A DNA stretch of 64,000 nt from an uncultured Bacteroidales bacterium (GTDB lineage: Bacteria > Bacteroidota > Bacteroidia > Bacteroidales > Paludibacteraceae): the NCBI GenBank assembly GCA_900316005.1, contig ONBH01000013.1, positions 1 to 64,000 on the forward strand, in the 5' to 3' direction. How positions within the stretch are numbered: the stretch's first letter is position 1; every line of letters begins with the position of its first letter. Below are positions 1 through 64,000 of the stretch, one piece after another. Under the pieces are notes generated by a model. That model did no database searches, had not been told where the DNA came from, and saw only the letters and a program-made list of their open reading frames with translations. Made by a program: the position numbers and the translations under genes.

Positions 1-87
1 ACCCATATTGCGGGATTGGCGCCGTAAGAACGCTGCGTCAGCTACAGGCAACGTTACTTGTACTGTTCTCATCGTTGCTTCCATCAT
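1..87 (-). CDS. Small hypothetical protein, N-terminus only
   Basis: Only the first 29 codons are inside the window; the gene runs off the left edge. Three in-frame ATG codons lie at 87, 84 and 72, and the third begins a segment reading MRTVQVTLPVADAAFLRR. This resembles the start of short Bacteroidetes proteins of about 70-80 residues that are sometimes paired with toxins, but too little is visible to name it. A canonical promoter lies just upstream at 113-144, which supports a real gene starting at 87 or 72. Confidence 0.5.
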   Translation of the reverse strand, partial: MMEATMRTVQVTLPVADAAFLRRQSRNMG

Positions 88-112
88 CTTCTTTTTTTTC
101 GATTTTACGCTG

Positions 113-144
113 CAAAGTTACTACATTTTTCTGACATACGCAAA
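113..144 (-). promoter_or_regulatory. Bacteroidetes-type promoter for the leftmost gene
   Basis: On the minus strand a TTTG -33 box (141-144), exactly 20 bp, then the -7 element TAACTTTG (113-120). The -33 box extends into GCGTATGTC as at several other promoters here. Confidence 0.75.
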
Positions 145-250
145 AAAAATGCTACGAAAGTTGATTTTTTAAATCCAAATGGAAAGATTTTTGGAATGAT
201 GGATTGATAAAATGATTTTAATGATGGAATGATGGACCAATGCCAATGTA

Positions 251-280
251 AAAAAAATGCTCGAAAGGGCATTTTTTTTT
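251..280. terminator. A/T-flanked hairpin abutting a promoter
   Basis: An A-tract, ATGC, a short loop, GCAT and a T-tract make a hairpin that could terminate in either direction. It lies between the divergent promoters at 113-144 and 278-309. The T-tract ends in the TTTG that forms the -33 box of the plus-strand promoter. A decayed copy of the same layout occurs at about 142-170. The rest of 145-250 shows nothing recognisable. Confidence 0.55.
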
Positions 281-309
281 GCGTATGTCAAAAAAAAGTT
301 GTACCTTTG
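278..309 (+). promoter_or_regulatory. Promoter of the C69 dipeptidase gene
   Basis: TTTG at 278-281, a 20-bp spacer, and TACCTTTG at 302-309. It predicts an untranslated leader of roughly 125 nt that carries three direct repeats. Confidence 0.85.
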
Positions 310-353
310 CACAATTTTAGTAATTTAGCCTTATTAGCACAAGGTTTAAATCT

Positions 354-429
354 ACTGAAGACCGGTAATAACCCAATAACTGAAGACCGGTAATAACCCA
401 ATAACTGAAGACCAGTAATAACCCTAATA
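354..429 (+). repeat. Three tandem 25-nt repeats in a 5' leader
   Basis: Copies at 354-378, 379-403 and 404-429 share the core ACTGAAGACCGGTAATAACC. The first two are identical; the third has one substitution and one insertion. They lie between the promoter and the start codon of the C69 dipeptidase, so they are probably transcribed. There are no unique spacers, so this is not a CRISPR array. Confidence 0.85.
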
Positions 430-441
430 AGATAGAAAACC

Positions 442-2115
442 ATGAAGAAACTTTTCCTCTTAGTTTTTGCAGCTCTCGGCGTATGGATGACGAGCGAAGC
501 TTGCACCAATTTTATCGTAGGCAAGTCTGCTTCGGCAGATGGTAGTACCCTTATCTCGTACGCGGCGGACAGCTACACGCTGTACGGATTTCTGAAGTTC
601 CAACCCGCCGCAGACCATGAGCCCGGTGCCATGCGTCAGATCAACGAGTGGGACACCGGTAAACCCCTGATGCAGATTCCGGAAGTTAGTCATACCTACT
701 CCGTCATCGGCAACATGAACGAGCACCAGCTCACCATCGGCGAGACGACCTGGGGCGGCCGCGAAGAACTCTGGGGCGGTGAGGGTATCGACTACGGAAG
801 CCTTATCTACGTCACCCTGCAACGCTGCAAGACTGCCCGCGAGGCCATCCAATGCATGACCGACCTGGTAGAGACCTACGGCTACTGCAGCGAAGGCGAG
901 ACCTTCTCCATCGGCGACCCCAACGAGGTGTGGATGATGGACCTCATCGGCAAAGGTAAGGACGGCAAGGGAGCCGTATGGGTAGCCGTACGCATCCCCG
1001 ACGACTGCATCGCCGGCCACGCCAACCAAGCCCGTATCCGTCAGATACCTGTCAAGGGCGCTAAGAAGAAAGGCTTCCGCTACACCAGCAAAGACGGCGA
1101 GTGGATGTGGCACAAGGATGTGATCACCCTTGCCCGCGAGAAAGGCTATTTCACCGACAAAGACGATGCCCTCTTCTCCTTCCAGGCTGCCTATAATCCC
1201 TTTGACTTCTCGGGTCTGTACGTTTGCGAAGCACGCGTATGGAGTTTCTTCCGTCATTTCTCTGACGATATGGACCGCTACCTGCCTTACGCATCGGGTC
1301 AGACCTTCCGTCTGAGCGGCGGTAAGGATGCCGGCGAGGCGTTCCCCCTCTGGATCAAACCCAACCGCAAAGTCAGCGCACAGGATATCAAGGACTGCAT
1401 GCGTGACCAGTATGAGGGCACTCCGCTGGATATCACGCAGAAGACAGCTGCAGGACCGTGGAACAGCAAGCTGCGCTACGGCGGACTGGGCTTCAAGGTA
1501 GATAGCGTGCAGTATTGGTATGAGCGTCCGACGGCTACGCAGCAGACCGGTTGGTCATTCGTTGCGCAGATGCGCGGCTACGAGAGTGCCAAGGCCGGCG
1601 GTATCTTCTGGTTCGGCGTGGACGATGCAGCCTGCACCGTGTATGTACCGATGTACTGCAGCATCACCAACGTACCGCGTTGCTTTGCCGAAGGTAACGG
1701 CGACCTCGTCACCTACTCTGCCAGCAGCGCCTGGTGGGCATTCAATATGACCGCCAACTGGGCATACACCAAGTACTCGAAGATGTACCCCGAACTGCGC
1801 CGCGAGCAGCAGAAGTGGGAGACGCAGTTCAACGAACGCGTACAAGTGCTGGACGAACAGGTCGCTACGCTGGATGCCAACGCCGCACGCGAGCTGCTGA
1901 CAACCTACAGCATGACACAGGCCGAACAGGTAACAGAGGCATGGAAGGATCTGTTCACCTACCTGATGGTGAAGTACCTGGACGGACAGGAGAAGAAGAT
2001 GGACGACAACGGCAAGTTCCTGTACAACGAATACGGCGAGGCTGAATATCCCAGTCGCCCGGCATGCAAGGAGGAATACCTCAGAACGATCGTGAGCGAG
2101 ACAGCTCACGAGTAA
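442..2115 (+). CDS. Secreted C69-family dipeptidase
   Basis: The protein has 557 residues. Residues 1-20 form a signal peptide, and Cys21 follows directly in the context EACTNFIVGKSASADGS. This is the N-terminal-nucleophile cysteine typical of peptidase family C69 (PepD-like dipeptidases). The enzyme should cleave dipeptides outside the cytoplasmic membrane. The next gene is a cytosolic aminoacyl-histidine dipeptidase, so the pair fits peptide use. Transcription is expected from the promoter at 278-309 through the three-repeat leader. The ATG at 442 is chosen because it begins a clear signal peptide. Family assignment is firm; the exact substrate is unknown. Confidence 0.88.
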   Translation: MKKLFLLVFAALGVWMTSEACTNFIVGKSASADGSTLISYAADSYTLYGFLKFQPAADHEPGAMRQINEWDTGKPLMQIPEVSHTYSVIGNMNEHQLTIGETTWGGREELWGGEGIDYGSLIYVTLQRCKTAREAIQCMTDLVETYGYCSEGETFSIGDPNEVWMMDLIGKGKDGKGAVWVAVRIPDDCIAGHANQARIRQIPVKGAKKKGFRYTSKDGEWMWHKDVITLAREKGYFTDKDDALFSFQAAYNPFDFSGLYVCEARVWSFFRHFSDDMDRYLPYASGQTFRLSGGKDAGEAFPLWIKPNRKVSAQDIKDCMRDQYEGTPLDITQKTAAGPWNSKLRYGGLGFKVDSVQYWYERPTATQQTGWSFVAQMRGYESAKAGGIFWFGVDDAACTVYVPMYCSITNVPRCFAEGNGDLVTYSASSAWWAFNMTANWAYTKYSKMYPELRREQQKWETQFNERVQVLDEQVATLDANAARELLTTYSMTQAEQVTEAWKDLFTYLMVKYLDGQEKKMDDNGKFLYNEYGEAEYPSRPACKEEYLRTIVSETAHE

Positions 2116-2120
2116 ATAAA

Positions 2121-2223
2121 AGGACGAAGGACAAATGTACGAGGTACGAAGGATTTACGAAGGAAAATAAGGACGAAGGTCCATCGTACATCAATCGTAC
2201 ATCGTACATCGTAAATCGTACAT
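2121..2223 (+). repeat. Heptamer arrays between the two dipeptidase genes
   Basis: A degenerate 7-nt array (AGGACGA, AGGACAA, ATGTACG, AGGTACG) begins at 2121. It is followed by four CGTACAT-type units at 2196-2223. The array fills nearly the whole gap and may act only as a spacer. Confidence 0.8.
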
Positions 2224-2239
2224 ATAATTGATTTATACC

Positions 2240-3688
2240 ATGAATAACTTAGAACCGAAAGAAGTTTTCGCCATTTTTGACGAAATCAGAAAAGTACCTC
2301 GTCCGTCGAAGCACGAGGAGAAAATCAGTCAATGGCTCGTAGATTTCGCTGCACAGCACGGTATCGAATGCGTGCGCGACGAAGCCATGAATGTCATCAT
2401 GCGCAAGCCGGCTACGCCCGGTATGGAGGGCAAACCCGGCGTTATCCTGCAGGCACACATGGATATGGTGTGCGAGAAAGACAGCCATGTGGAGCACGAT
2501 TTCATGACCGACCCCATCGACACCTACGTAGATGGCGAGTGGCTCAAAGCCCGTGGCACCACCTTGGGCGGCGATGACGGTATCGGCGTAGCCATGGCCT
2601 TAGCGGTCATCACCAGCAACAGCGTGCAGCACCCCGACTTAGAATGCCTCTTTACCGTAGATGAAGAGACCGGCCTCACCGGCGCCTTCAAACTGCAGGA
2701 CGGCTACCTCAAGGGACGCCAACTCATCAACCTCGACTCCGAAGACGACGGCCAGATATTCATCGGCTGCGCCGGCGGTATCGACACCTTAGCAAAGATG
2801 CATTATAAGGGTGAAAGGTTAATGGTTAAGGGTGAAGAGTTGTTTGCAGCACGCGTGCGTGTCAGCGGCCTGATGGGTGGCCACTCGGGCGATGATATCA
2901 ACAAAGGACGCGGCAATGCCAATAAGATTATTGTCCGCTTCCTCTTTGAGGTCATGAAGCGCACCCCGATGCAGTTGGCAGCCATCAACGGCGGTAACCT
3001 GCGTAATGCCATCGCCCGCGAGGCAGAGGCCGTATTCTGCGTGCCGATGGCATGGAAAGAAGAGCTGCGCATCCTCTTCAACCACTACGTAGCCGACATC
3101 GAGGCAGAGATCAAAGACGTGGAGAAAGACATCCGTCTGGAGCTGGAATCGACCGATATGCCCGACGTTGTGATACCCGAGGATAAGGCAAAACGGCTGA
3201 TTCAAGCCCTCTATGCCTGCCCGCACGGCATGATTGCTATGTCAAAAGATATGCCCGGACTGGTTGAGACATCCACCAACCTGGCCAGCATCAAGATGAA
3301 AGACGGGTACGTAGAGATCAACACCTCGCAGCGTTCGTCCGTCGAGAGCCAGAAGCACCATATAAAGAATATGGTAGAGTGCGCGCTCGCGCTCGCGTGC
3401 GATGAGGTGACCCACGGCGACGGCTATCCCGGTTGGAAACCCAACGTACACTCGCCGCTGATGGAGGTGACCCGCCGCGCCTACAAAGACCTGACCGGCA
3501 AGGAGCCCGAAGTATTGGCTATCCATGCCGGCCTGGAGTGCGGTCTGTTCCTGGAGAAATATCCGTATCTGGATATGGTAAGTATCGGTCCGCAAATGTA
3601 CGGGGTACACTCGCCTCAAGAGAGGCTGAGCATACCCGGTACGAAGCGTTGTTATGACTGGCTGTGCCGCGTGTTAGCCACGCTGTAA
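2240..3688 (+). CDS. pepD: Aminoacyl-histidine dipeptidase (M20 family)
   Basis: Starting at the ATG at 2240 gives 482 residues. A TTG further upstream is in frame but poorer. Motifs are the metal-binding HMDMV near residue 73, GGDDGIGVAMA, and the catalytic DEETG. GGHSGDD and AGLECGLF follow, as expected for cytosolic PepD (Xaa-His dipeptidase). A close paralogue lies at 43951-45396. An in-frame heptamer array (2810-2837) encodes a segment just before GGHSGDD; the corresponding stretch of the paralogue is unrelated in sequence. The 3' end overlaps the convergent glycogen synthase gene by 37 bp. Confidence 0.9.
   Translation: MNNLEPKEVFAIFDEIRKVPRPSKHEEKISQWLVDFAAQHGIECVRDEAMNVIMRKPATPGMEGKPGVILQAHMDMVCEKDSHVEHDFMTDPIDTYVDGEWLKARGTTLGGDDGIGVAMALAVITSNSVQHPDLECLFTVDEETGLTGAFKLQDGYLKGRQLINLDSEDDGQIFIGCAGGIDTLAKMHYKGERLMVKGEELFAARVRVSGLMGGHSGDDINKGRGNANKIIVRFLFEVMKRTPMQLAAINGGNLRNAIAREAEAVFCVPMAWKEELRILFNHYVADIEAEIKDVEKDIRLELESTDMPDVVIPEDKAKRLIQALYACPHGMIAMSKDMPGLVETSTNLASIKMKDGYVEINTSQRSSVESQKHHIKNMVECALALACDEVTHGDGYPGWKPNVHSPLMEVTRRAYKDLTGKEPEVLAIHAGLECGLFLEKYPYLDMVSIGPQMYGVHSPQERLSIPGTKRCYDWLCRVLATL
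2810..2837 (+). repeat. In-frame heptamer array inside pepD
   Basis: Four units GGTGAAA, GGTTAAT, GGTTAAG, GGTGAAG, AT-richer than the flanking codons, encode part of the segment GERLMVKGEE. Confidence 0.75.
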
Positions 3689-5157
3689 GCCTCGAGATAA
3701 TGCTTGAAGAAGTGCTTCCAGAGCGTCTTCTTCGCCACAGCCGCTGCAGCTTTGCCTGCGGCGGCTTTTTCGTCGGCGCTAAGGTGCAGGTAGTCGTTCA
3801 ACTCACCCGCCAGTTGCTCGATGAGTTCCAGGCCATTGGAGTCGGTACGCGTCATCACGCATACGCCATCGGTGAGGTGGTCTGCCTTGCCTTTCAGCAG
3901 CGTCTTCGCCCACTGACCAAAGCCCGAAAGCGTCGTGGTGATGGTGGGTACGCTGAAGGCAGCCGATTCCAGCGGCGTGTAGCCCCAGGGCTCGTAGTAG
4001 GAGGGGAAGACGGTAGCATCCAGACCGATGAGCGTGTCGTAGTACGTACGCTGTACCAGCGGATCGTGACCGTCAAGGTAATACGGCACGAAGACCACAT
4101 GCACACGCTCGTTATGGCTGAAGGACGGATGATCCAGATACGGTACGAGCACGAAGGCCACAACCTGTTCATCGCCATTCCAGCGATAGGCGAGGCGTTC
4201 TACGGCATCCAGGAAGACATCAATACCCTTGTTGCGCCACTCGAGACGACCGGCTATTCCGATGAAGTGGTCACGCTCGGGGTCGATGGGTCGGCTCAGA
4301 TGCAGACGCTTGCCTGCCACCTCAGCCAATACGCGGCGGGCCTCCTGACGGCATGCGGTGAAGGCTTTGCCCTTGGGCACAAAGTCTTGCTCGAAGCCAT
4401 TGGGCAGCACCACATCCGGACGGCGTTCGAGAAGTTGCTCACACTCGCGGGCGGTGGGTTCGCTGACCGTCGTGAAGCAGTCTGCCACGCGGGCAGCGTT
4501 CTTCTCGGCACTGTGTTTGGATACCATATTCAGTTCGCTTGCCATCTGGTCACCGTTGTAGGCAGTGAAATAGTCGTAGAGCGGTTTGCCGTTGCCGGCG
4601 ATAGAGCGACCGATACCCGTAGCATGGGTGGTGAAGATAGTCGCGATATCCGGACAACGGTTCTTGAGGTAGAACAGCGTGAAGGCCGTCTGCCACTCGT
4701 GTGCATGTACCACGGTTTTGATTTTCTTGTCACCCTTGGTCAGCGCGGCTTGCAGGCTGTTCATGGCTTCGCCCACTGCATAACCGAACATGGCAGAGTC
4801 GTCGTAGTCACCATAGGCAGCATGACTCTGCACGCCAAAGTGGTTCCATGCCCAGCTGTATATCTCGTCTTTCTGCGGCCATAGGTACTGATAGTTCACC
4901 AGTACAGCTATCGGGTTGCCGGGAATCTGCCAGCGACCTACGCGTACGTTACCGGGTTTCTGCCAGCGGCCGAGGATTCGTTTGTCTTCACGGAAAAACT
5001 GGTCGCTTCTCTCGCCCAAATCGGGACCAAAGAATACGACATGATCTGGGAAAAGCGTTTGCATCGTGGCCGAACGGGTTGCGAGGACGGCACAGATACC
5101 ACCTACCTGGTTGCATACCTCCCAGCTGGTCTCAAAAATGTAATCGGGATTATTCAT
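3652..5157 (-). CDS. Glycogen synthase, eukaryote-like GT3 type
   Basis: The protein has 501 residues. The N-terminus contains FETSWEVCNQVGGI, the hallmark start of GT3-like glycogen synthases found in Bacteroidetes. HAHEWQTAF lies near residue 150. The C-terminal GT-B domain carries YEPWGYTPLE, with the two acidic residues of the donor-binding motif. It should add glucose from a nucleotide-sugar to glycogen in the cytosol. It is the last gene of a three-gene minus-strand operon after miaA and a PKD lipoprotein, starting 2 bp after that gene ends. The 3' end overlaps convergent pepD. Confidence 0.88.
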   Translation of the reverse strand: MNNPDYIFETSWEVCNQVGGICAVLATRSATMQTLFPDHVVFFGPDLGERSDQFFREDKRILGRWQKPGNVRVGRWQIPGNPIAVLVNYQYLWPQKDEIYSWAWNHFGVQSHAAYGDYDDSAMFGYAVGEAMNSLQAALTKGDKKIKTVVHAHEWQTAFTLFYLKNRCPDIATIFTTHATGIGRSIAGNGKPLYDYFTAYNGDQMASELNMVSKHSAEKNAARVADCFTTVSEPTARECEQLLERRPDVVLPNGFEQDFVPKGKAFTACRQEARRVLAEVAGKRLHLSRPIDPERDHFIGIAGRLEWRNKGIDVFLDAVERLAYRWNGDEQVVAFVLVPYLDHPSFSHNERVHVVFVPYYLDGHDPLVQRTYYDTLIGLDATVFPSYYEPWGYTPLESAAFSVPTITTTLSGFGQWAKTLLKGKADHLTDGVCVMTRTDSNGLELIEQLAGELNDYLHLSADEKAAAGKAAAAVAKKTLWKHFFKHYLEAYSVANTRHSQS

Positions 5158-5159
5158 AA

Positions 5160-6197
5160 CTATCTTTTTGTGGCATCCACAGCCAAGCGTTGGACGCCGA
5201 TTAAACTATTGACTTGTTCTGCTTGTGCCTCGGTGCGGTTGTCGGGTGTCTGCAGCAGCGGCAGACGCCATACACCCTCTGCATTGGCATAATAGACGCG
5301 ACTACCCGTATGGTCCAACACCAGGGCCGTAGTCGGACGGCTATCCAGGCACACGGGGTTCGAACCATTGATATTCGCTACGTAGAGCCCGTTGTCACGC
5401 AAATAGATCTTACGGGCGGATTGGTCGATCATAAAGCCCTCGACAGACTCGTGTCCGCTGATGGGCAGGTTGGTGCGGGTGAAGACCTGGCTTCCGTACT
5501 TTGCCACGGTATCCTGTACCTTAGCCAGGCAGGCCAGAGCACTGCTGTCGTTCACCTCGCGGACCAGCTCAAAACGCTTGCCAAAGAGCCGCTGGCCGTA
5601 GTCTTGCGCCAACGTACGGGTCAGTATGCGCTGCGAGGGACGCTCGTGCACATAGAATTTCTTCTTTACCACATACTGCGTGCCATTGAAATCCACCGTG
5701 ACCTGCATCGGCAGCGAGTCACCAAAGGTGGTGAAGGCAACCTCGATGGTTGCGTCGGTTAATTTGCCACTCTCTAACAGCGCTTCCTCGGGAATCTGCC
5801 ACTGGTAACTGACCTTGTATTTGAAGGGGTTCCACAGCGATACGGTAAAGAGTTCGGGCATGAAATAGAGGATGGAGTCCTCCGCACAACCGATAGTCGG
5901 TAGGGTATCGACCACCTCAATAGTCTTGCTGATGCTGTGGCGCGCCGTGCTATCCACCATCAATGTGACGGTATAGGTACCGGGTTTGCGGAAGGTGTGC
6001 GAAGGCGTTTTCAGCGTCGAGAACGTGTTGTCGCCGAAATTCCACGCCCACTCTTCACCAAAGTCGCAGCCATTGGTAAATGCGACCGACTGCCCCGCTC
6101 GGGGTTGCGTGGGCGAATAGCTGAAATCGACAGTCTTCTGCTTGCACGCATTACAGAGTGCGAAGACAAGTATCAATAAAATCCAGTTGTGTCTCAT
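5160..6197 (-). CDS. PKD-domain lipoprotein-like protein
   Basis: The protein has 345 residues. A short hydrophobic N-terminus ends at Cys18 (ALCNAC), a slightly atypical lipobox. A PKD fold follows at about residues 35-85, shown by WNFGDNTFSTLKTPSHTF and GTYTVTLMV. The C-terminal half (KIYLRDNGLYVANINGSNP and DHTGSRVYYANAEGVWRL) resembles beta-propeller repeats of the YWTD/NHL kind. A periplasmic or surface binding role is inferred. The start overlaps the end of miaA by 47 bp and the glycogen synthase follows at once, so the three genes are probably cotranscribed. The function is not known. Confidence 0.75.
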   Translation of the reverse strand: MRHNWILLILVFALCNACKQKTVDFSYSPTQPRAGQSVAFTNGCDFGEEWAWNFGDNTFSTLKTPSHTFRKPGTYTVTLMVDSTARHSISKTIEVVDTLPTIGCAEDSILYFMPELFTVSLWNPFKYKVSYQWQIPEEALLESGKLTDATIEVAFTTFGDSLPMQVTVDFNGTQYVVKKKFYVHERPSQRILTRTLAQDYGQRLFGKRFELVREVNDSSALACLAKVQDTVAKYGSQVFTRTNLPISGHESVEGFMIDQSARKIYLRDNGLYVANINGSNPVCLDSRPTTALVLDHTGSRVYYANAEGVWRLPLLQTPDNRTEAQAEQVNSLIGVQRLAVDATKR

Positions 6198-7092
6198 AAT
6201 CTTGTTCGGCTTGAAGCCAGTGTATATCTTTCTGCCGCCTAAACCAAGTCATCTGCCGTTTGGCGTAGTGCCGGCTGTTCTGTTGTATCAGGTTGATGGC
6301 CTCGGGTAGGGTCAGTTGGCCGTCAAAATAGGCAAACATCTCCTTGTACCCGACGGTATTGAGGCTATTGAGGTGGCGTAGGGGATAGACGCTGCGCGCT
6401 TCGTCCTCCAGCCCCGCATTTATCATCTGCTCTACGCGGCGGTTGATGCGTTCGTAGAGCACCTCACGCGGTCGCTCGAGACCAACCGTAACCGTCTGCC
6501 AGGGGTGCTGCGGCGCTTGTATGCCCGTTCGGTAATCCGAATAGGGTCTGCCCATCTCCAGGCATATCTCCAGGCAGTGCATCAGGCGCTGGGGATTGCA
6601 GCGGTCCACCTGCTGCCAGTATTTGGGGTCGCGCTGCTCCACCTCCGCTTGCAGCCAACCGAGCCCCTTGGTGCGGTAGGCATCCTGCACGCTAAGGCGT
6701 GTGGCTTCGCTCACAGCAGGTATATCGTCCAGCCCTCGGCATACTGCATCGATATACAGCATACTGCCGCCCGTGAGGATAGCAAAGGGCTCATAGCTAC
6801 GTCCATCGCCGTCGGCCTGCCGAGCAAGCCGGGTGAGTAAGTCCACCGCTTCGCGGGCATACATACCCGCATTGCAGTCTTCGCGCAGCGAGCGCGTGCC
6901 CACAAAATAGTGCTTCACCCGCTGCTGCTCGTCGGCTGTAGGCGCAGCGGTACCAATGGGTATCTCGCGGTAGAGCTGACGCGAATCGGCATTGAGGATC
7001 GGACAACCGTATCGTTCCGCTACTCTGAGTGCCGTCTCCGTCTTCCCTACACCCGTAGGGCCTACCAATACCAACAAGGTCTTCTTTCTCAC
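6151..7092 (-). CDS. miaA: tRNA dimethylallyltransferase
   Basis: The P-loop GPTGVGKTE lies near residue 10, followed by the family motif LNADSRQLYREIPIGTA. This fits the enzyme that transfers a dimethylallyl group to A37 of tRNAs reading U-initial codons. A longer reading frame runs to 7188 but crosses the promoter at 7114-7145. I therefore take the GTG at 7092, giving 313 residues, close to the usual length. It is the first gene of the miaA / PKD lipoprotein / glycogen synthase operon. Confidence 0.9.
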   Translation of the reverse strand: MRKKTLLVLVGPTGVGKTETALRVAERYGCPILNADSRQLYREIPIGTAAPTADEQQRVKHYFVGTRSLREDCNAGMYAREAVDLLTRLARQADGDGRSYEPFAILTGGSMLYIDAVCRGLDDIPAVSEATRLSVQDAYRTKGLGWLQAEVEQRDPKYWQQVDRCNPQRLMHCLEICLEMGRPYSDYRTGIQAPQHPWQTVTVGLERPREVLYERINRRVEQMINAGLEDEARSVYPLRHLNSLNTVGYKEMFAYFDGQLTLPEAINLIQQNSRHYAKRQMTWFRRQKDIHWLQAEQDYETQLDFIDTCLRTL

Positions 7093-7113
7093 TATTATTT
7101 CGGTTTCAGCCTG

Positions 7114-7145
7114 CAAAGGTACAATATTTTTTTGATTTATGCAAA
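7114..7145 (-). promoter_or_regulatory. Promoter of the miaA operon
   Basis: On the minus strand TTTG (7142-7145), a 20-bp spacer, then TACCTTTG (7114-7121). It lies inside the longer miaA reading frame and so fixes the start downstream of it. Confidence 0.85.
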
Positions 7146-7191
7146 TAAAACATAAAAAAACACAAGGAAAATGGCTTTTTTCTTGCATATT

Positions 7192-7223
7192 CTTGCATAT
7201 ATCGAAAATTATTTGTAATTTTG
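7192..7223 (+). promoter_or_regulatory. Promoter of the OPT transporter
   Basis: CTTG at 7192-7195 (one mismatch to TTTG), a 20-bp spacer, and TAATTTTG at 7216-7223. It is divergent from the miaA promoter. Confidence 0.75.
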
Positions 7224-7257
7224 CGCGTTGAAATGTTAAATTGCTGAACTATACCGT

Positions 7258-9225
7258 ATGAAAGAAGTAGAAAACCAGGTGGAGAACACCGTTCGTTTGC
7301 CGGAAAACGCATCGCGTCCGTTGCGCCCCGGTGAGAAATACGAGCCAATCATGCGCGGAGACCAAAACTACCCCGAAGTAACGCCTTACAGCGTGATAAC
7401 CGGTGTGATAATGGCGGTTCTATTCTCTGCAGCAGCAGCGTATTTGGGTCTGAAAGTCGGCCAGGTATTCGAAGCCGCGATTCCTATCGCCATCATAGCG
7501 GTAGGTCTGTCGGGTGCACTGCGGCGCAAGCAGGCTTTGGGCGAGAATGTCATCATCCAGAGTATCGGAGCCTCCAGCGGCGTCATTGTGGCAGGTGCTA
7601 TCTTTACCCTGCCCGCTCTGTATATTCTGCAAGCCAAGTATCCGGATATCACGGTGAACTTCATGCAGGTATTCCTCTCCAGCCTACTCGGCGGATGTCT
7701 GGGTATTCTGTTCCTGATTCCGTTCCGTAAGTTCTTTGTGCAGGAGAAGCACGGCGAATATCCCTTCCCCGAGGCAACCGCCACGACGCAGGTACTCGTA
7801 TCCGGCGAGCAGGGCGGCAACCAAGCCAAACCACTGATTTTTGCAGCGGGTATCGGTGGGTTGTACGACTTTGTGGTATCGACCTTTGGCCTATGGACGG
7901 ACAGCCTCTCGACGCGTATGACCGCTTGGGGCGAAGCCATCGCCATGAAGACCAAGGCAGTCTTTGCCATCAACACCTCGGCAGCTGTATTGGGTCTGGG
8001 TTATATCATCGGTCTGAAATACGCCGCCATCATCTGCTGCGGTTCGTTCTTCACGTGGTGGGTCATCCTGCCGGTACTGGGCGCAACGGGTATGGGCGAT
8101 ATGGATCCACAGGCGCTGTATGCCGGTTACGGACGTAACATCGGTATTGGTGCTATCGCAATGGCAGGGCTGCTGGGTATCATCAAGAACTGGGGCGTCA
8201 TAGCCGGCGCAGTAGGGCTGGTTAAGAAGGAGTTCGGCCAGAAAGGCAAACAGGTAGCTCAGGCTGCCCTCCGCACCGAGAAAGACCTCAGCATGAAGTT
8301 CCTGGCTCTGGCCGTAGGCGTGGCATTGGTAGTGGTGTTTGTATTCTTCTGGGTAGGCGTGCTGCATAACTTCGTGCAGGCACTGGTAGCATGGATTGTG
8401 GTGACCGTCATCGCCTTCCTCTTTACGACCGTAGCGGCAAACGCTATCGCCATCGTGGGCAGTAACCCCGTGAGCGGCATGACGCTGATGACGCTGATTA
8501 TCGCATCGGTAGTGTTTGTAGCCGTAGGTATGAAGGGTAGTAGCGGCATGGTGGCTGCTATGGTCATCGGCGGTGTAGTCTGCACAGCGCTGAGTATGGC
8601 AGGCGGCTTCATTACGGACCTGAAAATCGGTTACTGGCTTGGTACAACACCTGCCAAGCAGGAGACCTGGAAATTTCTGGGGACGCTGGTAAGCGCGGCA
8701 ACCGTAGGCGGTGTGATGATTATCCTGAACAAAACCTACGGTTTCACCGGTGAGAATGCTCTGGTAGCACCGCAGGCTAATGCAATGGCGGCAGTTATCG
8801 AACCGCTGATGTCGGGTCAGGGTGCGCCGTGGATGCTCTATTTCGCCGGCGCAGTACTGGCGTTGATTCTCAATTTCACGGGTGTGCCGGTTCTGCCGTT
8901 TGCACTCGGTATGTTCATTCCCTTGCACCTCAACACCCCGCTTCTGGTGGGCGGTGCGATATCGTATTTCGTTAGCCGCAAGAACGAGAAGGACGGCGAT
9001 AAGGCGGAGGAACTGGCTCAGAAACGCAACGAAAAAGGCACCTTGGTAGCCAGCGGCTTCATAGCCGGCGGCGCACTGATGGGCGTAGTAAGTGCGGTGT
9101 TGAAATTCTGCGGTGCCGACTGGTGGATGACATCATGGGCAGGAACGACGGGCGCACTGGTATTAGGTATCGTGATGTACGTAGCGCTCATCGCCTACTT
9201 TGTGAAGGCAGCAAAGAAGATTTAA
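7258..9225 (+). CDS. OPT-family oligopeptide transporter
   Basis: The protein has 655 residues and is very hydrophobic, with about 14-16 predicted membrane segments. The N-terminal region YEPIMRGDQNYPEVTPYSV followed by AAAYLGLKVGQVFEAAIPI is typical of bacterial OPT transporters. KYGEYPFPEATATTQVL-like (here HGEYPFPEATATTQVL) and GSNPVSGMT also match. It should import small peptides across the inner membrane, feeding the dipeptidases of this window. It is a single gene with its own promoter; the aldolase follows after 93 bp. Substrate range cannot be told from sequence. Confidence 0.9.
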   Translation: MKEVENQVENTVRLPENASRPLRPGEKYEPIMRGDQNYPEVTPYSVITGVIMAVLFSAAAAYLGLKVGQVFEAAIPIAIIAVGLSGALRRKQALGENVIIQSIGASSGVIVAGAIFTLPALYILQAKYPDITVNFMQVFLSSLLGGCLGILFLIPFRKFFVQEKHGEYPFPEATATTQVLVSGEQGGNQAKPLIFAAGIGGLYDFVVSTFGLWTDSLSTRMTAWGEAIAMKTKAVFAINTSAAVLGLGYIIGLKYAAIICCGSFFTWWVILPVLGATGMGDMDPQALYAGYGRNIGIGAIAMAGLLGIIKNWGVIAGAVGLVKKEFGQKGKQVAQAALRTEKDLSMKFLALAVGVALVVVFVFFWVGVLHNFVQALVAWIVVTVIAFLFTTVAANAIAIVGSNPVSGMTLMTLIIASVVFVAVGMKGSSGMVAAMVIGGVVCTALSMAGGFITDLKIGYWLGTTPAKQETWKFLGTLVSAATVGGVMIILNKTYGFTGENALVAPQANAMAAVIEPLMSGQGAPWMLYFAGAVLALILNFTGVPVLPFALGMFIPLHLNTPLLVGGAISYFVSRKNEKDGDKAEELAQKRNEKGTLVASGFIAGGALMGVVSAVLKFCGADWWMTSWAGTTGALVLGIVMYVALIAYFVKAAKKI

Positions 9226-9233
9226 GCCCCCCG

Positions 9234-9247
9234 CCCCCTTAAGGGGG
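9234..9247. other. Perfect 14-bp palindrome after the OPT gene
   Basis: CCCCCTTAAGGGGG lies 9 bp after the stop codon. It could form a short hairpin or cruciform, but no T-tract follows, so terminator activity is doubtful. Confidence 0.4.
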
Positions 9248-9318
9248 AGAGACTGAGAGGTTTGAAATAAAAAGAAAAATAGGTAATTGAAATACTAACA
9301 AACAAAAATCAATCATTT

Positions 9319-10320
9319 ATGGTAAGTTTTAAGGAATTAGGCCTGGTGAATACCCGTGAGATGTTCGCTAAGGCAATCAAAGGCGGTTATGCTATTCCCG
9401 CTTTCAATTTCAACAACATGGAGCAGTTGCAGGCCATTGTTAAGGCTTGCGCAGAGACAAAATCGCCGGTTATCCTGCAGGTATCGAAGGGCGCACGTAA
9501 CTACGCCAACCAAACCCTGCTGCGCTATATGGCACAGGGTGCAGTAGAGTATGCCAAGGAACTGGGTTGGGAGCACCCGCAAATCTGCTTACACCTGGAC
9601 CACGGTGATAGCTTTGAGCTGTGCAAGAGTTGCGTGGACTTCGGTTTCTCAAGCGTGATGATCGATGCTTCTTCTCTGCCCTACGAGGAGAATATTGCCC
9701 TCACCAAGAAAGTCGTTGAGTATGCTCACCAGTACGATGTAACCGTTGAGGCTGAGCTCGGCGTATTGGCAGGCGTAGAGGACGAGGTATCGTCGGCAGT
9801 AAGCCACTATACCAAGCCCGAAGAGGTAGTTGACTTTGCTACCCGCACCGGTTGCGACAGCCTGGCTATCTCCATCGGTACCAGCCATGGTGCCTATAAG
9901 TTCACGCCCGAACAGTGCACCCGTGACCCGAAGACCGGTAAACTCGTTCCGCCCCCATTGGCATTCGACGTGCTCGACGCTATCATGGAGCAGCTGCCCG
10001 GCTTCCCCATCGTACTGCATGGTTCGTCTTCCGTTCCCCAAGAGTACGTGGATATGATCAACCAATACGGCGGTAAACTGCCTGACGCAGTAGGTATTCC
10101 TGAGGAGCAACTCCGCAAGGCTGCCAAGAGCGCTGTATGCAAGATCAATATCGACTCCGATAGCCGTCTTGCCTTCACGGCTGCCGTTCGTAAAGTCTTC
10201 GCCGAGAAACCGGGTGAGTTCGACCCGCGCAAATACTGCGGTCCCGCACGCGACCTGATGGAGCAACTCTACAAGCACAAAATCATCAATGTGCTGGGTA
10301 GCGACGGCAAAGCAGAGTAA
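9319..10320 (+). CDS. Class II fructose-bisphosphate aldolase
   Basis: The protein has 333 residues. HLDHGDSFELCKSCVDFGF carries the Zn-binding His and Asp. Further motifs are SVMIDASSLPYEENI, VEAELGVLAGVED and VLHGSSSVP; the last binds the substrate phosphate. The enzyme interconverts fructose-1,6-bisphosphate with DHAP and glyceraldehyde-3-phosphate in glycolysis and gluconeogenesis. The long N-terminus and overall length match the Bacteroidetes form. No canonical promoter is visible in the 93 bp upstream. A TTGATAA array begins immediately after the stop codon. Confidence 0.93.
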   Translation: MVSFKELGLVNTREMFAKAIKGGYAIPAFNFNNMEQLQAIVKACAETKSPVILQVSKGARNYANQTLLRYMAQGAVEYAKELGWEHPQICLHLDHGDSFELCKSCVDFGFSSVMIDASSLPYEENIALTKKVVEYAHQYDVTVEAELGVLAGVEDEVSSAVSHYTKPEEVVDFATRTGCDSLAISIGTSHGAYKFTPEQCTRDPKTGKLVPPPLAFDVLDAIMEQLPGFPIVLHGSSSVPQEYVDMINQYGGKLPDAVGIPEEQLRKAAKSAVCKINIDSDSRLAFTAAVRKVFAEKPGEFDPRKYCGPARDLMEQLYKHKIINVLGSDGKAE

Positions 10321-10348
10321 TTGAAAATTGATAATTGATAATTGACAA
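10321..10348 (+). repeat. Heptamer array abutting the aldolase stop codon
   Basis: TTGAAAA, TTGATAA, TTGATAA, TTGACAA begins on the base after the TAA stop. It lies between the aldolase and CoA-transferase genes. Confidence 0.85.
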
Positions 10349-10357
10349 TTAAGATTT

Positions 10358-11851
10358 ATGCTTCCATTTATGTCAGCCGAAGAGGCTGCAAAATTTGTTC
10401 ATAACGGTGATGTAGTCGGCATGGGTGGTTTCACCCCTGCCGGCGCGCCGAAAGAAGTGCCTACGGCTATCGCACATATGGCCTCAGCCCTGCATGCCGA
10501 AGGCAAGGAGTTCAAGATTGGTATCTATACGGGTGCCTCGACTGGCGATAGCTGCGACGGCGAACTGGCTCGCGCACACGCTATCTCGTTCCGCACACCC
10601 TATCAAAGTAACAAAGACCTGCGCAACGAACTCAACAATCAGGATGCACACTACTACGATATGCACCTCAGCGAGTTGGCGCAAGACCTGCGTTACGGTT
10701 TTCTGCCCAAGCCCGATGTAGCCATCATTGAGGCTTGCGAGGTGACCGAGAACGGTGAGATCGTGCCGACAGCCGGTGTGGGTATTGCGCCCACCATCTG
10801 CAACTTGGCAGACCGTATCATCGTAGAGCTCAACGCCGCCATGCCGCCCGTGATGCGCGGTATGCACGATATCTACGAACCCGCCGACCCGCCCGTGCGT
10901 CGCGAGATTCCTATTTACCATGTCAACGACCGCATCGGTTTTGACTGCATCAAGGTCAACCCGCTGAAGATTGTAGCCGTAGTGCGCACCAACCGTCCGA
11001 ACGAGGTAGCGAAGTTTGCCGACCTGGACGAGACAACACAACGCATTGGTAACAACGTAGCGCTCTTCCTCGAGACCGAGATGAAGAACGGCCGTATCCC
11101 CAAGTCGTTCCTGCCCATCCAATCGGGCGTGGGTAACATTGCCAACGCCGTGCTCGGTGCACTGGGTGAGAACCCGAATATCCCGCCCTTCGAGATGTAC
11201 ACCGAGGTGATACAAGACTCCGTAATCGGCCTGATGAAAGAAGGTCGCGTGAAGTTCGCCAGCGGTTGCTCGCTGACCATCGGAGCCGACAAACTGCAGG
11301 ATATCCTGGATCATATCCAGTTCTTCCGCAGCCGTATCGTGCTGCGTCCGCAGGAGATCAGCAATAACCCCGAGGTAGCACGTCGTCTGGGACTTATCAC
11401 CATCAATACTGCACTCGAGGCTGATATCTACGGTAACATCAACTCCACGCATGTGCTGGGCACCAAGATGATGAACGGTATCGGTGGCAGCGGTGACTTC
11501 ACCCGCAACGCTTACTGCTCGATCTATACCACGCCTTCGACGGCAAAGGGTGGTGCCATCTCGGCATTCGTACCGATGGTAAGCCATGTGGACCATTCGG
11601 AGCACAGCGTCAAGGTCATCATCACCGAACACGGTATCGCCGACCTGCGCGGTAAGTCGCCTATTCAGCGCGCTCACGAGATTATCGACAAGTGCGTTGA
11701 CCCGTCTTATCGCCCGCTGCTCAACGAGTACCTCGCGCTCGCCAAGAAGGCACACACCCCGCATAACCTCGCCCTCGCGCTGGCTATGCACCAGGAGTTT
11801 GCCAAGAGTGGTGACATGCGCAATACCCGCTGGGAGAATTACCTCAAGTAA
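10358..11851 (+). CDS. Acetyl-CoA hydrolase / acyl-CoA:carboxylate CoA-transferase
   Basis: The protein has 497 residues. The N-terminus has the FVHNGDVVGMGGFTPAGAPK motif of family-I CoA transferases. The C-terminal domain has GIGGSGDFTRNAYCSIY and ITEHGIADLRGKSP, typical of the succinate:acetate CoA-transferase / acetyl-CoA hydrolase group. In anaerobic Bacteroidetes such enzymes exchange CoA between acetate, succinate and propionate during fermentation. The exact acyl pair cannot be read from sequence. The gene follows the aldolase by 37 bp across a heptamer array and is followed by a strong hairpin. Confidence 0.88.
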   Translation: MLPFMSAEEAAKFVHNGDVVGMGGFTPAGAPKEVPTAIAHMASALHAEGKEFKIGIYTGASTGDSCDGELARAHAISFRTPYQSNKDLRNELNNQDAHYYDMHLSELAQDLRYGFLPKPDVAIIEACEVTENGEIVPTAGVGIAPTICNLADRIIVELNAAMPPVMRGMHDIYEPADPPVRREIPIYHVNDRIGFDCIKVNPLKIVAVVRTNRPNEVAKFADLDETTQRIGNNVALFLETEMKNGRIPKSFLPIQSGVGNIANAVLGALGENPNIPPFEMYTEVIQDSVIGLMKEGRVKFASGCSLTIGADKLQDILDHIQFFRSRIVLRPQEISNNPEVARRLGLITINTALEADIYGNINSTHVLGTKMMNGIGGSGDFTRNAYCSIYTTPSTAKGGAISAFVPMVSHVDHSEHSVKVIITEHGIADLRGKSPIQRAHEIIDKCVDPSYRPLLNEYLALAKKAHTPHNLALALAMHQEFAKSGDMRNTRWENYLK

Positions 11852-11863
11852 TCACGCTACACA

Positions 11864-11899
11864 ACATAGGAGCACGTCCGTCACGACGTGTTCCTATGT
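11864..11899 (+). terminator. 15-bp stem hairpin after the CoA-transferase gene
   Basis: ACATAGGAGCACGTC (11864-11878) pairs with GACGTGTTCCTATGT (11885-11899), with one G-U pair and a 6-nt loop. No clear T-tract follows, so it may be an mRNA-stabilising hairpin rather than an intrinsic terminator. It resembles the hairpin at 37006-37033. Confidence 0.6.
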
Positions 11900-11962
11900 G
11901 TGTTATACCTACTGTTCACGCTGACGAACGGACATAGTACATATCACTTTCTAACGGAATTC

Positions 11963-13225
11963 ATGCGAGGCAGGCTGTTTCGCAATATGGCTTCGTTGGG
12001 ACTACTACAGGTAGCCAACTACCTTATTCCCCTGCTGCTCATACCCTTTGTAACAGGTGTCTTGGGCAACGAACTATTCGGGCGCGTCAGTTACGCCCAG
12101 AATATCATCACCTACCTGACCTTACTGGTCAATTATGGCTTTGAATACTCCGCCACGCGACAGATCAGCATCGCTGCTACGCTGGGCGACAACGACAGGC
12201 TACCCGAGATGCGGCGCATCTTCTGGTCCGTGATGCGCGCCAAGGGGTGGTTGCTACTCATCTCATTTCTGATACTGGCTTGCCTGCCGCTCATTGTACC
12301 ACGTGTTGAGGCAGACTTCCGCCTTTATCTCTACACCGCCCTCATCAACGTGGGCTTTGTGCTCTTCCCCACTTGGTTTCTGCAGGGTATCCAGCAGATG
12401 CACAAGATGGCACTGGTCAATTTCCTCATCAAACTCATCGGCGCTGTATTGGTGCTGGCGCTACTGCGCGAGGCAGCGCAATACCGCATCTACCCACTGC
12501 TGCTATCCGTTTCGAGCATCGTGATGGGGATTGGTGCCCTGGTGTATATCATCCGCCACTACAAGCTCATGCCCCCTGCCGGCGATAGACAGTCTGTACG
12601 CCGTGAGTTAAAGGAGGGAATGCCCATCTTCCTGAACAACCTCTTTGTAGCCCTCTATACCACCGCCAATATGACCATTCTCGGCATCTATGCCGACGAT
12701 GCGGCCGTGGGGCATTACTCCGGTGCCTTACGACTCATCACAGCGGTGAATATGTGCGTCATCATGCCTGTCAGCACGGCTCTCTTCCCCGAGATGAGCC
12801 GCCGTTTTGCCGAGAACCGACAGGCCGGTTGGCAGTTCTTCCGCCGCACCCTGTTGCTGGCTGCCGTTCCTGCGCTCGGGGCATCTGTCCTGACCTGGTT
12901 GCTGGCTACGCCGCTGGTACACCTGATGCTGCACGGCGACTTCGAAGCCTCGATACCCTTATTACGTTGGATGGCACCTATTCCGCTTCTCGTCATGGTA
13001 GCTACGCTCTTTACCGTACAGGGGCTATACGGCAGCGGACTGCAGCGTTTTGCACCGTGGGTCGGTATGACATTAGCCGTACTCTGCGTGTCGCTGAATA
13101 TCATTCTCATCCCCCGCGTCGGCACGATAGGAGCCGTATGGAGCTGGCTCATAGCCGAAGCGGCGGAGATACTGATAGTTGGTAGTATTCTCTTATTTCA
13201 TCGGAAAAAAACATGTTCTACCTGA
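11963..13225 (+). CDS. Polysaccharide flippase (Wzx-like)
   Basis: From the ATG at 11963 the protein has 420 residues with about 12-14 membrane segments. NMASLGLLQVANYLIPLLL and SYAQNIITYLTLL match the MATE-like oligosaccharide flippases that move lipid-linked repeat units across the inner membrane. An in-frame GTG at 11888 lies inside the preceding hairpin, so the ATG is preferred. It is the first of seven genes joined by short overlaps or near-overlaps. Together they look like one surface polysaccharide operon; the stop overlaps the polymerase start by 13 bp. Confidence 0.87.
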   Translation: MRGRLFRNMASLGLLQVANYLIPLLLIPFVTGVLGNELFGRVSYAQNIITYLTLLVNYGFEYSATRQISIAATLGDNDRLPEMRRIFWSVMRAKGWLLLISFLILACLPLIVPRVEADFRLYLYTALINVGFVLFPTWFLQGIQQMHKMALVNFLIKLIGAVLVLALLREAAQYRIYPLLLSVSSIVMGIGALVYIIRHYKLMPPAGDRQSVRRELKEGMPIFLNNLFVALYTTANMTILGIYADDAAVGHYSGALRLITAVNMCVIMPVSTALFPEMSRRFAENRQAGWQFFRRTLLLAAVPALGASVLTWLLATPLVHLMLHGDFEASIPLLRWMAPIPLLVMVATLFTVQGLYGSGLQRFAPWVGMTLAVLCVSLNIILIPRVGTIGAVWSWLIAEAAEILIVGSILLFHRKKTCST

Positions 13226-14397
13226 CTATCTTTATCATATTAGCCATCGTGGGATTGCTGAACTTGCAGTTCACGGACAAACTATTTCGTCAGTTGTCGC
13301 TCCCTGCCGTGACCCTGCTGCTGATCGGCATAGCCGGACTGCGCTATGAGACCGGCGGCGACTGGGATGTATATACCCGCCTCTTCAACGGTTTTCCGAC
13401 CTTCGAGCAGATACTATTGCAACCATCATTGATTCATAACCGCCATGCCGAGGAGGCGTTCCTACTCTTAGGATCCATCATCCGGCAATTCGGAGGCTCG
13501 GTGCAAGTTCTCTTCTTTGTCGTCTCGGCACTGAATCTGACGCTCATAGCCGCCACCCTGCCCCGCTATACCAAATACCCCATCATCGCGCTATTGGCGT
13601 ATTACTCCATCCTGTACTTCAATCTGGAGATGATTTATATCCGTCAGGCCACGGCTGTAGCCCTGTGTTTCTACGCCCTGCATTATGTAGAGCAGAAACG
13701 CATTGTGCCCTATATGTTGATGGTATTACTTGCCTGCCTGTTCCATCGCGTGGCTGTGGTGATGATTCCGGTGTATTTCATCATCGATAAACGCCTGCCA
13801 TCGTGGGTTTATCTGACCGTTGTCGGCGTTGGTGCTGCCATCATGTTCGCCGGTATTCCGTGGATAAAAGAGATATTTATGACCGTTGCCTCGTGGCTCG
13901 GCGAGAAATATACTCGCAAGGCAGAGATGTACACCACCAGCGATAAATTCGCTGTAACACGTATCTTATCCATCGGCTACTACCTGAATCTGCTACTCTT
14001 TGCCGGTCTGCTTTTCTTCAAGCGGCAGATTGATGAGCACCCTTACGGTACAATTCATCTAAACATGTTCTTCATCAGTCTGTGCTTGTATTACTACTGC
14101 TTTGAATTGGTGGAAGTCAGCAACCGCATGCGGCTATTCTTCCTCATCAGTATCATCGTCTTGCTGCCCCTGATATTAGAAGCGCTATCCTGCTTTGCCA
14201 ACCGCCTACCCGTGTATCTGGTGGTAGTGGCCTATTGTTTCTCGTTTTCAGCGGCCATCTTCCTGGAGAAACCCCAGGCGGCTGCCTACAACCCCTATCA
14301 GAACTATATCGATTATCAGTTGAACCCGCGTCCCAGCGACGGCAAAGCCCGTCTCGAACGTTCGCACAAAGCCTTTGACAAGGAACGGAAACGATGA
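13213..14397 (+). CDS. EpsG-like polysaccharide polymerase
   Basis: The protein has 394 residues and multiple membrane segments. The early motif GLRYETGGDWDVYTRLFNG is characteristic of the EpsG family, thought to polymerise exopolysaccharide repeat units (a Wzy-type role) in the inner membrane. It sits between the flippase and the glycosyltransferases, as expected. The start overlaps the flippase end by 13 bp and the stop overlaps the next start in an ATGA. The C-terminal tail is basic and cytosolic. Confidence 0.82.
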   Translation: MFYLTIFIILAIVGLLNLQFTDKLFRQLSLPAVTLLLIGIAGLRYETGGDWDVYTRLFNGFPTFEQILLQPSLIHNRHAEEAFLLLGSIIRQFGGSVQVLFFVVSALNLTLIAATLPRYTKYPIIALLAYYSILYFNLEMIYIRQATAVALCFYALHYVEQKRIVPYMLMVLLACLFHRVAVVMIPVYFIIDKRLPSWVYLTVVGVGAAIMFAGIPWIKEIFMTVASWLGEKYTRKAEMYTTSDKFAVTRILSIGYYLNLLLFAGLLFFKRQIDEHPYGTIHLNMFFISLCLYYYCFELVEVSNRMRLFFLISIIVLLPLILEALSCFANRLPVYLVVVAYCFSFSAAIFLEKPQAAAYNPYQNYIDYQLNPRPSDGKARLERSHKAFDKERKR

Positions 14398-15503
14398 AGA
14401 GCATACTATTCATAGCGCATTCATCGTCGCTTCACGGGGCGGAACGGGTGATGCTGACGACGATACGGGTAGCGCAGCAGGCAGGCTGCGCCGTATGGGT
14501 GGTGCTACCCGAGCATGCACCCGATGAAGGACTGCATGACGCGCTCAGCGAGCAGATTGGCGCCGATCGTATCCTGAGACTTCCGTACCGCTCGGCGGGC
14601 AAAGGTCTGCTGCGCACGCTGCTCGTCCGGCTCTTTAACCTGCCCGCAGCATGGCACCTCAGCCGTTGGTGCCGGATGAACGGCATCGATACGGTATTTT
14701 CTGATACAAGTGTGACCATCCTGGGTATCACGGCAGCCCGTATGGCAGGCATACGGCATCTGTGGCATTTCCACGAACCGCCCGCAGCCTTCTACGGCTG
14801 GCAGCCATCCATGCGTGGTATCTACCGACGCTGCCTCGCGTATGACCGCAACCGCGTCATCTTCATCGCTCGGGCCCAACAGCAGGCATGGCAGCAGGAA
14901 CTCGGCATCCCCATCGCCGGCGAGGTCATCTACAATCCTATCGCCCGCATACCGCAACGCGCTAAGGAAGCGCATGAGGGTATCCGCATCGGCTATCTGG
15001 GCAGCTTTGAGGCGCGCAAGAATGTGGGGCTACTCCTGGATACCTTCGAACAGTTGCACCGGCTCTACTCCGCTACTTCGCTTTGGCTCTGCGGAGCGAA
15101 GGACGAAGCGGAACGCGAGGCATGGCAGGCGCGTACCACCCTTCCGGAACCGGTGGTACAGGTTAGCCTGCATACGGGCAATGTAGCGGCTTTCTATGCC
15201 GCAATCGATATACTGGTGCTGCCATCCGAGAGCGAGACGATGCCGCTGGTAGCCGTCGAAGCCATGCAGGCGGGTGTCTGCGTGGTACAGACCACGCATT
15301 CGTACCTCTCCGAGCTATACATAGATGACCGCGACTGCCTCTTTGTTAATCCGGACGACTGTTCCGGCTGGCTGACAGCCCTCCAGCGCTGCATGGATGC
15401 CGCTACGCGCGAACGGCTCGCGCGGCAGGGACAGACCACTACCCTGCAACGGGATTATAACAACCTTTATACCAACCTCATGAGCCGATTACTATGCGAG
15501 TAA
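14394..15503 (+). CDS. Glycosyltransferase, GT4 type
   Basis: The protein has 369 residues. The N-terminal GT-B domain begins with SILFIAHSSSLHGAERVML. The C-terminal domain has IGYLGSFEARKNVGLLLDTF and the donor-site stretch VLPSESETMPLVAVEAMQAG, with the E-x7-E pattern of GT4 enzymes. It should add one sugar to the lipid-linked repeat unit on the cytosolic face. It starts in an ATGA overlap with the polymerase and overlaps the next gene by 10 bp. Donor and acceptor sugars are unknown. Confidence 0.85.
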   Translation: MKSILFIAHSSSLHGAERVMLTTIRVAQQAGCAVWVVLPEHAPDEGLHDALSEQIGADRILRLPYRSAGKGLLRTLLVRLFNLPAAWHLSRWCRMNGIDTVFSDTSVTILGITAARMAGIRHLWHFHEPPAAFYGWQPSMRGIYRRCLAYDRNRVIFIARAQQQAWQQELGIPIAGEVIYNPIARIPQRAKEAHEGIRIGYLGSFEARKNVGLLLDTFEQLHRLYSATSLWLCGAKDEAEREAWQARTTLPEPVVQVSLHTGNVAAFYAAIDILVLPSESETMPLVAVEAMQAGVCVVQTTHSYLSELYIDDRDCLFVNPDDCSGWLTALQRCMDAATRERLARQGQTTTLQRDYNNLYTNLMSRLLCE

Positions 15504-16561
15504 TAGCCTATTATCTGCCACAATTCCACGCCATCCCGGAGAATGATGCCTGGTGGGGAAAAGGGTTCACCGAATGGACCAGCGTCCGCCGTGCCCGTCC
15601 GTTGTTCCCCGGCCATCACCAGCCGGTCGAACCGGGTGAGTTGGGCTACTACGACCTGTCTGACCCCAAGGTAAGCATCCGTCAGGCGGCATTGGCACGC
15701 GAAGCAGGCATTGAAGGGTTCTGCTATTGGCATTACTGGTTCGGAAACGGCCGCCAGCTGCTGGAGAAACCCCTGCAGCAGGTACTGCGCAGCGGGCAAC
15801 CCGACTTCCCCTTCTGCATCGGATGGGCGAACGAGAGTTGGAAAGCCAAAGTATGGTCGGACACCAGCGGACGGCAAGACCGCCTGCTCATTGAGCAAAC
15901 CTATCCCGAGGGGGATGCCGACCGCCATTTCGAGGCCGTACTGCCGATGCTGAGCGACCCGCGTTACATACGGGTGGAAGGTAAACCACTGGTGGTAGTC
16001 TATCGACCATTCCAATTGCCGGATGCCAAGGCCTATCTCGCACGATGGAACGAGTTGGCAAAAAATGCAGGACTCACCGGAATTTTCTTCGTCGGACACA
16101 CCCTCTATTCCCGCGAGGTGGATGCCATACGAGCCTTGGGATTCGATGCCGTCAATGTAGTGCGGCTGGGTGACTGCCGCCGTAGTCCACGGCTCATCCT
16201 GCGTCACCTGTTTCCGTTGGCGCTGTACGCTACAGGCCTTCGCCCCTTCGTCTATTCCTATCGGCTGGCCAACGGCGTCCTGGTCGGAGAGGAGAACAGC
16301 CGCAACGATGTATTCCCGTCGCTCATACCGCGTTGGGACCATACGCCGCGCAGCGGAAAGCATGGTTTTGTGCTACAAGGCTCCACGCCTGATCTCTTCC
16401 GCGAACAGATAGAGGCGGTCAAAACGGCTGTCAGCCGGAAACCCGCCGAACGGCAAGTAGTATTCCTCAAGTCGTGGAACGAATGGGGAGAGGGCAATTA
16501 TATGGAACCCGACCGCGAATGGCAAGACGCCTATTTACAAACTTTGAAAACAACGATATGA
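15494..16561 (+). CDS. WbsX-like protein (GH99-like domain)
   Basis: The protein has 355 residues. It opens with MRVIAYYLPQFHAIPENDAW, then GKGFTEWTSVRRARPLFPGH and EGFCYWHYWFGNGRQLL. This is the WbsX family, related to GH99 glycosidases and common in O-antigen and capsule clusters. Near the end is FLKSWNEWGEGNYMEPD, a conserved acidic and aromatic motif. Its precise reaction in such clusters is uncertain; a glycosyl-transfer or trimming role is inferred. It overlaps the next gene in an ATGA. Confidence 0.83.
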   Translation: MRVIAYYLPQFHAIPENDAWWGKGFTEWTSVRRARPLFPGHHQPVEPGELGYYDLSDPKVSIRQAALAREAGIEGFCYWHYWFGNGRQLLEKPLQQVLRSGQPDFPFCIGWANESWKAKVWSDTSGRQDRLLIEQTYPEGDADRHFEAVLPMLSDPRYIRVEGKPLVVVYRPFQLPDAKAYLARWNELAKNAGLTGIFFVGHTLYSREVDAIRALGFDAVNVVRLGDCRRSPRLILRHLFPLALYATGLRPFVYSYRLANGVLVGEENSRNDVFPSLIPRWDHTPRSGKHGFVLQGSTPDLFREQIEAVKTAVSRKPAERQVVFLKSWNEWGEGNYMEPDREWQDAYLQTLKTTI

Positions 16562-17586
16562 TAGTAATAAACGGCAGATTTCTTACGCAGCGCCTGACGG
16601 GTGTTCACCGTTTCGCCTACGAAATCACCTGCGCCCTCTGGCGACGGGGCGAAGAACTCGTGGTAGTAGCGCCGGCGGATGTGTGCGAACAATACGAATG
16701 CCCATTCCCCGTAGTACGCACGCGCGGCAAAGGCTCGCATCTGTGGGAACAGATGATTCTGCCCCATTATGTCCGTCGCCATTACCGCGGCGCCCTGCTC
16801 ATCACCTGGACAGGACTCAGTCCGCTGTCGTACCGCCATGCCTTCTATACGATACACGATGTGTCGTACCTGGAGAATCCCCGCTGGTTCAGCCGGTCGT
16901 ATTACTGGTTCTACCGCCTCCTGACACCGCTGGCGGCACGGCGTGCCGAACGGGTATTGACCGTCAGCGAGTTCTCCAAACGCGAGTTGATCAAGTACCT
17001 GCACCTGCCTGCTGACCGAATCAACGTAGTCTATAACGCTGTGGATACCATGCCACCCGGTCAGCTTCAGGAGGGCGAACGCTACATCCTGTCGGTATGC
17101 TCTATGGATCCGCGCAAGAATCTGCCGCGTCTCGTAGAGGCCTTCGCCGGCATGCAGGATACCGACTGCAAGCTATACCTCGTCGGCGGTACGAATAGTG
17201 TTTTCCGTCATGCCGGAATGGAGACAGACGAGCGCGTCAAGCTGCTGGGCTACGTCTCCGGTGCACGCCTCAGCGACCTCTACCGCAACGCCTTGGCTTT
17301 TGTCAGCGCGTCGGTCTATGAGGGATTCGGCATTCCCAATGTGGAAGCCATGTGGCAGGACTGCCCGCTGGCCGTATCAGATATCGAGGTCTATCACGAG
17401 GTATGCGGCGATGCCGCCGTCTATTTCGACCCCTATAATCCGGAATCCATCCGCACGACGATCCGGCAACTCATCGGCTCGGAGGCGTTGCGCAATCAAT
17501 TAATAGAAAAAGGCCGTCAACGCTGCCGCCTGTTCAGTTGGGACAAATCGGCTGCTACGGTCGCCATACTAATACATACGACATGA
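16558..17586 (+). CDS. Glycosyltransferase, GT4 type
   Basis: I place the start at the ATG at 16558, overlapping the previous stop in ATGATAG, which gives 342 residues. Upstream in-frame ATGs exist but would embed the start deep in the WbsX gene. GT4 signatures are GRFLTQRLTGVHRFAYEI, YILSVCSMDPRKNLPRLVEA and SASVYEGFGIPNVEAMWQ, the last holding the donor-binding Glu pair. It should act on the growing repeat unit. The stop overlaps the next gene in another ATGA. Confidence 0.86.
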   Translation: MIVINGRFLTQRLTGVHRFAYEITCALWRRGEELVVVAPADVCEQYECPFPVVRTRGKGSHLWEQMILPHYVRRHYRGALLITWTGLSPLSYRHAFYTIHDVSYLENPRWFSRSYYWFYRLLTPLAARRAERVLTVSEFSKRELIKYLHLPADRINVVYNAVDTMPPGQLQEGERYILSVCSMDPRKNLPRLVEAFAGMQDTDCKLYLVGGTNSVFRHAGMETDERVKLLGYVSGARLSDLYRNALAFVSASVYEGFGIPNVEAMWQDCPLAVSDIEVYHEVCGDAAVYFDPYNPESIRTTIRQLIGSEALRNQLIEKGRQRCRLFSWDKSAATVAILIHTT

Positions 17587-18695
17587 AAACACCCGCCAAA
17601 CTGGCTTTTGTAGGCAACAGTGCCTTGACGATGATGAACTTCCGTCTGGGCGTGATGAAAGAATTGAGCAAGCAGTACGAGGTGGTCATGATGACACCCG
17701 AAGACTGCGAACTGACACCCTTGAAAGGCACGAATATCCGCTTTGTGCCAATCAAGGTGGATTGTAAAGGACAGAATCCGATTCGCGACTTAAAACTGAT
17801 TTCCCAATTGAAGCAAATCTATCAGTCGGAGGGATTTGATTTCATCTTCCACTTTACCATCAAGCCCAATATCTATGGTTCGATGGCAGCTTCGTCACTG
17901 GGCATCAAGCATATCAATGTAATCACCGGTCTCGGCTATACGTTTATCAAGCGTAACTGGCTGTTCTATCTATCCTGCCAGCTACATCGGCATGCCATGC
18001 GCAACACCAATGCGGTGTGGTTCCTCAATCAGGACGACTGCGACTCATTCGTCAAATGGCATATAATTCCCTCCTCTAAAACACATATCATACACGGCGA
18101 GGGGGTGAACACCGATTATTTCCGCTCCACACGCGAACCGGATCAGCCATTTATTTTCCTCCACTGCGGACGCATGCTTCGCAGCAAAGGTGTTGAACTC
18201 TATATCCGTGCAGCCGAACGGCTGAAGGCAGAATATCCGGAAGTGCGCTGGCAGTTACTGGGTCCACTGGATGCCCTCAATCCCGATGCCATTCGGCCCG
18301 CGGAGATGGAGGCATGGGTCCGTAGCGGAATTGTAGAATACCTGGGTGTAACCAATGATGTGCGACCATATTTGGAGCGTTGCTCATGCATGGTCTTGCC
18401 ATCCTATTATATGGAGGGTGTTCCGCGTTCGCTGATGGAAGCTGCCTCTATGGAGCGTACGCTGATTGCCACAGACTCGGTCGGATGCAAGGACGTTGTA
18501 CTCGATGGCGTGAACGGCTTGCTTTGCGAAAAACGCAGCCTGGACAGTCTTACCAATACGATGCGCAAAGTGCTGAAACTCGAACCAGAACAACTACGCT
18601 GCATGGGAAAGAAGGGAAGAGAGTTAATGCTACGAAAGTTTGATGAAAAGATTATTATAGAGGAATACAAAAAAGCGCTAACAACGTATGCTTAA
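17583..18695 (+). CDS. Glycosyltransferase, GT4 type (PglA/WbpT-like)
   Basis: From the ATG at 17583 the protein has 370 residues. The N-terminus KLAFVGNSALTMMNFRLGV, then HFTIKPNIYGSMAASSLGI and NVITGLGYTFIKRNW, resembles GT4 enzymes of the PglA/WbpT kind that extend undecaprenyl-linked N-acetyl sugars. The C-terminal donor site reads VLPSYYMEGVPRSLMEAASM. It may act early in repeat-unit assembly, but no initiating sugar-phosphate transferase is encoded in this window. It overlaps the next gene by 8 bp. Confidence 0.82.
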   Translation: MKTPAKLAFVGNSALTMMNFRLGVMKELSKQYEVVMMTPEDCELTPLKGTNIRFVPIKVDCKGQNPIRDLKLISQLKQIYQSEGFDFIFHFTIKPNIYGSMAASSLGIKHINVITGLGYTFIKRNWLFYLSCQLHRHAMRNTNAVWFLNQDDCDSFVKWHIIPSSKTHIIHGEGVNTDYFRSTREPDQPFIFLHCGRMLRSKGVELYIRAAERLKAEYPEVRWQLLGPLDALNPDAIRPAEMEAWVRSGIVEYLGVTNDVRPYLERCSCMVLPSYYMEGVPRSLMEAASMERTLIATDSVGCKDVVLDGVNGLLCEKRSLDSLTNTMRKVLKLEPEQLRCMGKKGRELMLRKFDEKIIIEEYKKALTTYA

Positions 18696-19527
18696 TGTAT
18701 CAATTGTACTCTTTCACCCCATGTGGGAGCAGAATGTGCTGCCGCTTGTGAAGGAGCTTCAACGCGCAAGATGCGTCCGGAAGATAGCACTTATCGACAA
18801 CTCCGAGCAGTCGTCTCAATTGCTATTCGATAAACAGATTTTTCAGGATTCATCGGAAGTTTCGTACCTATTCACAGGTACCAATCTTGGCTACGGTCGT
18901 GCCCATAACATCTCGCTTCGCGAGAGTATTCAGGATGAGGTGGAGTATCACCTGGTGCTCAATGACGATATCCTTCTTCTCGCCGAGGACCTCGACCGGA
19001 TACATGCTTTCATGGAATTGCATCCGGATGTAGGCTGTCTGATGCCCCGCGTCTTCTCGCCCGACGGCGAGGAACAGTACTTGGCCAAACTGCTGCCCGC
19101 CCCCCTTGACCTGTTCGGACGGCGCTTTCTGCCCGCCGGCCTGATGCGCAGACGCAATGCGCGCTTTGAGTTACGGAACTTGGACCACAACCTGCCTATC
19201 GATGCTCCTTACCTCAGCGGCTGCTTTATGTTTCTCCGCACCCGAGCCGCCGAAGAGGCAGGCTTGTTTGACGAACGATATTTCCTTTATCCCGAAGATA
19301 TCGACCTCACGCGCACGATACATCGGCACTACCGCACACTCTACTGGCCGACGGTCACCATTGTGCATGATCACCGACGCGCCTCGTATCACTCATGGCG
19401 CATGACGTGGGTTCACATCCGCAATCTATGCCGCTATTTCGGAAAATGGGGATGGCTGTTCGACCGCGAGCGACGCCTATACAACCATCAGACGATACGT
19501 CAGGTACAAGGCATAGATAAGCAATAA
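18688..19527 (+). CDS. Glycosyltransferase, GT2 type
   Basis: The protein has 279 residues with a GT-A fold. NVSIVLFHP is at the start, NLGYGRAHNISLRES near residue 70, and the metal-binding VLNDDI is the DxD-like site. SGCFMFLRTRAAEEAGLFDE and YFLYPEDIDLTRTIH match the rhamnosyltransferase-like GT2 group. It is the last gene of the polysaccharide operon. Its 3' end overlaps the convergent Na+/Ca2+ antiporter gene by 51 bp. Confidence 0.86.
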   Translation: MLNVSIVLFHPMWEQNVLPLVKELQRARCVRKIALIDNSEQSSQLLFDKQIFQDSSEVSYLFTGTNLGYGRAHNISLRESIQDEVEYHLVLNDDILLLAEDLDRIHAFMELHPDVGCLMPRVFSPDGEEQYLAKLLPAPLDLFGRRFLPAGLMRRRNARFELRNLDHNLPIDAPYLSGCFMFLRTRAAEEAGLFDERYFLYPEDIDLTRTIHRHYRTLYWPTVTIVHDHRRASYHSWRMTWVHIRNLCRYFGKWGWLFDRERRLYNHQTIRQVQGIDKQ

Positions 19528-20466
19528 AAGCGCTCCCTGCCAACGGAGGATGGCATGCTGACGATTGCTACCGACAAAGACCAAAACCAGCACACTGCCC
19601 AATACGACCATCGCAATATCCAACTTGATGCCCTCATACGCGGGTAGCGGACAAATAACCGCGCTGGTTCCCAATACAAAGAATATATTGAATATATTGC
19701 TACCAATAACATTGCCCAACGCTATATCGCTGTTCTTCTTGGTAGCAGCAATGACCGATGTAGCCAACTCGGGCAGCGAAGTGCCCAGCGCTACAATGGT
19801 CAGACCTATGATGGCCTCACTGACGCCCATGCGCGTTGCCAGTTCTACAGCGCTCTGCACAATCAGTTCGCCGCCTACAATAAGGCCGACCAAACCGCCT
19901 ATTATCAGGGCTACAGCGCGGCTAACAGGCATATTCTTTACCTGACTTGTCTCTGCATCACCCGCATGTTCGTGGGCATGGCGGAAGGTGTGATAGATAA
20001 AATAACAGAACACCAGCAAAAGTAGCACACCGCCTACTCTGTTTATACTCAGCTCATATCCGCCTTGAAGTACAGGCACGTAGATAGCCAGTAGGATAGC
20101 CAGACCGGCTACAATGGATAGCGGGACATCAAAACGGCGACTATCGCGCTGCGACACAATGGGATAGACCAGGGCCGTGCAACCCAAGATAACGAAGGTA
20201 TTGATGATGTTTGAACCCAAGATATTGGTGATGGCAAGGTCGGTGGTCTGACTGGCTACCGACACCATATTCACCACAAACTCCGGCATGCTGGTGCCGA
20301 AAGCCACAACGGTCAGACCGATTACTAAATCACTTATTCCAAATCGTTTAGCAATAGCCGATGCACCATCCACGAGCCAGTCTGCACCCTTAATCAGGGC
20401 CACAAAACCAACCACAATCAGCACGATTGCCACCCAAATACCGTATGCTAATAAACTTGCTATCAC
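19477..20466 (-). CDS. Na+/Ca2+ antiporter (YrbG-like)
   Basis: The protein has 329 residues and about ten membrane segments. It has the two inverted alpha repeats of the CaCA family: GLTVVAFGTSMPEFVVN with ILGSNIINTFVILG, and GLTIVALGTSLPELATS with VIGSNIFNIFFVLG. It should exchange Ca2+ for Na+ or K+ across the inner membrane. Translation probably starts at the GTG at 20466. It follows ychF by about 90 bp; that gap is filled with heptamer repeats. Confidence 0.9.
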   Translation of the reverse strand: MIASLLAYGIWVAIVLIVVGFVALIKGADWLVDGASAIAKRFGISDLVIGLTVVAFGTSMPEFVVNMVSVASQTTDLAITNILGSNIINTFVILGCTALVYPIVSQRDSRRFDVPLSIVAGLAILLAIYVPVLQGGYELSINRVGGVLLLLVFCYFIYHTFRHAHEHAGDAETSQVKNMPVSRAVALIIGGLVGLIVGGELIVQSAVELATRMGVSEAIIGLTIVALGTSLPELATSVIAATKKNSDIALGNVIGSNIFNIFFVLGTSAVICPLPAYEGIKLDIAMVVLGSVLVLVFVGSNRQHAILRWQGALLLLIYALYLTYRLMVV

Positions 20467-20483
20467 AGCCTATCTTAATTTTT

Positions 20484-20511
20484 GTCGTTTGTCGTTAGTC
20501 GTTTGTCGGGA
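20484..20511 (+). repeat. GTCGTTT heptamer array
   Basis: Units GTCGTTT, GTCGTTA, GTCGTTT, GTCGGGA lie between the antiporter and ychF. Confidence 0.85.
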
Positions 20512-20527
20512 GGAATAGTCCACTATT

Positions 20528-20552
20528 CTGTATTCTGCCAGCGAAGCGGTCT
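20528..20552 (+). repeat. 25-nt repeat downstream of ychF
   Basis: The segment begins CTGTATTCTGCCAGCG. It matches 21867-21891, upstream of ychF, in 22 of 25 positions, so the two copies bracket the gene in the same orientation. TATTCTG also occurs twice in tandem here. Confidence 0.65.
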
Positions 20553-20555
20553 TCT

Positions 20556-21662
20556 TTATACATTAAACAGGAAATGCATGATATCTCCATCCTGCACCAC
20601 ATACTCCTTGCCTTCGATGCCCAATTTACCGGCAGCGCGGCAGGCAGCCTCGCCACCCAGGGCAATGTAGTCTTCGTATTTAATGACCTCTGCACGAATG
20701 AAGCCGCGCTCGAAGTCCGTATGAATCACACCCGCACATTGCGGTGCCTTGCTGCCTGCACGGAAGGTCCAAGCGCGCACCTCATCGCTACCGGCGGTAA
20801 GGAACGTACGCAGATTCAGTAGGTTATAAGCAGCCTTAATGAGCCGATTCACACCACTCTCCTGTAGGCCAATCTCTTCCAGGAATAATTGTCGCTCCTC
20901 GTAAGTCTCCAGTTCGGCTATCTCGCTCTCTATCTTGGCAGCCACCACCAATACCTCAGCCTGCTCATCCTTAACGGCTTCGCGCACGGCCTCGACATAC
21001 TTGTTGCCGCTCACGGCGGATGCCTCATCCACGTTGCAGACATACAAAACGGGCTTGTTCGTCAGTAGCATCATTTCCTTGGCGGCCTGCTCCTCGTCCT
21101 TGTTGTTTAGTTCTACAGTGCGGGCACTCTTGCCTTGCGAAAGGGCTTCTCGGTAACGCAGCAGCACCTCTAAGGCCAGTTTGGCCTGCTTGTCGCCACC
21201 CGCTTTGGCCTGTTTCTCGGTCTTCTGGATGCGGTTCTCCACGGTCTCTAAATCCTTCAGTTGCAACTCGGCATCGATAATCTCTTTGTCGCGCACAGGG
21301 TCAACCGAACCATCTACATGCACCACGTTCTCATCATCAAAGCAGCGCAGCACATGGATGATGGCATCCGTCTCGCGGATATTACTCAGGAATTTATTGC
21401 CCAATCCCTCGCCCTGGCTGGCACCTTTCACCAGACCGGCTATATCAACTATCTCCACCGTAGTGGGGATGACACCGCGTTCGGGTTTACACAACTCACC
21501 CAATTTGATTAACCGCTCATCGGGCACCGTGATAACCCCTACATTAGGTTCAATGGTGCAGAACGGGAAGTTAGCTGATTGCGCTTTGGCATTACTCAGA
21601 CAATTGAACAAGGTCGATTTCCCTACATTAGGAAGCCCTACTATTCCACATTGCAAACTCAT
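20556..21662 (-). CDS. ychF: Redox-regulated ATPase YchF (Obg-like)
   Basis: Starting at the ATG at 21662 gives 368 residues, beginning MSLQCGIVGLPNVGKSTLFN. This P-loop, with DIAGLVKGASQGEGLGNKFL in the G3 region and a C-terminal TGS domain, identifies the universal ribosome-associated ATPase YchF/OLA1. A longer frame to 21806 crosses the promoter at 21691-21722 and a hairpin, so I reject it. The C-terminus MHFLFNV is also typical. Confidence 0.95.
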   Translation of the reverse strand: MSLQCGIVGLPNVGKSTLFNCLSNAKAQSANFPFCTIEPNVGVITVPDERLIKLGELCKPERGVIPTTVEIVDIAGLVKGASQGEGLGNKFLSNIRETDAIIHVLRCFDDENVVHVDGSVDPVRDKEIIDAELQLKDLETVENRIQKTEKQAKAGGDKQAKLALEVLLRYREALSQGKSARTVELNNKDEEQAAKEMMLLTNKPVLYVCNVDEASAVSGNKYVEAVREAVKDEQAEVLVVAAKIESEIAELETYEERQLFLEEIGLQESGVNRLIKAAYNLLNLRTFLTAGSDEVRAWTFRAGSKAPQCAGVIHTDFERGFIRAEVIKYEDYIALGGEAACRAAGKLGIEGKEYVVQDGDIMHFLFNV

Positions 21663-21690
21663 AATTTCTTTCTTTTTCCAAAAACGGCTG

Positions 21691-21722
21691 CAAAGGTACA
21701 ACTTTTTTCGGACATATGCAAA
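21691..21722 (-). promoter_or_regulatory. Promoter of ychF
   Basis: On the minus strand TTTG (21719-21722), a 20-bp spacer, and TACCTTTG (21691-21698). The TTTG is the end of the T-tract of the hairpin at 21721-21752. Confidence 0.85.
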
Positions 21723-21752
21723 AAAAAACGCTTTCGTATAGCGTTTTTTTTT
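21721..21752. terminator. A/T-flanked hairpin upstream of ychF
   Basis: An A-tract, AACGCT, a loop, AGCGTT and a T-tract. It is symmetric and could stop transcription in either direction. It abuts the ychF promoter, like the hairpins at 251-280 and 51023-51053. Confidence 0.6.
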
Positions 21753-21866
21753 ACTTTGCCTATGGCATTGGCGTTGGCATTGGTTCCGTCGATGCCATTG
21801 ATCCACCGGATTGAACAGGTGTGCTTCCGCAAACGTGATTCGTTTCTCGCCGGCACATAATACAAT

Positions 21867-21891
21867 CTGTATTCTGTCAGCGCAGAGGTCT
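21867..21891 (+). repeat. 25-nt repeat upstream of ychF
   Basis: Second copy of the sequence at 20528-20552. The rest of the 240-bp gap holds the two divergent promoters and nothing else recognisable. Confidence 0.65.
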
Positions 21892-21994
21892 GTAATCTAT
21901 TCTCCAATTTTTGCGTTTAGTCGCTCATCTAACTTGCAAAATTACTATTATTTTGCCATATATGCAAATATTTATGCAAAAAAAATGCCAAATA

Positions 21995-22026
21995 TTTGTA
22001 TATTTGCATTATTTGTTGTACTTTTG
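21995..22026 (+). promoter_or_regulatory. Promoter of the helix-hairpin-helix gene
   Basis: TTTG (21995-21998), a 20-bp spacer, and TACTTTTG (22019-22026), 21 bp before the start codon. Confidence 0.82.
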
Positions 22027-22047
22027 CACCCCGAATAGATTAGTTTT

Positions 22048-22947
22048 ATGCCTTCACGCGAGCAAATAATAGGAGCTATTGCCATTGGTGGAATGTTGGT
22101 TCTGACCATCCTTATCCTTTGCCTCATCCCCAAACCGGCTATGCCGGATAGGGTTGTAATACAGGGTGCTTCTGCCGAAGAAAATACCGATAGCACCACT
22201 CTACCCGTCTTACGACCCTTTGACCCCAATACTGCTGATAGCATAACCCTCATCAGCGTCGGATTGACTCCCCGTCAGACACATGGCCTCCTGCAGTATC
22301 GGCGCAAAGGGGGACGCTGGCGCCGGGCTGATGACTTCGCACGTCTCTACGGACTTACTGATAGCGCTTTTCAGGTTCTCAGACCCTATATCGCCATTGA
22401 TACCATGCCTTTTTGGCGCGAGAAGGAGATTCGCCGCACCCTGCGGGATAGTGCACGGCGTGCAGATAGTTTGTTGCGCGATAGTATCTATCGGGCTCAG
22501 TATGTGGCACGTTATGGCGAGCCCCGACCCAAACGTGATACCATTCTCGACCTCAATAGCGCTGATACTTCTGAGTTAACGCTCATAAGGGGTATTGGAC
22601 CTTTTATTGCGCGCCGTATCATCCGTTACCGCGAACAATTAGGCGGTTATTATTCCCCACAACAGCTGCATGATTTGGCGCGCGAGGATGCACGCCTCAG
22701 TGGGTTGGATACGTTAACCCGCTATTTCTTCGCCACAATAGATAGTATCCGACCTATTCCGGTCAATCATAGTTCAGTCCGTCGTTTGGCCTCTCATCCG
22801 TACCTCACTTACACGCAGGCGGAGGCAATTTATGAAATGCGCCGCAGAAAAATTAACTTAAAAAGTATCGATGAAATCAGGAAAATCTCGTCCATCACTC
22901 CTGATGACATCACCCGCCTCACCCCCTACCTCGATTTCACCCCTTAA
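22048..22947 (+). CDS. Membrane-anchored helix-hairpin-helix (ComEA-like) protein
   Basis: The protein has 299 residues. A membrane segment lies at about 8-27 and a ComEA-type HhH module at about 172-220 (LDLNSADTSELTLIRGIGPF, then ARRIIRYREQLGGY). Two further HhH-like stretches flank it (PFDPNTADSITLISVGLTP and PYLTYTQAEAIYEMRRRK). Such proteins bind DNA non-specifically on the outside of the membrane during uptake, and comEC lies 12 kb downstream. A role in DNA uptake is therefore plausible but inferred. Confidence 0.78.
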   Translation: MPSREQIIGAIAIGGMLVLTILILCLIPKPAMPDRVVIQGASAEENTDSTTLPVLRPFDPNTADSITLISVGLTPRQTHGLLQYRRKGGRWRRADDFARLYGLTDSAFQVLRPYIAIDTMPFWREKEIRRTLRDSARRADSLLRDSIYRAQYVARYGEPRPKRDTILDLNSADTSELTLIRGIGPFIARRIIRYREQLGGYYSPQQLHDLAREDARLSGLDTLTRYFFATIDSIRPIPVNHSSVRRLASHPYLTYTQAEAIYEMRRRKINLKSIDEIRKISSITPDDITRLTPYLDFTP

Positions 22948-22968
22948 TCCATCCTCGCTGTTATATAT

Positions 22969-23003
22969 CGGTTCTCGGTACTCGGTTCTGGGTTATCGGT
23001 TAT
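22969..23003 (+). repeat. CGGTTCT heptamer array between the HhH gene and ribD
   Basis: Units CGGTTCT, CGGTACT, CGGTTCT, GGGTTAT, CGGTTAT. The unit order closely parallels the in-frame array in ribD at 23444-23471. Confidence 0.85.
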
Positions 23004-23049
23004 AGGCAAAATCTTGTCAGTATACAATCGAAATTTCTGCGAGAGTGAA

Positions 23050-23093
23050 CCGAACCATTCCCGAAGCAATCCCGAACCAATCCCGAGACAATA
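23050..23093 (+). repeat. 11-nt tandem array
   Basis: Four 11-nt units of the type CCGAACCATTC at 23050, 23061, 23072 and 23083, in the 390-bp gap before ribD. The part from about 23094 to 23218 holds no gene or motif I recognise. Confidence 0.8.
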
Positions 23094-23218
23094 TCGGGGT
23101 CGTAAAATCGAAAGCACCCTGCTACCGACATCATATTAACGACATACCTTTCGCTAACATGGATAACACACCCTCTTGTTGTATGTATTTACTCTTTTTT
23201 TGCTAAAAAATACGGATA

Positions 23219-23246
23219 TTCATTATTAATTATTCATTATTCATTC
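23219..23246 (+). repeat. TTCATTA heptamer array upstream of the ribD promoter
   Basis: Units TTCATTA, TTAATTA, TTCATTA, TTCATTC end 6 bp before the -33 box of the ribD promoter. Confidence 0.8.
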
Positions 23247-23252
23247 AAAAAA

Positions 23253-23284
23253 TTTGCGTATGTGCAATTTTTGTTGTACCTTTG
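23253..23284 (+). promoter_or_regulatory. Promoter of the ribD operon
   Basis: TTTG (23253-23256), a 20-bp spacer, and TACCTTTG (23277-23284). The leader to the start codon is only about 50 nt, too short for an FMN riboswitch. Confidence 0.85.
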
Positions 23285-23338
23285 TGGCCTAAATTGCGGG
23301 AGAATGCCCTAAAAGGGCAAAAATAAGCGAAAAAGATT

Positions 23339-24376
23339 ATGCAAAACAATGACTGTTTCTATATGCGGAGGTGTTTGGAGTTGGCACGGAAGGGGGCATA
23401 CTATGTAGCCCCCAACCCGATGGTGGGGGCAGTGCTGGTGAAACGGTTCTCGATTATCGGTTCTGGGTTGTCGAACGACAAAATCATAAGCGAGGGTTGT
23501 CATATGCGGTACGGCGGTCCGCATGCCGAAGTGAACTGCCTCAACCCTTTGCCGGACGACTTCGACTATACGGACACCACCCTCTACGTGAGCCTGGAGC
23601 CGTGCAGCCACTGGGGCAAGACACCGCCCTGCGCCGACCTGATCATCAAGAAAGGCATTCCGCGCGTGGTAGTAGGCATGCAGGACCCCAATCCGCTGGT
23701 GAGCGGGCAAGGAATAGAGCGACTGCGAAAGCATGGCATAGAAGTTGTAGTAGGTGTCATGGAAGCCGAGTGCCGCGAGCTGAACAAGCGATTCCTCTGC
23801 CTGCAGGAGAAACACCGTCCGTACGTGATACTGAAGTGGGCAGAGACAGCCGATGGGTTCATCGACTACAAACGACAACCTGACTTTGGCAACCAAAAGC
23901 CGCTGGTGATATCAAACAAGGTGACCAAGCAGTTGGTTCACCAAATGCGGGCGGAGAACATGGCTATATTGGTCGGTTCGGGAACCGCACTACTGGATAA
24001 TCCGCGTCTTGCTACCACCCACTGGAGCGGACGCAACCCGATACGGGTGCTGTTAGACCGGCGCGGACGGGTGGATAAGACATGCCGGCTGTTTAGCGAC
24101 GATGCCGAGACTATCGTCTATCGCGGCGAAGGCGGGTGGCAGGATGTGCTACATATGTTGGCGGACCGCCATATCCACAGCGTGCTGGTAGAGGGCGGCG
24201 CCACGGTGCTGAATGCCATATTGACAGACGGCACATGGGATGAGATGCATGTGGAAGTAGCACCGATACGCATCGGCGACGGCGTGAAAGCGCCGCAGGT
24301 GTACCTGCCGGAAGAAGCGGGAAACGAAGTGGAGGGAAACAGGCTATTCATAATACGAAAAGCAATTGAAAATTGA
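23339..24376 (+). CDS. ribD: Riboflavin biosynthesis deaminase/reductase
   Basis: The protein has 345 residues. The N-terminal deaminase has PNPMVGAVLV, GGPHAEVNCL with the Zn-binding His, and PCSHWGKTPPCADLI with the two Zn-binding Cys. The C-terminal reductase has ILKWAETADGFIDY, RNPIRVLLDRRGR and VLVEGGATVLNA. It carries out steps two and three of riboflavin synthesis. An in-frame CGGTTCT array (23444-23471) lengthens the loop between VLV and SEGCHM. The last residues and stop lie in another array (24365-24392). Confidence 0.93.
   Translation: MQNNDCFYMRRCLELARKGAYYVAPNPMVGAVLVKRFSIIGSGLSNDKIISEGCHMRYGGPHAEVNCLNPLPDDFDYTDTTLYVSLEPCSHWGKTPPCADLIIKKGIPRVVVGMQDPNPLVSGQGIERLRKHGIEVVVGVMEAECRELNKRFLCLQEKHRPYVILKWAETADGFIDYKRQPDFGNQKPLVISNKVTKQLVHQMRAENMAILVGSGTALLDNPRLATTHWSGRNPIRVLLDRRGRVDKTCRLFSDDAETIVYRGEGGWQDVLHMLADRHIHSVLVEGGATVLNAILTDGTWDEMHVEVAPIRIGDGVKAPQVYLPEEAGNEVEGNRLFIIRKAIEN
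23444..23471 (+). repeat. In-frame heptamer array inside ribD
   Basis: Units CGGTTCT, CGATTAT, CGGTTCT, GGGTTGT encode the core of the segment KRFSIIGSGLSND. The order of unit types matches the intergenic array 470 bp upstream. Confidence 0.85.
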
Positions 24377-24392
24377 GAATGGAAAATGGAAA
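24365..24392 (+). repeat. Heptamer array across the ribD stop codon
   Basis: Units ATTGAAA, ATTGAGA, ATGGAAA, ATGGAAA. The second unit holds the ribD stop (24374-24376). The last unit ends six bases before the next start codon. Confidence 0.85.
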
Positions 24393-24397
24393 ATTTG

Positions 24398-25243
24398 ATG
24401 AAAAAGATACTATACATAGCAACAGTGTTAGTAGGGCTGACGGGTTGTCAGTTTCTGGAGAAACACCAGCAAAGAGATACCGTAGCCGAGGTGGCAGGTC
24501 AGCGTTTGACGGCGAGTGAACTGCAGCAAATAACAGGCAAGGCCTCTACGCCGGAGGATAGTGCGCGCTATGCAGAGGCCTATATCCGCCAGTGGGCAGA
24601 AGAGATATTGGTGTATGAGAAAGCCAAAGATCAGGCGGACGCCGAGGTAGAGCGGCTGGTGGAAGACTACCGACGCTCGCTGTACGTGCACGCCTACGAA
24701 CAACGCCTGGTGCAGCAACGCATGAACAAGACTATCGAGGATAGCGTGGTCAATAACTACTACGAAAGCCATCGCGACCAGTTTATCTTGGGTGAGAGCC
24801 TGCTGAAAGGTATCCTGCTCATCGTGCCCAACGGAGCGCCGAAGTTAGACAAACTGAAGAAACAACTGGCTGAGCCCGATGATGAGAACATCGAACATAT
24901 CGAGAAATATGCCTATCAGTACGCTACGGGCTATGAGCTCTTCACACGCAAATGGATGCCTGCCACCCATATCGTGCTCAGGCTGCCGTTAGAGACCAAC
25001 AACCTGGTGCAGCAACTGAAGAAGAGCAACCTCATCGAGGTACAAGACAGCCTATCGACCTACCTGCTGCAGGTGACCGATAAGTGTCTGCCCGGCGAGG
25101 TAATGCCCATAGAATATGCCCGTCCGGAAATAGAAGAGATACTGCTGGCGCAGCGCCAGAGCGTTTTTCTGCGCGAACAACGTAATAACCTATACCGCGA
25201 TGCGGTGAAATTTAAGAAACTGAAGATATATGCAACGGATTAA
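24398..25243 (+). CDS. Periplasmic SurA/PpiC-like lipoprotein
   Basis: I use the ATG at 24398, which starts a lipoprotein signal (MKKILYIATVLVGLTGC) with lipobox LTGC and Cys17; the product has 281 residues. An in-frame ATG at 24386 lies in the repeat array. The rest is largely helical and resembles the SurA N-terminal chaperone region. No convincing parvulin active-site block is visible. It probably escorts outer-membrane proteins through the periplasm. It overlaps the next, clearly SurA-like gene by 14 bp. Confidence 0.72.
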   Translation: MKKILYIATVLVGLTGCQFLEKHQQRDTVAEVAGQRLTASELQQITGKASTPEDSARYAEAYIRQWAEEILVYEKAKDQADAEVERLVEDYRRSLYVHAYEQRLVQQRMNKTIEDSVVNNYYESHRDQFILGESLLKGILLIVPNGAPKLDKLKKQLAEPDDENIEHIEKYAYQYATGYELFTRKWMPATHIVLRLPLETNNLVQQLKKSNLIEVQDSLSTYLLQVTDKCLPGEVMPIEYARPEIEEILLAQRQSVFLREQRNNLYRDAVKFKKLKIYATD

Positions 25244-26585
25244 GAAGATTATACCGATGATAGCCGTCACGCTATCACTCATGGCGCACGCCGATAATGT
25301 GATTGATGAGGTCATCTGGATAGTAGGTGACGAAGCCATTTTGCGCAGCGAGGTCGAAGAGGAACGTCTGCGCGCGCAGTATGAGGGGCAGCAGATGGCA
25401 GGTGACCCGTATTGCCTCATTCCGGAACAACTGGCGATACAGAAGCTGTTTCTGCACCAGGCCGAGTTGGACTCGATAGAGGTGAACGAATCGACTGTCA
25501 GCCATCAGGTGGATATGCGTATCAACTACTACCTTTCGCAAATAGGCAGCAAGGAGAAGATGGAGGAGTACTTCCGCAAGACGACCTCGGAGATTCGCGA
25601 AGAGTTGTCCAGCACGGTACGAAACCAGATGATCATCCAGCAGATGCAGATGAAGCTGACCGAGAACCTGAAACCCACCCCGGCGGAGATACGGCGCTAC
25701 TACAACAGCCTGCCCGAGGACTCCATACCGCTGATACCGGCGCAGGTGGAAGTACAGATCATCTCGCTGGAGCCCCAGGTACCCCAAGAGGAGATTGAGC
25801 GTATCAAGATGCGTCTGAGGGAGTTTACCGAGCGTGTGACCAATGGTACAGCGGATTTTGCGATGCTGGCTCGCCTGTATTCGGAAGACACAGAGAGCGC
25901 CAAACAGGGCGGTGAGTTGGGTTTTGTAGGCCGCGGACAGTTGGTGCAGGAGTTTGCCGATGTGGCATTCAACCTCAACGACCCCAAGAAAGTCAGCCGT
26001 ATCGTAGAGACGGAGTACGGCTATCATATCATTCAGCTCATCGAGAAAAAAGGCGACCGTATCAACTGCCGGCATATACTGATGCGTCCGCGTCTGTCAG
26101 CCAACGACAAGATTCATGCGCTGGAACGCCTGGATAGCATTGCCAACCTGATACGCGACGACAAAATGAAGTTTGAGGAAGCCGTTATCCGCTTCAGCCA
26201 AGACAAGACCACAGCGATGAATGCCGGCATGATGGCCAACCCGAATACGGGTGCCGGCAAGTTCGAGTACCAAGACCTGCCACCTGAGGTGGCACGGCAG
26301 ATATACGACATGAACGAGGGCGACCTGTCGCAGGCTTTTGTGATGATGGACCAGCAGAAAAACAAAGAGGTCTGCGCCATCGTGCGCCTGAAGAAAAAAC
26401 AGGATGCACACCAGGCAAACCTGACGGACGATTTCCAGGTCATCAAGGCTATGCTTGAGGAGAAATTAGCCGCCGAATTCATCGATAAGTGGATCCGCAA
26501 GAAACAACAGGAAACCTATATCCATATTGACCCCGCCTGGCGCGGATGCGACTTCCAGTACCCGGGATGGGGACAGGGAAATTGA
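25230..26585 (+). CDS. SurA-like peptidyl-prolyl isomerase
   Basis: The protein has 451 residues with a signal peptide ending near AHA (residues 19-21). A SurA_N-like helical domain with DEVIWIVGDEAILRSEVEEE follows. Then come two parvulin-type domains: the first holds LYSEDTESAKQGGELGFVGR, and the second opens with INCRHILMRPRLS and holds FSQDKTTAMNAGMM. It should act as a periplasmic chaperone/prolyl isomerase for outer-membrane proteins. The downstream neighbours (OstA-like protein and a barrel protein) fit this. The stop lies inside a heptamer array. Confidence 0.87.
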   Translation: MQRIKKIIPMIAVTLSLMAHADNVIDEVIWIVGDEAILRSEVEEERLRAQYEGQQMAGDPYCLIPEQLAIQKLFLHQAELDSIEVNESTVSHQVDMRINYYLSQIGSKEKMEEYFRKTTSEIREELSSTVRNQMIIQQMQMKLTENLKPTPAEIRRYYNSLPEDSIPLIPAQVEVQIISLEPQVPQEEIERIKMRLREFTERVTNGTADFAMLARLYSEDTESAKQGGELGFVGRGQLVQEFADVAFNLNDPKKVSRIVETEYGYHIIQLIEKKGDRINCRHILMRPRLSANDKIHALERLDSIANLIRDDKMKFEEAVIRFSQDKTTAMNAGMMANPNTGAGKFEYQDLPPEVARQIYDMNEGDLSQAFVMMDQQKNKEVCAIVRLKKKQDAHQANLTDDFQVIKAMLEEKLAAEFIDKWIRKKQQETYIHIDPAWRGCDFQYPGWGQGN

Positions 26586-26608
26586 GAGTTGATAGTTGAA
26601 AGTTGAAA
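26581..26608 (+). repeat. Heptamer array joining the surA-like stop and ostA start
   Basis: Units ATTGAGA, GTTGATA, GTTGAAA, GTTGAAA. The first contains the stop of the PPIase gene (26583-26585). The fourth contains the TTG proposed as the start of the OstA-like gene (26603). Confidence 0.85.
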
Positions 26609-28318
26609 ATTAATAGAGCACATATTATCGGGCTGGTGATTGGCATAATAATGTCAATTGTCAATTGTCAATTGTCAACTGCTCAAGAGCTGGTGTATCT
26701 GGAGCACTCAGAGACCTTGTCGTTTGACAAGGAACGACTGCCCGATGCCCAGATCCTAAAAGGCGATGTGCGCTTCCGCCACGACGACATGCTCATGTAC
26801 TGCGACTCGGCGTATTTCTACGAGAAAAGCAACTCGCTGGATGCCTTCGGCCATGTTCGTTTTGAGCAGGGCGATACACTATCGGGTTTTGGCGATGTAC
26901 TCTACTACGACGGCAACACGAAGTATGCCCGCCTGCGCCGAAACGTTCGGCTCATTCACCGCAACACGGTACTGACTACCGACCGCGTGGACTATGACCG
27001 CAAGGCGGAACGGGCTTTCTACGATGACTGGGGACAGATTGAAGACAGCCTCAACACCCTCACATCGGTCTGGGGACTCTACATGCCCCCGCATTCGCAA
27101 GCAGTCTTTCGGGATAAGGTGCACCTTATCAATACCAATTTTATCCTGGATACCGATTCGCTACGCTACAACACCAAGTCGCACATCGCCGATATCGTGC
27201 GGCCCACCACCATCGTCTATGAGGAAGAGACGACCATCTTGTCTGACTCAGGCACCTACAACACCGAGACGGAACAGGGCCTGCTCTACAAGCGCTCGCG
27301 CATACTGCATACCGACGGCAAACAGCTGACGGGTGACACCATTTATTACGCCAAGCGCGTGGGGTACGGGCGCGTACGCGGACATATGGAGATGCGCGAC
27401 ACCGTGCAACAGACCAGCCTATACGGCAACTACGGCGAGGTGTTCAACGACGGCGACAGCGGCTATGCCACCGACAGCGCGCTGTTAGTGGACTGGTCGA
27501 ACGATACGTCGTACACCTATATGCACGCCGACACGCTGTTCTCTGAACTGCAAGCCTATGTAGCCATCACCGTTCTACCCATCGACAGCACGATAGGCCG
27601 AATGGCACCCGATACGCTGCGCCGAGACAGTACTTACCGTCAGTTACGCGCATTCCACAACGTGCGTATCTACAACAAGGAATACCAGACGGTATCCGAC
27701 TCGGCTGTCTATAACGGCCTGGACTCTATCATAACGCTCTACCACGACCCTGTACTATGGAGCGACAAGCAGCAGGTGTCAGCCGACGTGATTCATATCT
27801 ACATCCGCAACGAACTCGCCGACTACGCCCACGGCGTGGGTAATGCCATCGCCATCAAACACGAGGCGCGCGACATGTTCGACCAAATGCAGGGCAAGGA
27901 GATGTTCGCCTATATCCGCGACGGCGAGATACGGCAAGTAGACGTGTCGGGCAACGCCGAGACCATATTCTACCCACGCGAGGAGGATGGCACCTTCACG
28001 GGTGTCAACAAAACCCAGTCGAGCCTGGTAAAACTGTACCTGAAAGACCAAAAGATTGAGCGCATCGTGTTCACAACCACCACCAACGGCACGATGTACC
28101 CCCTGGACCAAATCAAGGATACAGACCGATTCCTGAATGCCTTCTTCTGGGCGAAAAAGGAGCGTCCGCGTGACCCGATGGATGTCTTCCGCCATGCGGA
28201 ACGAACACCGCGTCCGAAGGAGAAGGCTGTATCGGCGGTAGTGGAAGAAGAGTTAGACGCAACCGAGAATCCGCGCAAGCAGAAAGAACAGCGGAACAAA
28301 AAGAGAATTGACAAATGA
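26603..28318 (+). CDS. OstA/LptA-like LPS transport protein
   Basis: The protein has 571 residues from the TTG at 26603. I choose this start because it gives a complete signal peptide: basic n-region, hydrophobic IIGLVIGIIMSIVNC, and cleavage near STA. The alternative starts, GTG 26636 and ATG 26651, leave a much poorer signal. The mature part has repeated beta-jellyroll OstA motifs (ILKGDVRFRHDDMLMYCDSA, FGHVRFEQGDTLSGFGDVLY). It likely bridges LPS across the periplasm. Part of the signal peptide is encoded by a GTCAATT array (26653-26680). The acidic/basic C-terminal tail looks disordered. Confidence 0.8.
   Translation: MKINRAHIIGLVIGIIMSIVNCQLSTAQELVYLEHSETLSFDKERLPDAQILKGDVRFRHDDMLMYCDSAYFYEKSNSLDAFGHVRFEQGDTLSGFGDVLYYDGNTKYARLRRNVRLIHRNTVLTTDRVDYDRKAERAFYDDWGQIEDSLNTLTSVWGLYMPPHSQAVFRDKVHLINTNFILDTDSLRYNTKSHIADIVRPTTIVYEEETTILSDSGTYNTETEQGLLYKRSRILHTDGKQLTGDTIYYAKRVGYGRVRGHMEMRDTVQQTSLYGNYGEVFNDGDSGYATDSALLVDWSNDTSYTYMHADTLFSELQAYVAITVLPIDSTIGRMAPDTLRRDSTYRQLRAFHNVRIYNKEYQTVSDSAVYNGLDSIITLYHDPVLWSDKQQVSADVIHIYIRNELADYAHGVGNAIAIKHEARDMFDQMQGKEMFAYIRDGEIRQVDVSGNAETIFYPREEDGTFTGVNKTQSSLVKLYLKDQKIERIVFTTTTNGTMYPLDQIKDTDRFLNAFFWAKKERPRDPMDVFRHAERTPRPKEKAVSAVVEEELDATENPRKQKEQRNKKRIDK
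26653..26680 (+). repeat. In-frame heptamer array encoding a signal-peptide segment
   Basis: GTCAATT three times and GTCAACT once encode SIVNCQLST at the end of the OstA-like signal peptide. Confidence 0.88.
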
Positions 28319-28350
28319 TAGTTCTTTCTGGTTTACTAATGCACTAGTAC

Positions 28351-28385
28351 CGAGAACCGAGAACCGAAAACCGAGAACCGATAAT
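28351..28385 (+). repeat. CGAGAAC heptamer array
   Basis: Five units (CGAGAAC, CGAGAAC, CGAAAAC, CGAGAAC, CGATAAT) lie between the OstA-like and barrel genes. This is the reverse complement of the CGGTTCT-type family at 22969. Confidence 0.88.
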
Positions 28386-28400
28386 CGATATTTTTAATAT

Positions 28401-29165
28401 ATGAAACGAATTGTATGTATCATGGCGCTGGTAGCGGTGACGATGGCCGCGAAGGCAGGTGACTATACGCAGGCAGTAGGTCTGCAGTTCGGGTATGCCA
28501 ACCCCGTTTACCGTCTGAACCAGCCCTCGGAACAAGTAGATGACAAGACAGCACTGACCGCAGTGCAACTGAAGGGTTTCAAGGTCGGACTGGTGTATGA
28601 CGCCACCATCTGGGCAGGATTCGGTTTTATGACCGGTCTGAACTACACTTTTGGCGCGCATATCTCATCCTGGGAAGAGTTTGGTTACGACCTGGACGGC
28701 AAACCCATCGCCTCGGGTTATGCCCGACCCTACGAGGAACGCACCAAGTATCAGTTCCACCAGTTGGAGCTGTTTGTGGACTGGCAGTACAAATTTGAGA
28801 TTGCCCAGAACACCTGGCTGATACTCTATACGGGTCCGACGATTCAGGTGGTAGCACAGTACAAACAGGTAGCACTACTGCGTCAGAAATCAACCGGCGA
28901 GCAGGTGCGTGAGAACACCATCGCCTATTTCGACTACTCGGATGCCGATATTGCCCACGACCTTAGGCGACTGAACGTGACCTGGGGGGTCGGTGCCGGC
29001 TTCCAGTACGACCGCTATTACCTGCGCGGCGGATACGACTTCGGCTTGATCAATCCGTATAATTTCGGTAACTTCAACGAGGTAGGTTATGCCGACCGCA
29101 ACACCCGCGGTCGCCTGGACCAGTGGCAGATTAAGTTGGGTATCTTCTTCTGGGGAACAGATTAA
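28401..29165 (+). CDS. Outer-membrane beta-barrel protein
   Basis: The protein has 254 residues. A signal peptide ends near MAAKA (about residue 19). Alternating hydrophobic strands rich in aromatic residues and glycine follow, such as AGFGFMTGLNYTFGAHIS, TWLILYTGPTIQVVAQY and YYLRGGYDFGLINPYNF. The last strand, QWQIKLGIFFW, fits a small porin-like or OmpW/PorT-type barrel. It follows SurA-like and OstA-like genes, a common envelope-biogenesis setting. The ligand is unknown. Confidence 0.78.
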   Translation: MKRIVCIMALVAVTMAAKAGDYTQAVGLQFGYANPVYRLNQPSEQVDDKTALTAVQLKGFKVGLVYDATIWAGFGFMTGLNYTFGAHISSWEEFGYDLDGKPIASGYARPYEERTKYQFHQLELFVDWQYKFEIAQNTWLILYTGPTIQVVAQYKQVALLRQKSTGEQVRENTIAYFDYSDADIAHDLRRLNVTWGVGAGFQYDRYYLRGGYDFGLINPYNFGNFNEVGYADRNTRGRLDQWQIKLGIFFWGTD

Positions 29166-29181
29166 ACGACTAAGGTACTCG

Positions 29182-29209
29182 TTAAATTTTAAATCTTAAA
29201 TTTTAAATC
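29182..29209 (+). repeat. TTAAATY heptamer array
   Basis: TTAAATT and TTAAATC alternate for four units in the gap before dnaG. Confidence 0.85.
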
Positions 29210-29232
29210 TTAATCTTAAGTTTAAGCCACTT

Positions 29233-31263
29233 GTGATTCCAAAGGAAACCATAGACCGGATCTACGACGCCGTCAAGATAGAGGAAGTCGTCAGCGATTA
29301 CGTCACGCTCAAGAAGCGGGGCGCTAATCTCATCGGCCTATGCCCTTTCCACGACGAGAAGACCGGTTCGTTCACCGTCTCGCCATCCAAAGGTATCTAC
29401 AAGTGTTTCGGCTGCGGCAAAGCCGGCAATGCCGTCAACTTCGTCAAGGAGATAGAGCAATGCGACTATTACGATGCGCTGCGCCAACTGGCACGCAAGT
29501 ACCATATTGAGATTGAAGAACGTCAACTCACCGCCGAGGAACAGCAGCGACAGGACGATCGCGAGAGCATGTTCGTGGTCAATGACCGCGCCAACCGCTG
29601 GTTCCAGGACACGCTGTGGAACACCCGCGAAGGACAAGCCATCGGCCTGAGTTACCTGCGCGAACGCGGTGTGAGGGACGATATCATCCGGCGTTTCCAA
29701 CTCGGTTACTCGCCCGAGAAAGGCAATCCGCTCTCTACAGCACTCCGCAAAGAGGGTTTCAAGGAGGAGTACCTGGTCAACAACCCTGACACCCGTATCG
29801 GTACCGGCATCTGCGGCAAGAGCGAGGACGGACGGCTATACGACCGATTCCGTGACCGCGTCATCTTCCCCATCCATACCGTCTCGGGCAAGACCGTCGC
29901 CTTTGCCGGACGTATCCTCAAGAAGAAAGAAAACACCGGCAAATACATCAACTCGCCCGACTCCATCATCTACAGCAAGACCAACGAGCTGTACGGACTC
30001 TTCCTCGCCAAACAGGCTATTGCGCGGCAAAACCTGTGCTACCTGGTGGAGGGACAGATGGATGTCATATCCATGTTTCAGGCGGGTATTGAGAACGTTG
30101 TAGCCAGCGGCGGAACGGCACTCACCAAACCGCAGATTCGTCTTATCCACCGCTTCACGGGTAACATCACCGTGCTCTACGACGGCGATGCAGCCGGTAT
30201 CCATGCCGCCCTGCGAGGTATAGATATGTTCTTAGAGGAAGGCTTTCAGGTCAAGGTACTGCTGCTGCCCGATGGCGAAGACCCGGACTCGTTTGCCCGC
30301 AGTCATAACGCATCAGACTTCATCGAATATATCCGTCAGAACCAGACGGACTTCATCCGCTATAAGACGCAACTACTGCAGGACGAAGCGAAAAACGACC
30401 CCATGAAACGCAGTCAGCTGATTCGTTCGCTGGTGGAGAGTATTGCAGTCATTCCGGACCCTATAACCCGTCAGGTGTATATCAAAGACTGCAGCGAACA
30501 ACTCGGCATGGCGGAATATATCCTCTCGCGCGAGACGGCACGCCTAAGACGCACAAGACGCGAGGGTGACCAACGGCCGGCCGCCAATACCAATGCTGAG
30601 ACCTCATCCACCCCTGAGACACCCTTCAGCGAACCGCAACCACAGCCGGAGGAGCAGCAGCAACCAACGATACCGAGGACGGCCGAGGACCCCAGTTTTG
30701 ACCATAACATGCGCAACCTCCTGCAGGTCATCGTACGGTATGGAGATCGATGCCTGGGCGACCCCGAGACCGGCAATTGGATACCCGTAGGGGAATATAT
30801 CATCCGCGAACTGACGAACGATGGTATCCGTCCGCGCCAGCCAATCCAGCAGACCATCATCGATGAGTTCATGCAGCATTACCGCGAACCGGGATTCAAT
30901 GCCAATAGCTTCTTTGTGCATCATACTAATCCGCATGTCAGCCAACTGGCAGCCGAACTCACCGCCGACCAGTACCAACTGAGTAAGATATTCTACAAGC
31001 AGTCCATCTCTGAGAATGTCGTGCAGGAAGTACGCCCACAGACGGATGAGGATATCCTGCCGGAACTGACCAACCAATTGCTCTTAGAGCTGAAATATAC
31101 CGTTGTTAACGAACGCATCGCCATGCTGCAAAAAGCCCTACAAGAGGCCCAGAAAAACAACGATTGGGAACGGCAAAAGAGCCTATTGAGCGAGCAACCC
31201 CAACTGCTGCAGATCCGCTCCCTTATCTGCAAGGAACTGGGAAACAGGGTCGTAGTTAATTGA
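29233..31263 (+). CDS. dnaG: DNA primase
   Basis: The protein has 676 residues from the GTG at 29233, giving the typical N-terminus MIPKETIDRIYDAVKIEEVV. The CHC2 zinc finger reads LCPFHDEKTGSF and YKCFGCG. The catalytic core has YSPEKGNPL, LFLAKQAIARQ, the TOPRIM sequence YLVEGQMDVISM and LYDGDAAGIHAALRGID. A Pro/Gln/Glu-rich linker near residues 440-490 leads to a C-terminal helicase-binding region. It makes RNA primers for replication. The stop codon is the TGA of the first ATTGATA unit of the array at 31259. Confidence 0.95.
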   Translation: MIPKETIDRIYDAVKIEEVVSDYVTLKKRGANLIGLCPFHDEKTGSFTVSPSKGIYKCFGCGKAGNAVNFVKEIEQCDYYDALRQLARKYHIEIEERQLTAEEQQRQDDRESMFVVNDRANRWFQDTLWNTREGQAIGLSYLRERGVRDDIIRRFQLGYSPEKGNPLSTALRKEGFKEEYLVNNPDTRIGTGICGKSEDGRLYDRFRDRVIFPIHTVSGKTVAFAGRILKKKENTGKYINSPDSIIYSKTNELYGLFLAKQAIARQNLCYLVEGQMDVISMFQAGIENVVASGGTALTKPQIRLIHRFTGNITVLYDGDAAGIHAALRGIDMFLEEGFQVKVLLLPDGEDPDSFARSHNASDFIEYIRQNQTDFIRYKTQLLQDEAKNDPMKRSQLIRSLVESIAVIPDPITRQVYIKDCSEQLGMAEYILSRETARLRRTRREGDQRPAANTNAETSSTPETPFSEPQPQPEEQQQPTIPRTAEDPSFDHNMRNLLQVIVRYGDRCLGDPETGNWIPVGEYIIRELTNDGIRPRQPIQQTIIDEFMQHYREPGFNANSFFVHHTNPHVSQLAAELTADQYQLSKIFYKQSISENVVQEVRPQTDEDILPELTNQLLLELKYTVVNERIAMLQKALQEAQKNNDWERQKSLLSEQPQLLQIRSLICKELGNRVVVN

Positions 31264-31286
31264 TAATTGATATTTGATAATTGATA
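31259..31286 (+). repeat. Heptamer array supplying the dnaG stop codon
   Basis: Units ATTGATA, ATTGATA, TTTGATA, ATTGATA. The dnaG stop (31261-31263) lies in unit one. Confidence 0.87.
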
Positions 31287-31297
31287 TTTTTTTTAAG

Positions 31298-32065
31298 ATG
31301 CTCTTTGATTCTATCATATACGGTCCGATACACTCCCGTCGCTTGGGTGTGTCACTGGGCGTGAACCTTATGCCTACGGACAAGAAACTCTGCACCTTCA
31401 ACTGCGTCTATTGCGAGTGCGGCTGGAACACGCAGGCTCTCTACCCCCTTCTACCTTCGCGCGCAGCTGTTCGTCAGGAACTGGAGGCAAAACTCATTGC
31501 CCTCCAAGCCGAAGGCATCCGCCCCGATGTCATCACATTCTCCGGCAACGGAGAACCTACGCTGCATCCCGACTTTCTCGGTATCATTCAGGACACCTGT
31601 GCGCTGCGCGACCGCTACTGTCCTTCCGCCAAGGTCAGCGTGCTGAGTAACTCCACCCAATTAGGGCGTACCGAAGTCAGAGAGGCACTGATGCTTGTGG
31701 ATAACCGTATCCTCAAACTCGATTCTGCCATTGACGAGACCATGCGCCGAATTGACCAACCGCTCAATCAGGAACTGACCGTCGCCCAAATCAAAGAGTG
31801 GCTGGCATGGTTCCGGGGCGACTTCACCCTGCAGACCTGCTTCCTGCGTGGCGAACATGCCGGTCAGCCTATCGACAACACGACCGAAACGGAACTCAAA
31901 GCCTGGTATCAGGCGGTAGAACAGTTACGCCCCAAACAGCTGATGATTTACGTCATCGACCGCGCCACACCCGAACAGCATCTGGAGAAAATCACGCGTG
32001 ATGAGATGGAGCGCATCGCCGCACCACTGCAGGCTAAGGGATTCCCCATCAGCATCAGCGCCTAA
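31298..32065 (+). CDS. Radical SAM protein
   Basis: From the ATG at 31298 the protein has 255 residues, beginning MLFDSIIYGPIHSRRLG. The radical-SAM cluster motif is CTFNCVYC (C-x3-C-x2-C), followed by DVITFSGNGEPTLHPDF, the GGE-like SAM-binding motif. It belongs to the COG0731-type radical SAM group, some members of which modify tRNA; its own substrate is unknown. The upstream in-frame start at 31274 lies in the heptamer array and is rejected. Confidence 0.85.
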   Translation: MLFDSIIYGPIHSRRLGVSLGVNLMPTDKKLCTFNCVYCECGWNTQALYPLLPSRAAVRQELEAKLIALQAEGIRPDVITFSGNGEPTLHPDFLGIIQDTCALRDRYCPSAKVSVLSNSTQLGRTEVREALMLVDNRILKLDSAIDETMRRIDQPLNQELTVAQIKEWLAWFRGDFTLQTCFLRGEHAGQPIDNTTETELKAWYQAVEQLRPKQLMIYVIDRATPEQHLEKITRDEMERIAAPLQAKGFPISISA

Positions 32066-32120
32066 ATATCAACTATCGTACGGCTTTAGCCGATCGTTCG
32101 AGGCTTTGCCGAGATAAGAA

Positions 32121-32148
32121 TTATCAACTATCAACTATCAATTATCAA
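32121..32148 (+). repeat. TTATCAA/CTATCAA heptamer array before the glycosyltransferase
   Basis: Four units ending five bases before the start codon at 32154. Just upstream, 32078-32115 carries two short inverted motifs of the CGGCTTTAGCCG kind. Confidence 0.85.
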
Positions 32149-32153
32149 CTAAA

Positions 32154-33194
32154 ATGAGGGTCTTCATCGCGCCACTGAACTGGGGACTGGGTCATGCTAC
32201 ACGTTGCGTCCCGCTCATTGAGCGTTACCGGCAGGAGGGGCACGAAGTCATCCTGGGCGGCGACGGTGAGAGTCTAATATGGCTCAAACGCCGTTTCCCG
32301 ACCCTGCGTATCGAAGAGTTGGCACAGTTGAGAGTAAGGTATTCCGCTACGCAGTCGCAGGTAGGTGCTATGCTCAGCATGCTACCCGACTTCATCCGTT
32401 TTATTCGCGAAGACCACAGACGCCTCCAGGCTCTGCAAGCTCGGTACCACTTTGACCTCATCGTATCCGACAACCGCTTCGGGCTCTATCTCCCCAAAAC
32501 CGAGAACCGAGAACCCAGAACCGAGAACCCAGAACCCAGAACCGTCTATCTCACCCACCAACTCCGAATCCGTCTGCCACACGGTTGGCGCTGGGCGGAA
32601 CCGCTGGCGGAGCGTATGCATGCCTATTTCTACCGGCAGTACGACGAAGTGTGGGTGCCCGACTACGAAGACTACGCCGGCTCGCTTGCCGGCTGGCTCA
32701 GCCACCCCAAGCAACTCCCCGCCCATACCCGCTATATCGGTCCCCTCTCCCGCTTCAACACTCAAAATATCAATTATCAACTATCAACTATCAACTATCA
32801 ACTATCAACTATCAACTATCAACTATCAACTATCAACTATCCCATCGTCGCTCTACTATCCGGTCCGGAACCCCAACGATCGCTGCTGGAGGAGAGCCTC
32901 ATCCGTCGCTACGAGAAACAGGCGGAGCGCGTGCTCATCGTTCGCGGCCTGATGCAGGGTCCACTGACGCGCACCACGCACGGCAACATCACCTTACTGC
33001 CACGTATGGACGACGATAAGCTGATAGCCGCCCTTTTGAACTGCCGCACCATCATCGCCCGCAGCGGCTACACCACCATCATGGATCTCCATGCTCTGGG
33101 ACTGCTCCATAAGGCCGAACTGATCCCTACCCCCGGACAGAGCGAACAGGAATACCTCAAAAAGTGGTTGACGGAACGCAAAAAGCAGAAATAA
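32154..33194 (+). CDS. MurG-like glycosyltransferase with two in-frame repeat arrays
   Basis: The protein has 346 residues. The N-terminus MRVFIAPLNWGLGHATRCVP has the glycine-rich acceptor loop of GT28/MurG-like GT-B enzymes. The C-terminal half has LLSGPEPQRSLLEE, ERVLIVRGLM and IIARSGYTTIMDL, a donor-site-like segment. Two arrays enlarge the protein in frame: residues about 115-130 (ENREPRTENPEPRT) and about 205-230 (repeats of NYQLSTI). Both lie where surface loops would be expected, so the enzyme may still fold. The substrate is unknown. Confidence 0.8.
   Translation: MRVFIAPLNWGLGHATRCVPLIERYRQEGHEVILGGDGESLIWLKRRFPTLRIEELAQLRVRYSATQSQVGAMLSMLPDFIRFIREDHRRLQALQARYHFDLIVSDNRFGLYLPKTENREPRTENPEPRTVYLTHQLRIRLPHGWRWAEPLAERMHAYFYRQYDEVWVPDYEDYAGSLAGWLSHPKQLPAHTRYIGPLSRFNTQNINYQLSTINYQLSTINYQLSTINYPIVALLSGPEPQRSLLEESLIRRYEKQAERVLIVRGLMQGPLTRTTHGNITLLPRMDDDKLIAALLNCRTIIARSGYTTIMDLHALGLLHKAELIPTPGQSEQEYLKKWLTERKKQK
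32501..32542 (+). repeat. In-frame array of six heptamers
   Basis: Six 7-nt units of CGAGAAC/CCAGAAC, 42 nt in total. They encode exactly the 14 residues ENREPRTENPEPRT. Confidence 0.92.
32767..32841 (+). repeat. In-frame array of about eleven CTATCAA heptamers
   Basis: ATATCAA and TTATCAA are followed by eight perfect CTATCAA units and a partial one. Three units (21 nt) encode each seven-residue repeat NYQLSTI. Confidence 0.95.
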
Positions 33195-33226
33195 TTTGCG
33201 TATATCGAAAAAAAATCGTATCTTTG
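33195..33226 (+). promoter_or_regulatory. Promoter of the phosphopantetheinyl transferase operon
   Basis: TTTG (33195-33198), a 20-bp spacer, and TATCTTTG (33219-33226). It starts directly after the stop codon of the preceding gene. Confidence 0.85.
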
Positions 33227-33236
33227 CACCACGAAT

Positions 33237-33782
33237 ATGATGCAGTACAAAATATGGGATGATATGTCGGCTTGCACCGAGGCGGATGTAATGCGACTGC
33301 TTCCGCTGGTGAGCGAAGAAAGGCGTGCCTATGCGTTACGCTACAAGCATCTGTTTGGGCGCTGGGCAACGCTGAAGACCTACGAGTTGCTCCTGGAATT
33401 AGGTTGCCCGCGTACTACATGGCTCTTCACCCCCGAAGGCAAACCCTATATGGAACATGGTCCGCACTTCTCTATCAGTCATTGCCGCAACGCCTTGGCT
33501 GTAGCTATCGCTGACAGCCCGATAGGCATCGATGTGGAGAGTATCCGCCGATGGGATGCAGCCCTCGTTGAACGCACCATGAATGCCAACGAGCAGGCCC
33601 TCATCGCCGGTGACCCGGACCCCGCTCGCGCTTTTATCCGCCTCTGGACCCACAAGGAGGCCTTCCTCAAATGGAAAGGCACCGGCATACGCGAGGAACT
33701 GACCGACACCTTGACCAACACGGGTGATTGCCGATTCACAACCCTCGATGCCGAAAAGTATGTGGTCACCATCGCCCACTGA
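33237..33782 (+). CDS. 4'-phosphopantetheinyl transferase superfamily protein
   Basis: The protein has 181 residues. The superfamily core is FSISHCRNALAVAIADSPIG, then IDVESIR with the Mg-binding Asp and Glu, and LWTHKEAFLKWKGTGI with the W-x2-KEA-x2-K motif. It should move phosphopantetheine from CoA to a carrier protein. It begins an operon with rpe, comEC and xseA. Two adjacent ATGs (33237, 33240) are possible starts. The carrier protein partner is not in this window. Confidence 0.87.
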   Translation: MMQYKIWDDMSACTEADVMRLLPLVSEERRAYALRYKHLFGRWATLKTYELLLELGCPRTTWLFTPEGKPYMEHGPHFSISHCRNALAVAIADSPIGIDVESIRRWDAALVERTMNANEQALIAGDPDPARAFIRLWTHKEAFLKWKGTGIREELTDTLTNTGDCRFTTLDAEKYVVTIAH

Positions 33783-33825
33783 TAAACCCACTTCGATTGG
33801 ATAAACCATAAACGTAAAAACGAAT

Positions 33826-34470
33826 ATGAAACAAATCGCTCCTTCCGTACTGTCGGCTGATTTCGGTCACCTTGCCGAACAGGTGCATATCATCAACGAA
33901 AGTCCTGCCACGCTGCTTCATGTAGATGTCATGGATGGTGTCTTCGTGCCCAATATCTCGTTTGGTTTTCCGGTGATGGAATCCCTCCGCAAGCATAGCA
34001 CCAAGCCCCTGGATGTGCATCTGATGATCGTTCATCCGGAGAAATACGTTGAGCGCTTCTGCGATGCCGGAGCATGGAGTGTAGGGTTCCACCTGGAGGC
34101 TGTTGACGACCCGCGTCCGGCATTGGAACTCATTCGCCGCAAGGGTGTACGCACCTGCCTAACCATCAATCCCGATATCGATGTACACCGTCTCGACCCA
34201 TGGTTGGGTGAAGTGGATATGGTGCTGCTGATGTCTGTCTTTGCGGGCTTTGGCGGACAGAAATTCATCGAATCAACCTACGATAAGATACGGTACGTCA
34301 AACAGCAAATCGTGCAACGCGGACTGGATACGCTCATCGAGGTCGATGGTGGTGTCAACGAGACGAACGCTGCCACACTTTTTGCCGAAGGAGCCGATAT
34401 TCTGGTGGCAGGCAGTGCCGTCTTTCATGCGCCCGATATGAGTGAAGCCATACGGCGGATGTTGCAATGA
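33826..34470 (+). CDS. rpe: Ribulose-phosphate 3-epimerase
   Basis: The protein has 214 residues. Signatures are APSVLSADFGHLAEQV, LHVDVMDGVFVPNISFG, VHLMIVHPEKYVERF, LMSVFAGFGGQKFIEST and IEVDGGVNETNA. These include the metal-binding His and the catalytic Asp pair of the TIM-barrel epimerase of the pentose phosphate pathway. The stop overlaps the start of comEC in an ATGA. Confidence 0.95.
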   Translation: MKQIAPSVLSADFGHLAEQVHIINESPATLLHVDVMDGVFVPNISFGFPVMESLRKHSTKPLDVHLMIVHPEKYVERFCDAGAWSVGFHLEAVDDPRPALELIRRKGVRTCLTINPDIDVHRLDPWLGEVDMVLLMSVFAGFGGQKFIESTYDKIRYVKQQIVQRGLDTLIEVDGGVNETNAATLFAEGADILVAGSAVFHAPDMSEAIRRMLQ

Positions 34471-35879
34471 GCGGTTTCTGGCAACGGTATCCGGTCTTGA
34501 TGTTGCTACTGCCGTTGGTGGCCTTCATCCTGCTGGCGGATAGCTTGGGCCTGCGCCTATGGCAAGGTCCGAACGATGACCGCCTACCGATGGATACCAC
34601 CCTAACGTGGCTTTTTCTGATAGACGACGTACCGACCGAACGCGCCAAGACCTGGCGTATCGAGAGCGGTGCAGCACTACTCTACCTGCAGAAGGATAGC
34701 ACCCGCCCCGCTCCGCGGCTGGGAGATAGTATCCGCATCGTCACGCGGCTTCGGAGCCCTGAGCCTCTGGGCACCTTCGATTACCCACGATACCTCCGTC
34801 GGCAGGGCATCACCGCCACGGGTTATGTGCGCGCTGAAGACTGGCAGGTCACCGCACATACCCCACCGCACGGTCCTACCTATTGGCAGGAGGTACTCAA
34901 AGATAGGCTGGCTAAACTCATCGGTCAAGACCAGGCCTTTGCCACCGTGGCAGCACTCAGTCTGGGCTGGCGCGAGGACCTCGACGATGATACACGCCGG
35001 CGCTTTCAGCGGTCAGGGGCTATGCACGTGTTAGCCGTCAGCGGACTGCACACCGGCATACTGATGAGTGTTCTTTGGCTTCTTTTGACGGGCTTCTGCC
35101 TTTGGAAACCACTCTACGAAGAGCGGCTCTGGAGCACGCTCTGTTATGGTTTGCTCTGCGCCATGCTCTGGATGTATGCTGCCCTGACGGGCTGGACGCC
35201 AAGCGTTGTGCGCAGCGTCGTCATAATAACAATAGCCTCGCTGGCGGTAGTAGTACACCGGCAGGCTACCACGCTCAATAGCATTGCCCTGGCGGCACTC
35301 CTGATCCTGACCATACGACCGTATGATCTATTCAGCGTCAGTTTTCAGTTGAGTTTTGCAGCCGTGACAGCCATTGTGCTGATGATACAGGGGCCGCTGT
35401 ACCGCGCACTACGACTACGTCGAAATCATTGGTGGAAAGCGCCCATCCAGTGGGTCATTGATCTCTGTATGGTATCCATCGCCGCCTGGGTCGGAACCCT
35501 ACCGCTGACACTGGTGTACTATGGTCAGGCAGCCTCTTATTTTCTGATTACCAACATGATGGTCATCCCCTTGGCGTATCTGTTGGTAAGCTGCAGTTTG
35601 GCACTGCTGACCATCGGATGGCTGAACCCCGTCGGATATGCCTTAGCAGCCGTCGTTCGAGCGTTGGCCGAAGGCATGAACAGCGCCGTCGGATGGGTAG
35701 AACAACTACCCGGAGCTGTTTTCCGATTCCCCGTCACGCCGATGATGGCGGTGTGCATGTACGCGTTTATGCTAAGCGCCATACTGACCTTACGCCGCAG
35801 CCTACTATGGCTTATACCCGCTGCGGCTGCATGTATTGGATTTATAGTACTATATTATGGAAACGATATCGTTATATGA
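34467..35879 (+). CDS. comEC: ComEC/Rec2-family competence protein
   Basis: The protein has 470 residues. The N-terminal DUF4131-like part has two membrane segments and a soluble stretch (DSIRIVTRLRSPEPLGTFDY). The competence domain has GLHTGILMSVLWLLL, GWTPSVVRSVVIITIASL and FSVSFQLSFAAVTAIVL. It should form the inner-membrane channel for single-stranded DNA uptake. No C-terminal metallo-beta-lactamase domain is present, giving a short form. The start overlaps rpe by 4 bp; the end overlaps xseA by 23 bp. Confidence 0.86.
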   Translation: MSGFWQRYPVLMLLLPLVAFILLADSLGLRLWQGPNDDRLPMDTTLTWLFLIDDVPTERAKTWRIESGAALLYLQKDSTRPAPRLGDSIRIVTRLRSPEPLGTFDYPRYLRRQGITATGYVRAEDWQVTAHTPPHGPTYWQEVLKDRLAKLIGQDQAFATVAALSLGWREDLDDDTRRRFQRSGAMHVLAVSGLHTGILMSVLWLLLTGFCLWKPLYEERLWSTLCYGLLCAMLWMYAALTGWTPSVVRSVVIITIASLAVVVHRQATTLNSIALAALLILTIRPYDLFSVSFQLSFAAVTAIVLMIQGPLYRALRLRRNHWWKAPIQWVIDLCMVSIAAWVGTLPLTLVYYGQAASYFLITNMMVIPLAYLLVSCSLALLTIGWLNPVGYALAAVVRALAEGMNSAVGWVEQLPGAVFRFPVTPMMAVCMYAFMLSAILTLRRSLLWLIPAAAACIGFIVLYYGNDIVI

Positions 35880-36945
35880 ACTCTGTCATGAGATAACCGA
35901 CGTCCTTACAATGGGTCTGCCCGACAGTTGCTGGGTGCGGGCGGAAGTAGCCTCGCTCACCCAGCGCAACGGTCATGCCTATTTCGAGTTGGTTGAAAAG
36001 GCTGAGACGGGTGTGCTGGCTGCCAAAGCACGTGCTACCTGCTGGGCTACGACGTATAAGATACTATCCGCTTTTTTCCAAGAAGAGACCGGCGAACCCC
36101 TGCGTGTCGGCATGCAGATTCTCATCGAAGCAGAAGTATCCTTCCATGCCGTCTATGGCCTCAGCCTCAATATCATCAATATCGATCCGTCTTATACCAT
36201 CGGCGATATGGCGCGCAAGCGGATGGATACCATTCGTCGCCTGCAGGCAGACGGCGTATGGGATCTGCAGCGCAGCTATAGCCTGCCTACCCTCATCCGC
36301 CGCATCGCCGTCATCTCATCGAAGGAAGCGGCGGGCTACGAAGACTTCATTCATCAGATTAGCGAAACAGCCTACGATATCCATCCGCAACTATTTCCTG
36401 CCATCGTACAGGGCGACCAGGCGGAGAACAGCATCATTACCGCACTACTTCAAATCAGCCACGAAGCCGAGCATTTTGATGCCGTTGTTATCATACGCGG
36501 CGGTGGTGCCACCACTGACCTCGGGTGCTTCGATAGCTACGAACTGGCCAGCCATTGTGCCCAGTTCCCACTACCCATCCTGACCGGTATCGGCCATACA
36601 CGCGACATCAGCGTCGTGGATATGATTGCCCACCAGCCGCTCAAGACCCCTACCGCCGTGGCTGCCTTCCTCATCGGTCGTTTTCGCGATGAGGAAGAGC
36701 ACATCAACAACCTCCGTCAGCGCTTAGCTCGCACCCGCGAACGCCAGATTCTCATTCGCCGGCATCGTATCGATGTGCTGCGCGTACGGCTTGAGGCATG
36801 CAACCCTGAGCGTATCTATCGCCGGGGTTATAGTCTGCTTACCGACCCTGACGGACATATCATCCGCTCCACGCAGTCGGTACACACGGGGCAGCGACTC
36901 ATCACCCACCTTGCTGACGGCCATATCATATCGATAGCCGAATAG
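35857..36945 (+). CDS. xseA: Exodeoxyribonuclease VII large subunit
   Basis: The protein has 362 residues. An N-terminal OB fold (VASLTQRNGHAYFELVE) is followed by the catalytic domain with VISSKEAAGYEDFIHQI, the DAVVIIRGGGATTDLGCFDSY segment (shown here in part: IIRGGGATTDLGCFDSY), and TGIGHTRDISVVDMIAH. The C-terminal coiled region is shorter than in E. coli. The enzyme degrades single-stranded DNA. The start lies inside comEC. No xseB is visible next to it. Confidence 0.88.
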   Translation: METISLYELCHEITDVLTMGLPDSCWVRAEVASLTQRNGHAYFELVEKAETGVLAAKARATCWATTYKILSAFFQEETGEPLRVGMQILIEAEVSFHAVYGLSLNIINIDPSYTIGDMARKRMDTIRRLQADGVWDLQRSYSLPTLIRRIAVISSKEAAGYEDFIHQISETAYDIHPQLFPAIVQGDQAENSIITALLQISHEAEHFDAVVIIRGGGATTDLGCFDSYELASHCAQFPLPILTGIGHTRDISVVDMIAHQPLKTPTAVAAFLIGRFRDEEEHINNLRQRLARTRERQILIRRHRIDVLRVRLEACNPERIYRRGYSLLTDPDGHIIRSTQSVHTGQRLITHLADGHIISIAE

Positions 36946-36974
36946 GTGGCTACGCGCGCATCCGGCCATAGAAT

Positions 36975-37002
36975 AATAGCCTAACAAGAATAGCCTAACA
37001 AG
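36975..37002 (+). repeat. Tandem 14-nt repeat after xseA
   Basis: AATAGCCTAACAAG occurs twice in direct tandem; 14 is twice the common 7-nt period. Confidence 0.85.
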
Positions 37003-37005
37003 AAA

Positions 37006-37033
37006 TAGGAGCTCGTTTCACAACGAACTCCTA
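37006..37033. terminator. 12-bp stem hairpin between xseA and the response regulator
   Basis: TAGGAGCTCGTT (37006-37017) and AACGAACTCCTA (37022-37033) pair with one C-A mismatch on the plus strand and perfectly, using G-U, on the minus strand. It lies between convergent genes. It resembles the hairpin at 11864-11899. Confidence 0.6.
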
Positions 37034-37105
37034 CCGAAAACACTATTTATTAATAACACAATTGAAAAAAATCACTTAACTTGCCACTAGAGGACAAGTT
37101 TCTTT

Positions 37106-37579
37106 CTAACAAGTATCGTTTTGCTTATCTACCATTTTATAGCCCTTGCCATGTACTACCATGATTTGCAAGGGGCACGGGGCATCTTCCAAGTACTTAC
37201 GCAAATGGTTCACGTACACACTCAAACTGCGCGAGGCAAAGAAACTATCATCATGCCAGATCGTATTGAGTATCTGCGAGCGTTCTACCATATGGTTTCT
37301 GTTGCGGCACAACATCAGCAATACTTCGCTTTCGCGCGCCGACAAACGCTTGGTTCCCAAGGTTTGATGTACCGAGTCAAAGGTCACATTGCCAAGTTCA
37401 AAGACCACATCAGCAGCTGCCGGTTCCACATCGTAGTGCGACGCCATGTATAGGTCTAAGCCCTCCTTGCTTGTCTTGGCAACCTCCACCTGATAATTAA
37501 GGCTCTGCAAAAAGTCTGCCAATTTAGCGTTCGCATCCTGCCGGCCGTCAACTATCAGTATGTATGGTTTTACTTTCAT
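37106..37579 (-). CDS. Truncated OmpR-type response regulator
   Basis: The protein has 157 residues. The N-terminus PYILIVDGRQDANAKLADFL is the start of a receiver domain, but it breaks off after about 55 residues (DLYMASHYDVEP). The phosphorylated Asp and everything to the end of the receiver are missing. A complete winged-helix DNA-binding domain follows (TKRLSARESEVLLMLCRNRN, SLSVYVNHLRKYLED, VHGKGYKMV), resembling RprY-type regulators. No histidine kinase gene is nearby. It probably acts without phosphorylation as a constitutive or differently controlled DNA-binding protein. Confidence 0.82.
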   Translation of the reverse strand: MKVKPYILIVDGRQDANAKLADFLQSLNYQVEVAKTSKEGLDLYMASHYDVEPAAADVVFELGNVTFDSVHQTLGTKRLSARESEVLLMLCRNRNHMVERSQILNTIWHDDSFFASRSLSVYVNHLRKYLEDAPCPLQIMVVHGKGYKMVDKQNDTC

Positions 37580-37668
37580 GCAAAAATAGTACTACAAAAA
37601 TTATGCCAACTTGTATTATATTATCAATTATAATGCAATTTTTATATCATTAGCACCATTTTTTGTAT

Positions 37669-39996
37669 TTATTTCGTAAGGTACGCGTGCATGGCATGCG
37701 CAGCTTGGCGGCCGTCTGACATAGCGAGTATGACAGTGGCACCGCCACGGGTGATGTCACCACCGGCAAAAATGGTCGGGATGGAAGACTGCATAGTCGT
37801 TTCATCGACCACAATGGTACCCTTCTTGCTAATCTCCAGACCACTGACCGTACGGGGAATCAGGGGATTGGGACTCACACCCACCGCTACGATGACCAAA
37901 TCGACCGGAATGGTGACCGTCTTGCCTTCCACAGGCACCGGACTGCGACGCCCGGACTCATCGGGTTCGCCCAATTCCATAACTTGCAGCACTGCCTCCT
38001 TGACGCGGCCGTTCTCGTCGGCATGGTACTCAATGGGGTTGTGCAGGGTCATGAACTCGATACCCTCATCTTTGGCGTGACGCACTTCCTCAATACGTGC
38101 AGGCATCTCGTCCTCGCTGCGGCGATAGACAATCATGGCGTGCTCAGCACCGAGGCGTTTAGCTGTACGGACAGCATCCATAGCGGTGTTACCGCCGCCG
38201 ATGACAGCCACATTCTTGCCATACAGCAGCGGAGTGTCGGTAGCCGGATTGGAGGCATCCATGAGGTTGACGCGGGTAAGGTATTCGTTGCAGGATAGAA
38301 CGCCGTTTAGGTTCTCGCCGGGTATATTCATAAAGCGCGGCAGACCCGCCCCCGAAGCTACAAAGATACCCTTGTACCCTTGCTCACGGAGTTCGTCAAT
38401 GGTGATGGTCTTACCGATGATGACATCCGCCTCAAAGCGCACACCCAGAGCACGCAGACCGTCAATCTCTTGGTCCACGATACGGTTGGGCAGACGGAAT
38501 TCGGGGATACCGTATTTCAGCACACCGCCTATCTCGTGCAAAGCCTCGAATACCGTGACCTGATAGCCGAATTTGGCCATATCTCCGGCAAAACTGAGGC
38601 CGGCAGGACCACTACCAACAACCGCTATTTTAGCGCCTGTCGGATTCTGGGCCTTTTGCTCATTTGCCATTTGGCCATTAGCATGGTCAGCCACGAAGCG
38701 CTCCAGGTAACCGATAGCGACGGGTTCGTGGTTCATCTTGCGGTGGATGCAGTGTGCCTCACATTGCTTCTCCTGCGGGCAGACGCGACCACAAACAGCG
38801 GGTAGCGATGAACTCTGCTTGATAACTGCAGCCGCACCGGCTACATCGCCGGTCTCCAAGAGCTTGATGAAGCCGGGGATATTGATATTGACGGGACAGC
38901 CCTGCACGCAGGTGGGGTTCTTGCAGTTGAGGCAGCGGTGGGATTCGGTAATCGCCTGGTCGAAGGTCAGGCCTTGGTTCACCTCCTCGCGCAGGGAGCG
39001 GACGCGCACCTCGGGAGGCAGTTCGGGCATCCGGACGCGGGGAATGGCGACACGGTCTTTCGCGGTGCCGTCGAAGGGTTCTATGGGATAGACAGAGGCC
39101 TGACATTGTACTTGACTGTCGTTCGACCGTCGTTCGACCGTCGTTCGACCGTCGTAATTGACTGCTGAAGAAGCAGACGAATTTTGGTAGGCAGCAAGTG
39201 CCTCCGCCTCCTCGGTGCGGTAGGATTTCAGGCGGGATAACATCTCGTCCCAGTCCACCTGATGGGCATCAAACTCCGGTCCGTCAACGCAGACGAAGCG
39301 TGTTTTGCCGCCTACTGTCACGCGGCAGGCGCCGCACATACCCGTTCCGTCCACCATGATGGTGTTGAGGCTCGCCTCGGTCGGAATAGCATATTTCAGG
39401 GTTGTCAGGGCTACAAACTTCATCATGATAGCGGGGCCGATGGTGATACATTTGTCAACCTGTTCGCGCTGAATAACGCGCTCCACACCTACCGTCACCA
39501 CACCCTTGTCGCCCAGCGAACCGTCATCGGTCATCACGATCACTTCATTGGATACGCGCGCCAGCTCTTCCTGCAGGATGATGAGCGAGGCTGTGCGGGC
39601 AGCCAGAACGGTGATAACACGGTTTCCGGCGGCATGCAATGCCTCAGCGATAGGCAACATAGGTGCGGCACCGACGCCACCACAGGCACAAACGACGGTG
39701 CCATAGTGACGAATATCGGTGGCCTTGCCCAGCGGACCTACGACATCATGCAGCTGTTGCCCGGGGTTCATGGCGCATAGTTTAGACGAGGAAACACCAA
39801 TGCGCTGCACGATAAGCGTTATGGTACCTTTCTCTATGTCGGCGCCGGCGATGGTAAGCGGCATGCGCTCGCTATCTTTATCCACGCGAATGATGACAAA
39901 ATGTCCGGGACGCCGACTGCGCGCAATGAGGGGGGCTTCCACTACCACCTCGCACACGTTCTCCGAAAAGAATCGTTTTGAAATAATTCTATTCAT
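37669..39996 (-). CDS. Fused NfnA/NfnB-like oxidoreductase
   Basis: The protein has 775 residues in two parts. Residues 1 to about 260 form a ferredoxin-reductase-type FAD/NAD unit (RRPGHFVIIRV, CACGGVGAAPMLPIAEA) with a [2Fe-2S] site MCGACRVTVGGKTRFVC. Residues about 300-775 are a glutamate-synthase small-subunit-like unit with cysteine clusters CLNCKNPTCVQGC and CGRVCPQEKQCEAHC, FAD-binding VVGSGPAGLSFAGD and NADPH-binding VAVIGGGNTAMDAV. Such fusions occur in Bacteroidetes and may bifurcate electrons between NADH, ferredoxin and NADPH. The linker holds an 11-nt tandem array (39118-39154). A second linker near residue 435 looks repeat-derived. Confidence 0.87.
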   Translation of the reverse strand: MNRIISKRFFSENVCEVVVEAPLIARSRRPGHFVIIRVDKDSERMPLTIAGADIEKGTITLIVQRIGVSSSKLCAMNPGQQLHDVVGPLGKATDIRHYGTVVCACGGVGAAPMLPIAEALHAAGNRVITVLAARTASLIILQEELARVSNEVIVMTDDGSLGDKGVVTVGVERVIQREQVDKCITIGPAIMMKFVALTTLKYAIPTEASLNTIMVDGTGMCGACRVTVGGKTRFVCVDGPEFDAHQVDWDEMLSRLKSYRTEEAEALAAYQNSSASSAVNYDGRTTVERRSNDSQVQCQASVYPIEPFDGTAKDRVAIPRVRMPELPPEVRVRSLREEVNQGLTFDQAITESHRCLNCKNPTCVQGCPVNINIPGFIKLLETGDVAGAAAVIKQSSSLPAVCGRVCPQEKQCEAHCIHRKMNHEPVAIGYLERFVADHANGQMANEQKAQNPTGAKIAVVGSGPAGLSFAGDMAKFGYQVTVFEALHEIGGVLKYGIPEFRLPNRIVDQEIDGLRALGVRFEADVIIGKTITIDELREQGYKGIFVASGAGLPRFMNIPGENLNGVLSCNEYLTRVNLMDASNPATDTPLLYGKNVAVIGGGNTAMDAVRTAKRLGAEHAMIVYRRSEDEMPARIEEVRHAKDEGIEFMTLHNPIEYHADENGRVKEAVLQVMELGEPDESGRRSPVPVEGKTVTIPVDLVIVAVGVSPNPLIPRTVSGLEISKKGTIVVDETTMQSSIPTIFAGGDITRGGATVILAMSDGRQAAHAMHAYLTK
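39118..39154 (+). repeat. In-frame 11-nt tandem array in the Nfn-like linker
   Basis: GTCGTTCGACC three times plus GTCG. It encodes, on the minus strand, part of the linker GRTTVERRSND. Confidence 0.9.
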
Positions 39997-40002
39997 TCTT
40001 TC

Positions 40003-40881
40003 TTAAAAATATTTCTGCTCAGAGCCCACGATTGAACTCAGCAGGTTGTTGGCCAGACGCGAAGCGCCGAAACGGAAAGACTCGTTGTTAAGCCACTCCT
40101 GGCCAAGGATTTCCTTGACGAGCGTATAATGCTGTACAGCCTCAGCGGTAGTAGAAACGCCGCCGGCAGGTTTATAGCCCATCTTGATGCCGGTTTTCTC
40201 GCGCCAAGCCTTAATGGCATGGCACATCACGAAGGTAGCTTCGGGGGTAGCGTTGACGCTGATTTTGCCGGTAGAGGTCTTGATGAAGTCGCAGCCGGCA
40301 GCCATGGCGAGGATGGAGGCTTTCCAGATATTCTCAACGTTCTGCAGCAGACCGGTCTCAAGGATAACCTTCAGGTGATGGTCACCGCATACGGCTTTCA
40401 GCTCCGATATCTCGTCGTAGCAATCCTGATAGCGACCCTCCAGGAACTTACCTACCGACAGCACGATGTCGATCTCGGTAGCACCGGCACGGAGAGCCAG
40501 GGCGGTCTCGGCTATCTTGACCTCCAAGAAACTCTGCGAACTGGGGAACACACCGCTGACGCAGGCGATATTGAATTTGGGGTCCTTGAGGGCCTTGCGT
40601 ACGTACTCCGCCATGGCGGGATAAACGCATATGGCGGCTACGTTGGGAATACCGGGGTAGTCTTTCTCGAAGTTATTGACTGCGTTGGCCATCTTTTCGA
40701 CCTTAGCAATGGTATCGTCGGCGCTAAGGGTCGTATAGTCAATCTGATGCAGGCACTGCATCCATACATCGCGGTTATTGTTCTCTGCGAAATGATTAGC
40801 TTGAATGTCAGCCACCTGAGCCTTTACTTGCTCATCGGTGAAGGGGCAGGGATACTGCGCAAAAAGTTCTTCAAAATTCAT
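40003..40881 (-). CDS. deoC: Deoxyribose-phosphate aldolase
   Basis: From the ATG at 40881 the protein has 292 residues. GCDFIKTSTGKISVNATPE carries the Schiff-base lysine of DeoC, and MGYKPAGGVST the second conserved lysine. It cleaves 2-deoxyribose-5-phosphate to glyceraldehyde-3-phosphate and acetaldehyde. The longer-than-E. coli form is common in Bacteroidetes. It is the last gene of the pyrE-like / SRPBCC / psd / deoC unit. A heptamer array lies between it and psd. Confidence 0.93.
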   Translation of the reverse strand: MNFEELFAQYPCPFTDEQVKAQVADIQANHFAENNNRDVWMQCLHQIDYTTLSADDTIAKVEKMANAVNNFEKDYPGIPNVAAICVYPAMAEYVRKALKDPKFNIACVSGVFPSSQSFLEVKIAETALALRAGATEIDIVLSVGKFLEGRYQDCYDEISELKAVCGDHHLKVILETGLLQNVENIWKASILAMAAGCDFIKTSTGKISVNATPEATFVMCHAIKAWREKTGIKMGYKPAGGVSTTAEAVQHYTLVKEILGQEWLNNESFRFGASRLANNLLSSIVGSEQKYF

Positions 40882-40892
40882 TGTATTATAAT

Positions 40893-40927
40893 TTTTCAAT
40901 TATCAACTGTCAACTATCAACTATCAA
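40893..40927 (+). repeat. Heptamer array supplying the psd stop codon
   Basis: Units TTTTCAA, TTATCAA, CTGTCAA, CTATCAA, CTATCAA. The minus-strand TGA stop of psd (40917-40919) and its last residues lie inside. Confidence 0.85.
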
Positions 40928-41600
40928 TTTCATCGGCCAGTCTTCCGATGATTGTCTCGTTGCCGCGAACGGCTTCGCCGACGGCAACAAACATCTCGGT
41001 ATCCAGCGGCAGATACATATCCACGCGGCTACCTAATTTGATAAAACCGAGGTGGTGATTCCGGCGAGCCAGCTGACCGGATTTGGCATAGGTCACGATA
41101 CGGCGAGCCATCGCACCGGCTACCTGACGAACGGCGATGCTGACCTTTGAGGGGGTCTCGATGACCACCAGCGAACGTTCATTCTCGGTGCTGGACTTGG
41201 GCAGCCAGGCTCCTTTGTGGCGTCCTTTCTGGTGCTCGCTTACCAGGATTTTTCCCTCAATAGGATACCAATTGGCATGCACATTGAAGGGCGACATGAA
41301 GATGGAGACTTGCAGGCGACGCTCATGGAAATACTCATTCTCGTCCACCGGCTCCACCACTACCACGCGACCATCTGCCGGAGCAATGATGAAATTGGGG
41401 TCATCCACCTCCAGTACCCGCACGGGGTTTCGGAAGAAATAGGTGACAAAGCACAGCAACATGGCGGTCAGTATCAGCGTGATGGCAAACACCCAATGCG
41501 GTTGCACAAACAGGTAAATCGGTACATTGATGACAAAAATCAACAATGTAATCAATATGATGGCATTACGCCCTTCGCGGTGTATTCTATTTTTTTTCAT
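40917..41600 (-). CDS. psd: Phosphatidylserine decarboxylase
   Basis: I use the ATG at 41600, in an ATGA overlap with the SRPBCC gene, giving 227 residues. Two membrane segments lie near residues 12-55. APADGRVVVVEPVDE and HLGFIKLGSRVDMYLP follow. LGS is the self-cleavage site that forms the pyruvoyl group in the short, archaeal-type Psd. It makes phosphatidylethanolamine at the inner membrane. The last residues (IDS) and the stop come from the heptamer array. Confidence 0.9.
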   Translation of the reverse strand: MKKNRIHREGRNAIILITLLIFVINVPIYLFVQPHWVFAITLILTAMLLCFVTYFFRNPVRVLEVDDPNFIIAPADGRVVVVEPVDENEYFHERRLQVSIFMSPFNVHANWYPIEGKILVSEHQKGRHKGAWLPKSSTENERSLVVIETPSKVSIAVRQVAGAMARRIVTYAKSGQLARRNHHLGFIKLGSRVDMYLPLDTEMFVAVGEAVRGNETIIGRLADEIDS

Positions 41601-42028
41601 TGCCACTGGGAATAGGGGAATTGGGTTAACATTTCGGCAGCCTGGTCAAGTCCCTGCTGCAGTTTTTTCTCAATCATCATGCGAAACATGAATGGAATAT
41701 CCGCCTTAAGCGTCAGCCTAATACGGGTATCCAGGGGCGTCACCTGCTTCAGCTGAATCCAGAAGTTAAGGGATATCGGCAGGTTGTCAAACCCGAACTT
41801 GAGGGTATCATCCTCGATGCGGTCCACGATGCGGATGGTAAATTTCTGTCCGAGACCGTCCACTTTCATGCGGATGGCATCGTCCATGATTTCGATTTCC
41901 TGAACCTTGTCTTTGGGGATCATATCCTTAACACGCTCCAGGTTGCGCAGGTTACCCAGCACGGAATAGACGGTATGGGCATCGTTGGGGATGGAGCAGA
42001 TTTTACTTTCGTATTTTTGTTCGCTCAT
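41597..42028 (-). CDS. SRPBCC-fold protein
   Basis: The protein has 143 residues with the helix-grip pattern of the SRPBCC/Bet v1 superfamily (MSEQKYESKICSIPNDAHTV, then VYSVLGNLRNLERV, and a long C-terminal helix FMFRMMIEKKLQQGLDQAA). Such proteins bind hydrophobic ligands; the ligand here is unknown. It sits between the pyrE-like gene and psd in one transcription unit. Confidence 0.72.
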   Translation of the reverse strand: MSEQKYESKICSIPNDAHTVYSVLGNLRNLERVKDMIPKDKVQEIEIMDDAIRMKVDGLGQKFTIRIVDRIEDDTLKFGFDNLPISLNFWIQLKQVTPLDTRIRLTLKADIPFMFRMMIEKKLQQGLDQAAEMLTQFPYSQWQ

Positions 42029-42071
42029 AATGATTTTTTACTATTGCACTATTTAGAGGTTACAAATTGAG

Positions 42072-42704
42072 TTATTTGCACCATTTAGAGGGATTTCGGT
42101 GCCATTCGAGCAGGGTGCGAATTTCCTCTTCGTTCCACATTTCCAGGGCCTCAGCCTCCTCCAAGACCGTTTCAAAGTCCGTCAGGGAGATGAGTGGAAC
42201 ATCGGCATTCTCAAAGCGGCGCATACCGGCCGGTAGGTCGTAATTGAAGATTGTCACTACGCCCTGTACGCGACAACCGTTGTTGCGCAGCGCCTCAACC
42301 ACTTTCATGGCATGAATACCGGCACTAACCTGATTCTCGATGACAATCACGTTCTGTCGCGGCGCCAATTCGCCCTCTATCTGGTTTTCCAGAGCATGAT
42401 CTTTCGGCTTGGGATAGACATATACAAAGGGCATTCCGAGCTGTTCTGCCACCAATACACCGTGCGTGATGGCATTCACCGCCACGCCTGCTATCACATC
42501 GCGGTCAGGAAAATTGATGGATACACAATGTGCCAACTCCAGCCGAACAAAGTCGCGCGCCGACGCATACGACAAAATCCTACGGTCATCAAAATAAATC
42601 GGAGCCTGCCAACCGTTTGCCCACGTAAAGGGATTGTTGGTCTGCACCCGAAACGCCTTCATCTGAAGAAGCTTGCGCGCCATGATATGTGCTACTGATT
42701 CCAT
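42072..42704 (-). CDS. pyrE: Orotate phosphoribosyltransferase-like protein with altered active site
   Basis: The protein has 210 residues and its overall pattern matches Bacteroidetes PyrE (NNPFTWANGW, RILSYASARDF, DRDVIAGVAV, PKDHALENQIEGEL). Several residues I expect to be conserved differ. The GWKSP-type lysine is Gln (GWQAP). The Arg after YV is Tyr (YVYPKPKDH). The PRPP-loop acidic pair ED is EN, and ISTGGS is VSAGIH. It could be a divergent PyrE, a paralogue with another base substrate, or inactive. The start is the ATG at 42704, 31 bp after the -7 element of the promoter at 42735-42766. Confidence 0.72.
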   Translation of the reverse strand: MESVAHIMARKLLQMKAFRVQTNNPFTWANGWQAPIYFDDRRILSYASARDFVRLELAHCVSINFPDRDVIAGVAVNAITHGVLVAEQLGMPFVYVYPKPKDHALENQIEGELAPRQNVIVIENQVSAGIHAMKVVEALRNNGCRVQGVVTIFNYDLPAGMRRFENADVPLISLTDFETVLEEAEALEMWNEEEIRTLLEWHRNPSKWCK

Positions 42705-42734
42705 AAATGATTCCTTTCCGATAAATCAAGCGTG

Positions 42735-42766
42735 CAAAGGTACAACTTTTTTTACATATATGCAAA
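42735..42766 (-). promoter_or_regulatory. Promoter of the pyrE-like/psd/deoC unit
   Basis: On the minus strand TTTG (42763-42766), a 20-bp spacer, and TACCTTTG (42735-42742). Confidence 0.85.
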
Positions 42767-42833
42767 TTTATTTCAATTTTTATTGCATAAAAACAAAAAA
42801 GATTGCCTTCTGACCTATTTTTTTGCATATTTA

Positions 42834-42865
42834 TTTGCGTATGTCGCAAAAAAGCAGTATCTTTG
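42834..42865 (+). promoter_or_regulatory. Promoter of the asparaginase operon
   Basis: TTTG (42834-42837), a 20-bp spacer, and TATCTTTG (42858-42865). It is divergent from the pyrE-like promoter. Confidence 0.85.
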
Positions 42866-42895
42866 CAAACTGAATATTGGAAGCATCGTGCAGAT

Positions 42896-43930
42896 ATGAA
42901 AATATTGCTTATCTTCACCGGCGGAACCATCTCTATGGTCCGCAACCCGGCCACAGGCGCACTACGCCCGGCCGATATGCAAGCGTTTAAGGCTTTGGTC
43001 CCCGAGCTGGAGGCTGGGGAGGCTACGGTCGAAATGCTGAGTTTCGACCCGCTGATTGACTCCTCCGACGTACTACCCCGGAACTGGGCAAAGATGGCTG
43101 AAACGATCTATGCCAACTACGAGCGCTACGATGGCTTTGTGGTATTGCACGGCACGGATACGATGTCCTATTCGGCGTCAGCGGTTAGTTTCATGCTGCG
43201 CGACCTGGCCAAACCCGTCATCTTCACGGGCAGCCAACTGCCGGTCGGCGTGTTGCGCTCGGATGCCAAAGAGAACCTACTGACCGCCATCGAGATAGCC
43301 TCAGCTACCGACAAACAGGGGCGCGCCATGGTACCGGAGGTCTGCGTGTTCTTTGAGAACCACCTCTTCCGCGCCAACCGCACCACCAAGCAGAATGCGG
43401 AGCACTTTGAGGCTTTTGCCAGCCATAACTACCCCTCGCTGGCGAAAGCGGGCGTACATATCTTCTACCGCGAGCACCTCATTCACCATCCGGAGCAAGT
43501 CCTTCCGCTCCGTCTGTGCACCAAGACCGACCCGCATGTGGCCATCCTGAAGCTCTTCCCCGGCATTACCGAAGAAGTGGTGGCAGCTGTGCTCCATACA
43601 CCGGGGCTGCGCGGCGTAGTGCTGGAGACCTACGGTAGCGGCAATGCACCCTCGTTCGACTGGCTCTACAACCTGCTCAAGGATGCTATCGACCGCGGTA
43701 TCATCATTGTGGATAAGACCCAATGTTCTGCCGGGCGCGTAGAGATGGGCCGCTACGAGGTATCCCTGCCGCTAATGAAGGCCGGCGTACTCTCCGGCTA
43801 CGACATCACCACCGAGGCGTTGCTCGCCAAGATGATGTGCCTATTCGGCGAATACGAACATGACAACGATACCATCCGCCGACTGCTCGACACATCCCTC
43901 GCCGGAGAAATAACAAAGTCAAACGACTAA
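42896..43930 (+). CDS. ansA: Type I L-asparaginase
   Basis: From the ATG at 42896, downstream of the promoter, the protein has 344 residues. The first catalytic Thr is in IFTGGTISMV near residue 10, and the second in VVLHGTDTMSYSASA. LEAGEATVEMLSF and VILKLFPGIT-like IAILKLFPGI (here VAILKLFPGI) fit the cytosolic type I enzyme. It hydrolyses asparagine to aspartate and ammonia. It heads an operon with an aminoacyl-histidine dipeptidase and an M13 peptidase, suggesting amino-acid catabolism. The C-terminal TKSND and stop are encoded by a heptamer-type repeat (AACGACT). Confidence 0.92.
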   Translation: MKILLIFTGGTISMVRNPATGALRPADMQAFKALVPELEAGEATVEMLSFDPLIDSSDVLPRNWAKMAETIYANYERYDGFVVLHGTDTMSYSASAVSFMLRDLAKPVIFTGSQLPVGVLRSDAKENLLTAIEIASATDKQGRAMVPEVCVFFENHLFRANRTTKQNAEHFEAFASHNYPSLAKAGVHIFYREHLIHHPEQVLPLRLCTKTDPHVAILKLFPGITEEVVAAVLHTPGLRGVVLETYGSGNAPSFDWLYNLLKDAIDRGIIIVDKTQCSAGRVEMGRYEVSLPLMKAGVLSGYDITTEALLAKMMCLFGEYEHDNDTIRRLLDTSLAGEITKSND

Positions 43931-43935
43931 CGACT
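43922..43935 (+). repeat. AACGACT heptamer pair at the asparaginase stop
   Basis: Two tandem AACGACT units. The stop codon TAA (43928-43930) spans their junction. Confidence 0.7.
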
Positions 43936-43950
43936 AAAAAATACATCACT

Positions 43951-45396
43951 ATGAGAAACCAAGAACCCAAGGCATTGTGGAACAATTTCTACAGCCTTAC
44001 CCAAATCCCGCGTCCGTCGGGCAAGAAGAAAGAAATCAGCGACTTCCTGGCTAACTATGGCCGTTCGCTGGGTTTGGAAACCATCCAAGATGAGATTGGC
44101 AACGTCATCATCCGCAAACCCGCCTCGCCGGGTATGGAAGGCCATCCGGGCGTTATTCTGCAAGGACACATGGATATGGTGCCCCAGAAGAACAGCGACA
44201 AAGTCTTTGACTTTGAAAAAGACCCCATCTGCGCCTACGTAGAGGACAACGGCGAATGGGTAACAGCTGATGGTACGACGCTTGGCGCCGATAATGGTAT
44301 CGGCGTGGCTACAGCCATGACCATCCTGGCCGACAAGGAAGCCGTTCACCCTGCTCTGGAGGCCTTCTTCACCGTGGACGAAGAGACCGGTATGTACGGC
44401 GCTAACGACCTCAAGGGCGGCGTACTACAAGGCAAGACGCTACTGAACCTCGACTCCGAGAGTGAAGGCGAACTCTATATCGGCTGCGCCGGTGGTGTGG
44501 ATACCACGGCTAAGTTTGACTTCGAACCCGTCGAGGTAGAGGAAGGTGATATCGCGCTGAAGGTCGTACTCAAGGGCTGCAAAGGCGGTCACTCGGGCTG
44601 CGACATCCATCTGCAGCGCGCTAATGCCATCAAACTGCTGTTCCGCTTCCTCAAGACCGCTGTCTCGGAATACGAGGCACGACTGGTATGCGTACAGGGC
44701 GGCAGTCTGCGCAACGCCATCCCGCGCGAGGCTGAATGCGTCATCACCATCCCGCAGGAGGGCTACGACGATATGCAGCAACTCGTTGACGAATACGAAG
44801 ACCTCTTTATCCGCGAATACGACGGCGTCGAGGAAAATATCAGTTTAAGCATGCAAGAAGTGGAATGCCCCAAGACAGAGATGCCCGAAGATGTGCAAGA
44901 CTTCCTTATCCATGCCGTATGCGTATGCCCGCACGGCGTATATCGTATGATTCCCGAGATGCCTGATATCGTAGAGACCAGCAACAACCTCTCCACCATC
45001 GCCATGAACGGCAACAGCGTTACCGTACTCTGCCTGACACGCTCCAGCGTAGAGAGCCGCAAGGAAGAACTGAAGCAGATGATTCAGTCGGCCTTCTCAC
45101 TCGCCGGCGCCGATGTGCAGTTCTCGGGCGACTACCCGGGTTGGAAACCCAATGTACACAGCCATGTGCTGACCCTGATGCAGGATATCCACAAACGCCT
45201 CTTCGGCACCACCCCGCGCGTCGTGACCATCCACGCCGGACTGGAGTGCGGTATCATCGGCCGTAACTACCCGGGTATGGATATGATTTCGTTCGGTCCT
45301 ACCATCGAGCATCCCCATAGCCCCGACGAGCGCGTCAATATCGCCACGGTACAACGCTTCTACCGCTTCGTGCTGGAAACGCTAAAGGAACTCTAA
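43951..45396 (+). CDS. pepD: Aminoacyl-histidine dipeptidase (M20 family), second copy
   Basis: The protein has 481 residues. The same motifs as the gene at 2240-3688 are present: GHMDMVPQK, LGADNGIGVATAM, DEETGMYGA, GGHSGCD and AGLECGII. Unlike that copy it carries no repeat-derived segment before GGHSG. It follows asparaginase by 20 bp and precedes an M13 peptidase in an apparent peptide-degradation operon. The substrate is probably short His-containing or other dipeptides. Confidence 0.91.
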   Translation: MRNQEPKALWNNFYSLTQIPRPSGKKKEISDFLANYGRSLGLETIQDEIGNVIIRKPASPGMEGHPGVILQGHMDMVPQKNSDKVFDFEKDPICAYVEDNGEWVTADGTTLGADNGIGVATAMTILADKEAVHPALEAFFTVDEETGMYGANDLKGGVLQGKTLLNLDSESEGELYIGCAGGVDTTAKFDFEPVEVEEGDIALKVVLKGCKGGHSGCDIHLQRANAIKLLFRFLKTAVSEYEARLVCVQGGSLRNAIPREAECVITIPQEGYDDMQQLVDEYEDLFIREYDGVEENISLSMQEVECPKTEMPEDVQDFLIHAVCVCPHGVYRMIPEMPDIVETSNNLSTIAMNGNSVTVLCLTRSSVESRKEELKQMIQSAFSLAGADVQFSGDYPGWKPNVHSHVLTLMQDIHKRLFGTTPRVVTIHAGLECGIIGRNYPGMDMISFGPTIEHPHSPDERVNIATVQRFYRFVLETLKEL

Positions 45397-45432
45397 CCCT
45401 GAAAAAACATACCTTATAATAATGTATATAAT

Positions 45433-47451
45433 ATGCGAAAAGTTTTTATAATGATGGCAAGTATGGCACTTTTGATGACCGCTTGTAAGCAACAGGGTGA
45501 AACGATGGGTATTCGCCTCGAAAACCTGGACCAAACTGCTGTTCCGCAGAATGACTTCTACCAGTTTGCCTGCGGCGGATGGATGCAGAACAACCCCTTA
45601 CCGGGCGAATATAGCCGCTTTGGCTCGTTCGATAAATTAGGCCTGACGAACCTGGAACAGGTGAACGGACTGATTCAGGAACTGGGCAGCAAGACCTACG
45701 AAAAGGGTACCGTAGAACAGAAAATCAGCGACCTATACTCGCTGGCTATGGATACCGCCCGCAGGGATGCGGAGGGTTTTGAGCCCGTGAAGGCTACCTT
45801 GGGTGAAATAGAGGCTATTTCCGACCGCGCTCAACTGAGCGAAGTACTCGGCCGAGCCATGGATTTCGGTATCTGGGGTATGTATGTTGAGGCCGATGCC
45901 CTGAACAGCTCCATGAACATCCTCAACGAGTGCCAGGCCGGTTTTGCGCTGGGCGAGAAAGAGTATTACATTGACGATGACGAACACACTACCGCTATTC
46001 GCGAGGCATACAGAAAGCATATCGCACGTATGTTTGAACTCTTCGGCTATGAGAATCCCGCCGAGCGCGCCGAGACCGTTATGCGCATGGAGACACGTCT
46101 GGCAAAAGCTGCCAAGAACAATGTGGAACTGCGTGACCCCATTGCCAACTACAACAAGATGACCGTTGACGAGCTGCAGCAACTCGTGCCGCAGGTGGAT
46201 TGGAAAGTCTATTTTGACGCCATGAGCATCGAGCCGGGCGTACTGTCGGTGGGCCAGATAGCACACCTGCAGGAAGCCGGTAAGATGTTAGCTGACGAAC
46301 CGATTGATGACCTCAAGACCCTGTTTGCATGGCAGGTGATTGATGGTGCTGCTCCCTACCTGAGCACCGATATTTACATGGCTAACTTCGATTTCTACGG
46401 CCGCGTTCTTTCGGGTAAGGAAGAGCCCTCGCCGCTGTGGAAGCGCGCCGTGGGTATCGTCAATGGTACACTGGGCGAGGCTGTTGGCCAGATGTACGTC
46501 AAGAAATACTTCCCCGAGGAAAACAAACAGCGCATGCTGGCCCTGGTGAAGAACCTGCAAGCCGCTTTGGGCGACCGCATCCGCGGAACCGAATGGATGA
46601 GCGACGAGACCAAGGCAAAAGCCATCGAGAAACTCGAAGCCTTCACCATCAAGATCGGTTATCCCGACAAATGGCGCGACTACACGGACCTCAACATCGA
46701 CAAGGCTGACTCCTATTACGCCAACCTCCAGCGCTCGGCTAAGTTCGAACAGGCTTACAGCCTCTCGTTCCTGAACAAACCGGTGGACAAGGAGAAATGG
46801 TACATGACTCCGCAGACGGTGAATGCCTACTACAACCCCTCCAGCAACGAGATCTGCTTCCCCGCAGGTATTCTGCAATACCCCTTCTTTGACATGAATG
46901 CCGACGATGCCTTCAACTACGGCGCAATTGGTGTTGTCATCGGTCACGAGATGACGCACGGCTTCGATGACCAGGGTTGCCAGTTCGACAAGGACGGTAA
47001 CATGCTCAACTGGTGGACAGACGAAGACCGCGCACGCTTCCGCGAACGGACCAAGGTGATGGAAGAGGCCTTCAACCGCATCGAGGTAGCACCCGGCGTT
47101 CATGCTAATGGTGCCTTCACCTTAGGTGAGAATATCGCCGACCACGGCGGACTGCAGGTCAGCTACCTGGCGTTCACCAAGAACGAAGCCGCCAAGCCCG
47201 AGAACGAGCGTCTCAAAGAACGCGAGGGCTTCACGCCCGCACAGCGTTTCTTCCTGGCGTACGCGAATGTATGGGCAGGCAATATCCGTCCGGAGGAAAT
47301 CCTCCAGCGCACCAAGAGCGACCCCCACAGCCTCGGTCGCTGGCGCGTTAATGGCGCCCTGCCGCAGATCAACGCTTGGTATGAGGCATGGAACGTAACG
47401 GAAGAAAGCCCGCTCTTCATACCCGAAGACCAACGCGTCAAAATCTGGTAA
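45433..47451 (+). CDS. M13-family metallopeptidase lipoprotein (PepO/neprilysin-like)
   Basis: The protein has 672 residues. A lipoprotein signal ends in LLMTAC, with Cys18. The catalytic zinc site is VIGHEMTHGFDDQG, with the third ligand region ENIADHGGLQ. NAYYNPSSNEICFPAGILQ and the N-terminal DFYQFACGGWM are also diagnostic. It should cleave oligopeptides outside the inner membrane, supplying dipeptides to the neighbouring enzymes. The gene ends in a heptamer array and then an intrinsic terminator. Confidence 0.93.
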   Translation: MRKVFIMMASMALLMTACKQQGETMGIRLENLDQTAVPQNDFYQFACGGWMQNNPLPGEYSRFGSFDKLGLTNLEQVNGLIQELGSKTYEKGTVEQKISDLYSLAMDTARRDAEGFEPVKATLGEIEAISDRAQLSEVLGRAMDFGIWGMYVEADALNSSMNILNECQAGFALGEKEYYIDDDEHTTAIREAYRKHIARMFELFGYENPAERAETVMRMETRLAKAAKNNVELRDPIANYNKMTVDELQQLVPQVDWKVYFDAMSIEPGVLSVGQIAHLQEAGKMLADEPIDDLKTLFAWQVIDGAAPYLSTDIYMANFDFYGRVLSGKEEPSPLWKRAVGIVNGTLGEAVGQMYVKKYFPEENKQRMLALVKNLQAALGDRIRGTEWMSDETKAKAIEKLEAFTIKIGYPDKWRDYTDLNIDKADSYYANLQRSAKFEQAYSLSFLNKPVDKEKWYMTPQTVNAYYNPSSNEICFPAGILQYPFFDMNADDAFNYGAIGVVIGHEMTHGFDDQGCQFDKDGNMLNWWTDEDRARFRERTKVMEEAFNRIEVAPGVHANGAFTLGENIADHGGLQVSYLAFTKNEAAKPENERLKEREGFTPAQRFFLAYANVWAGNIRPEEILQRTKSDPHSLGRWRVNGALPQINAWYEAWNVTEESPLFIPEDQRVKIW

Positions 47452-47456
47452 AATCA

Positions 47457-47484
47457 ATTGACAATTGATAATTGATATTTGATA
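47457..47484 (+). repeat. ATTGATA heptamer array after the M13 gene
   Basis: Units ATTGACA, ATTGATA, ATTGATA, TTTGATA lie between the stop codon and the terminator. Confidence 0.85.
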
Positions 47485-47488
47485 TTTA

Positions 47489-47520
47489 GAAAGCCCCGAT
47501 TTTCATCGAGGCTTTCTTTT
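47489..47520. terminator. Intrinsic terminator between M13 and NlpC genes
   Basis: GAAAGCCCCGAT (47489-47500) pairs with ATCGAGGCTTTC (47505-47516) with one mismatch, and a T-run follows. It lies between convergent genes and may serve both. Confidence 0.8.
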
Positions 47521-47532
47521 ATCGAGATCTCT

Positions 47533-48231
47533 TCATCGCATCATCCTTCTGATCCCGGCAAGATGATGCGTATAGCTGCCGTCCGCCGTTCGGATACCCT
47601 GTGCATCGATGACATCGCGGCGCACCCAGCCGCTACAATGCCATACCTCATCCTTCGCAAGCAGAATGCCCACGTGGGATATTTTTCGGTTCTCGGTTCT
47701 CGGTTCTCGGTTATCGAATGCATGGTCGAAAAAGACGAGGTCACCGGCTTGTGCCTCCGGAAGCGAAGGAACAGGTGTCCCTTGCGTTATCTGCTCAGAG
47801 GCGTTGCGCAGCAACTGCACGCCGAACAACGAGAAGACGACCTGCGTCATGCCCGAGCAGTCCATCCCCCACTCGCTCTTGCCGCCCCATAGATACGGCG
47901 TATCGGCAAGAATAGAATAGATACGCAACAGATTATCGTGCGTGAAAGGTAGCGGTTCTGTCAATCGTATATCGCCCGTGAGCACCCGTTGACCATCAAC
48001 CATTGAACCCATCGTCAGTTTTGCCGGCACGCGGGGGCTTTCGCCCGTCAACTGCATCATCTTCCTATCCGCCCAGCCTTCCTGACAATCCCACTCGCTT
48101 CGCACACGCACCCATCGCTCCTGTGTATCCAGGAGCGTGCACGGCTCGCCGAAGAGAAGTTGGGTAGCCTGCTCGGCTCCCTCACGCGGCTCTTCGCGCA
48201 GCGGCACAACAGCTGCACAAGGGCTTACCAT
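47533..48231 (-). CDS. NlpC/P60 cysteine peptidase with SH3-like domain
   Basis: The protein has 232 residues. The N-terminal half looks like an SH3b domain (AVVPLREEPREGAEQATQLL, WVRVRSEWDCQEGW). The NlpC/P60 domain has the catalytic Cys in WGMDCSGMTQ and the catalytic His in ISHVGILLA. Between GDLVFFDHAFD and that His, a heptamer array inserts NREPRTENRK. No signal peptide is obvious from the ATG at 48231, which overlaps nadB by 7 bp. It probably cuts gamma-D-Glu-linked cell-wall peptides. Confidence 0.85.
   Translation of the reverse strand: MVSPCAAVVPLREEPREGAEQATQLLFGEPCTLLDTQERWVRVRSEWDCQEGWADRKMMQLTGESPRVPAKLTMGSMVDGQRVLTGDIRLTEPLPFTHDNLLRIYSILADTPYLWGGKSEWGMDCSGMTQVVFSLFGVQLLRNASEQITQGTPVPSLPEAQAGDLVFFDHAFDNREPRTENRKISHVGILLAKDEVWHCSGWVRRDVIDAQGIRTADGSYTHHLAGIRRMMR
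47687..47714 (+). repeat. In-frame CGGTTCT array inside the NlpC/P60 gene
   Basis: CGGTTCT three times and CGGTTAT once. On the coding strand it gives REPRTEN-type residues just before the catalytic His. Confidence 0.9.
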
Positions 48232-49826
48232 ACTTCCTCCTTGTTTGGTACGCCGCCGTGCGGATAATCAATAGTATAATGCAGACCGCGACTCTCCTTG
48301 CGCTCCAAGGCGTGACGCGTGATGAGGTAGCCTACGTTAATCATATTGCGCAACTCGCAAATCTCACGGGTAGCTTTGACGCGTTTGAAGAGGTCTTCCG
48401 TCTCCTCGTACAGGATATCCAGACGCTCCCAAGCACGATGCAGACGCAGATTGGAACGCACGATACCGACGTAGGTACTCATAATCTGCCCTACCTCGCG
48501 CATATCTTGCGATATGAGAACGTGTTCTTCGTTGGTCATGGTGCCTTCGTCATTCCAATCGGGAACGCGGTCGTTGAAGTCGTACTGCTCAATCATGCTC
48601 AAGCTGTGCCGCGCAGCCGCATCGGCATACACGACAGCCTCAATGAGCGAGTTGCTGGCCAGACGGTTGCCGCCATGCAAACCCGTACAACTGCATTCGC
48701 CTACGGCATACAGACGCCGTATCGTACTCTCGGCATCCAAGTTCACCTTGATACCGCCGCACATGTAATGCGCACAGGGCACAACGGGGATATAGTCCTT
48801 GGTGATATCGATGCCGATGGACATACATTTCTCGTAGATATTGGGGAAGTGATGACGTGTCTCTTCGGGGTCTTTGTGCGTCACATCCAGGCATACATGG
48901 TCCAGACCGTGAATCTTCATCTCGTTATCAATAGCACGTGCCACGATATCACGCGGAGCGAGGCTCAGACGAGCGTCGTATTTCTGCATGAACTCCTCTC
49001 CGTTAGGCAGACGCAGTATTCCTCCGTATCCGCGCATAGCCTCTGTGATGAGGTAGGCGGGGTGCGTCTCGCCCGGGTTAAAAAGAGCAGTCGGGTGGAA
49101 TTGTACAAACTCCATATCCTTAACCAATCCTTTGGCGCGATAGACCATGGCGATACCGTCACCGGTCGCGATCTCGGGATTGGTGGTCGTCTGATACACA
49201 GCACCCGTTCCGCCGGTTGCCATCAGCGTGATACGGCTCAGGTAGGTATCAATCTTGCCCGTCTCGGGATTGAGGATATAGGCGCCATAGCACTCCTTGT
49301 CGGGTGTGCGCCGCGTAACCAGGATTCCTAAGTGGTGCTGCGTAATAATCTCCACGGCAAAATGGTTCTCCAGCACATCGATAAAGGGATTGTTCCTGAC
49401 GGCTGCCATCAGACCGCGTTGTATCTCGCGACCGGTATCGTCTGCGTGGTGCAGGATGCGGAACTCCGAGTGACCGCCCTCGCGATGCAGGTCAAAGTCC
49501 CCTTCGGGTGTCTTGTCGAAATTGACACCCCAGTTTACCAACTCCTGAATCTGGGCGGGCGCATTCCTCACCACTTGTTCTACGGCCATCGGGTCGCTAA
49601 TCCAGTCGCCGGCCACCATCGTGTCGTGAATATGTTTCTCAAAGTCGTCCTTGAGAAGGTTAGTCACGGAGGCAATACCACCTTGAGCCTTGGCGGTATT
49701 AGCCTCATCCAGTGTTGTCTTGCAGCACAGAGCGATGCGGTATTTCTGTTTGCGTGCCACTTTGAGGGCAAAACTCATACCGGCTACACCGCCGCCAATA
49801 ATCAGAAAATCATATTTCTTTGTCAT
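48225..49826 (-). CDS. nadB: L-aspartate oxidase
   Basis: The protein has 533 residues. FAD-binding GGGVAGMSFALKVARK is near residue 12. EANTAKAQGGIASVT, HREGGHSEFRILHHADDTG and PCAHYMCGGIKV follow. These match the flavoenzyme that oxidises aspartate to iminoaspartate, the first step of NAD synthesis; fumarate may accept electrons in anaerobes. NadA and NadC are not in this window. The promoter at 49847-49878 lies 20 bp upstream of the ATG. Confidence 0.94.
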   Translation of the reverse strand: MTKKYDFLIIGGGVAGMSFALKVARKQKYRIALCCKTTLDEANTAKAQGGIASVTNLLKDDFEKHIHDTMVAGDWISDPMAVEQVVRNAPAQIQELVNWGVNFDKTPEGDFDLHREGGHSEFRILHHADDTGREIQRGLMAAVRNNPFIDVLENHFAVEIITQHHLGILVTRRTPDKECYGAYILNPETGKIDTYLSRITLMATGGTGAVYQTTTNPEIATGDGIAMVYRAKGLVKDMEFVQFHPTALFNPGETHPAYLITEAMRGYGGILRLPNGEEFMQKYDARLSLAPRDIVARAIDNEMKIHGLDHVCLDVTHKDPEETRHHFPNIYEKCMSIGIDITKDYIPVVPCAHYMCGGIKVNLDAESTIRRLYAVGECSCTGLHGGNRLASNSLIEAVVYADAAARHSLSMIEQYDFNDRVPDWNDEGTMTNEEHVLISQDMREVGQIMSTYVGIVRSNLRLHRAWERLDILYEETEDLFKRVKATREICELRNMINVGYLITRHALERKESRGLHYTIDYPHGGVPNKEEVW

Positions 49827-49846
49827 ACTATCTGCGTTTTAGCCTG

Positions 49847-49878
49847 CAAAGGTACTACAAAAAAAGCACATACGCAAA
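49847..49878 (-). promoter_or_regulatory. Promoter of nadB
   Basis: On the minus strand TTTG (49875-49878), a 20-bp spacer, and TACCTTTG (49847-49854). The block 49841-49910 is nearly identical to 58050-58119 (about 65 of 70 positions). Confidence 0.87.
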
Positions 49879-49957
49879 TTTTCAAGACCTTTTTTGCAGA
49901 AATAGAGTGAATACTCTATATTTTATCTGGCAAAATAGCGTGAATCCGATAACGTCA

Positions 49958-50971
49958 TTAATTATTCCGAATGCTATCAGGGTCAATGGACGATGTGGCT
50001 ATCTCTTCTGCCATTGTATTCATGGCGATACATTCAGCGCGCGTCACACGTTTCTTCTTGGGATCATAGGGCCATGGAGAGAGGATGAGCAACCTCCCGT
50101 CAGCCACAGCATCAAACAACGCATTAGAGGGTTTGAAATATTGCCCAAAACCATTATCGACGATATAAATAATGGCATGTTTCTCCTTTAAGAGCACATC
50201 CAATACTGCTTTTTCATGCTCGCTAATGAAAGGCGAGACCATGACAGTACCCTCTCTGGCTGCTATCACACAGCTGTTCTTATAGTCTTTGAGAGGCTGA
50301 ACATTACCATTCTGTTCGGCATCCTTTACCCACACGCTCCGCACATGCACAGGACAATACTTCTCCGCATGCAGCAGTTTAATATTGCCTATAGCGCTAT
50401 ATATGCGCCCACCTATTTCCACATTCTCTTGTACATAGAAATAGCCGGGTTTAAGACGCTTCGTCGCAAGGCGCTGCGGATTCATCTGCACATAGCGGAT
50501 CATGGATTGCAATTGACCTCGTCTGGACATCGGGCGGATAAATGGCTTCTCTGTAAAAATGGGATTGGCTTTGAGATAGTCTTCGTTAATTTGGTCTGAA
50601 TTTAATTCAGACGAAACGGACGAAGAGGATAAGCGACTGATTTTCTTGGCTCCTTGCCAAAAACCGCGTAATACCTCGTTAATGCTCTTCTTCATCGGGT
50701 GTCGCACATGAATAATCGCATGTATATGATCCGGCATCAGACAATATTGCAAAATCAGAATCTCCGGGTAGTATGTGTGAATATGTACCAATTCATCAAC
50801 AAGCCTATCTCCTAACTCTTTACGCGCCACATATGCTTGTTCGGGATCATTATTAGGGATAATCAAATCACCCAACAAAGGCATCCTACTTGGTACAACC
50901 ATCGTCACATGGTAGATACCTACCCCGCGCCATATACGCCCTGTTTGCCAATGCCATTTATTTTCGCTCAT
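49958..50971 (-). CDS. RAYT-like Y1 transposase with C-terminal Rossmann-like domain
   Basis: From the ATG at 50971 the protein has 337 residues. GIYHVTMVVPSRMPLLG and the HUH motif in CLMPDHIHAIIHVRHP identify an IS200-like Y1 (REP-associated tyrosine) transposase. The probable nucleophile Tyr is in MIRYVQMNPQRLATK. From about residue 245 there is an added domain (EGTVMVSPFISEHEKAVLDV, AIIYIVDNGFGQYFKP, LLILSPWPYD) that looks like a DprA/LOG-type nucleotide-binding Rossmann fold. It stands alone, with no terminal ends of an IS visible, as is usual for domesticated RAYTs. Domain assignment of the tail is by eye. Confidence 0.75.
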   Translation of the reverse strand: MSENKWHWQTGRIWRGVGIYHVTMVVPSRMPLLGDLIIPNNDPEQAYVARKELGDRLVDELVHIHTYYPEILILQYCLMPDHIHAIIHVRHPMKKSINEVLRGFWQGAKKISRLSSSSVSSELNSDQINEDYLKANPIFTEKPFIRPMSRRGQLQSMIRYVQMNPQRLATKRLKPGYFYVQENVEIGGRIYSAIGNIKLLHAEKYCPVHVRSVWVKDAEQNGNVQPLKDYKNSCVIAAREGTVMVSPFISEHEKAVLDVLLKEKHAIIYIVDNGFGQYFKPSNALFDAVADGRLLILSPWPYDPKKKRVTRAECIAMNTMAEEIATSSIDPDSIRNN

Positions 50972-50993
50972 ACCCCTATGCCGATTCAGTCTG

Positions 50994-51025
50994 CAAAGGT
51001 ACGACTTTTTTCTCACATATGCAAA
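50994..51025 (-). promoter_or_regulatory. Promoter of the RAYT-like gene
   Basis: On the minus strand TTTG (51022-51025), a 20-bp spacer, and TACCTTTG (50994-51001). The -33 box is the end of the hairpin T-tract at 51023-51053. Confidence 0.85.
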
Positions 51026-51053
51026 AAAAATCGCTTTTTCGAGCGATTTTTTT
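51023..51053. terminator. A/T-flanked hairpin abutting the RAYT promoter
   Basis: An A-tract, ATCGCT, a loop, AGCGAT and a T-tract. It is the third member of the hairpin-plus-promoter pattern seen at 251-309 and 21691-21752. Confidence 0.6.
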
Positions 51054-51075
51054 GTCGTTGGTCGTTCAATATTCG

Positions 51076-51112
51076 AAAAAAAGGAACGCAACGCCTCCCG
51101 GCGGCACGTTCC
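51076..51112 (-). terminator. Strong intrinsic terminator downstream of the large surface protein
   Basis: On the minus strand GGAACG and CGCC pair with GGCG and CGTTCC (51083-51112), followed by seven T (51076-51082). Confidence 0.85.
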
Positions 51113-51126
51113 CAACACAAATACAT

Positions 51127-51154
51127 AAAAACCTTCTGAAAAAACTTCGAAGGT
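51127..51154 (-). terminator. Second terminator-like hairpin after the large surface protein
   Basis: ACCTTC (51131-51136) and GAAGGT (51149-51154) pair. Four T follow directly on the minus strand (51127-51130). It lies 27 bp past the stop codon. Confidence 0.65.
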
Positions 51155-51180
51155 GTGTTGTGCCCCACGATGTATTTTGT

Positions 51181-54100
51181 TTATTCTATTCGCTGTCCGG
51201 CGGCATCATATACCTTGCCATCACGGATGATATAGAGCCGGCCGCCGACGAATACCTTGCGCACGTCATCATTCGCATCATTTAGCTCGTCAGAGCGGCT
51301 CAATCCATCATTTTCGACGCCAGTCGCGGTCTCTTGAATGCGCGTGCCGTACGCGTTATCGATAAGGTACACATCCTCGCCGTTCGTGCCCTCGGGCATC
51401 GCGAGCGTATATTCGCCATTCGCTACCACCTTCACGCCTACAGGCACAAGAGTCGTCTGCAAAGGCTTCGGCATGCTGTTACCGGCAACCTCAACGGTAT
51501 CGGCGGTCACCGTCCAGATATTCCCGCGACCGGCGTTGTATTCCTTCGACAAGTCGTAGTTGAACTCGAATCGGTTCGATACGCTTGCATCGTCGGTGAA
51601 ACGGAGCAAAGCATGGTCTTCTTCCTCCGATTCACGCACGAGACATAGCGAATAGTTTCTGTCTGGCGTTTCAGTTTGCCTAGCTGCAACCGAAGGTGCC
51701 ACATTTGTTACCGCACTCCAATGCATTTCTGCGCCACTATATTGTACCAGATAGGAATACATCGACTTAAAGTTGAAAGAAGATGTATTTTGCGCTGTTA
51801 GTGTGTTGGCAGTATTGGAAGTCGAGTTGGTATATGCCTCCCATTGATATAAGAAGGGCAACTGCTTAGGATCAGACTGCCATGTAATTGTCGTACTACC
51901 ATTAGTTGTCACACCTGCATTATTATCAGCAAAACTCGGTACACCTATACAATGCCAATAACTATCAGCTTTTGTTCGGTCATCACCTCCCGCAAAACGC
52001 GGACCAATCTTACACTCGTATAGATTTTGATCCGTGAATTCTACCGTATGTGTCGTCTGGGTAAGGTCTCCTACCGTTGTGGTTGACGGGAAATAGAGGT
52101 ACACATCTGTTACACTATTATTCCAAATAGAAGATTCTGTTCCTAACTGATCCAAATCAAGTGCGAGAATATATCCCACATTTGCTTCAAGTACGAAACT
52201 ATTCTTTTCAGCCGTGGTTACAAATTTCCAGTTGGATGGCGAATCTGCCCAGAAACCATTCTTAGCTCGACCCTTACCATCATAGTACTCAATAATCCAG
52301 TGTGTGCCATAGGTACCAAAGCCAAACACATCACTTAGATTCACACTAAACGGGAACGATATCCAATAAAGGTCGCGCCAATAAGCACTTTTCTGGGAAC
52401 CAACCGGTAAATTTGCATGCCCATCAGCCTCACTTTGATTATTCAAAACCCATTTATTAAATTGCATTACACCATATATGGTTTTGACATCTCCTAAAGT
52501 AATACCTGTGCCTGTAAAGGTAATTTGTTTGGCATCATCTTGATGTTTACGTAGCAGCATAACGTCCGTACTAATTGTTAAATTTCCAGTAATAGCTCCA
52601 TCATTCGGCACCCACGAAGAGACTAAATGATTCGTTTTGAAGTCATAAACGATTCGTACCTTTTGATAGTCTTCGACTGAACCACTCATTAGTGTAACGT
52701 AAGATTCAGAGGTTCCTTTAAAATACTGTGTCTGGCGCGAGCCGCCGGTCTTGATTACATCGGACGTCAATTTAATCTGCGCACCGGGATATACTTGCGC
52801 GTCCAGTTCATATACCCAGTTACCATCATCCTTGAAAAGAGCTTCGTTGGCATTCAAGCCACTAATGTTCAGTGCCCCGCCATCTTTATCCGTGAGCTTG
52901 TTATCAGAACAGGAAAGTACCAGATAGCGATCACTGGCCGTACTTGATCCGCTGATATATGCACGAGAAAGCGTATTGGTATAACGATTCCACATAAAAC
53001 GAACGTTAGAGTTGTAGGCTAATGAACCTGCATCATTGGTATAATCGTCTGCCGCATATCCTTCGTCGCGTCCAGCCAAATGAGCATTATATTTGTTAGC
53101 CAAATCAAATTTAATATTTTGTGAAGTGGTCGCCCAGTGCATAAAATAATGCGAATAAATATTGTTAGTTTCGGTACGATATTCAGGATTTATGGCTAAA
53201 GAGTCATCATCATTCTGATAGTCATCCCAACTACTTGCAACGTCCGTACGGATATAGGTTGTGCCATCATATACCGAAATATGGTTCAGCCCGTTTAATC
53301 CATCATTTACACGAGCGGTAAAGATATTACCCGGTTCGTTGGCTGAAGGCGTATAAGCACTACTAAAACTACTCTTCAAATCACTTGACCGAGTCCATCC
53401 GCTTGTACTTCCGGCGAACTTTCTTAATTTAACATACGAACTTCCATTCTGCAGGTTAGCATAAAATGACATCGTATCAGCCGTATTGGTTACCGTGTTG
53501 GAACGATAATAGTTTGTACCATCATAGGTTTCCACATAGTATAAATCAGGCAATACGCAAGAAGAACCGTACATGTCATAATCCGGTTTGTTGGTATTAT
53601 AATATTTATTGCCATCCACCATTTTCTTCGTCTGAACATCACCGGCATTGGCTTTAATATCATTCGTCTTATACAATTCCATGTAGTAATATTCATTACT
53701 AATATTGATAATATACCATGTGCCGTTGCAACCTGCACCCGCATCAGAAACCGTAATATAATCTTTGACAGGATAGTCAATAGTGTTTATTCCGGTAAAC
53801 AAGTTCCATGCGTGGATACTCATTGAACCCCATCCATGCTCGTCATTTACTACGATAGTCTTAGTGGTTTTGGGCTCAAATTGACCTTCAAAAGTCACAT
53901 CACAACGAACAATATATTGATTGGAACTTTCTCCGTTCGCCAACCAATCACGATTGTCTCCAGATGCATCCCATAGTTTTACGTTTGTCAAAGCATAGCC
54001 GGAGCTAGGAGTCGCTTCTAACGTTACGATAGTAGTAGGAAGGACGTCTGCAGTACCTCCTTCTTCTACATAATGTTTCGTATTTTCTTCATCGTAATAC

Positions 54101-54912
54101 GAAAGACGAACCGTACCATTTGATGCAAGATTGTTAGTAATCGTATATTTCTTCACACCATAATATATCTCCGTAGGATAATATGTACATGAGGCATCAT
54201 CTCCTTTTCCAGAATATGCACCACTTGAACGACCTATGAAAGTAAAATTACCCATCAAGGAGCCTCTTATATATTCGGATTGCTTGGTTACTAAATACCC
54301 ATCAGAACCTCTGTGGTTATAACCATACCCACTCCCTGTTCCTCCTACGTTATTAGCGATAGAGAAACCATAATATCCATTCCAGTTACTGCTTGTTTTT
54401 GTATATTTATAAAGACTCTTTGTACCTGTTACCAATGTCATGTCATAAGAGTCAGAATATGAATTATGTCCTATATGAAATTTAGGATTCCCAAAACTTG
54501 TTTCTGTATCATCGTAATAAACCGTATAGGTATTCCACCAAACAGTATTAGACCAATTATTAAAGCTACAGTCACTATTGATATTACCTTGACCATATTC
54601 AAAATTAACACCTAAATCACTCGTTCTATTCCAAATATTGTCTCCAGATTTTCTATAGAATTGGACTTTATCAACCCAACTTGGAACAAAAGCATAGTAC
54701 AATTGCGAATTATTAGAGAGAGTCATTTGTACATCACCATTATTACTTGTATATGAACTCTGCCAATAATGAATCCACGTTTCAGCACTTGACGCTTCCC
54801 AGTTGTCGTTCGCTTGGAAGAATATAATCCTACTGGTTTCAGCCCACATTTGTCCTATTCCGACAATGAGCGTCAGCAATAGAACGGTTAATTTTAAATA
54901 AATCTTTTTCAT
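51181..54912 (-). CDS. Large secreted surface protein, AT-rich
   Basis: The protein has 1243 residues. A signal peptide (MKKIYLKLTVLLLTLIVGIG) ends near MWA. The mature part is rich in Asn, Ser, Thr, Tyr and Trp, with beta-rich repeats of the type TSRIIFFQANDNWEASSA. A stretch at about residues 255-350 resembles a bacterial repeat domain (YTITNNLASNGTVRLSYYD). The C-terminus KVFVGGRLYIIRDGKVYDAA is like tails that address Bacteroidales proteins to the surface, possibly by type IX secretion. The sequence is clearly AT-richer than the core genes, suggesting transfer or a fast-evolving adhesin. The function is unknown. Confidence 0.78.
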   Translation of the reverse strand: MKKIYLKLTVLLLTLIVGIGQMWAETSRIIFFQANDNWEASSAETWIHYWQSSYTSNNGDVQMTLSNNSQLYYAFVPSWVDKVQFYRKSGDNIWNRTSDLGVNFEYGQGNINSDCSFNNWSNTVWWNTYTVYYDDTETSFGNPKFHIGHNSYSDSYDMTLVTGTKSLYKYTKTSSNWNGYYGFSIANNVGGTGSGYGYNHRGSDGYLVTKQSEYIRGSLMGNFTFIGRSSGAYSGKGDDASCTYYPTEIYYGVKKYTITNNLASNGTVRLSYYDEENTKHYVEEGGTADVLPTTIVTLEATPSSGYALTNVKLWDASGDNRDWLANGESSNQYIVRCDVTFEGQFEPKTTKTIVVNDEHGWGSMSIHAWNLFTGINTIDYPVKDYITVSDAGAGCNGTWYIINISNEYYYMELYKTNDIKANAGDVQTKKMVDGNKYYNTNKPDYDMYGSSCVLPDLYYVETYDGTNYYRSNTVTNTADTMSFYANLQNGSSYVKLRKFAGSTSGWTRSSDLKSSFSSAYTPSANEPGNIFTARVNDGLNGLNHISVYDGTTYIRTDVASSWDDYQNDDDSLAINPEYRTETNNIYSHYFMHWATTSQNIKFDLANKYNAHLAGRDEGYAADDYTNDAGSLAYNSNVRFMWNRYTNTLSRAYISGSSTASDRYLVLSCSDNKLTDKDGGALNISGLNANEALFKDDGNWVYELDAQVYPGAQIKLTSDVIKTGGSRQTQYFKGTSESYVTLMSGSVEDYQKVRIVYDFKTNHLVSSWVPNDGAITGNLTISTDVMLLRKHQDDAKQITFTGTGITLGDVKTIYGVMQFNKWVLNNQSEADGHANLPVGSQKSAYWRDLYWISFPFSVNLSDVFGFGTYGTHWIIEYYDGKGRAKNGFWADSPSNWKFVTTAEKNSFVLEANVGYILALDLDQLGTESSIWNNSVTDVYLYFPSTTTVGDLTQTTHTVEFTDQNLYECKIGPRFAGGDDRTKADSYWHCIGVPSFADNNAGVTTNGSTTITWQSDPKQLPFLYQWEAYTNSTSNTANTLTAQNTSSFNFKSMYSYLVQYSGAEMHWSAVTNVAPSVAARQTETPDRNYSLCLVRESEEEDHALLRFTDDASVSNRFEFNYDLSKEYNAGRGNIWTVTADTVEVAGNSMPKPLQTTLVPVGVKVVANGEYTLAMPEGTNGEDVYLIDNAYGTRIQETATGVENDGLSRSDELNDANDDVRKVFVGGRLYIIRDGKVYDAAGQRIE

Positions 54913-54948
54913 TGTTTTATTTTTTTTAGTTAATATTCATACACACGC

Positions 54949-54982
54949 AAAAAAAGCGGGACTACATTGCTGCTGTTCCGCT
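54949..54982 (-). terminator. Hairpin with T-tract upstream of the surface protein
   Basis: On the minus strand AGCGGAAC and GTCCCGCT pair with one mismatch (54955-54982), then seven T. It probably ends the upstream ORF6N transcript, or acts as an attenuator in the leader of the surface-protein gene. No canonical promoter for that gene is visible. The stretch 54983-55173 holds no recognisable gene. Confidence 0.65.
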
Positions 54983-55173
54983 GATAGAGGCTCTCGCATA
55001 GCCTGCAACCCGAACAATCAACACTATAGCCCACACCGTATGTATATGTACGCGCAATGCGTGTACGGGAATACACACTGTGAGCATCTTCGTGTCGCAA
55101 TGTTTTGGGGTTTTATTGAATTTGCGAGATTCCTATCAGCCAAAACAAAGCGCTTAAGACGCTTTTTTTTAAA

Positions 55174-55208
55174 TATGTCGCCGCTTTTTTACGCTGTCGG
55201 TGCCAGCG
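55174..55208 (+). repeat. 35-bp direct repeat, copy 1 (flanks ORF6N gene)
   Basis: It begins TATGTCGCCGCTTTTTTACG and ends CTGTCGGTGCCAGCG, and is identical to 55895-55929. The end contains the short palindrome CGCTG/CAGCG. Confidence 0.92.
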
Positions 55209-55236
55209 CTCCCGATTTAACGTCGCGGGAGCGGGA
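55207..55236 (+). repeat. Palindromic CTCCCG element, copy 1
   Basis: GCTCCCGATTTAACGTCGCG followed by GGAGCGGGAC. CTCCCG and CGGGAG form the stem. Related copies lie within 56421-56484 and 57719-57775. Confidence 0.8.
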
Positions 55237-55241
55237 CGGTA

Positions 55242-55832
55242 TCAATCATTATGTTGATATTGCGGTGCATTATAACCTATAGGGTGCATCGGCTTTTGCT
55301 GTCGCTTTTGCGATTGAAGTTCCGAAATCGCCATACTGATTGCTTCTAATTGTGCTCCATGCGCTTCATTTATATCATTTTGATCGCGCAAGATATCTTC
55401 TATATACTCTTTTACATCGTTTATTTCACGTTGCAATTCTTGGTAAGAAGCTGCTGCTAATTGTGTGAGCCTGCGTAATTCTACAAATGCACGCATAATA
55501 TTGCGATTTATCTCTATCGCCGTATTAGACTTTAGAACTGAACTCAGCATCGCTACTCCTAACTCCGTAAAGGCAAATTGTTCATATTTGATATTTTCTC
55601 CTCTTGTTTTGTTCATGGTGCCATTTTGGTACCTTGAACGTAAGCGTTCTGCTTCTTGTGGAGACAAAACTATCATAAAATCTTCTCCAGTAAAGCGCTC
55701 TATATTACGTCTAACTGCACGCTTGAGAGCTTTTGTTTCTACACCATAAAGATCTGCCAGTTCATTATCAAGCATCACTTTCTGCCCTTTAATTTCATAG
55801 ATCTTATTTTGTATGATTTCTATATCACTCAT
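55242..55832 (-). CDS. ORF6N-domain DNA-binding protein
   Basis: The protein has 196 residues. The ORF6N domain spans about residues 8-115: GQKVMLDNELADLYGVETKA, RRNIERFTGEDFMIVLSPQE, and YEQFAFTELGVAMLSSVLKS with NRNIMRAFVELRR. A coiled-coil C-terminus follows. ORF6N proteins are phage- and mobile-element-associated and are thought to bind DNA. The gene is flanked by perfect 35-bp direct repeats. A 29-nt palindrome inside it is repeated upstream at 55861-55889. The promoter is at 55959-55990. Confidence 0.85.
   Translation of the reverse strand: MSDIEIIQNKIYEIKGQKVMLDNELADLYGVETKALKRAVRRNIERFTGEDFMIVLSPQEAERLRSRYQNGTMNKTRGENIKYEQFAFTELGVAMLSSVLKSNTAIEINRNIMRAFVELRRLTQLAAASYQELQREINDVKEYIEDILRDQNDINEAHGAQLEAISMAISELQSQKRQQKPMHPIGYNAPQYQHND
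55612..55640. repeat. 29-nt imperfect palindrome inside the ORF6N gene
   Basis: TTCATGGTGCCA and TGGTACCTTGAA form the arms. The 29-nt segment is identical to 55861-55889 in the gene's own leader. Confidence 0.88.
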
Positions 55833-55860
55833 CGTGTCTTTTGTTTATAATAAGTTGTTT

Positions 55861-55889
55861 TTCATGGTGCCATTTTGGTACCTTGAACG
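55861..55889. repeat. 29-nt palindrome in the ORF6N leader
   Basis: Exact copy of 55612-55640. It lies between the promoter and the start codon, 28 bp upstream of the ATG, and could be an operator. Confidence 0.88.
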
Positions 55890-55894
55890 CCTTT

Positions 55895-55929
55895 TATGTC
55901 GCCGCTTTTTTACGCTGTCGGTGCCAGCG
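55895..55929 (+). repeat. 35-bp direct repeat, copy 2
   Basis: Identical to 55174-55208. Together the copies bracket a unit of about 720 bp containing the ORF6N gene. Confidence 0.92.
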
Positions 55930-55958
55930 GCAGAGGCTGTTGCAAACCTTTGCGACCG

Positions 55959-55990
55959 CAAAGGTACAACTTTTTTTTGATATATACAAA
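55959..55990 (-). promoter_or_regulatory. Promoter of the ORF6N gene
   Basis: On the minus strand TTTG (55987-55990), a 20-bp spacer, and TACCTTTG (55959-55966). Confidence 0.82.
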
Positions 55991-56012
55991 TATATTTGTA
56001 AAAAACGCAAAA

Positions 56013-56037
56013 AAATCTGCACTTTGTATGCAGATTT
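56013..56037 (-). terminator. Hairpin terminator upstream of the ORF6N promoter
   Basis: AAATCTGCA and TGCAGATTT pair around a 7-nt loop, with a T-run on the minus strand. It follows the ORF6N remnant. Confidence 0.75.
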
Positions 56038-56053
56038 TAGTGGATTTTAACAC

Positions 56054-56425
56054 TTAAAAGCAGGTTATCTTACTTCTCTTAACACCACTTCGGGATTCAA
56101 GTCCATCTTCATATTGCGTATGCTCGATTACCTCTAGCCGCTGGAATAGCTGTACATTAGAGGCGATAAATTGGCGCATCGCGTTGAACGCGCGCATGAT
56201 TTGGATGTTGATATTGATAGCTTGCTGAGAACGAAGAACAGAACTGAGCATGGCTACGCCGTTTTCGGTGAAGGCATAAGGTAAGTGTCGTAGTCCACCT
56301 CGCTTGTTTGAGATCACAATTTGTGATGTCAAATGCGCAACTTCTTGATTCTCAGACGTTTCACGCATTTCCTTAAGCGATAATTTGAACAAAAATAAAG
56401 GCACAACCTTTCGATTGTGCCTCAA
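56054..56425 (-). pseudogene. N-terminally lost ORF6N remnant
   Basis: The open frame has 123 codons. Only its middle and end are ORF6N-like: LTSQIVISNKRGGLRHLPYA, FTENGVAMLSSVLRSQQ and NINIQIMRAFNAMRQ. The DNA-binding N-terminal region (the LADLYGVET part) is missing. The first dozen codons come from a terminator hairpin and the 45-bp direct repeat instead. There is no promoter of its own. I read it as the decayed 3' part of a second ORF6N gene whose 5' part was lost when the neighbouring unit was inserted. Confidence 0.75.
56391..56421 (-). terminator. Terminator of the DUF1016 unit
   Basis: On the minus strand GGCACAA, an 8-nt loop, TTGTGCC, then a T-rich run (56391-56399). It lies just past the DUF1016 gene and overlaps the start of the ORF6N remnant frame. 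Confidence 0.75.
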
Positions 56426-56484
56426 CGATATAGTTTTACGTCATGGATGGGACGCTCCCGATTTAACGTCGCAGGAGGGGGACG
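56421..56484 (+). repeat. 45-bp direct repeat plus CTCCCG palindrome, copy 1 (flanks DUF1016)
   Basis: The segment 56421-56465 (starting CTCAACGATATAGTTTTACG) matches 57719-57763 in 43 of 45 positions. It runs into the CTCCCG palindrome. Confidence 0.92.
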
Positions 56485-56525
56485 GTGGGTTTACACATTT
56501 CATTAGTGCAACGCATATACCATAT

Positions 56526-57701
56526 CTATTTTTCGTCAGCGGAAAGCAACTCTTTCAATTGCTCCTCGTCCGGAAGTGCCTTGCGGAGTTCTTCCGGCAT
56601 ATCAGCTGCCGTTTTGTAAGTTGCGACTCCCATGGGATTGTCATACTTCCGGATAACGAACTCGACGTACGCCTTGTTCGCTTCGCGGCAAAGAATGATT
56701 CCGATAGATGGGTTCTCATTCGGCTTGCGGATGTCGGTATCCAAAATCTGTAAGTATGATTGCAATTGACCTAAATACGATGGTTTGAACTTACCTTTCT
56801 TTAATTCAACCGCTACCAAGCAAGCCAACTCGCGATTATAGAAAAGCAGGTCGATAAATTCGTTCTCACCAAACTTTTCCAAGTGATATTGATTGCCGAC
56901 AAATGTAAAGTCGTGACCAAACATCATAATGAAGTTCTTCACGTTGTGTACAATCTCCTGCTCAACTACCTTCTCATCCGCATCCGATTTATCACGCACG
57001 TTAAGTTCCTCCACATTGATATAATCCAGCAGGTACTCATCCTTGAACATCTCTATCGCTTTGAGGGCTTGCGAATGCTTTGGAAGCGACTTGAGGAAAT
57101 TGTTTGGCATCAAAGACTGATGGTCATACAGATCCTTCTTCAGTTGGTCTCGCAATTCGTATTTGTTCCACTTAAACTCAGCAGATTTTTGAATATAGAA
57201 TAGACGCTGCTCTAAGGTGTTGGTTTTATTGAGGATTTCCATATGATGTGTAAAACTGATGGAAAGGAAATCGTGCGCCAATTCTATATCGAATACATCG
57301 CGGGAGAAATCGAGACGAGAAGGGGTAAGCTGCAATTCGCCCGCCGCCGGCTGGCGAATTATAATCGGCTCATTGTCATATTCTTTCAATTCGCCCGCCA
57401 CTGGCTGGCGAAATACATTTGGACACCACGTCTCATAGAACTGACGCATGTTTTTGATGCTGGTAGGGCTGAATCCTTGAAGACCGGGTAGCTCTTTTTG
57501 CAGACGTTCGCTGATAGTCTCTATCGCTCCGCTTCCCCACTGTTGTTGGCGAGTGTTAAGCGATATATACCCACCTACCGAGAAATATAGTGCTAACTGA
57601 TTGGCACTAACATTTCTTGCTGCACGTGCTTAGCTGTGCAGGATAGCCGTCTTGATGGTCTCAACGGCTTGGGATAGTGTGATAACTTCTATATCTGCCA
57701 T
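56526..57701 (-). pseudogene. DUF1016 (YhcG-like) PD-(D/E)XK nuclease gene with premature stop
   Basis: The reading frame starts at ATG 57701 with MADIEVITLSQAVETIKTAI and is stopped at codon 24 by TAA (57630-57632). The sequence continues in the same frame as a normal DUF1016 N-terminal domain (ARNVSANQLALYFSVGGYIS, RLQKELPGLQGFSPTSIKNM). From the Met at 57449 a 307-residue frame covers the C-terminal nuclease domain: FVGNQYHLEKFGENEFIDLL, ELACLVAVELKKGKFKPSYL and GIILCREANK. CAA to TAA is the simplest cause. The family is linked to mobile elements and restriction loci. Two in-frame palindromes lie at 57334-57412. Confidence 0.85.
57334..57412. repeat. Two in-frame palindromes inside the DUF1016 gene
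   Basis: TTCGCC...GGCGAA hairpins at 57336-57358 and 57390-57412, 54 bp apart, encode RQPAAGEL and RQPVAGEL. Confidence 0.85.
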
Positions 57702-57718
57702 AACTATGTATTTAACTT

Positions 57719-57775
57719 CTCAACGATCTAGTTTTACGTCATGGATGGGACTCTCCCGATTTACGCCTCGGGAGG
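57719..57775 (+). repeat. 45-bp direct repeat plus CTCCCG palindrome, copy 2
   Basis: The segment 57719-57763 pairs with 56421-56465. The palindrome CTCCCGA/TCGGGAG follows at 57752-57772. Together the copies bracket about 1.3 kb with the DUF1016 gene. Confidence 0.92.
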
Positions 57776-57827
57776 GAACATGTATTACTTTTTTTGTATC
57801 TCGGCATCGATAACAAAGATTGTACCA

Positions 57828-58039
57828 TTAAAACATATCTATCACACGATCATTTTCCAGAGCCCATTTATAAGCTGCAGGGTGTTGCGCAAAACGGTCA
57901 AGTCCTACAAGCGACGCTCGTAGGCTTCGTGCATTTGTCTGTGGTGCTGAATCTCCCATTCGTAGTCAATAACTTGGCTCGCAGTATCTGCTATATACCG
58001 CATCGCCCTTTGATCATTTTCTTGTGCCGACATAGTCAT
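57828..58039 (-). pseudogene. Small unknown gene, probably frameshifted
   Basis: Just downstream of a canonical promoter, ATG 58039 opens a 44-codon frame (57905-58039; MTMSAQENDQRAMRYIADTA...) ending in TAG. A second 43-codon frame (57828-57959) in another register ends AQHPAAYKWALENDRVIDMF. The two read like the N- and C-terminal halves of one protein of about 70 residues broken by a frameshift. They could instead be two overlapping small genes. I do not recognise the family. They precede the DUF1016 unit. Confidence 0.5.
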
Positions 58040-58049
58040 ATTTTCATTT

Positions 58050-58119
58050 AGCCTGCAAAGGTACTACAAAAATTGCACATACGCAAATTTTCAAGACCTT
58101 TTTTGCAAAAATAGAATCA
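58050..58119. repeat. 70-bp block duplicated from the nadB promoter region
   Basis: It matches 49841-49910 at about 65 of 70 positions in the same orientation. The match covers the whole promoter and about 30 bp upstream of the -33 box. Confidence 0.9.
58056..58087 (-). promoter_or_regulatory. Promoter upstream of the small unknown gene
   Basis: On the minus strand TTTG (58084-58087), a 20-bp spacer, and TACCTTTG (58056-58063). Confidence 0.85.
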
Positions 58120-58130
58120 TAACATTATAT

Positions 58131-58204
58131 TTCGATGAGAATAACACTATTTTTCGATGAGAATAACACTATTTTTCGATGAGAATAACACTATTTTTCG
58201 ATGG
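58131..58204 (+). repeat. 22-nt tandem repeat, three and a third copies
   Basis: Perfect units beginning TTCGATGAGAATAACACTAT at 58131, 58153 and 58175, then a partial copy. There are no spacers. 22 is twice the 11-nt period seen nearby. Confidence 0.93.
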
Positions 58205-58231
58205 ATTTTCAGGTCTATTTCGGAACGTTAT

Positions 58232-58292
58232 CGAGACAATCCTAGACAATACTTGATACATTTCCGTACCATTTCCGTAACATATCCCTAAC
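58232..58292 (+). repeat. 11-nt degenerate tandem arrays
   Basis: CGAGACAATCC and TAGACAATACT (58232-58253), then ATTTCCGTACC, ATTTCCGTAAC, ATATCCCTAAC (58260-58292). Confidence 0.75.
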
Positions 58293-58352
58293 GATTACCC
58301 ATTTTACGTCTTTTCGTTTTGTCTTAATTCCAAGTCAGTCTTTTCCATATGC

Positions 58353-58457
58353 ATGATAAAGTGATAAAGTTGATAAAGTGATAAACTTGGTTATAGTTAA
58401 CTGATTATCAATAGTTTATACCTTGTCAAAAGTTTATCAACTTTATCACTTTATCAT
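58353..58457. repeat. Perfect 25-bp inverted repeat with 55-bp loop
   Basis: The arms 58353-58377 (ATGATAAAGTGATAAAGTTG...) and 58433-58457 are exact reverse complements. The arms contain GATAAA repeats. No gene is present from 58120 to 58634; apart from these repeats the stretch holds nothing I recognise. Confidence 0.92.
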
Positions 58458-58525
58458 TCTTGTTTTTATTGTAACTCACTTTTGGGTAGCATCAGTGACA
58501 TACTAAACCGTGCCGGTGACCCTGA

Positions 58526-58569
58526 GAATGGTTCGAAAATGCTTCGAGATTCCCTCGGGAATGGTTCGA
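58526..58569 (+). repeat. 11-nt tandem array
   Basis: GAATGGTTCGA, AAATGCTTCGA, GATTCCCTCGG, GAATGGTTCGA. It is similar to the reverse complement of the array at 23050-23093. Confidence 0.82.
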
Positions 58570-58634
58570 TGAAGTCGGGGAAATTTTTTTAATACATTTC
58601 ATTGCATATTAGAAGGGCTACGGTTTACTAAAAG

Positions 58635-59156
58635 TTATTTTTGAAGACTGATGGTCTTTTGGTATGCCAGACGCTCGTCGCCGGAAAGCAAATAAATAAT
58701 TCCGCAATACGTAAAACCATGCATGAGGATATTGTGCTGCATGATATGATTGTCACGATGGGTATCTACACGAAGCGTGGTTGTCCGCTCAAAAGCCCAT
58801 GCGAGCACGCTATCCCATATTCCATGCACGTTCGGCCAACTCGCCAAACGATGGATGACATAATACGGTTCGTCGTTCAGCCATGCACCCTCATAGATCT
58901 TTGTGTATGTCGGTTCCGGAGCCGGAAGAAAAGCAAAATAAGCCACTATCCGCTCATCATCTGTGACCACAAAGCCACCATCACGATCAATGTCCGCATG
59001 GATAACCTCCTCTGATGGATAGCCGTTGATCCACTGGTTCACATTCCCGGAAGCGTGCATCATCTCGCGTGCCGCATCTATCACCAGCATGATAGCAGGG
59101 ATGTCATCAAATATTGCAAGTCGGATAGTACGATGTTTATTACTAAAACAGGACAT
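58635..59156 (-). CDS. GNAT-family N-acetyltransferase
   Basis: The protein has 173 residues. RTIRLAIFDDIPAIMLVIDA at the start, GGFVVTDDERIVAYFAFLPA, RLASWPNVHGIWDSVLAWAF and the late NILMHGFTYCGIIYLLSGDE follow the four GNAT motifs. The substrate is unknown. The gene stands alone after the repeat-rich stretch and before the CHAT gene, which is on the same strand and ends 43 bp upstream. Confidence 0.8.
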   Translation of the reverse strand: MSCFSNKHRTIRLAIFDDIPAIMLVIDAAREMMHASGNVNQWINGYPSEEVIHADIDRDGGFVVTDDERIVAYFAFLPAPEPTYTKIYEGAWLNDEPYYVIHRLASWPNVHGIWDSVLAWAFERTTTLRVDTHRDNHIMQHNILMHGFTYCGIIYLLSGDERLAYQKTISLQK

Positions 59157-59198
59157 TTACTTAACTTCTGCGCCTTGTGCGTTATTAAAAAAAAGTCT

Positions 59199-61370
59199 TT
59201 AGCGTTCGATTAGTATAAAAGCGTTTGCAAAATAGGGTGCGGCATAGGGGAATAGTTCGTCATCCTCGGGGTCGAAGTCCTCTTCGGTAGCGCCTTCGGG
59301 GGAGTAATAGCGTAAGTCATGCCTTGCCAAGCTAAAAGCCTCGCCGAGTGTCTCTGCTCCGTCCTTGAGGCGTTGGTGGAGTGCAGACATGAAACGCGCG
59401 GAGGCCTCGTCATCGACCTTCCAGAGACTGACGACCATCGCCTTGACGCCTGCACTCTTCAGTCCGCGTTGGACGCCGAAGACACCATCGTGGGTGACGC
59501 GTCCCATGCCACCCTGGCATGCACAGACAACGAAGAGGGCTACAGAGTCCAGATGGAGAGTGGATAGTTCGCGCGAGGAGAGCAAGCCGTCATTGGTAGC
59601 ACATGCCGCCTCGGGGTGCTGTAACGAGGGGTTGATACCCGCAAATAGCAATCCGGACTGCGAGAGAGCCGCGTCGGTCTGTTGGGGTAATGGGAAGTCG
59701 GAGTTGCCGCTTTGGAGCTCGCCATAGAAGAATCCGTGCGTAGAGAGATGGATAAGTCCTACCTCGGAGCTAAGGGAGCGGAAGGCTTGTTCCTGTGCCT
59801 CGTTGCGACGCAAGATACGGTCTGAGTGATTGGCTCGGAGCTGATAGACCGTTTCCGCCTCCGTAAGAGTATGGGCGAGGGGGGTGATATGTTGGGTTTT
59901 CTGCGCCAGGAAATGGAGTGCCAGGCTATCACCTGCCGTAGAGAAGTCTCCGGTCGGTAGTGTAGCATCGTAGTCGATGCCGCCCACGATGAGTGCACGT
60001 GCGTTAAGAGGTAGCGCCTGTTCGGTCAGCTGGCGGGTAGAAGTGAGGCGATGCAGCCGCAGGGACTCATTATCGCTAAGGTATTCGATACCGAGCAAGT
60101 GGAGCATGCCATCGGGTGCAAACCATATGTTATTGGTACCCTTGCCTGCGGCAAAGAAGGAGCGAAAGAGATTGCGGATATTGAGGTCGTTGTAGAGCAT
60201 CTCCTTGTCGCGTGCGTAGGACGAGGCGATAGCCTGCTCGACTGTTCTGCCGTTACGCAGCCGCAACTGAAGTAGGGTGTCTGTCTCGCATAGGGGGATG
60301 AAGAAGGGTTTGCCGGTCTTCTTGACCGCTACGGCACCCAATCTGTGTACACCTCCGCGTTCGTATTCGAGCCATTCGACGGCTATATCCTGTGGCGCCA
60401 GCGCTTGCTGGATATCCTGCCAGGTCAGATGGAGAGCCCGTGTCCGTGCCTCGGGGTTGTCGGCCTGCATGTCGCGGCATAGTTGCAGCAGGATACCTTT
60501 GCTCAGGAGTGCCACGTCGTAGAGTAATGCCGCCTCTTCGTCCTCCAGTCGCCAGCAGTCAGTAATAAACGGCCGTATGGCTACCCACCAGCGTTCCCGT
60601 TCATCGGGCAAGAGCGTGCGGAAGACGGAGTCTGCCTCGGTTCGGATAGCCTCGACATAGTCGCGGTAGAGTTGTCCTGCTTGCGGCAAAACGGCCTTGC
60701 GGGCATTATAACCCGTCTCTACACTCAGGCAGAGTGTTTTGGCACGCATGCGACGGATGTTCTTATCATCCCGGCAGCTGTCAAGGGTAGCGAGTGCGGC
60801 AGGGTAGTCGCCCAAGCGCGCCTGGCACATCGCCACACCCATGCGGGCATTCTGTCGCTCGCGCGGCGAGGTATAAGGGGTGCGCGACTCAGCAGCCGAT
60901 TGCAAGTAAGCGAGGGCTTTTGAATAGTCCTGCCGGGTATAATAGAGTTGCCCTAACTGGTTGAGTAGCACTACGGTATCGGGCATAGGCAGGAAGCGTG
61001 TGCGGTAGGTGATGAGGCAGGCTGTATAACAACTGTCCGCCTTATGGGCAGCATCTGTTTCGCCGGCGCCGAGTGCAAGCCAGTAGTAATAGTCGCCACG
61101 TAGTTTGAGGAAGTCAGCCTCTGTCTTACCTTCGACAGCAAGGCCCAAGGCGCGACGCGCAGCCATGAGGCTGTCAGCCTCAGCAAGAAGAGCCTCGACA
61201 CGTGGGTAGTTAGAGAGCAGATTCTGGCGTTCGGTCTGCTGTTTGAGCGAAGTCATATAGCGGCGGAAGTCGCGCGGCGAGGCATCGGCTTGCGCCCAAA
61301 GGGAAACGGTCAGGAATATCCCGACCGCTACCAAAAGGAGTCTATATGTAAGCCTATTATAAGTGCTCAT
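59199..61370 (-). CDS. Secreted CHAT-domain protease with helical-repeat region
   Basis: The protein has 723 residues. A signal peptide ends near SLWAQA (about residue 28). A TPR-like helical region covers about residues 100-320 (LNQLGQLYYTRQDYSKALAY, ARMGVAMCQARLGDYPAALA). The C-terminal CHAT domain, a caspase relative, has the catalytic His in IHLSTHGFF near residue 541 and the catalytic Cys in VVCACQGGM near residue 617. It should be a periplasmic or surface protease. It overlaps the small secreted protein gene by 14 bp and follows a trypsin-like membrane protein, suggesting one pathway. Confidence 0.88.
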   Translation of the reverse strand: MSTYNRLTYRLLLVAVGIFLTVSLWAQADASPRDFRRYMTSLKQQTERQNLLSNYPRVEALLAEADSLMAARRALGLAVEGKTEADFLKLRGDYYYWLALGAGETDAAHKADSCYTACLITYRTRFLPMPDTVVLLNQLGQLYYTRQDYSKALAYLQSAAESRTPYTSPRERQNARMGVAMCQARLGDYPAALATLDSCRDDKNIRRMRAKTLCLSVETGYNARKAVLPQAGQLYRDYVEAIRTEADSVFRTLLPDERERWWVAIRPFITDCWRLEDEEAALLYDVALLSKGILLQLCRDMQADNPEARTRALHLTWQDIQQALAPQDIAVEWLEYERGGVHRLGAVAVKKTGKPFFIPLCETDTLLQLRLRNGRTVEQAIASSYARDKEMLYNDLNIRNLFRSFFAAGKGTNNIWFAPDGMLHLLGIEYLSDNESLRLHRLTSTRQLTEQALPLNARALIVGGIDYDATLPTGDFSTAGDSLALHFLAQKTQHITPLAHTLTEAETVYQLRANHSDRILRRNEAQEQAFRSLSSEVGLIHLSTHGFFYGELQSGNSDFPLPQQTDAALSQSGLLFAGINPSLQHPEAACATNDGLLSSRELSTLHLDSVALFVVCACQGGMGRVTHDGVFGVQRGLKSAGVKAMVVSLWKVDDEASARFMSALHQRLKDGAETLGEAFSLARHDLRYYSPEGATEEDFDPEDDELFPYAAPYFANAFILIER

Positions 61371-61962
61371 TCACGATAACGTAGGATACGGTACCGGCTC
61401 CGTTATTCTGGATGCAGAGACGGAGTTGCTCCTGCGTAGAGAGGTTGCGGCGTACGTGGATGCGATACATGCTTCCGTCAAAACGGGCTGCAAAACGCTC
61501 GTCGTCCGTATAGAGGCTGACCTCCAACATATCGGCTTCGCCCTCCATAGGCACGACGATAAAGAGTTGCTGTCCCTGTCTGCCGTCGAGCGCGTAGGTA
61601 GCCATCTGCATGGAGCGGATGGTTTTCTCGATAAAGCAGATATCGTAGGTCTCGTCGCGCCCGTCCAGGAAACGGCCGTTGGAATAGCTGATACCGTAAC
61701 GGTCGGCATAGGCGTTATAGGCTGCATCGTTGATGCCGATGGTCTTATCTTCGGTATCCTCGGCGGGCGAGGGTGCGAGTTCGTCCATCAGGGTCCAACG
61801 CTCGTCATCCTTGAGTTGGTCCACGACGCCGGACTGCTGTCCTTCCTTAAACTGACGGAAGAGGCGTATATAATCCTCGGCGGTACGCTCCGCAGCCTCC
61901 TGTGCCGCAAGCGGCGAGAGTGTGAAAAGGCCAACGGCTAAACAAATCATTAAACGTTTCAT
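61357..61962 (-). CDS. Small secreted protein of unknown function
   Basis: I use the ATG at 61962, which starts a signal peptide MKRLMICLAVGLFTLSPLAA; the product has 201 residues. An in-frame upstream start at 61980 adds only six residues. The mature part is acidic (TAEDYIRLFRQFKEGQQSGV). It ends in a beta-rich region (MLEVSLYTDDERFAARFDGS and RLCIQNNGAGTVSYVIVNE). No family is recognised. Its place between the trypsin-like and CHAT genes, overlapping the latter, suggests it is a substrate, inhibitor or adaptor of that pair. Confidence 0.75.
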   Translation of the reverse strand: MKRLMICLAVGLFTLSPLAAQEAAERTAEDYIRLFRQFKEGQQSGVVDQLKDDERWTLMDELAPSPAEDTEDKTIGINDAAYNAYADRYGISYSNGRFLDGRDETYDICFIEKTIRSMQMATYALDGRQGQQLFIVVPMEGEADMLEVSLYTDDERFAARFDGSMYRIHVRRNLSTQEQLRLCIQNNGAGTVSYVIVNEHL

Positions 61963-61973
61963 ATGCGTGTCCA

Positions 61974-62001
61974 TTATCAATTATCAATTATCAACTATCA
62001 A
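61974..62001 (+). repeat. Heptamer array supplying the stop of the trypsin-like gene
   Basis: TTATCAA three times and CTATCAA once. The minus-strand TGA stop (61998-62000) lies in the last unit. Confidence 0.87.
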
Positions 62002-64000
62002 TTAAGTGGTACTGCCCAGACGCTCTTGACTTCGTCGCTCTTGTCCCAATGCGAGATGACGCCTATGACGGTATAGCCGGTACGGGTCTTCATCAATACA
62101 GGTCCTCCACTAAAGCCCTTGGCAACACTTGCGCCTACGATTTGGAAGCCCATCTCGGGATCTACCTGCCCGATGACACCTGTCCTTACTTGATATACAT
62201 GTCGTCCTTCGTTCTTAGGGTAACCCAAGATATAAACTTTTGTGTCAACAGGTGGCAGGGAATTGAGCATCTTGAGTCCACCCGGGCGACCCACATGCAG
62301 TTTGGCAACATCCGTCAGCCGCATGTTATTCTCGTGCTCAAAGGACGGTTCGACGTAGCGCCATATATACGACTTGCCATCGTTGGGGAAGATACGCTTG
62401 ACCTTATCGAGCGAATCGGTATAGGTGAAGTTCTCGCGCAAGTAGAACGTATCGGTCTTATTCGTGAGGACCAAGTTGCAGACCAAGCGCTGGTAGCTGC
62501 CGTCACGCGACTGCCGGTTATAGGCCTCAGCCTGCATGGCAAGACGTATCTCGGGCGTCCAGGTAGAAGGGTCGGAAACCACCATGGCCCCATCGTACAG
62601 CCAGTATTGAATACAATGGCGGGCGGTATAGTATGTGCCGTTGGCAGCCAGGAAAGCGGTACCAAAGAAGTCTGCGCCGGGTTTGATGACCTTGATATCC
62701 TTTACTACCTGTTGCTGCAGGGTGCCGCGGTTGAGGATATCCACCTGCTGGAGGCGAACAGAATCCACACGCAGCAGATAGATAGAGGATTCGGATGCCT
62801 GCTTGCAGAGTACATCGGCTTTCTCGTAACGGTATAGGAACCATCCGCCTACACCAAATAATAATATGAGGAACAAACCCGCCAGCGCCATATGCCAGGG
62901 TTTGAGCATCTGCAGGGGCGGTTCCTTGTAATGCGCCAATACGGTCTTCCACTCGGGACCTTTGTCTTCCTCCAGATAAGTACGGGCTATGAGGGGTATA
63001 TTGACCGTTAGGGCATTGTCGTAGATGACCACATTACGTCCGGTAGCATCATCCGTAAGCGCCTCATAGGATCGGAGATCATAGTGAATGCCGCGTTTCT
63101 TGAGCACGTCTTTCTGACTGATGTCTTCCTCAACGAGTTTCTGTTCCTCCTCGCTAACGGGCCTCACACCATCGAGCAGTCGCTCCATTGACCAGCGGTT
63201 ATGTTCTACCGCCGAGAGGGTATCAACCTCTTCGGGGCTGAGGCTGTGCAGCTGGCGCCATTCTTCGATGGTAGTATAGCCCAAGGAGCGCATCTTGCTG
63301 GCTATCGTCATGGCGTTGACTTCCGATGAGAAACGATTGATGGCACGCGTGCCGTCCAGCAGTTTCTGTGCCTCATCGTGCGGGATACGCTCTATGTGTG
63401 AGAGCCGTCCGTCGCGGTCGGAGATGTCGTGGTAGCAAGAGTCATAAATATAATTGATGCTGCGCGCCATCTGGGTAAGGGGCAAGGAAGCATCGTAACG
63501 TGTCTCTTGCATACCGAATGCTCGCAGACACTTATACTGCGGCATCGGGGAAAGGATATTGAGGCGTTCGTCGGTATGCTGACGCACATAGACGGGTATG
63601 GCAGAACCTTCGCTAAGATAATCGCCCGGCAGGTTTTGGGCGAGGTCCAGGTTCTTCTCTTCATCTTCAAAGGCGAAGACAATAGTCAGGAGTCTATGCG
63701 GGTCACGCGCCCATTTCTTGAGGCTGTCACGCACGAATGGCGTACCGCTATCGCCCGCCATAAACTGCCACTCAATATCCGTAAACGGAGCACCTAAATG
63801 GGCATTTTCGGGTTCATGAACCAATTTATCGCCGTCTGCGTCGGTATAGCGATATAGGCTATTCTCGAATAAGACTGCCCAACGGCGTGTCAAGAGATTA
63901 TTGTCGGTATCCAGCCCCGGATTGACGACGGTTATGATGGTCTTTAGCGAATTATCGCGTACGTAGTTGGGATAATGCGCTATGAGTGCTGCCTGCCGTA
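61998..64000 (-). CDS. RyR-domain / membrane / trypsin-like protease protein, N-terminus outside window
   Basis: The frame stays open to the right edge (…LIAHYPNYVRDNSLKTII…), so about 667 C-terminal residues are visible. A RyR-type domain holds LSAVEHNRWSMERLLDGVRP and HYDLRSYEAL with YDNALTVNIPLIA. One membrane segment (MALAGLFLILLFGVGGWFLY, near 62840-62900) follows. The C-terminal part is a trypsin-like domain: catalytic His in GTAFLAANGTYYTARHCIQY, catalytic Ser in KGFSGGPVLM. The layout suggests a cytosolic ligand sensor joined to a periplasmic protease. A TTG at 63893 is not taken as the start. Confidence 0.8.
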   Translation of the reverse strand, partial: RQAALIAHYPNYVRDNSLKTIITVVNPGLDTDNNLLTRRWAVLFENSLYRYTDADGDKLVHEPENAHLGAPFTDIEWQFMAGDSGTPFVRDSLKKWARDPHRLLTIVFAFEDEEKNLDLAQNLPGDYLSEGSAIPVYVRQHTDERLNILSPMPQYKCLRAFGMQETRYDASLPLTQMARSINYIYDSCYHDISDRDGRLSHIERIPHDEAQKLLDGTRAINRFSSEVNAMTIASKMRSLGYTTIEEWRQLHSLSPEEVDTLSAVEHNRWSMERLLDGVRPVSEEEQKLVEEDISQKDVLKKRGIHYDLRSYEALTDDATGRNVVIYDNALTVNIPLIARTYLEEDKGPEWKTVLAHYKEPPLQMLKPWHMALAGLFLILLFGVGGWFLYRYEKADVLCKQASESSIYLLRVDSVRLQQVDILNRGTLQQQVVKDIKVIKPGADFFGTAFLAANGTYYTARHCIQYWLYDGAMVVSDPSTWTPEIRLAMQAEAYNRQSRDGSYQRLVCNLVLTNKTDTFYLRENFTYTDSLDKVKRIFPNDGKSYIWRYVEPSFEHENNMRLTDVAKLHVGRPGGLKMLNSLPPVDTKVYILGYPKNEGRHVYQVRTGVIGQVDPEMGFQIVGASVAKGFSGGPVLMKTRTGYTVIGVISHWDKSDEVKSVWAVPLN

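What the first reader, a model, noticed from the sequence alone, without database searches (positions are those of the whole stretch)
2121..62001. Tandem arrays of many unrelated sequences share a 7-nt period and a size of about four units
At least fifteen loci carry arrays whose units differ (CGTACAT, GGTTAAG, TTGATAA, GTCGTTT, CGGTTCT, TTCATTA, ATGGAAA, GTTGAAA, GTCAATT, TTAAATY, CTATCAA and others) yet whose period is 7 nt. Most are close to 28 nt: 2196, 2810, 10321, 20484, 23219, 23444, 24365, 26581, 26653, 29182, 31259, 32121, 47457, 47687, 61974. Simple slippage would not be expected to give one period and one copy number from unrelated seeds. This points to a common process that makes or maintains heptamer arrays, perhaps a protein that measures 7-nt steps or a templated repair or insertion event.
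Basis: partly seen in the sequence, partly recalled or inferred. Interest (0 to 1): 0.85.

Follow-up and report, generated by a model that had tools for sequence, protein, structure and literature searches.

The report
Heptamer arrays inserted as four-unit blocks
A gut-type bacterium's genome is sprinkled with short stretches made of about four copies of a 7-letter DNA word, which seem to arrive as ready-made blocks at gene ends rather than growing one copy at a time, and one kind of them hosts a tiny hairpin element.

Summary
In 757 kb of this 2.27-Mb Bacteroidales draft genome, 158 arrays have period 7, against 24 for period 11 and at most 14 for any other period from 4 to 15; shuffled DNA gives none. 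Copy number peaks near four instead of falling geometrically. The units are not unrelated: 136 of 158 arrays fit five families, and all share a weak consensus. Arrays add their length to intergenic gaps, favour gene 3' ends, and in family A have phased ends. Relatives show empty and filled sites with 20-40-nt period-7 inserts. New here: a 41-nt two-hairpin element sits in phase inside such arrays, with 53 copies in this genome and present in 31 of 178 genus genomes. I read the arrays as dispersed STRR-type elements, copied in as roughly four-unit blocks and then altered by unit gain and loss. The period would be inherited, not measured by a protein, since some relatives use 8-nt units. Heptamer arrays as such are known (cyanobacteria, Xanthomonas, Beggiatoaceae). 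No enzyme or donor was identified; a RAYT-like gene is associated with the hairpin element, no more.

The parts
2194..2220 (.). Array ATCGTAC x3.9 (no family)
10319..10350 (+). Array AATTGAN (family A), begins in the stop codon of the upstream gene
20481..20508 (.). Array TTTGTCG x4 (no family)
23217..23245 (+). Array TATTCAT/TATTAAT x4.1 (family E)
24364..24394 (+). Array AATTGAN/AATGGAA over the upstream stop codon; L139 has an AATTGAN array at the same junction
26582..26608 (+). Array GTTGANA; L139 has GGTGAAA units at the same junction
26652..26678 (-). Array TGTCAAT x3.9 (family A), lies in the 5' part of the downstream open frame
28349..28390 (+). Array ACCGAGA (family B), not found in L139
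29182..29213 (+). Array TTAAATY (family C) upstream of dnaG; no array there in L139 or L142, another array (ATTGTAC/ATTGTAA) in L141 and L124
31257..31286 (+). Array TAATTGA (family A) over a stop codon
32066..32151 (-). TATCAAY array (family A) interrupted by the hairpin element; absent from L139
32077..32119 (+). Hairpin core CGTACGGCTTTAGCCGATCGTTCGAGGCTTTGCCGAGATAAGA, one of 53 copies in the genome
32154..33194 (+). Glycosyltransferase-like gene (PF13528 in precomputed domains of homologues) with two in-frame arrays
32498..32543 (+). In-frame array AACCSAG (family B); some alleles lack 21 nt
32768..32841 (-). In-frame array TATCAAC x10.6 (family A); some alleles lack 42 nt, one is frameshifted, others have another sequence
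40903..40927 (-). Array TCAACTA (family A)
47455..47487 (+). Array AATTGAY/TTTGATA (family A)
47686..47712 (-). Array TCGGTTC (family B)
61973..62001 (-). Array ATTATCA (family A) over the stop codon of the upstream gene on the minus strand

Best explanation
These are dispersed STRR-type elements. A block of about four heptamer units (roughly 25-40 nt) is copied in one step into a new site, mostly at or after a stop codon, from an array elsewhere in the genome, by template switching or a similar short-homology copying event. Later, units are gained, lost and substituted by slippage or recombination. The period is 7 because the arrays descend from each other: the period is inherited while the unit drifts into families; one extra base in a unit gives the 8-nt dialects of some relatives. 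Insertions survive where they do little harm: at gene ends, in the orientation that supplies stop codons, or in frame in loops. One family is also the seat of a 41-nt hairpin element. Shown: block-sized inserts, humped copy number, phased ends in family A, unit families, added gap length, allele differences in 21-nt steps. Inferred: copying as the route, descent of the period, survival as the cause of the positions.
For: Copy number peaks at four. Unit families and shared consensus. Family A arrays not touching the core (80 of 120) end after NTT: T at +1 in 75 and at +2 in 60 of 80, periodic G at +3 in only 18; the base before the first unit is A in 75 of 80; the distinct TTT/TTA end also occurs in convergent gaps (4 of 5) and antisense inside genes (5 of 6). 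Co-directional gaps up to 600 nt: median 111 with an array (n 80), 56 without (n 273), 56 with the array subtracted. Thirteen period-7 inserts of 20-40 nt between alignable sequences, at about seven distinct orthologous sites; among periodic inserts of 18 nt or more, 15 of 16 have best period 7. The dnaG junction is empty in L142, holds ATTGTAC/ATTGTAA units in L141 and L124 and TTAAATY in the window. Near-identical alleles differ by 7 and 14 residues, i.e. 21 and 42 nt.
Against: No donor was traced for any insertion. Left ends in family A, and ends in B and C, are less sharp. Exact runs alone show no peak and the peak is weaker in relatives. Most held loci lie around one or two genes, so the empty/filled sites sample few junctions. 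Some junctions hold arrays in both species, and L139 has one (2098-2134) where the window has none, so losses are possible as well as gains.
Confidence: 0.47

Rival explanations
1. Ordinary simple sequence repeats: polymerase slippage that favours 7-nt steps, followed by selection that keeps about four units.
For: Over-representation of heptameric repeats in bacteria has been put down to the DNA segment held by the polymerase (cited in PMC4692102, passages). Unit number does change between alleles. Exact runs decline with length.
Against: Two-unit arrays are at the shuffled expectation and three-unit ones few; ends are phased in family A; the same few units recur at many sites; inserts of 20-40 nt appear at sites that are empty in relatives.
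Confidence: 0.22
2. A mobile element with its own enzyme: the hairpin core with flanking heptamers is the full form, moved by a RAYT-like (Y1) transposase, and bare arrays are what it leaves behind or carries.
For: The core is in 53 near-identical copies here and in 31 of 178 genus genomes, in phase in arrays (right flank starts AA in 87 of 87, left ends TC[C/G][A/G]T in 83 of 87). A RAYT-like match occurs in 29 of 31 core genomes and 99 of 147 others (Fisher p 0.002; genomes are related, so this is a guide only). One hairpin pair changes on both sides in 4 of 23 distinct cores.
Against: Many arrays and whole families here have no core, and TATCAAC-type arrays are seen in genomes without this core (for example G010, G086). 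G091 and G097 have cores but no RAYT-like match was listed (drafts may be incomplete). No 7-bp target duplication of fixed length: flanks are 8-nt in 14 of 87 copies. The only Y1 match here (25.9 bits) is below the NCBIfam cut-off for REP-associated transposases (44.8 of 80).
Confidence: 0.23
3. Arrays are kept as a translation signal: a heptamer with a stop codon, repeated three or four times, puts a stop in all three frames between genes.
For: In co-directional gaps the gene strand of the array has stops in all frames in 74 of 106 arrays, the other strand in 40 of 106; 27 of 30 arrays that hold a gene's stop codon are in the sense orientation; orientation 69 against 32; divergent gaps are poor in arrays (4 in 19.7 kb against 106 in 71.3 kb). 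Translational roles were proposed for TAACTGA repeats (PMC4679880).
Against: Survival of harmless insertions gives the same bias. Units AACCGAG and TCGTACA have no stops. The same junction is empty in relatives.
Confidence: 0.08

Closest known systems
STRR sequences of filamentous cyanobacteria (short tandemly repeated repetitive, usually 7-bp units)
   Same: 7-bp units, intergenic, dispersed in many copies; PMC2670836 (passages) describes one 28-bp STRR of four repeats in Nostoc close to the end of the preceding gene.
   Different: Here five or more unit families in one genome, phased ends shown in one of them, and an in-phase hairpin element.
GGGAATC / GGGGAYT repeats of Xanthomonas and Nostoc (PMC4692102, one section and passages)
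   Same: Period 7, intergenic, near the end of the 5' gene, most often four units.
   Different: G-rich and discussed as quadruplexes; units here are mostly AT-rich.
TAACTGA repeats of Beggiatoaceae, cyanobacteria and some Bacteroidetes, including Paludibacter (PMC4679880, abstract and sections 7, 9, 10, 24)
   Same: Heptamer sets, intergenic, some overlapping stop codons, interior ones in reverse orientation; 7-nt indels between strains.
   Different: There one unit, two-copy sets commonest (68 plain of 170), mostly just upstream of start codons.
REP elements with RAYT transposases
   Same: The core is a short hairpin element in many near-identical intergenic copies, and a Y1/RAYT-like gene is present.
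   Different: It sits inside heptamer arrays; no functional link to the transposase was shown. REP features are recalled, not from a call.

Membership tests
STRR / heptameric simple sequence repeats | Tandem 7-nt units, dispersed, over-represented against other periods | tested here: met
STRR / heptameric simple sequence repeats | Mainly intergenic | tested here: met
   122 of 145 arrays that could be placed (23 inside genes; 13 at stretch ends not placed), with a rough gene finder
Slippage-type microsatellite | Copy numbers falling geometrically from two | tested here: not met
   but exact runs fall steadily
TAACTGA repeats | Unit TAACTGA | tested here: not met
   Canonical unit AACTGAT is not among the 41 of this genome; seen once in relative G019
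REP element (for the core) | Short imperfect hairpin in many dispersed copies | tested here: met
REP element (for the core) | Mobilised by a RAYT transposase | tested here: inconclusive
   Association 29 of 31 against 99 of 147 genomes; two core genomes without a listed match; no activity test
Transposon with fixed target-site duplication | Direct repeat of constant length around the element | tested here: not met
   7-nt flank period in 67, 8-nt in 14, neither in 6 of 87 copies
Rfam families (for the core) | Match to a described RNA family | tested here: not met
   No match up to E 10 in window 31900-32300

The most novel reading that the evidence does not exclude
The heptamer arrays of this genus, and perhaps STRRs in general, are among the smallest mobile elements: four-unit, roughly 30-nt blocks with defined ends, placed in one step at stop-start junctions by a dedicated activity, with a hairpin element as its structured partner. 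The four-unit size reported independently in Nostoc and Xanthomonas would then be a signature of that activity.
Probability: 0.25. Interest if true: 0.87.

Novelty: new variant of a known kind. Interest (0 to 1): 0.62.

Why it matters
The papers read here give heptamer arrays no settled origin or function. The copy-number peak, the phased ends and the empty/filled site pairs turn 'slippage or insertion' into a question that strain comparisons can settle. If blocks are inserted, bacteria have an unrecognised way of adding roughly 30-nt spacers at gene ends and, in frame, short repeat loops in proteins; the same arrays can then make genes phase-variable, because one unit shifts the frame.

Tried and rejected
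Considered and rejected or weakened: a strict 7-nt ruler (8-nt dialects); a 7-bp target-site duplication; quadruplexes as the reason for four units (most units here are AT-rich); an RNA family for the core. A search of 295 genomes over the order found the core in G000 only (four of the 295 are of its family, G000 included). On rechecking I found that I had overlooked the association of the RAYT-like gene with the core (29 of 31 against 99 of 147); I raised the mobile-element rival slightly and lowered the best explanation slightly for that. Paper searches failed on time; only searches returned listings, so I cannot say that block insertion or the core is absent from print. Other alleles of a second gene could not be followed (one search was not sent).
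Full report
What was given. The window is contig 35 of a 2.27-Mb draft genome; some close protein matches are named Paludibacteraceae, so I take it as a Bacteroidales genome from a metagenome.

Check of the observation. Thirteen of the 15 listed places hold a clear period-7 array, one is weak (2810) and one was not found (23444); four clear arrays were missed. In a 757-kb sample period 7 gives 158 arrays, the next is period 11 with 24, and shuffled sequence gives none. The hexamer TATCAA/TTGATA occurs 176 times in pairs 7 nt apart, against 0.6 on average at the other distances 8-20 (14 left out). In 20 genomes of the same genus (708 kb) period 7 again leads (56; period 11: 24; period 8: 14), with at least one array in 14 of the 20, but largely with other units in each genome. 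Of four further genomes, chosen because they carry the core, two have more 8-nt than 7-nt arrays.

Size. Growth by slippage from chance duplications should give mostly two- and three-unit arrays. With a score that tolerates mismatches, the excess over shuffled sequence peaks at four. Tolerant runs of family units: A 2:6, 3:8, 4:25, 5:15 of 78; B 4:6 of 30; C 4:6 of 21; D 21 of 32 at four; E 16 of 19 at four; three control heptamers gave a single exact run between them. Arrays with rare units also centre on four (3:5, 4:9, 5:6, 6:1, 7:1), with a detection limit near 2.7 copies. Exact runs alone do not show the peak, and it is weaker in relatives (3.5 copies 42, 4.0 22, 4.5 38, against 30 at 3.0 where 5 are expected).

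Units. Of 158 arrays, 53 fit family A (RTTGAYA), 19 B (AACCSAD), 25 C (AAATYTY), 14 D (GTTKAGW), 25 E (TATTMAT) at 85% or more of positions, and 22 none. Aligned by phase and strand, they share a weak consensus YRRYTNT, 4.16 per array against 2.7-3.0 for random or position-shuffled units, and variation within an array is highest at the N. So the units are related, or drawn from a narrow set.

Ends. In family A (120 arrays in 1.10 Mb, 80 not touching the core) the right end lies after ...GAYA-NTT in most cases: T at +1 in 75 and at +2 in 60 of 80, but the periodic G at +3 in 18. The terminal N is T in 43 of 80, unlike the R of internal units; after single copies of the unit TTT follows in 12 of 824. 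The TTT/TTA end does not depend on gene context (54 arrays with gene calls: co-directional sense 14 of 36, convergent 4 of 5, inside genes antisense 5 of 6, co-directional antisense 1 of 1, stretch ends 3 of 6). D and E also have fixed ends, but share neighbouring sequence; B and C are less sharp.

Position. Gene calls are rough (76% of bases). Co-directional gaps with an array are 111 nt at the median, those without 56, and with the array subtracted 56: arrays are additions. Of 101 co-directional arrays 32 overlap the upstream stop codon and 11 touch or overlap the start. The gene strand tends to be the one with stops in all frames (74 of 106 against 40). Divergent gaps are poor in arrays. 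Survival of harmless insertions can explain this; a function is possible but not needed.

Empty and filled sites. Against the nearest named relative (L139, 84% over 1,276 nt of dnaG) some junctions hold an array in both, with other unit numbers or units (24364, 26582), others only here (28349, 29182, 32066-32151), and one only in L139. Among all held loci, 13 period-7 inserts of 20-40 nt were found between alignable flanks; by my grouping they stand for about seven distinct orthologous sites, the rest being the same site again, family E in copies of one larger dispersed sequence, or arrays present in both. Of 16 periodic inserts of 18 nt or more, 15 have best period 7. Before dnaG, L142 has stop and start overlapping (TAATG), L141 and L124 have a 35-nt ATTGTAC/ATTGTAA array there, and the window has TTAAATY. 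At another junction L141 is empty, L121 has 29 nt of GTCGAAA-like units and L103 has 90 nt of AAATGGT-like units around another hairpin.

Within the species. The gene at 32154-33194 carries two in-frame arrays. P0002 and P0003, 97-98% identical to it where aligned, lack 7 residues in the first array and 14 in the second; P0008 continues in another frame after the second array, as loss of one unit would give; P0004-P0007 and P0012 have an unrelated sequence in the second loop; P0009-P0011, about 72% identical, carry other repeat-like peptides there. So units come and go, the loop is a tolerated site, and one unit can put the gene out of frame.

The hairpin element. The TATCAAY array at 32066-32151 is interrupted by about 41 nt with two hairpins. 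The genome holds 53 copies and the reversed control pattern none; 31 of 178 genus genomes have it, with 1 to 53 copies, and of 295 genomes sampled over the order only this one. In 87 copies read from 26 genomes the right flank starts with AA in all 87 and the left ends TC[C/G][A/G]T in 83; the better flank is 7-periodic in 67, 8-periodic in 14 and neither in 6; a diverged core in L064 lies outside any clear array. One hairpin pair changes on both sides in 4 of 23 distinct cores; the single-strand fold of the window copy is no better than shuffles (z -1.07), so support for folding is modest. Arrays occur without cores, so the core is more likely a guest than the maker. A RAYT-like gene matches in 29 of 31 core genomes against 99 of 147 others, which fits mobilisation of the core by such a protein but does not show it.

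Mechanism. I favour one-step copying of a block from an existing array, followed by unit gain and loss, with the period inherited (about 47%). A mobile element with its own recombinase (23%), slippage favouring 7 nt with later selection (22%) and selection for a signal (8%) remain. No enzyme was shown to act and no donor was traced.

Known or new. Heptamer arrays are known: STRRs of cyanobacteria (PMC2670836, passages), Xanthomonas and Nostoc repeats, mostly four units in Xanthomonas (PMC4692102, section 10 and passages), TAACTGA repeats (PMC4679880, abstract and sections 7, 9, 10, 24). The 2007 survey of heptameric over-representation is known to me only as cited there. In the few searches that worked (listings) and the passages read I saw no report of the copy-number peak in several families, the phased ends, the empty/filled pairs or the in-phase hairpin element.

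Noticed in passing
L188:946-1995 (-), G000:C28: RAYT-like gene of about 349 codons (NF047646 44.8 bits, below its cut-off of 80); its homologues occur in 128 of 178 genus genomes, and in several the match is split in the middle with an open frame kept, as if in-frame inserts were common there.
   Followed up: partly
window 39114-39155 and 58119-58203: Other tandem repeats: period 11 (GACCGTCGTTC, 3.8 copies) inside a gene, and period 22 (3.9 copies, 96% matches). Period 11 is the second commonest period in this genome and in the genus sample.
   Followed up: no
G000 L016:2982-3075, L066:3562-3805, window 23203-23298 and similar: A larger dispersed sequence around TTTGC..TTTGCA promoter-like boxes, some copies with and some without the four-unit family E array.
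   Followed up: partly
L103 vs L141 junction; L043:1769: Other hairpin inserts inside heptamer arrays (CATACGGCGAAGC..., CTCCCCCTTCAGGGGG...), so more than one kind of core may exist.
   Followed up: no
P0008 against window 32154-33194: A frameshifted allele at the in-frame array, which suggests phase variation of this glycosyltransferase-like gene.
   Followed up: no
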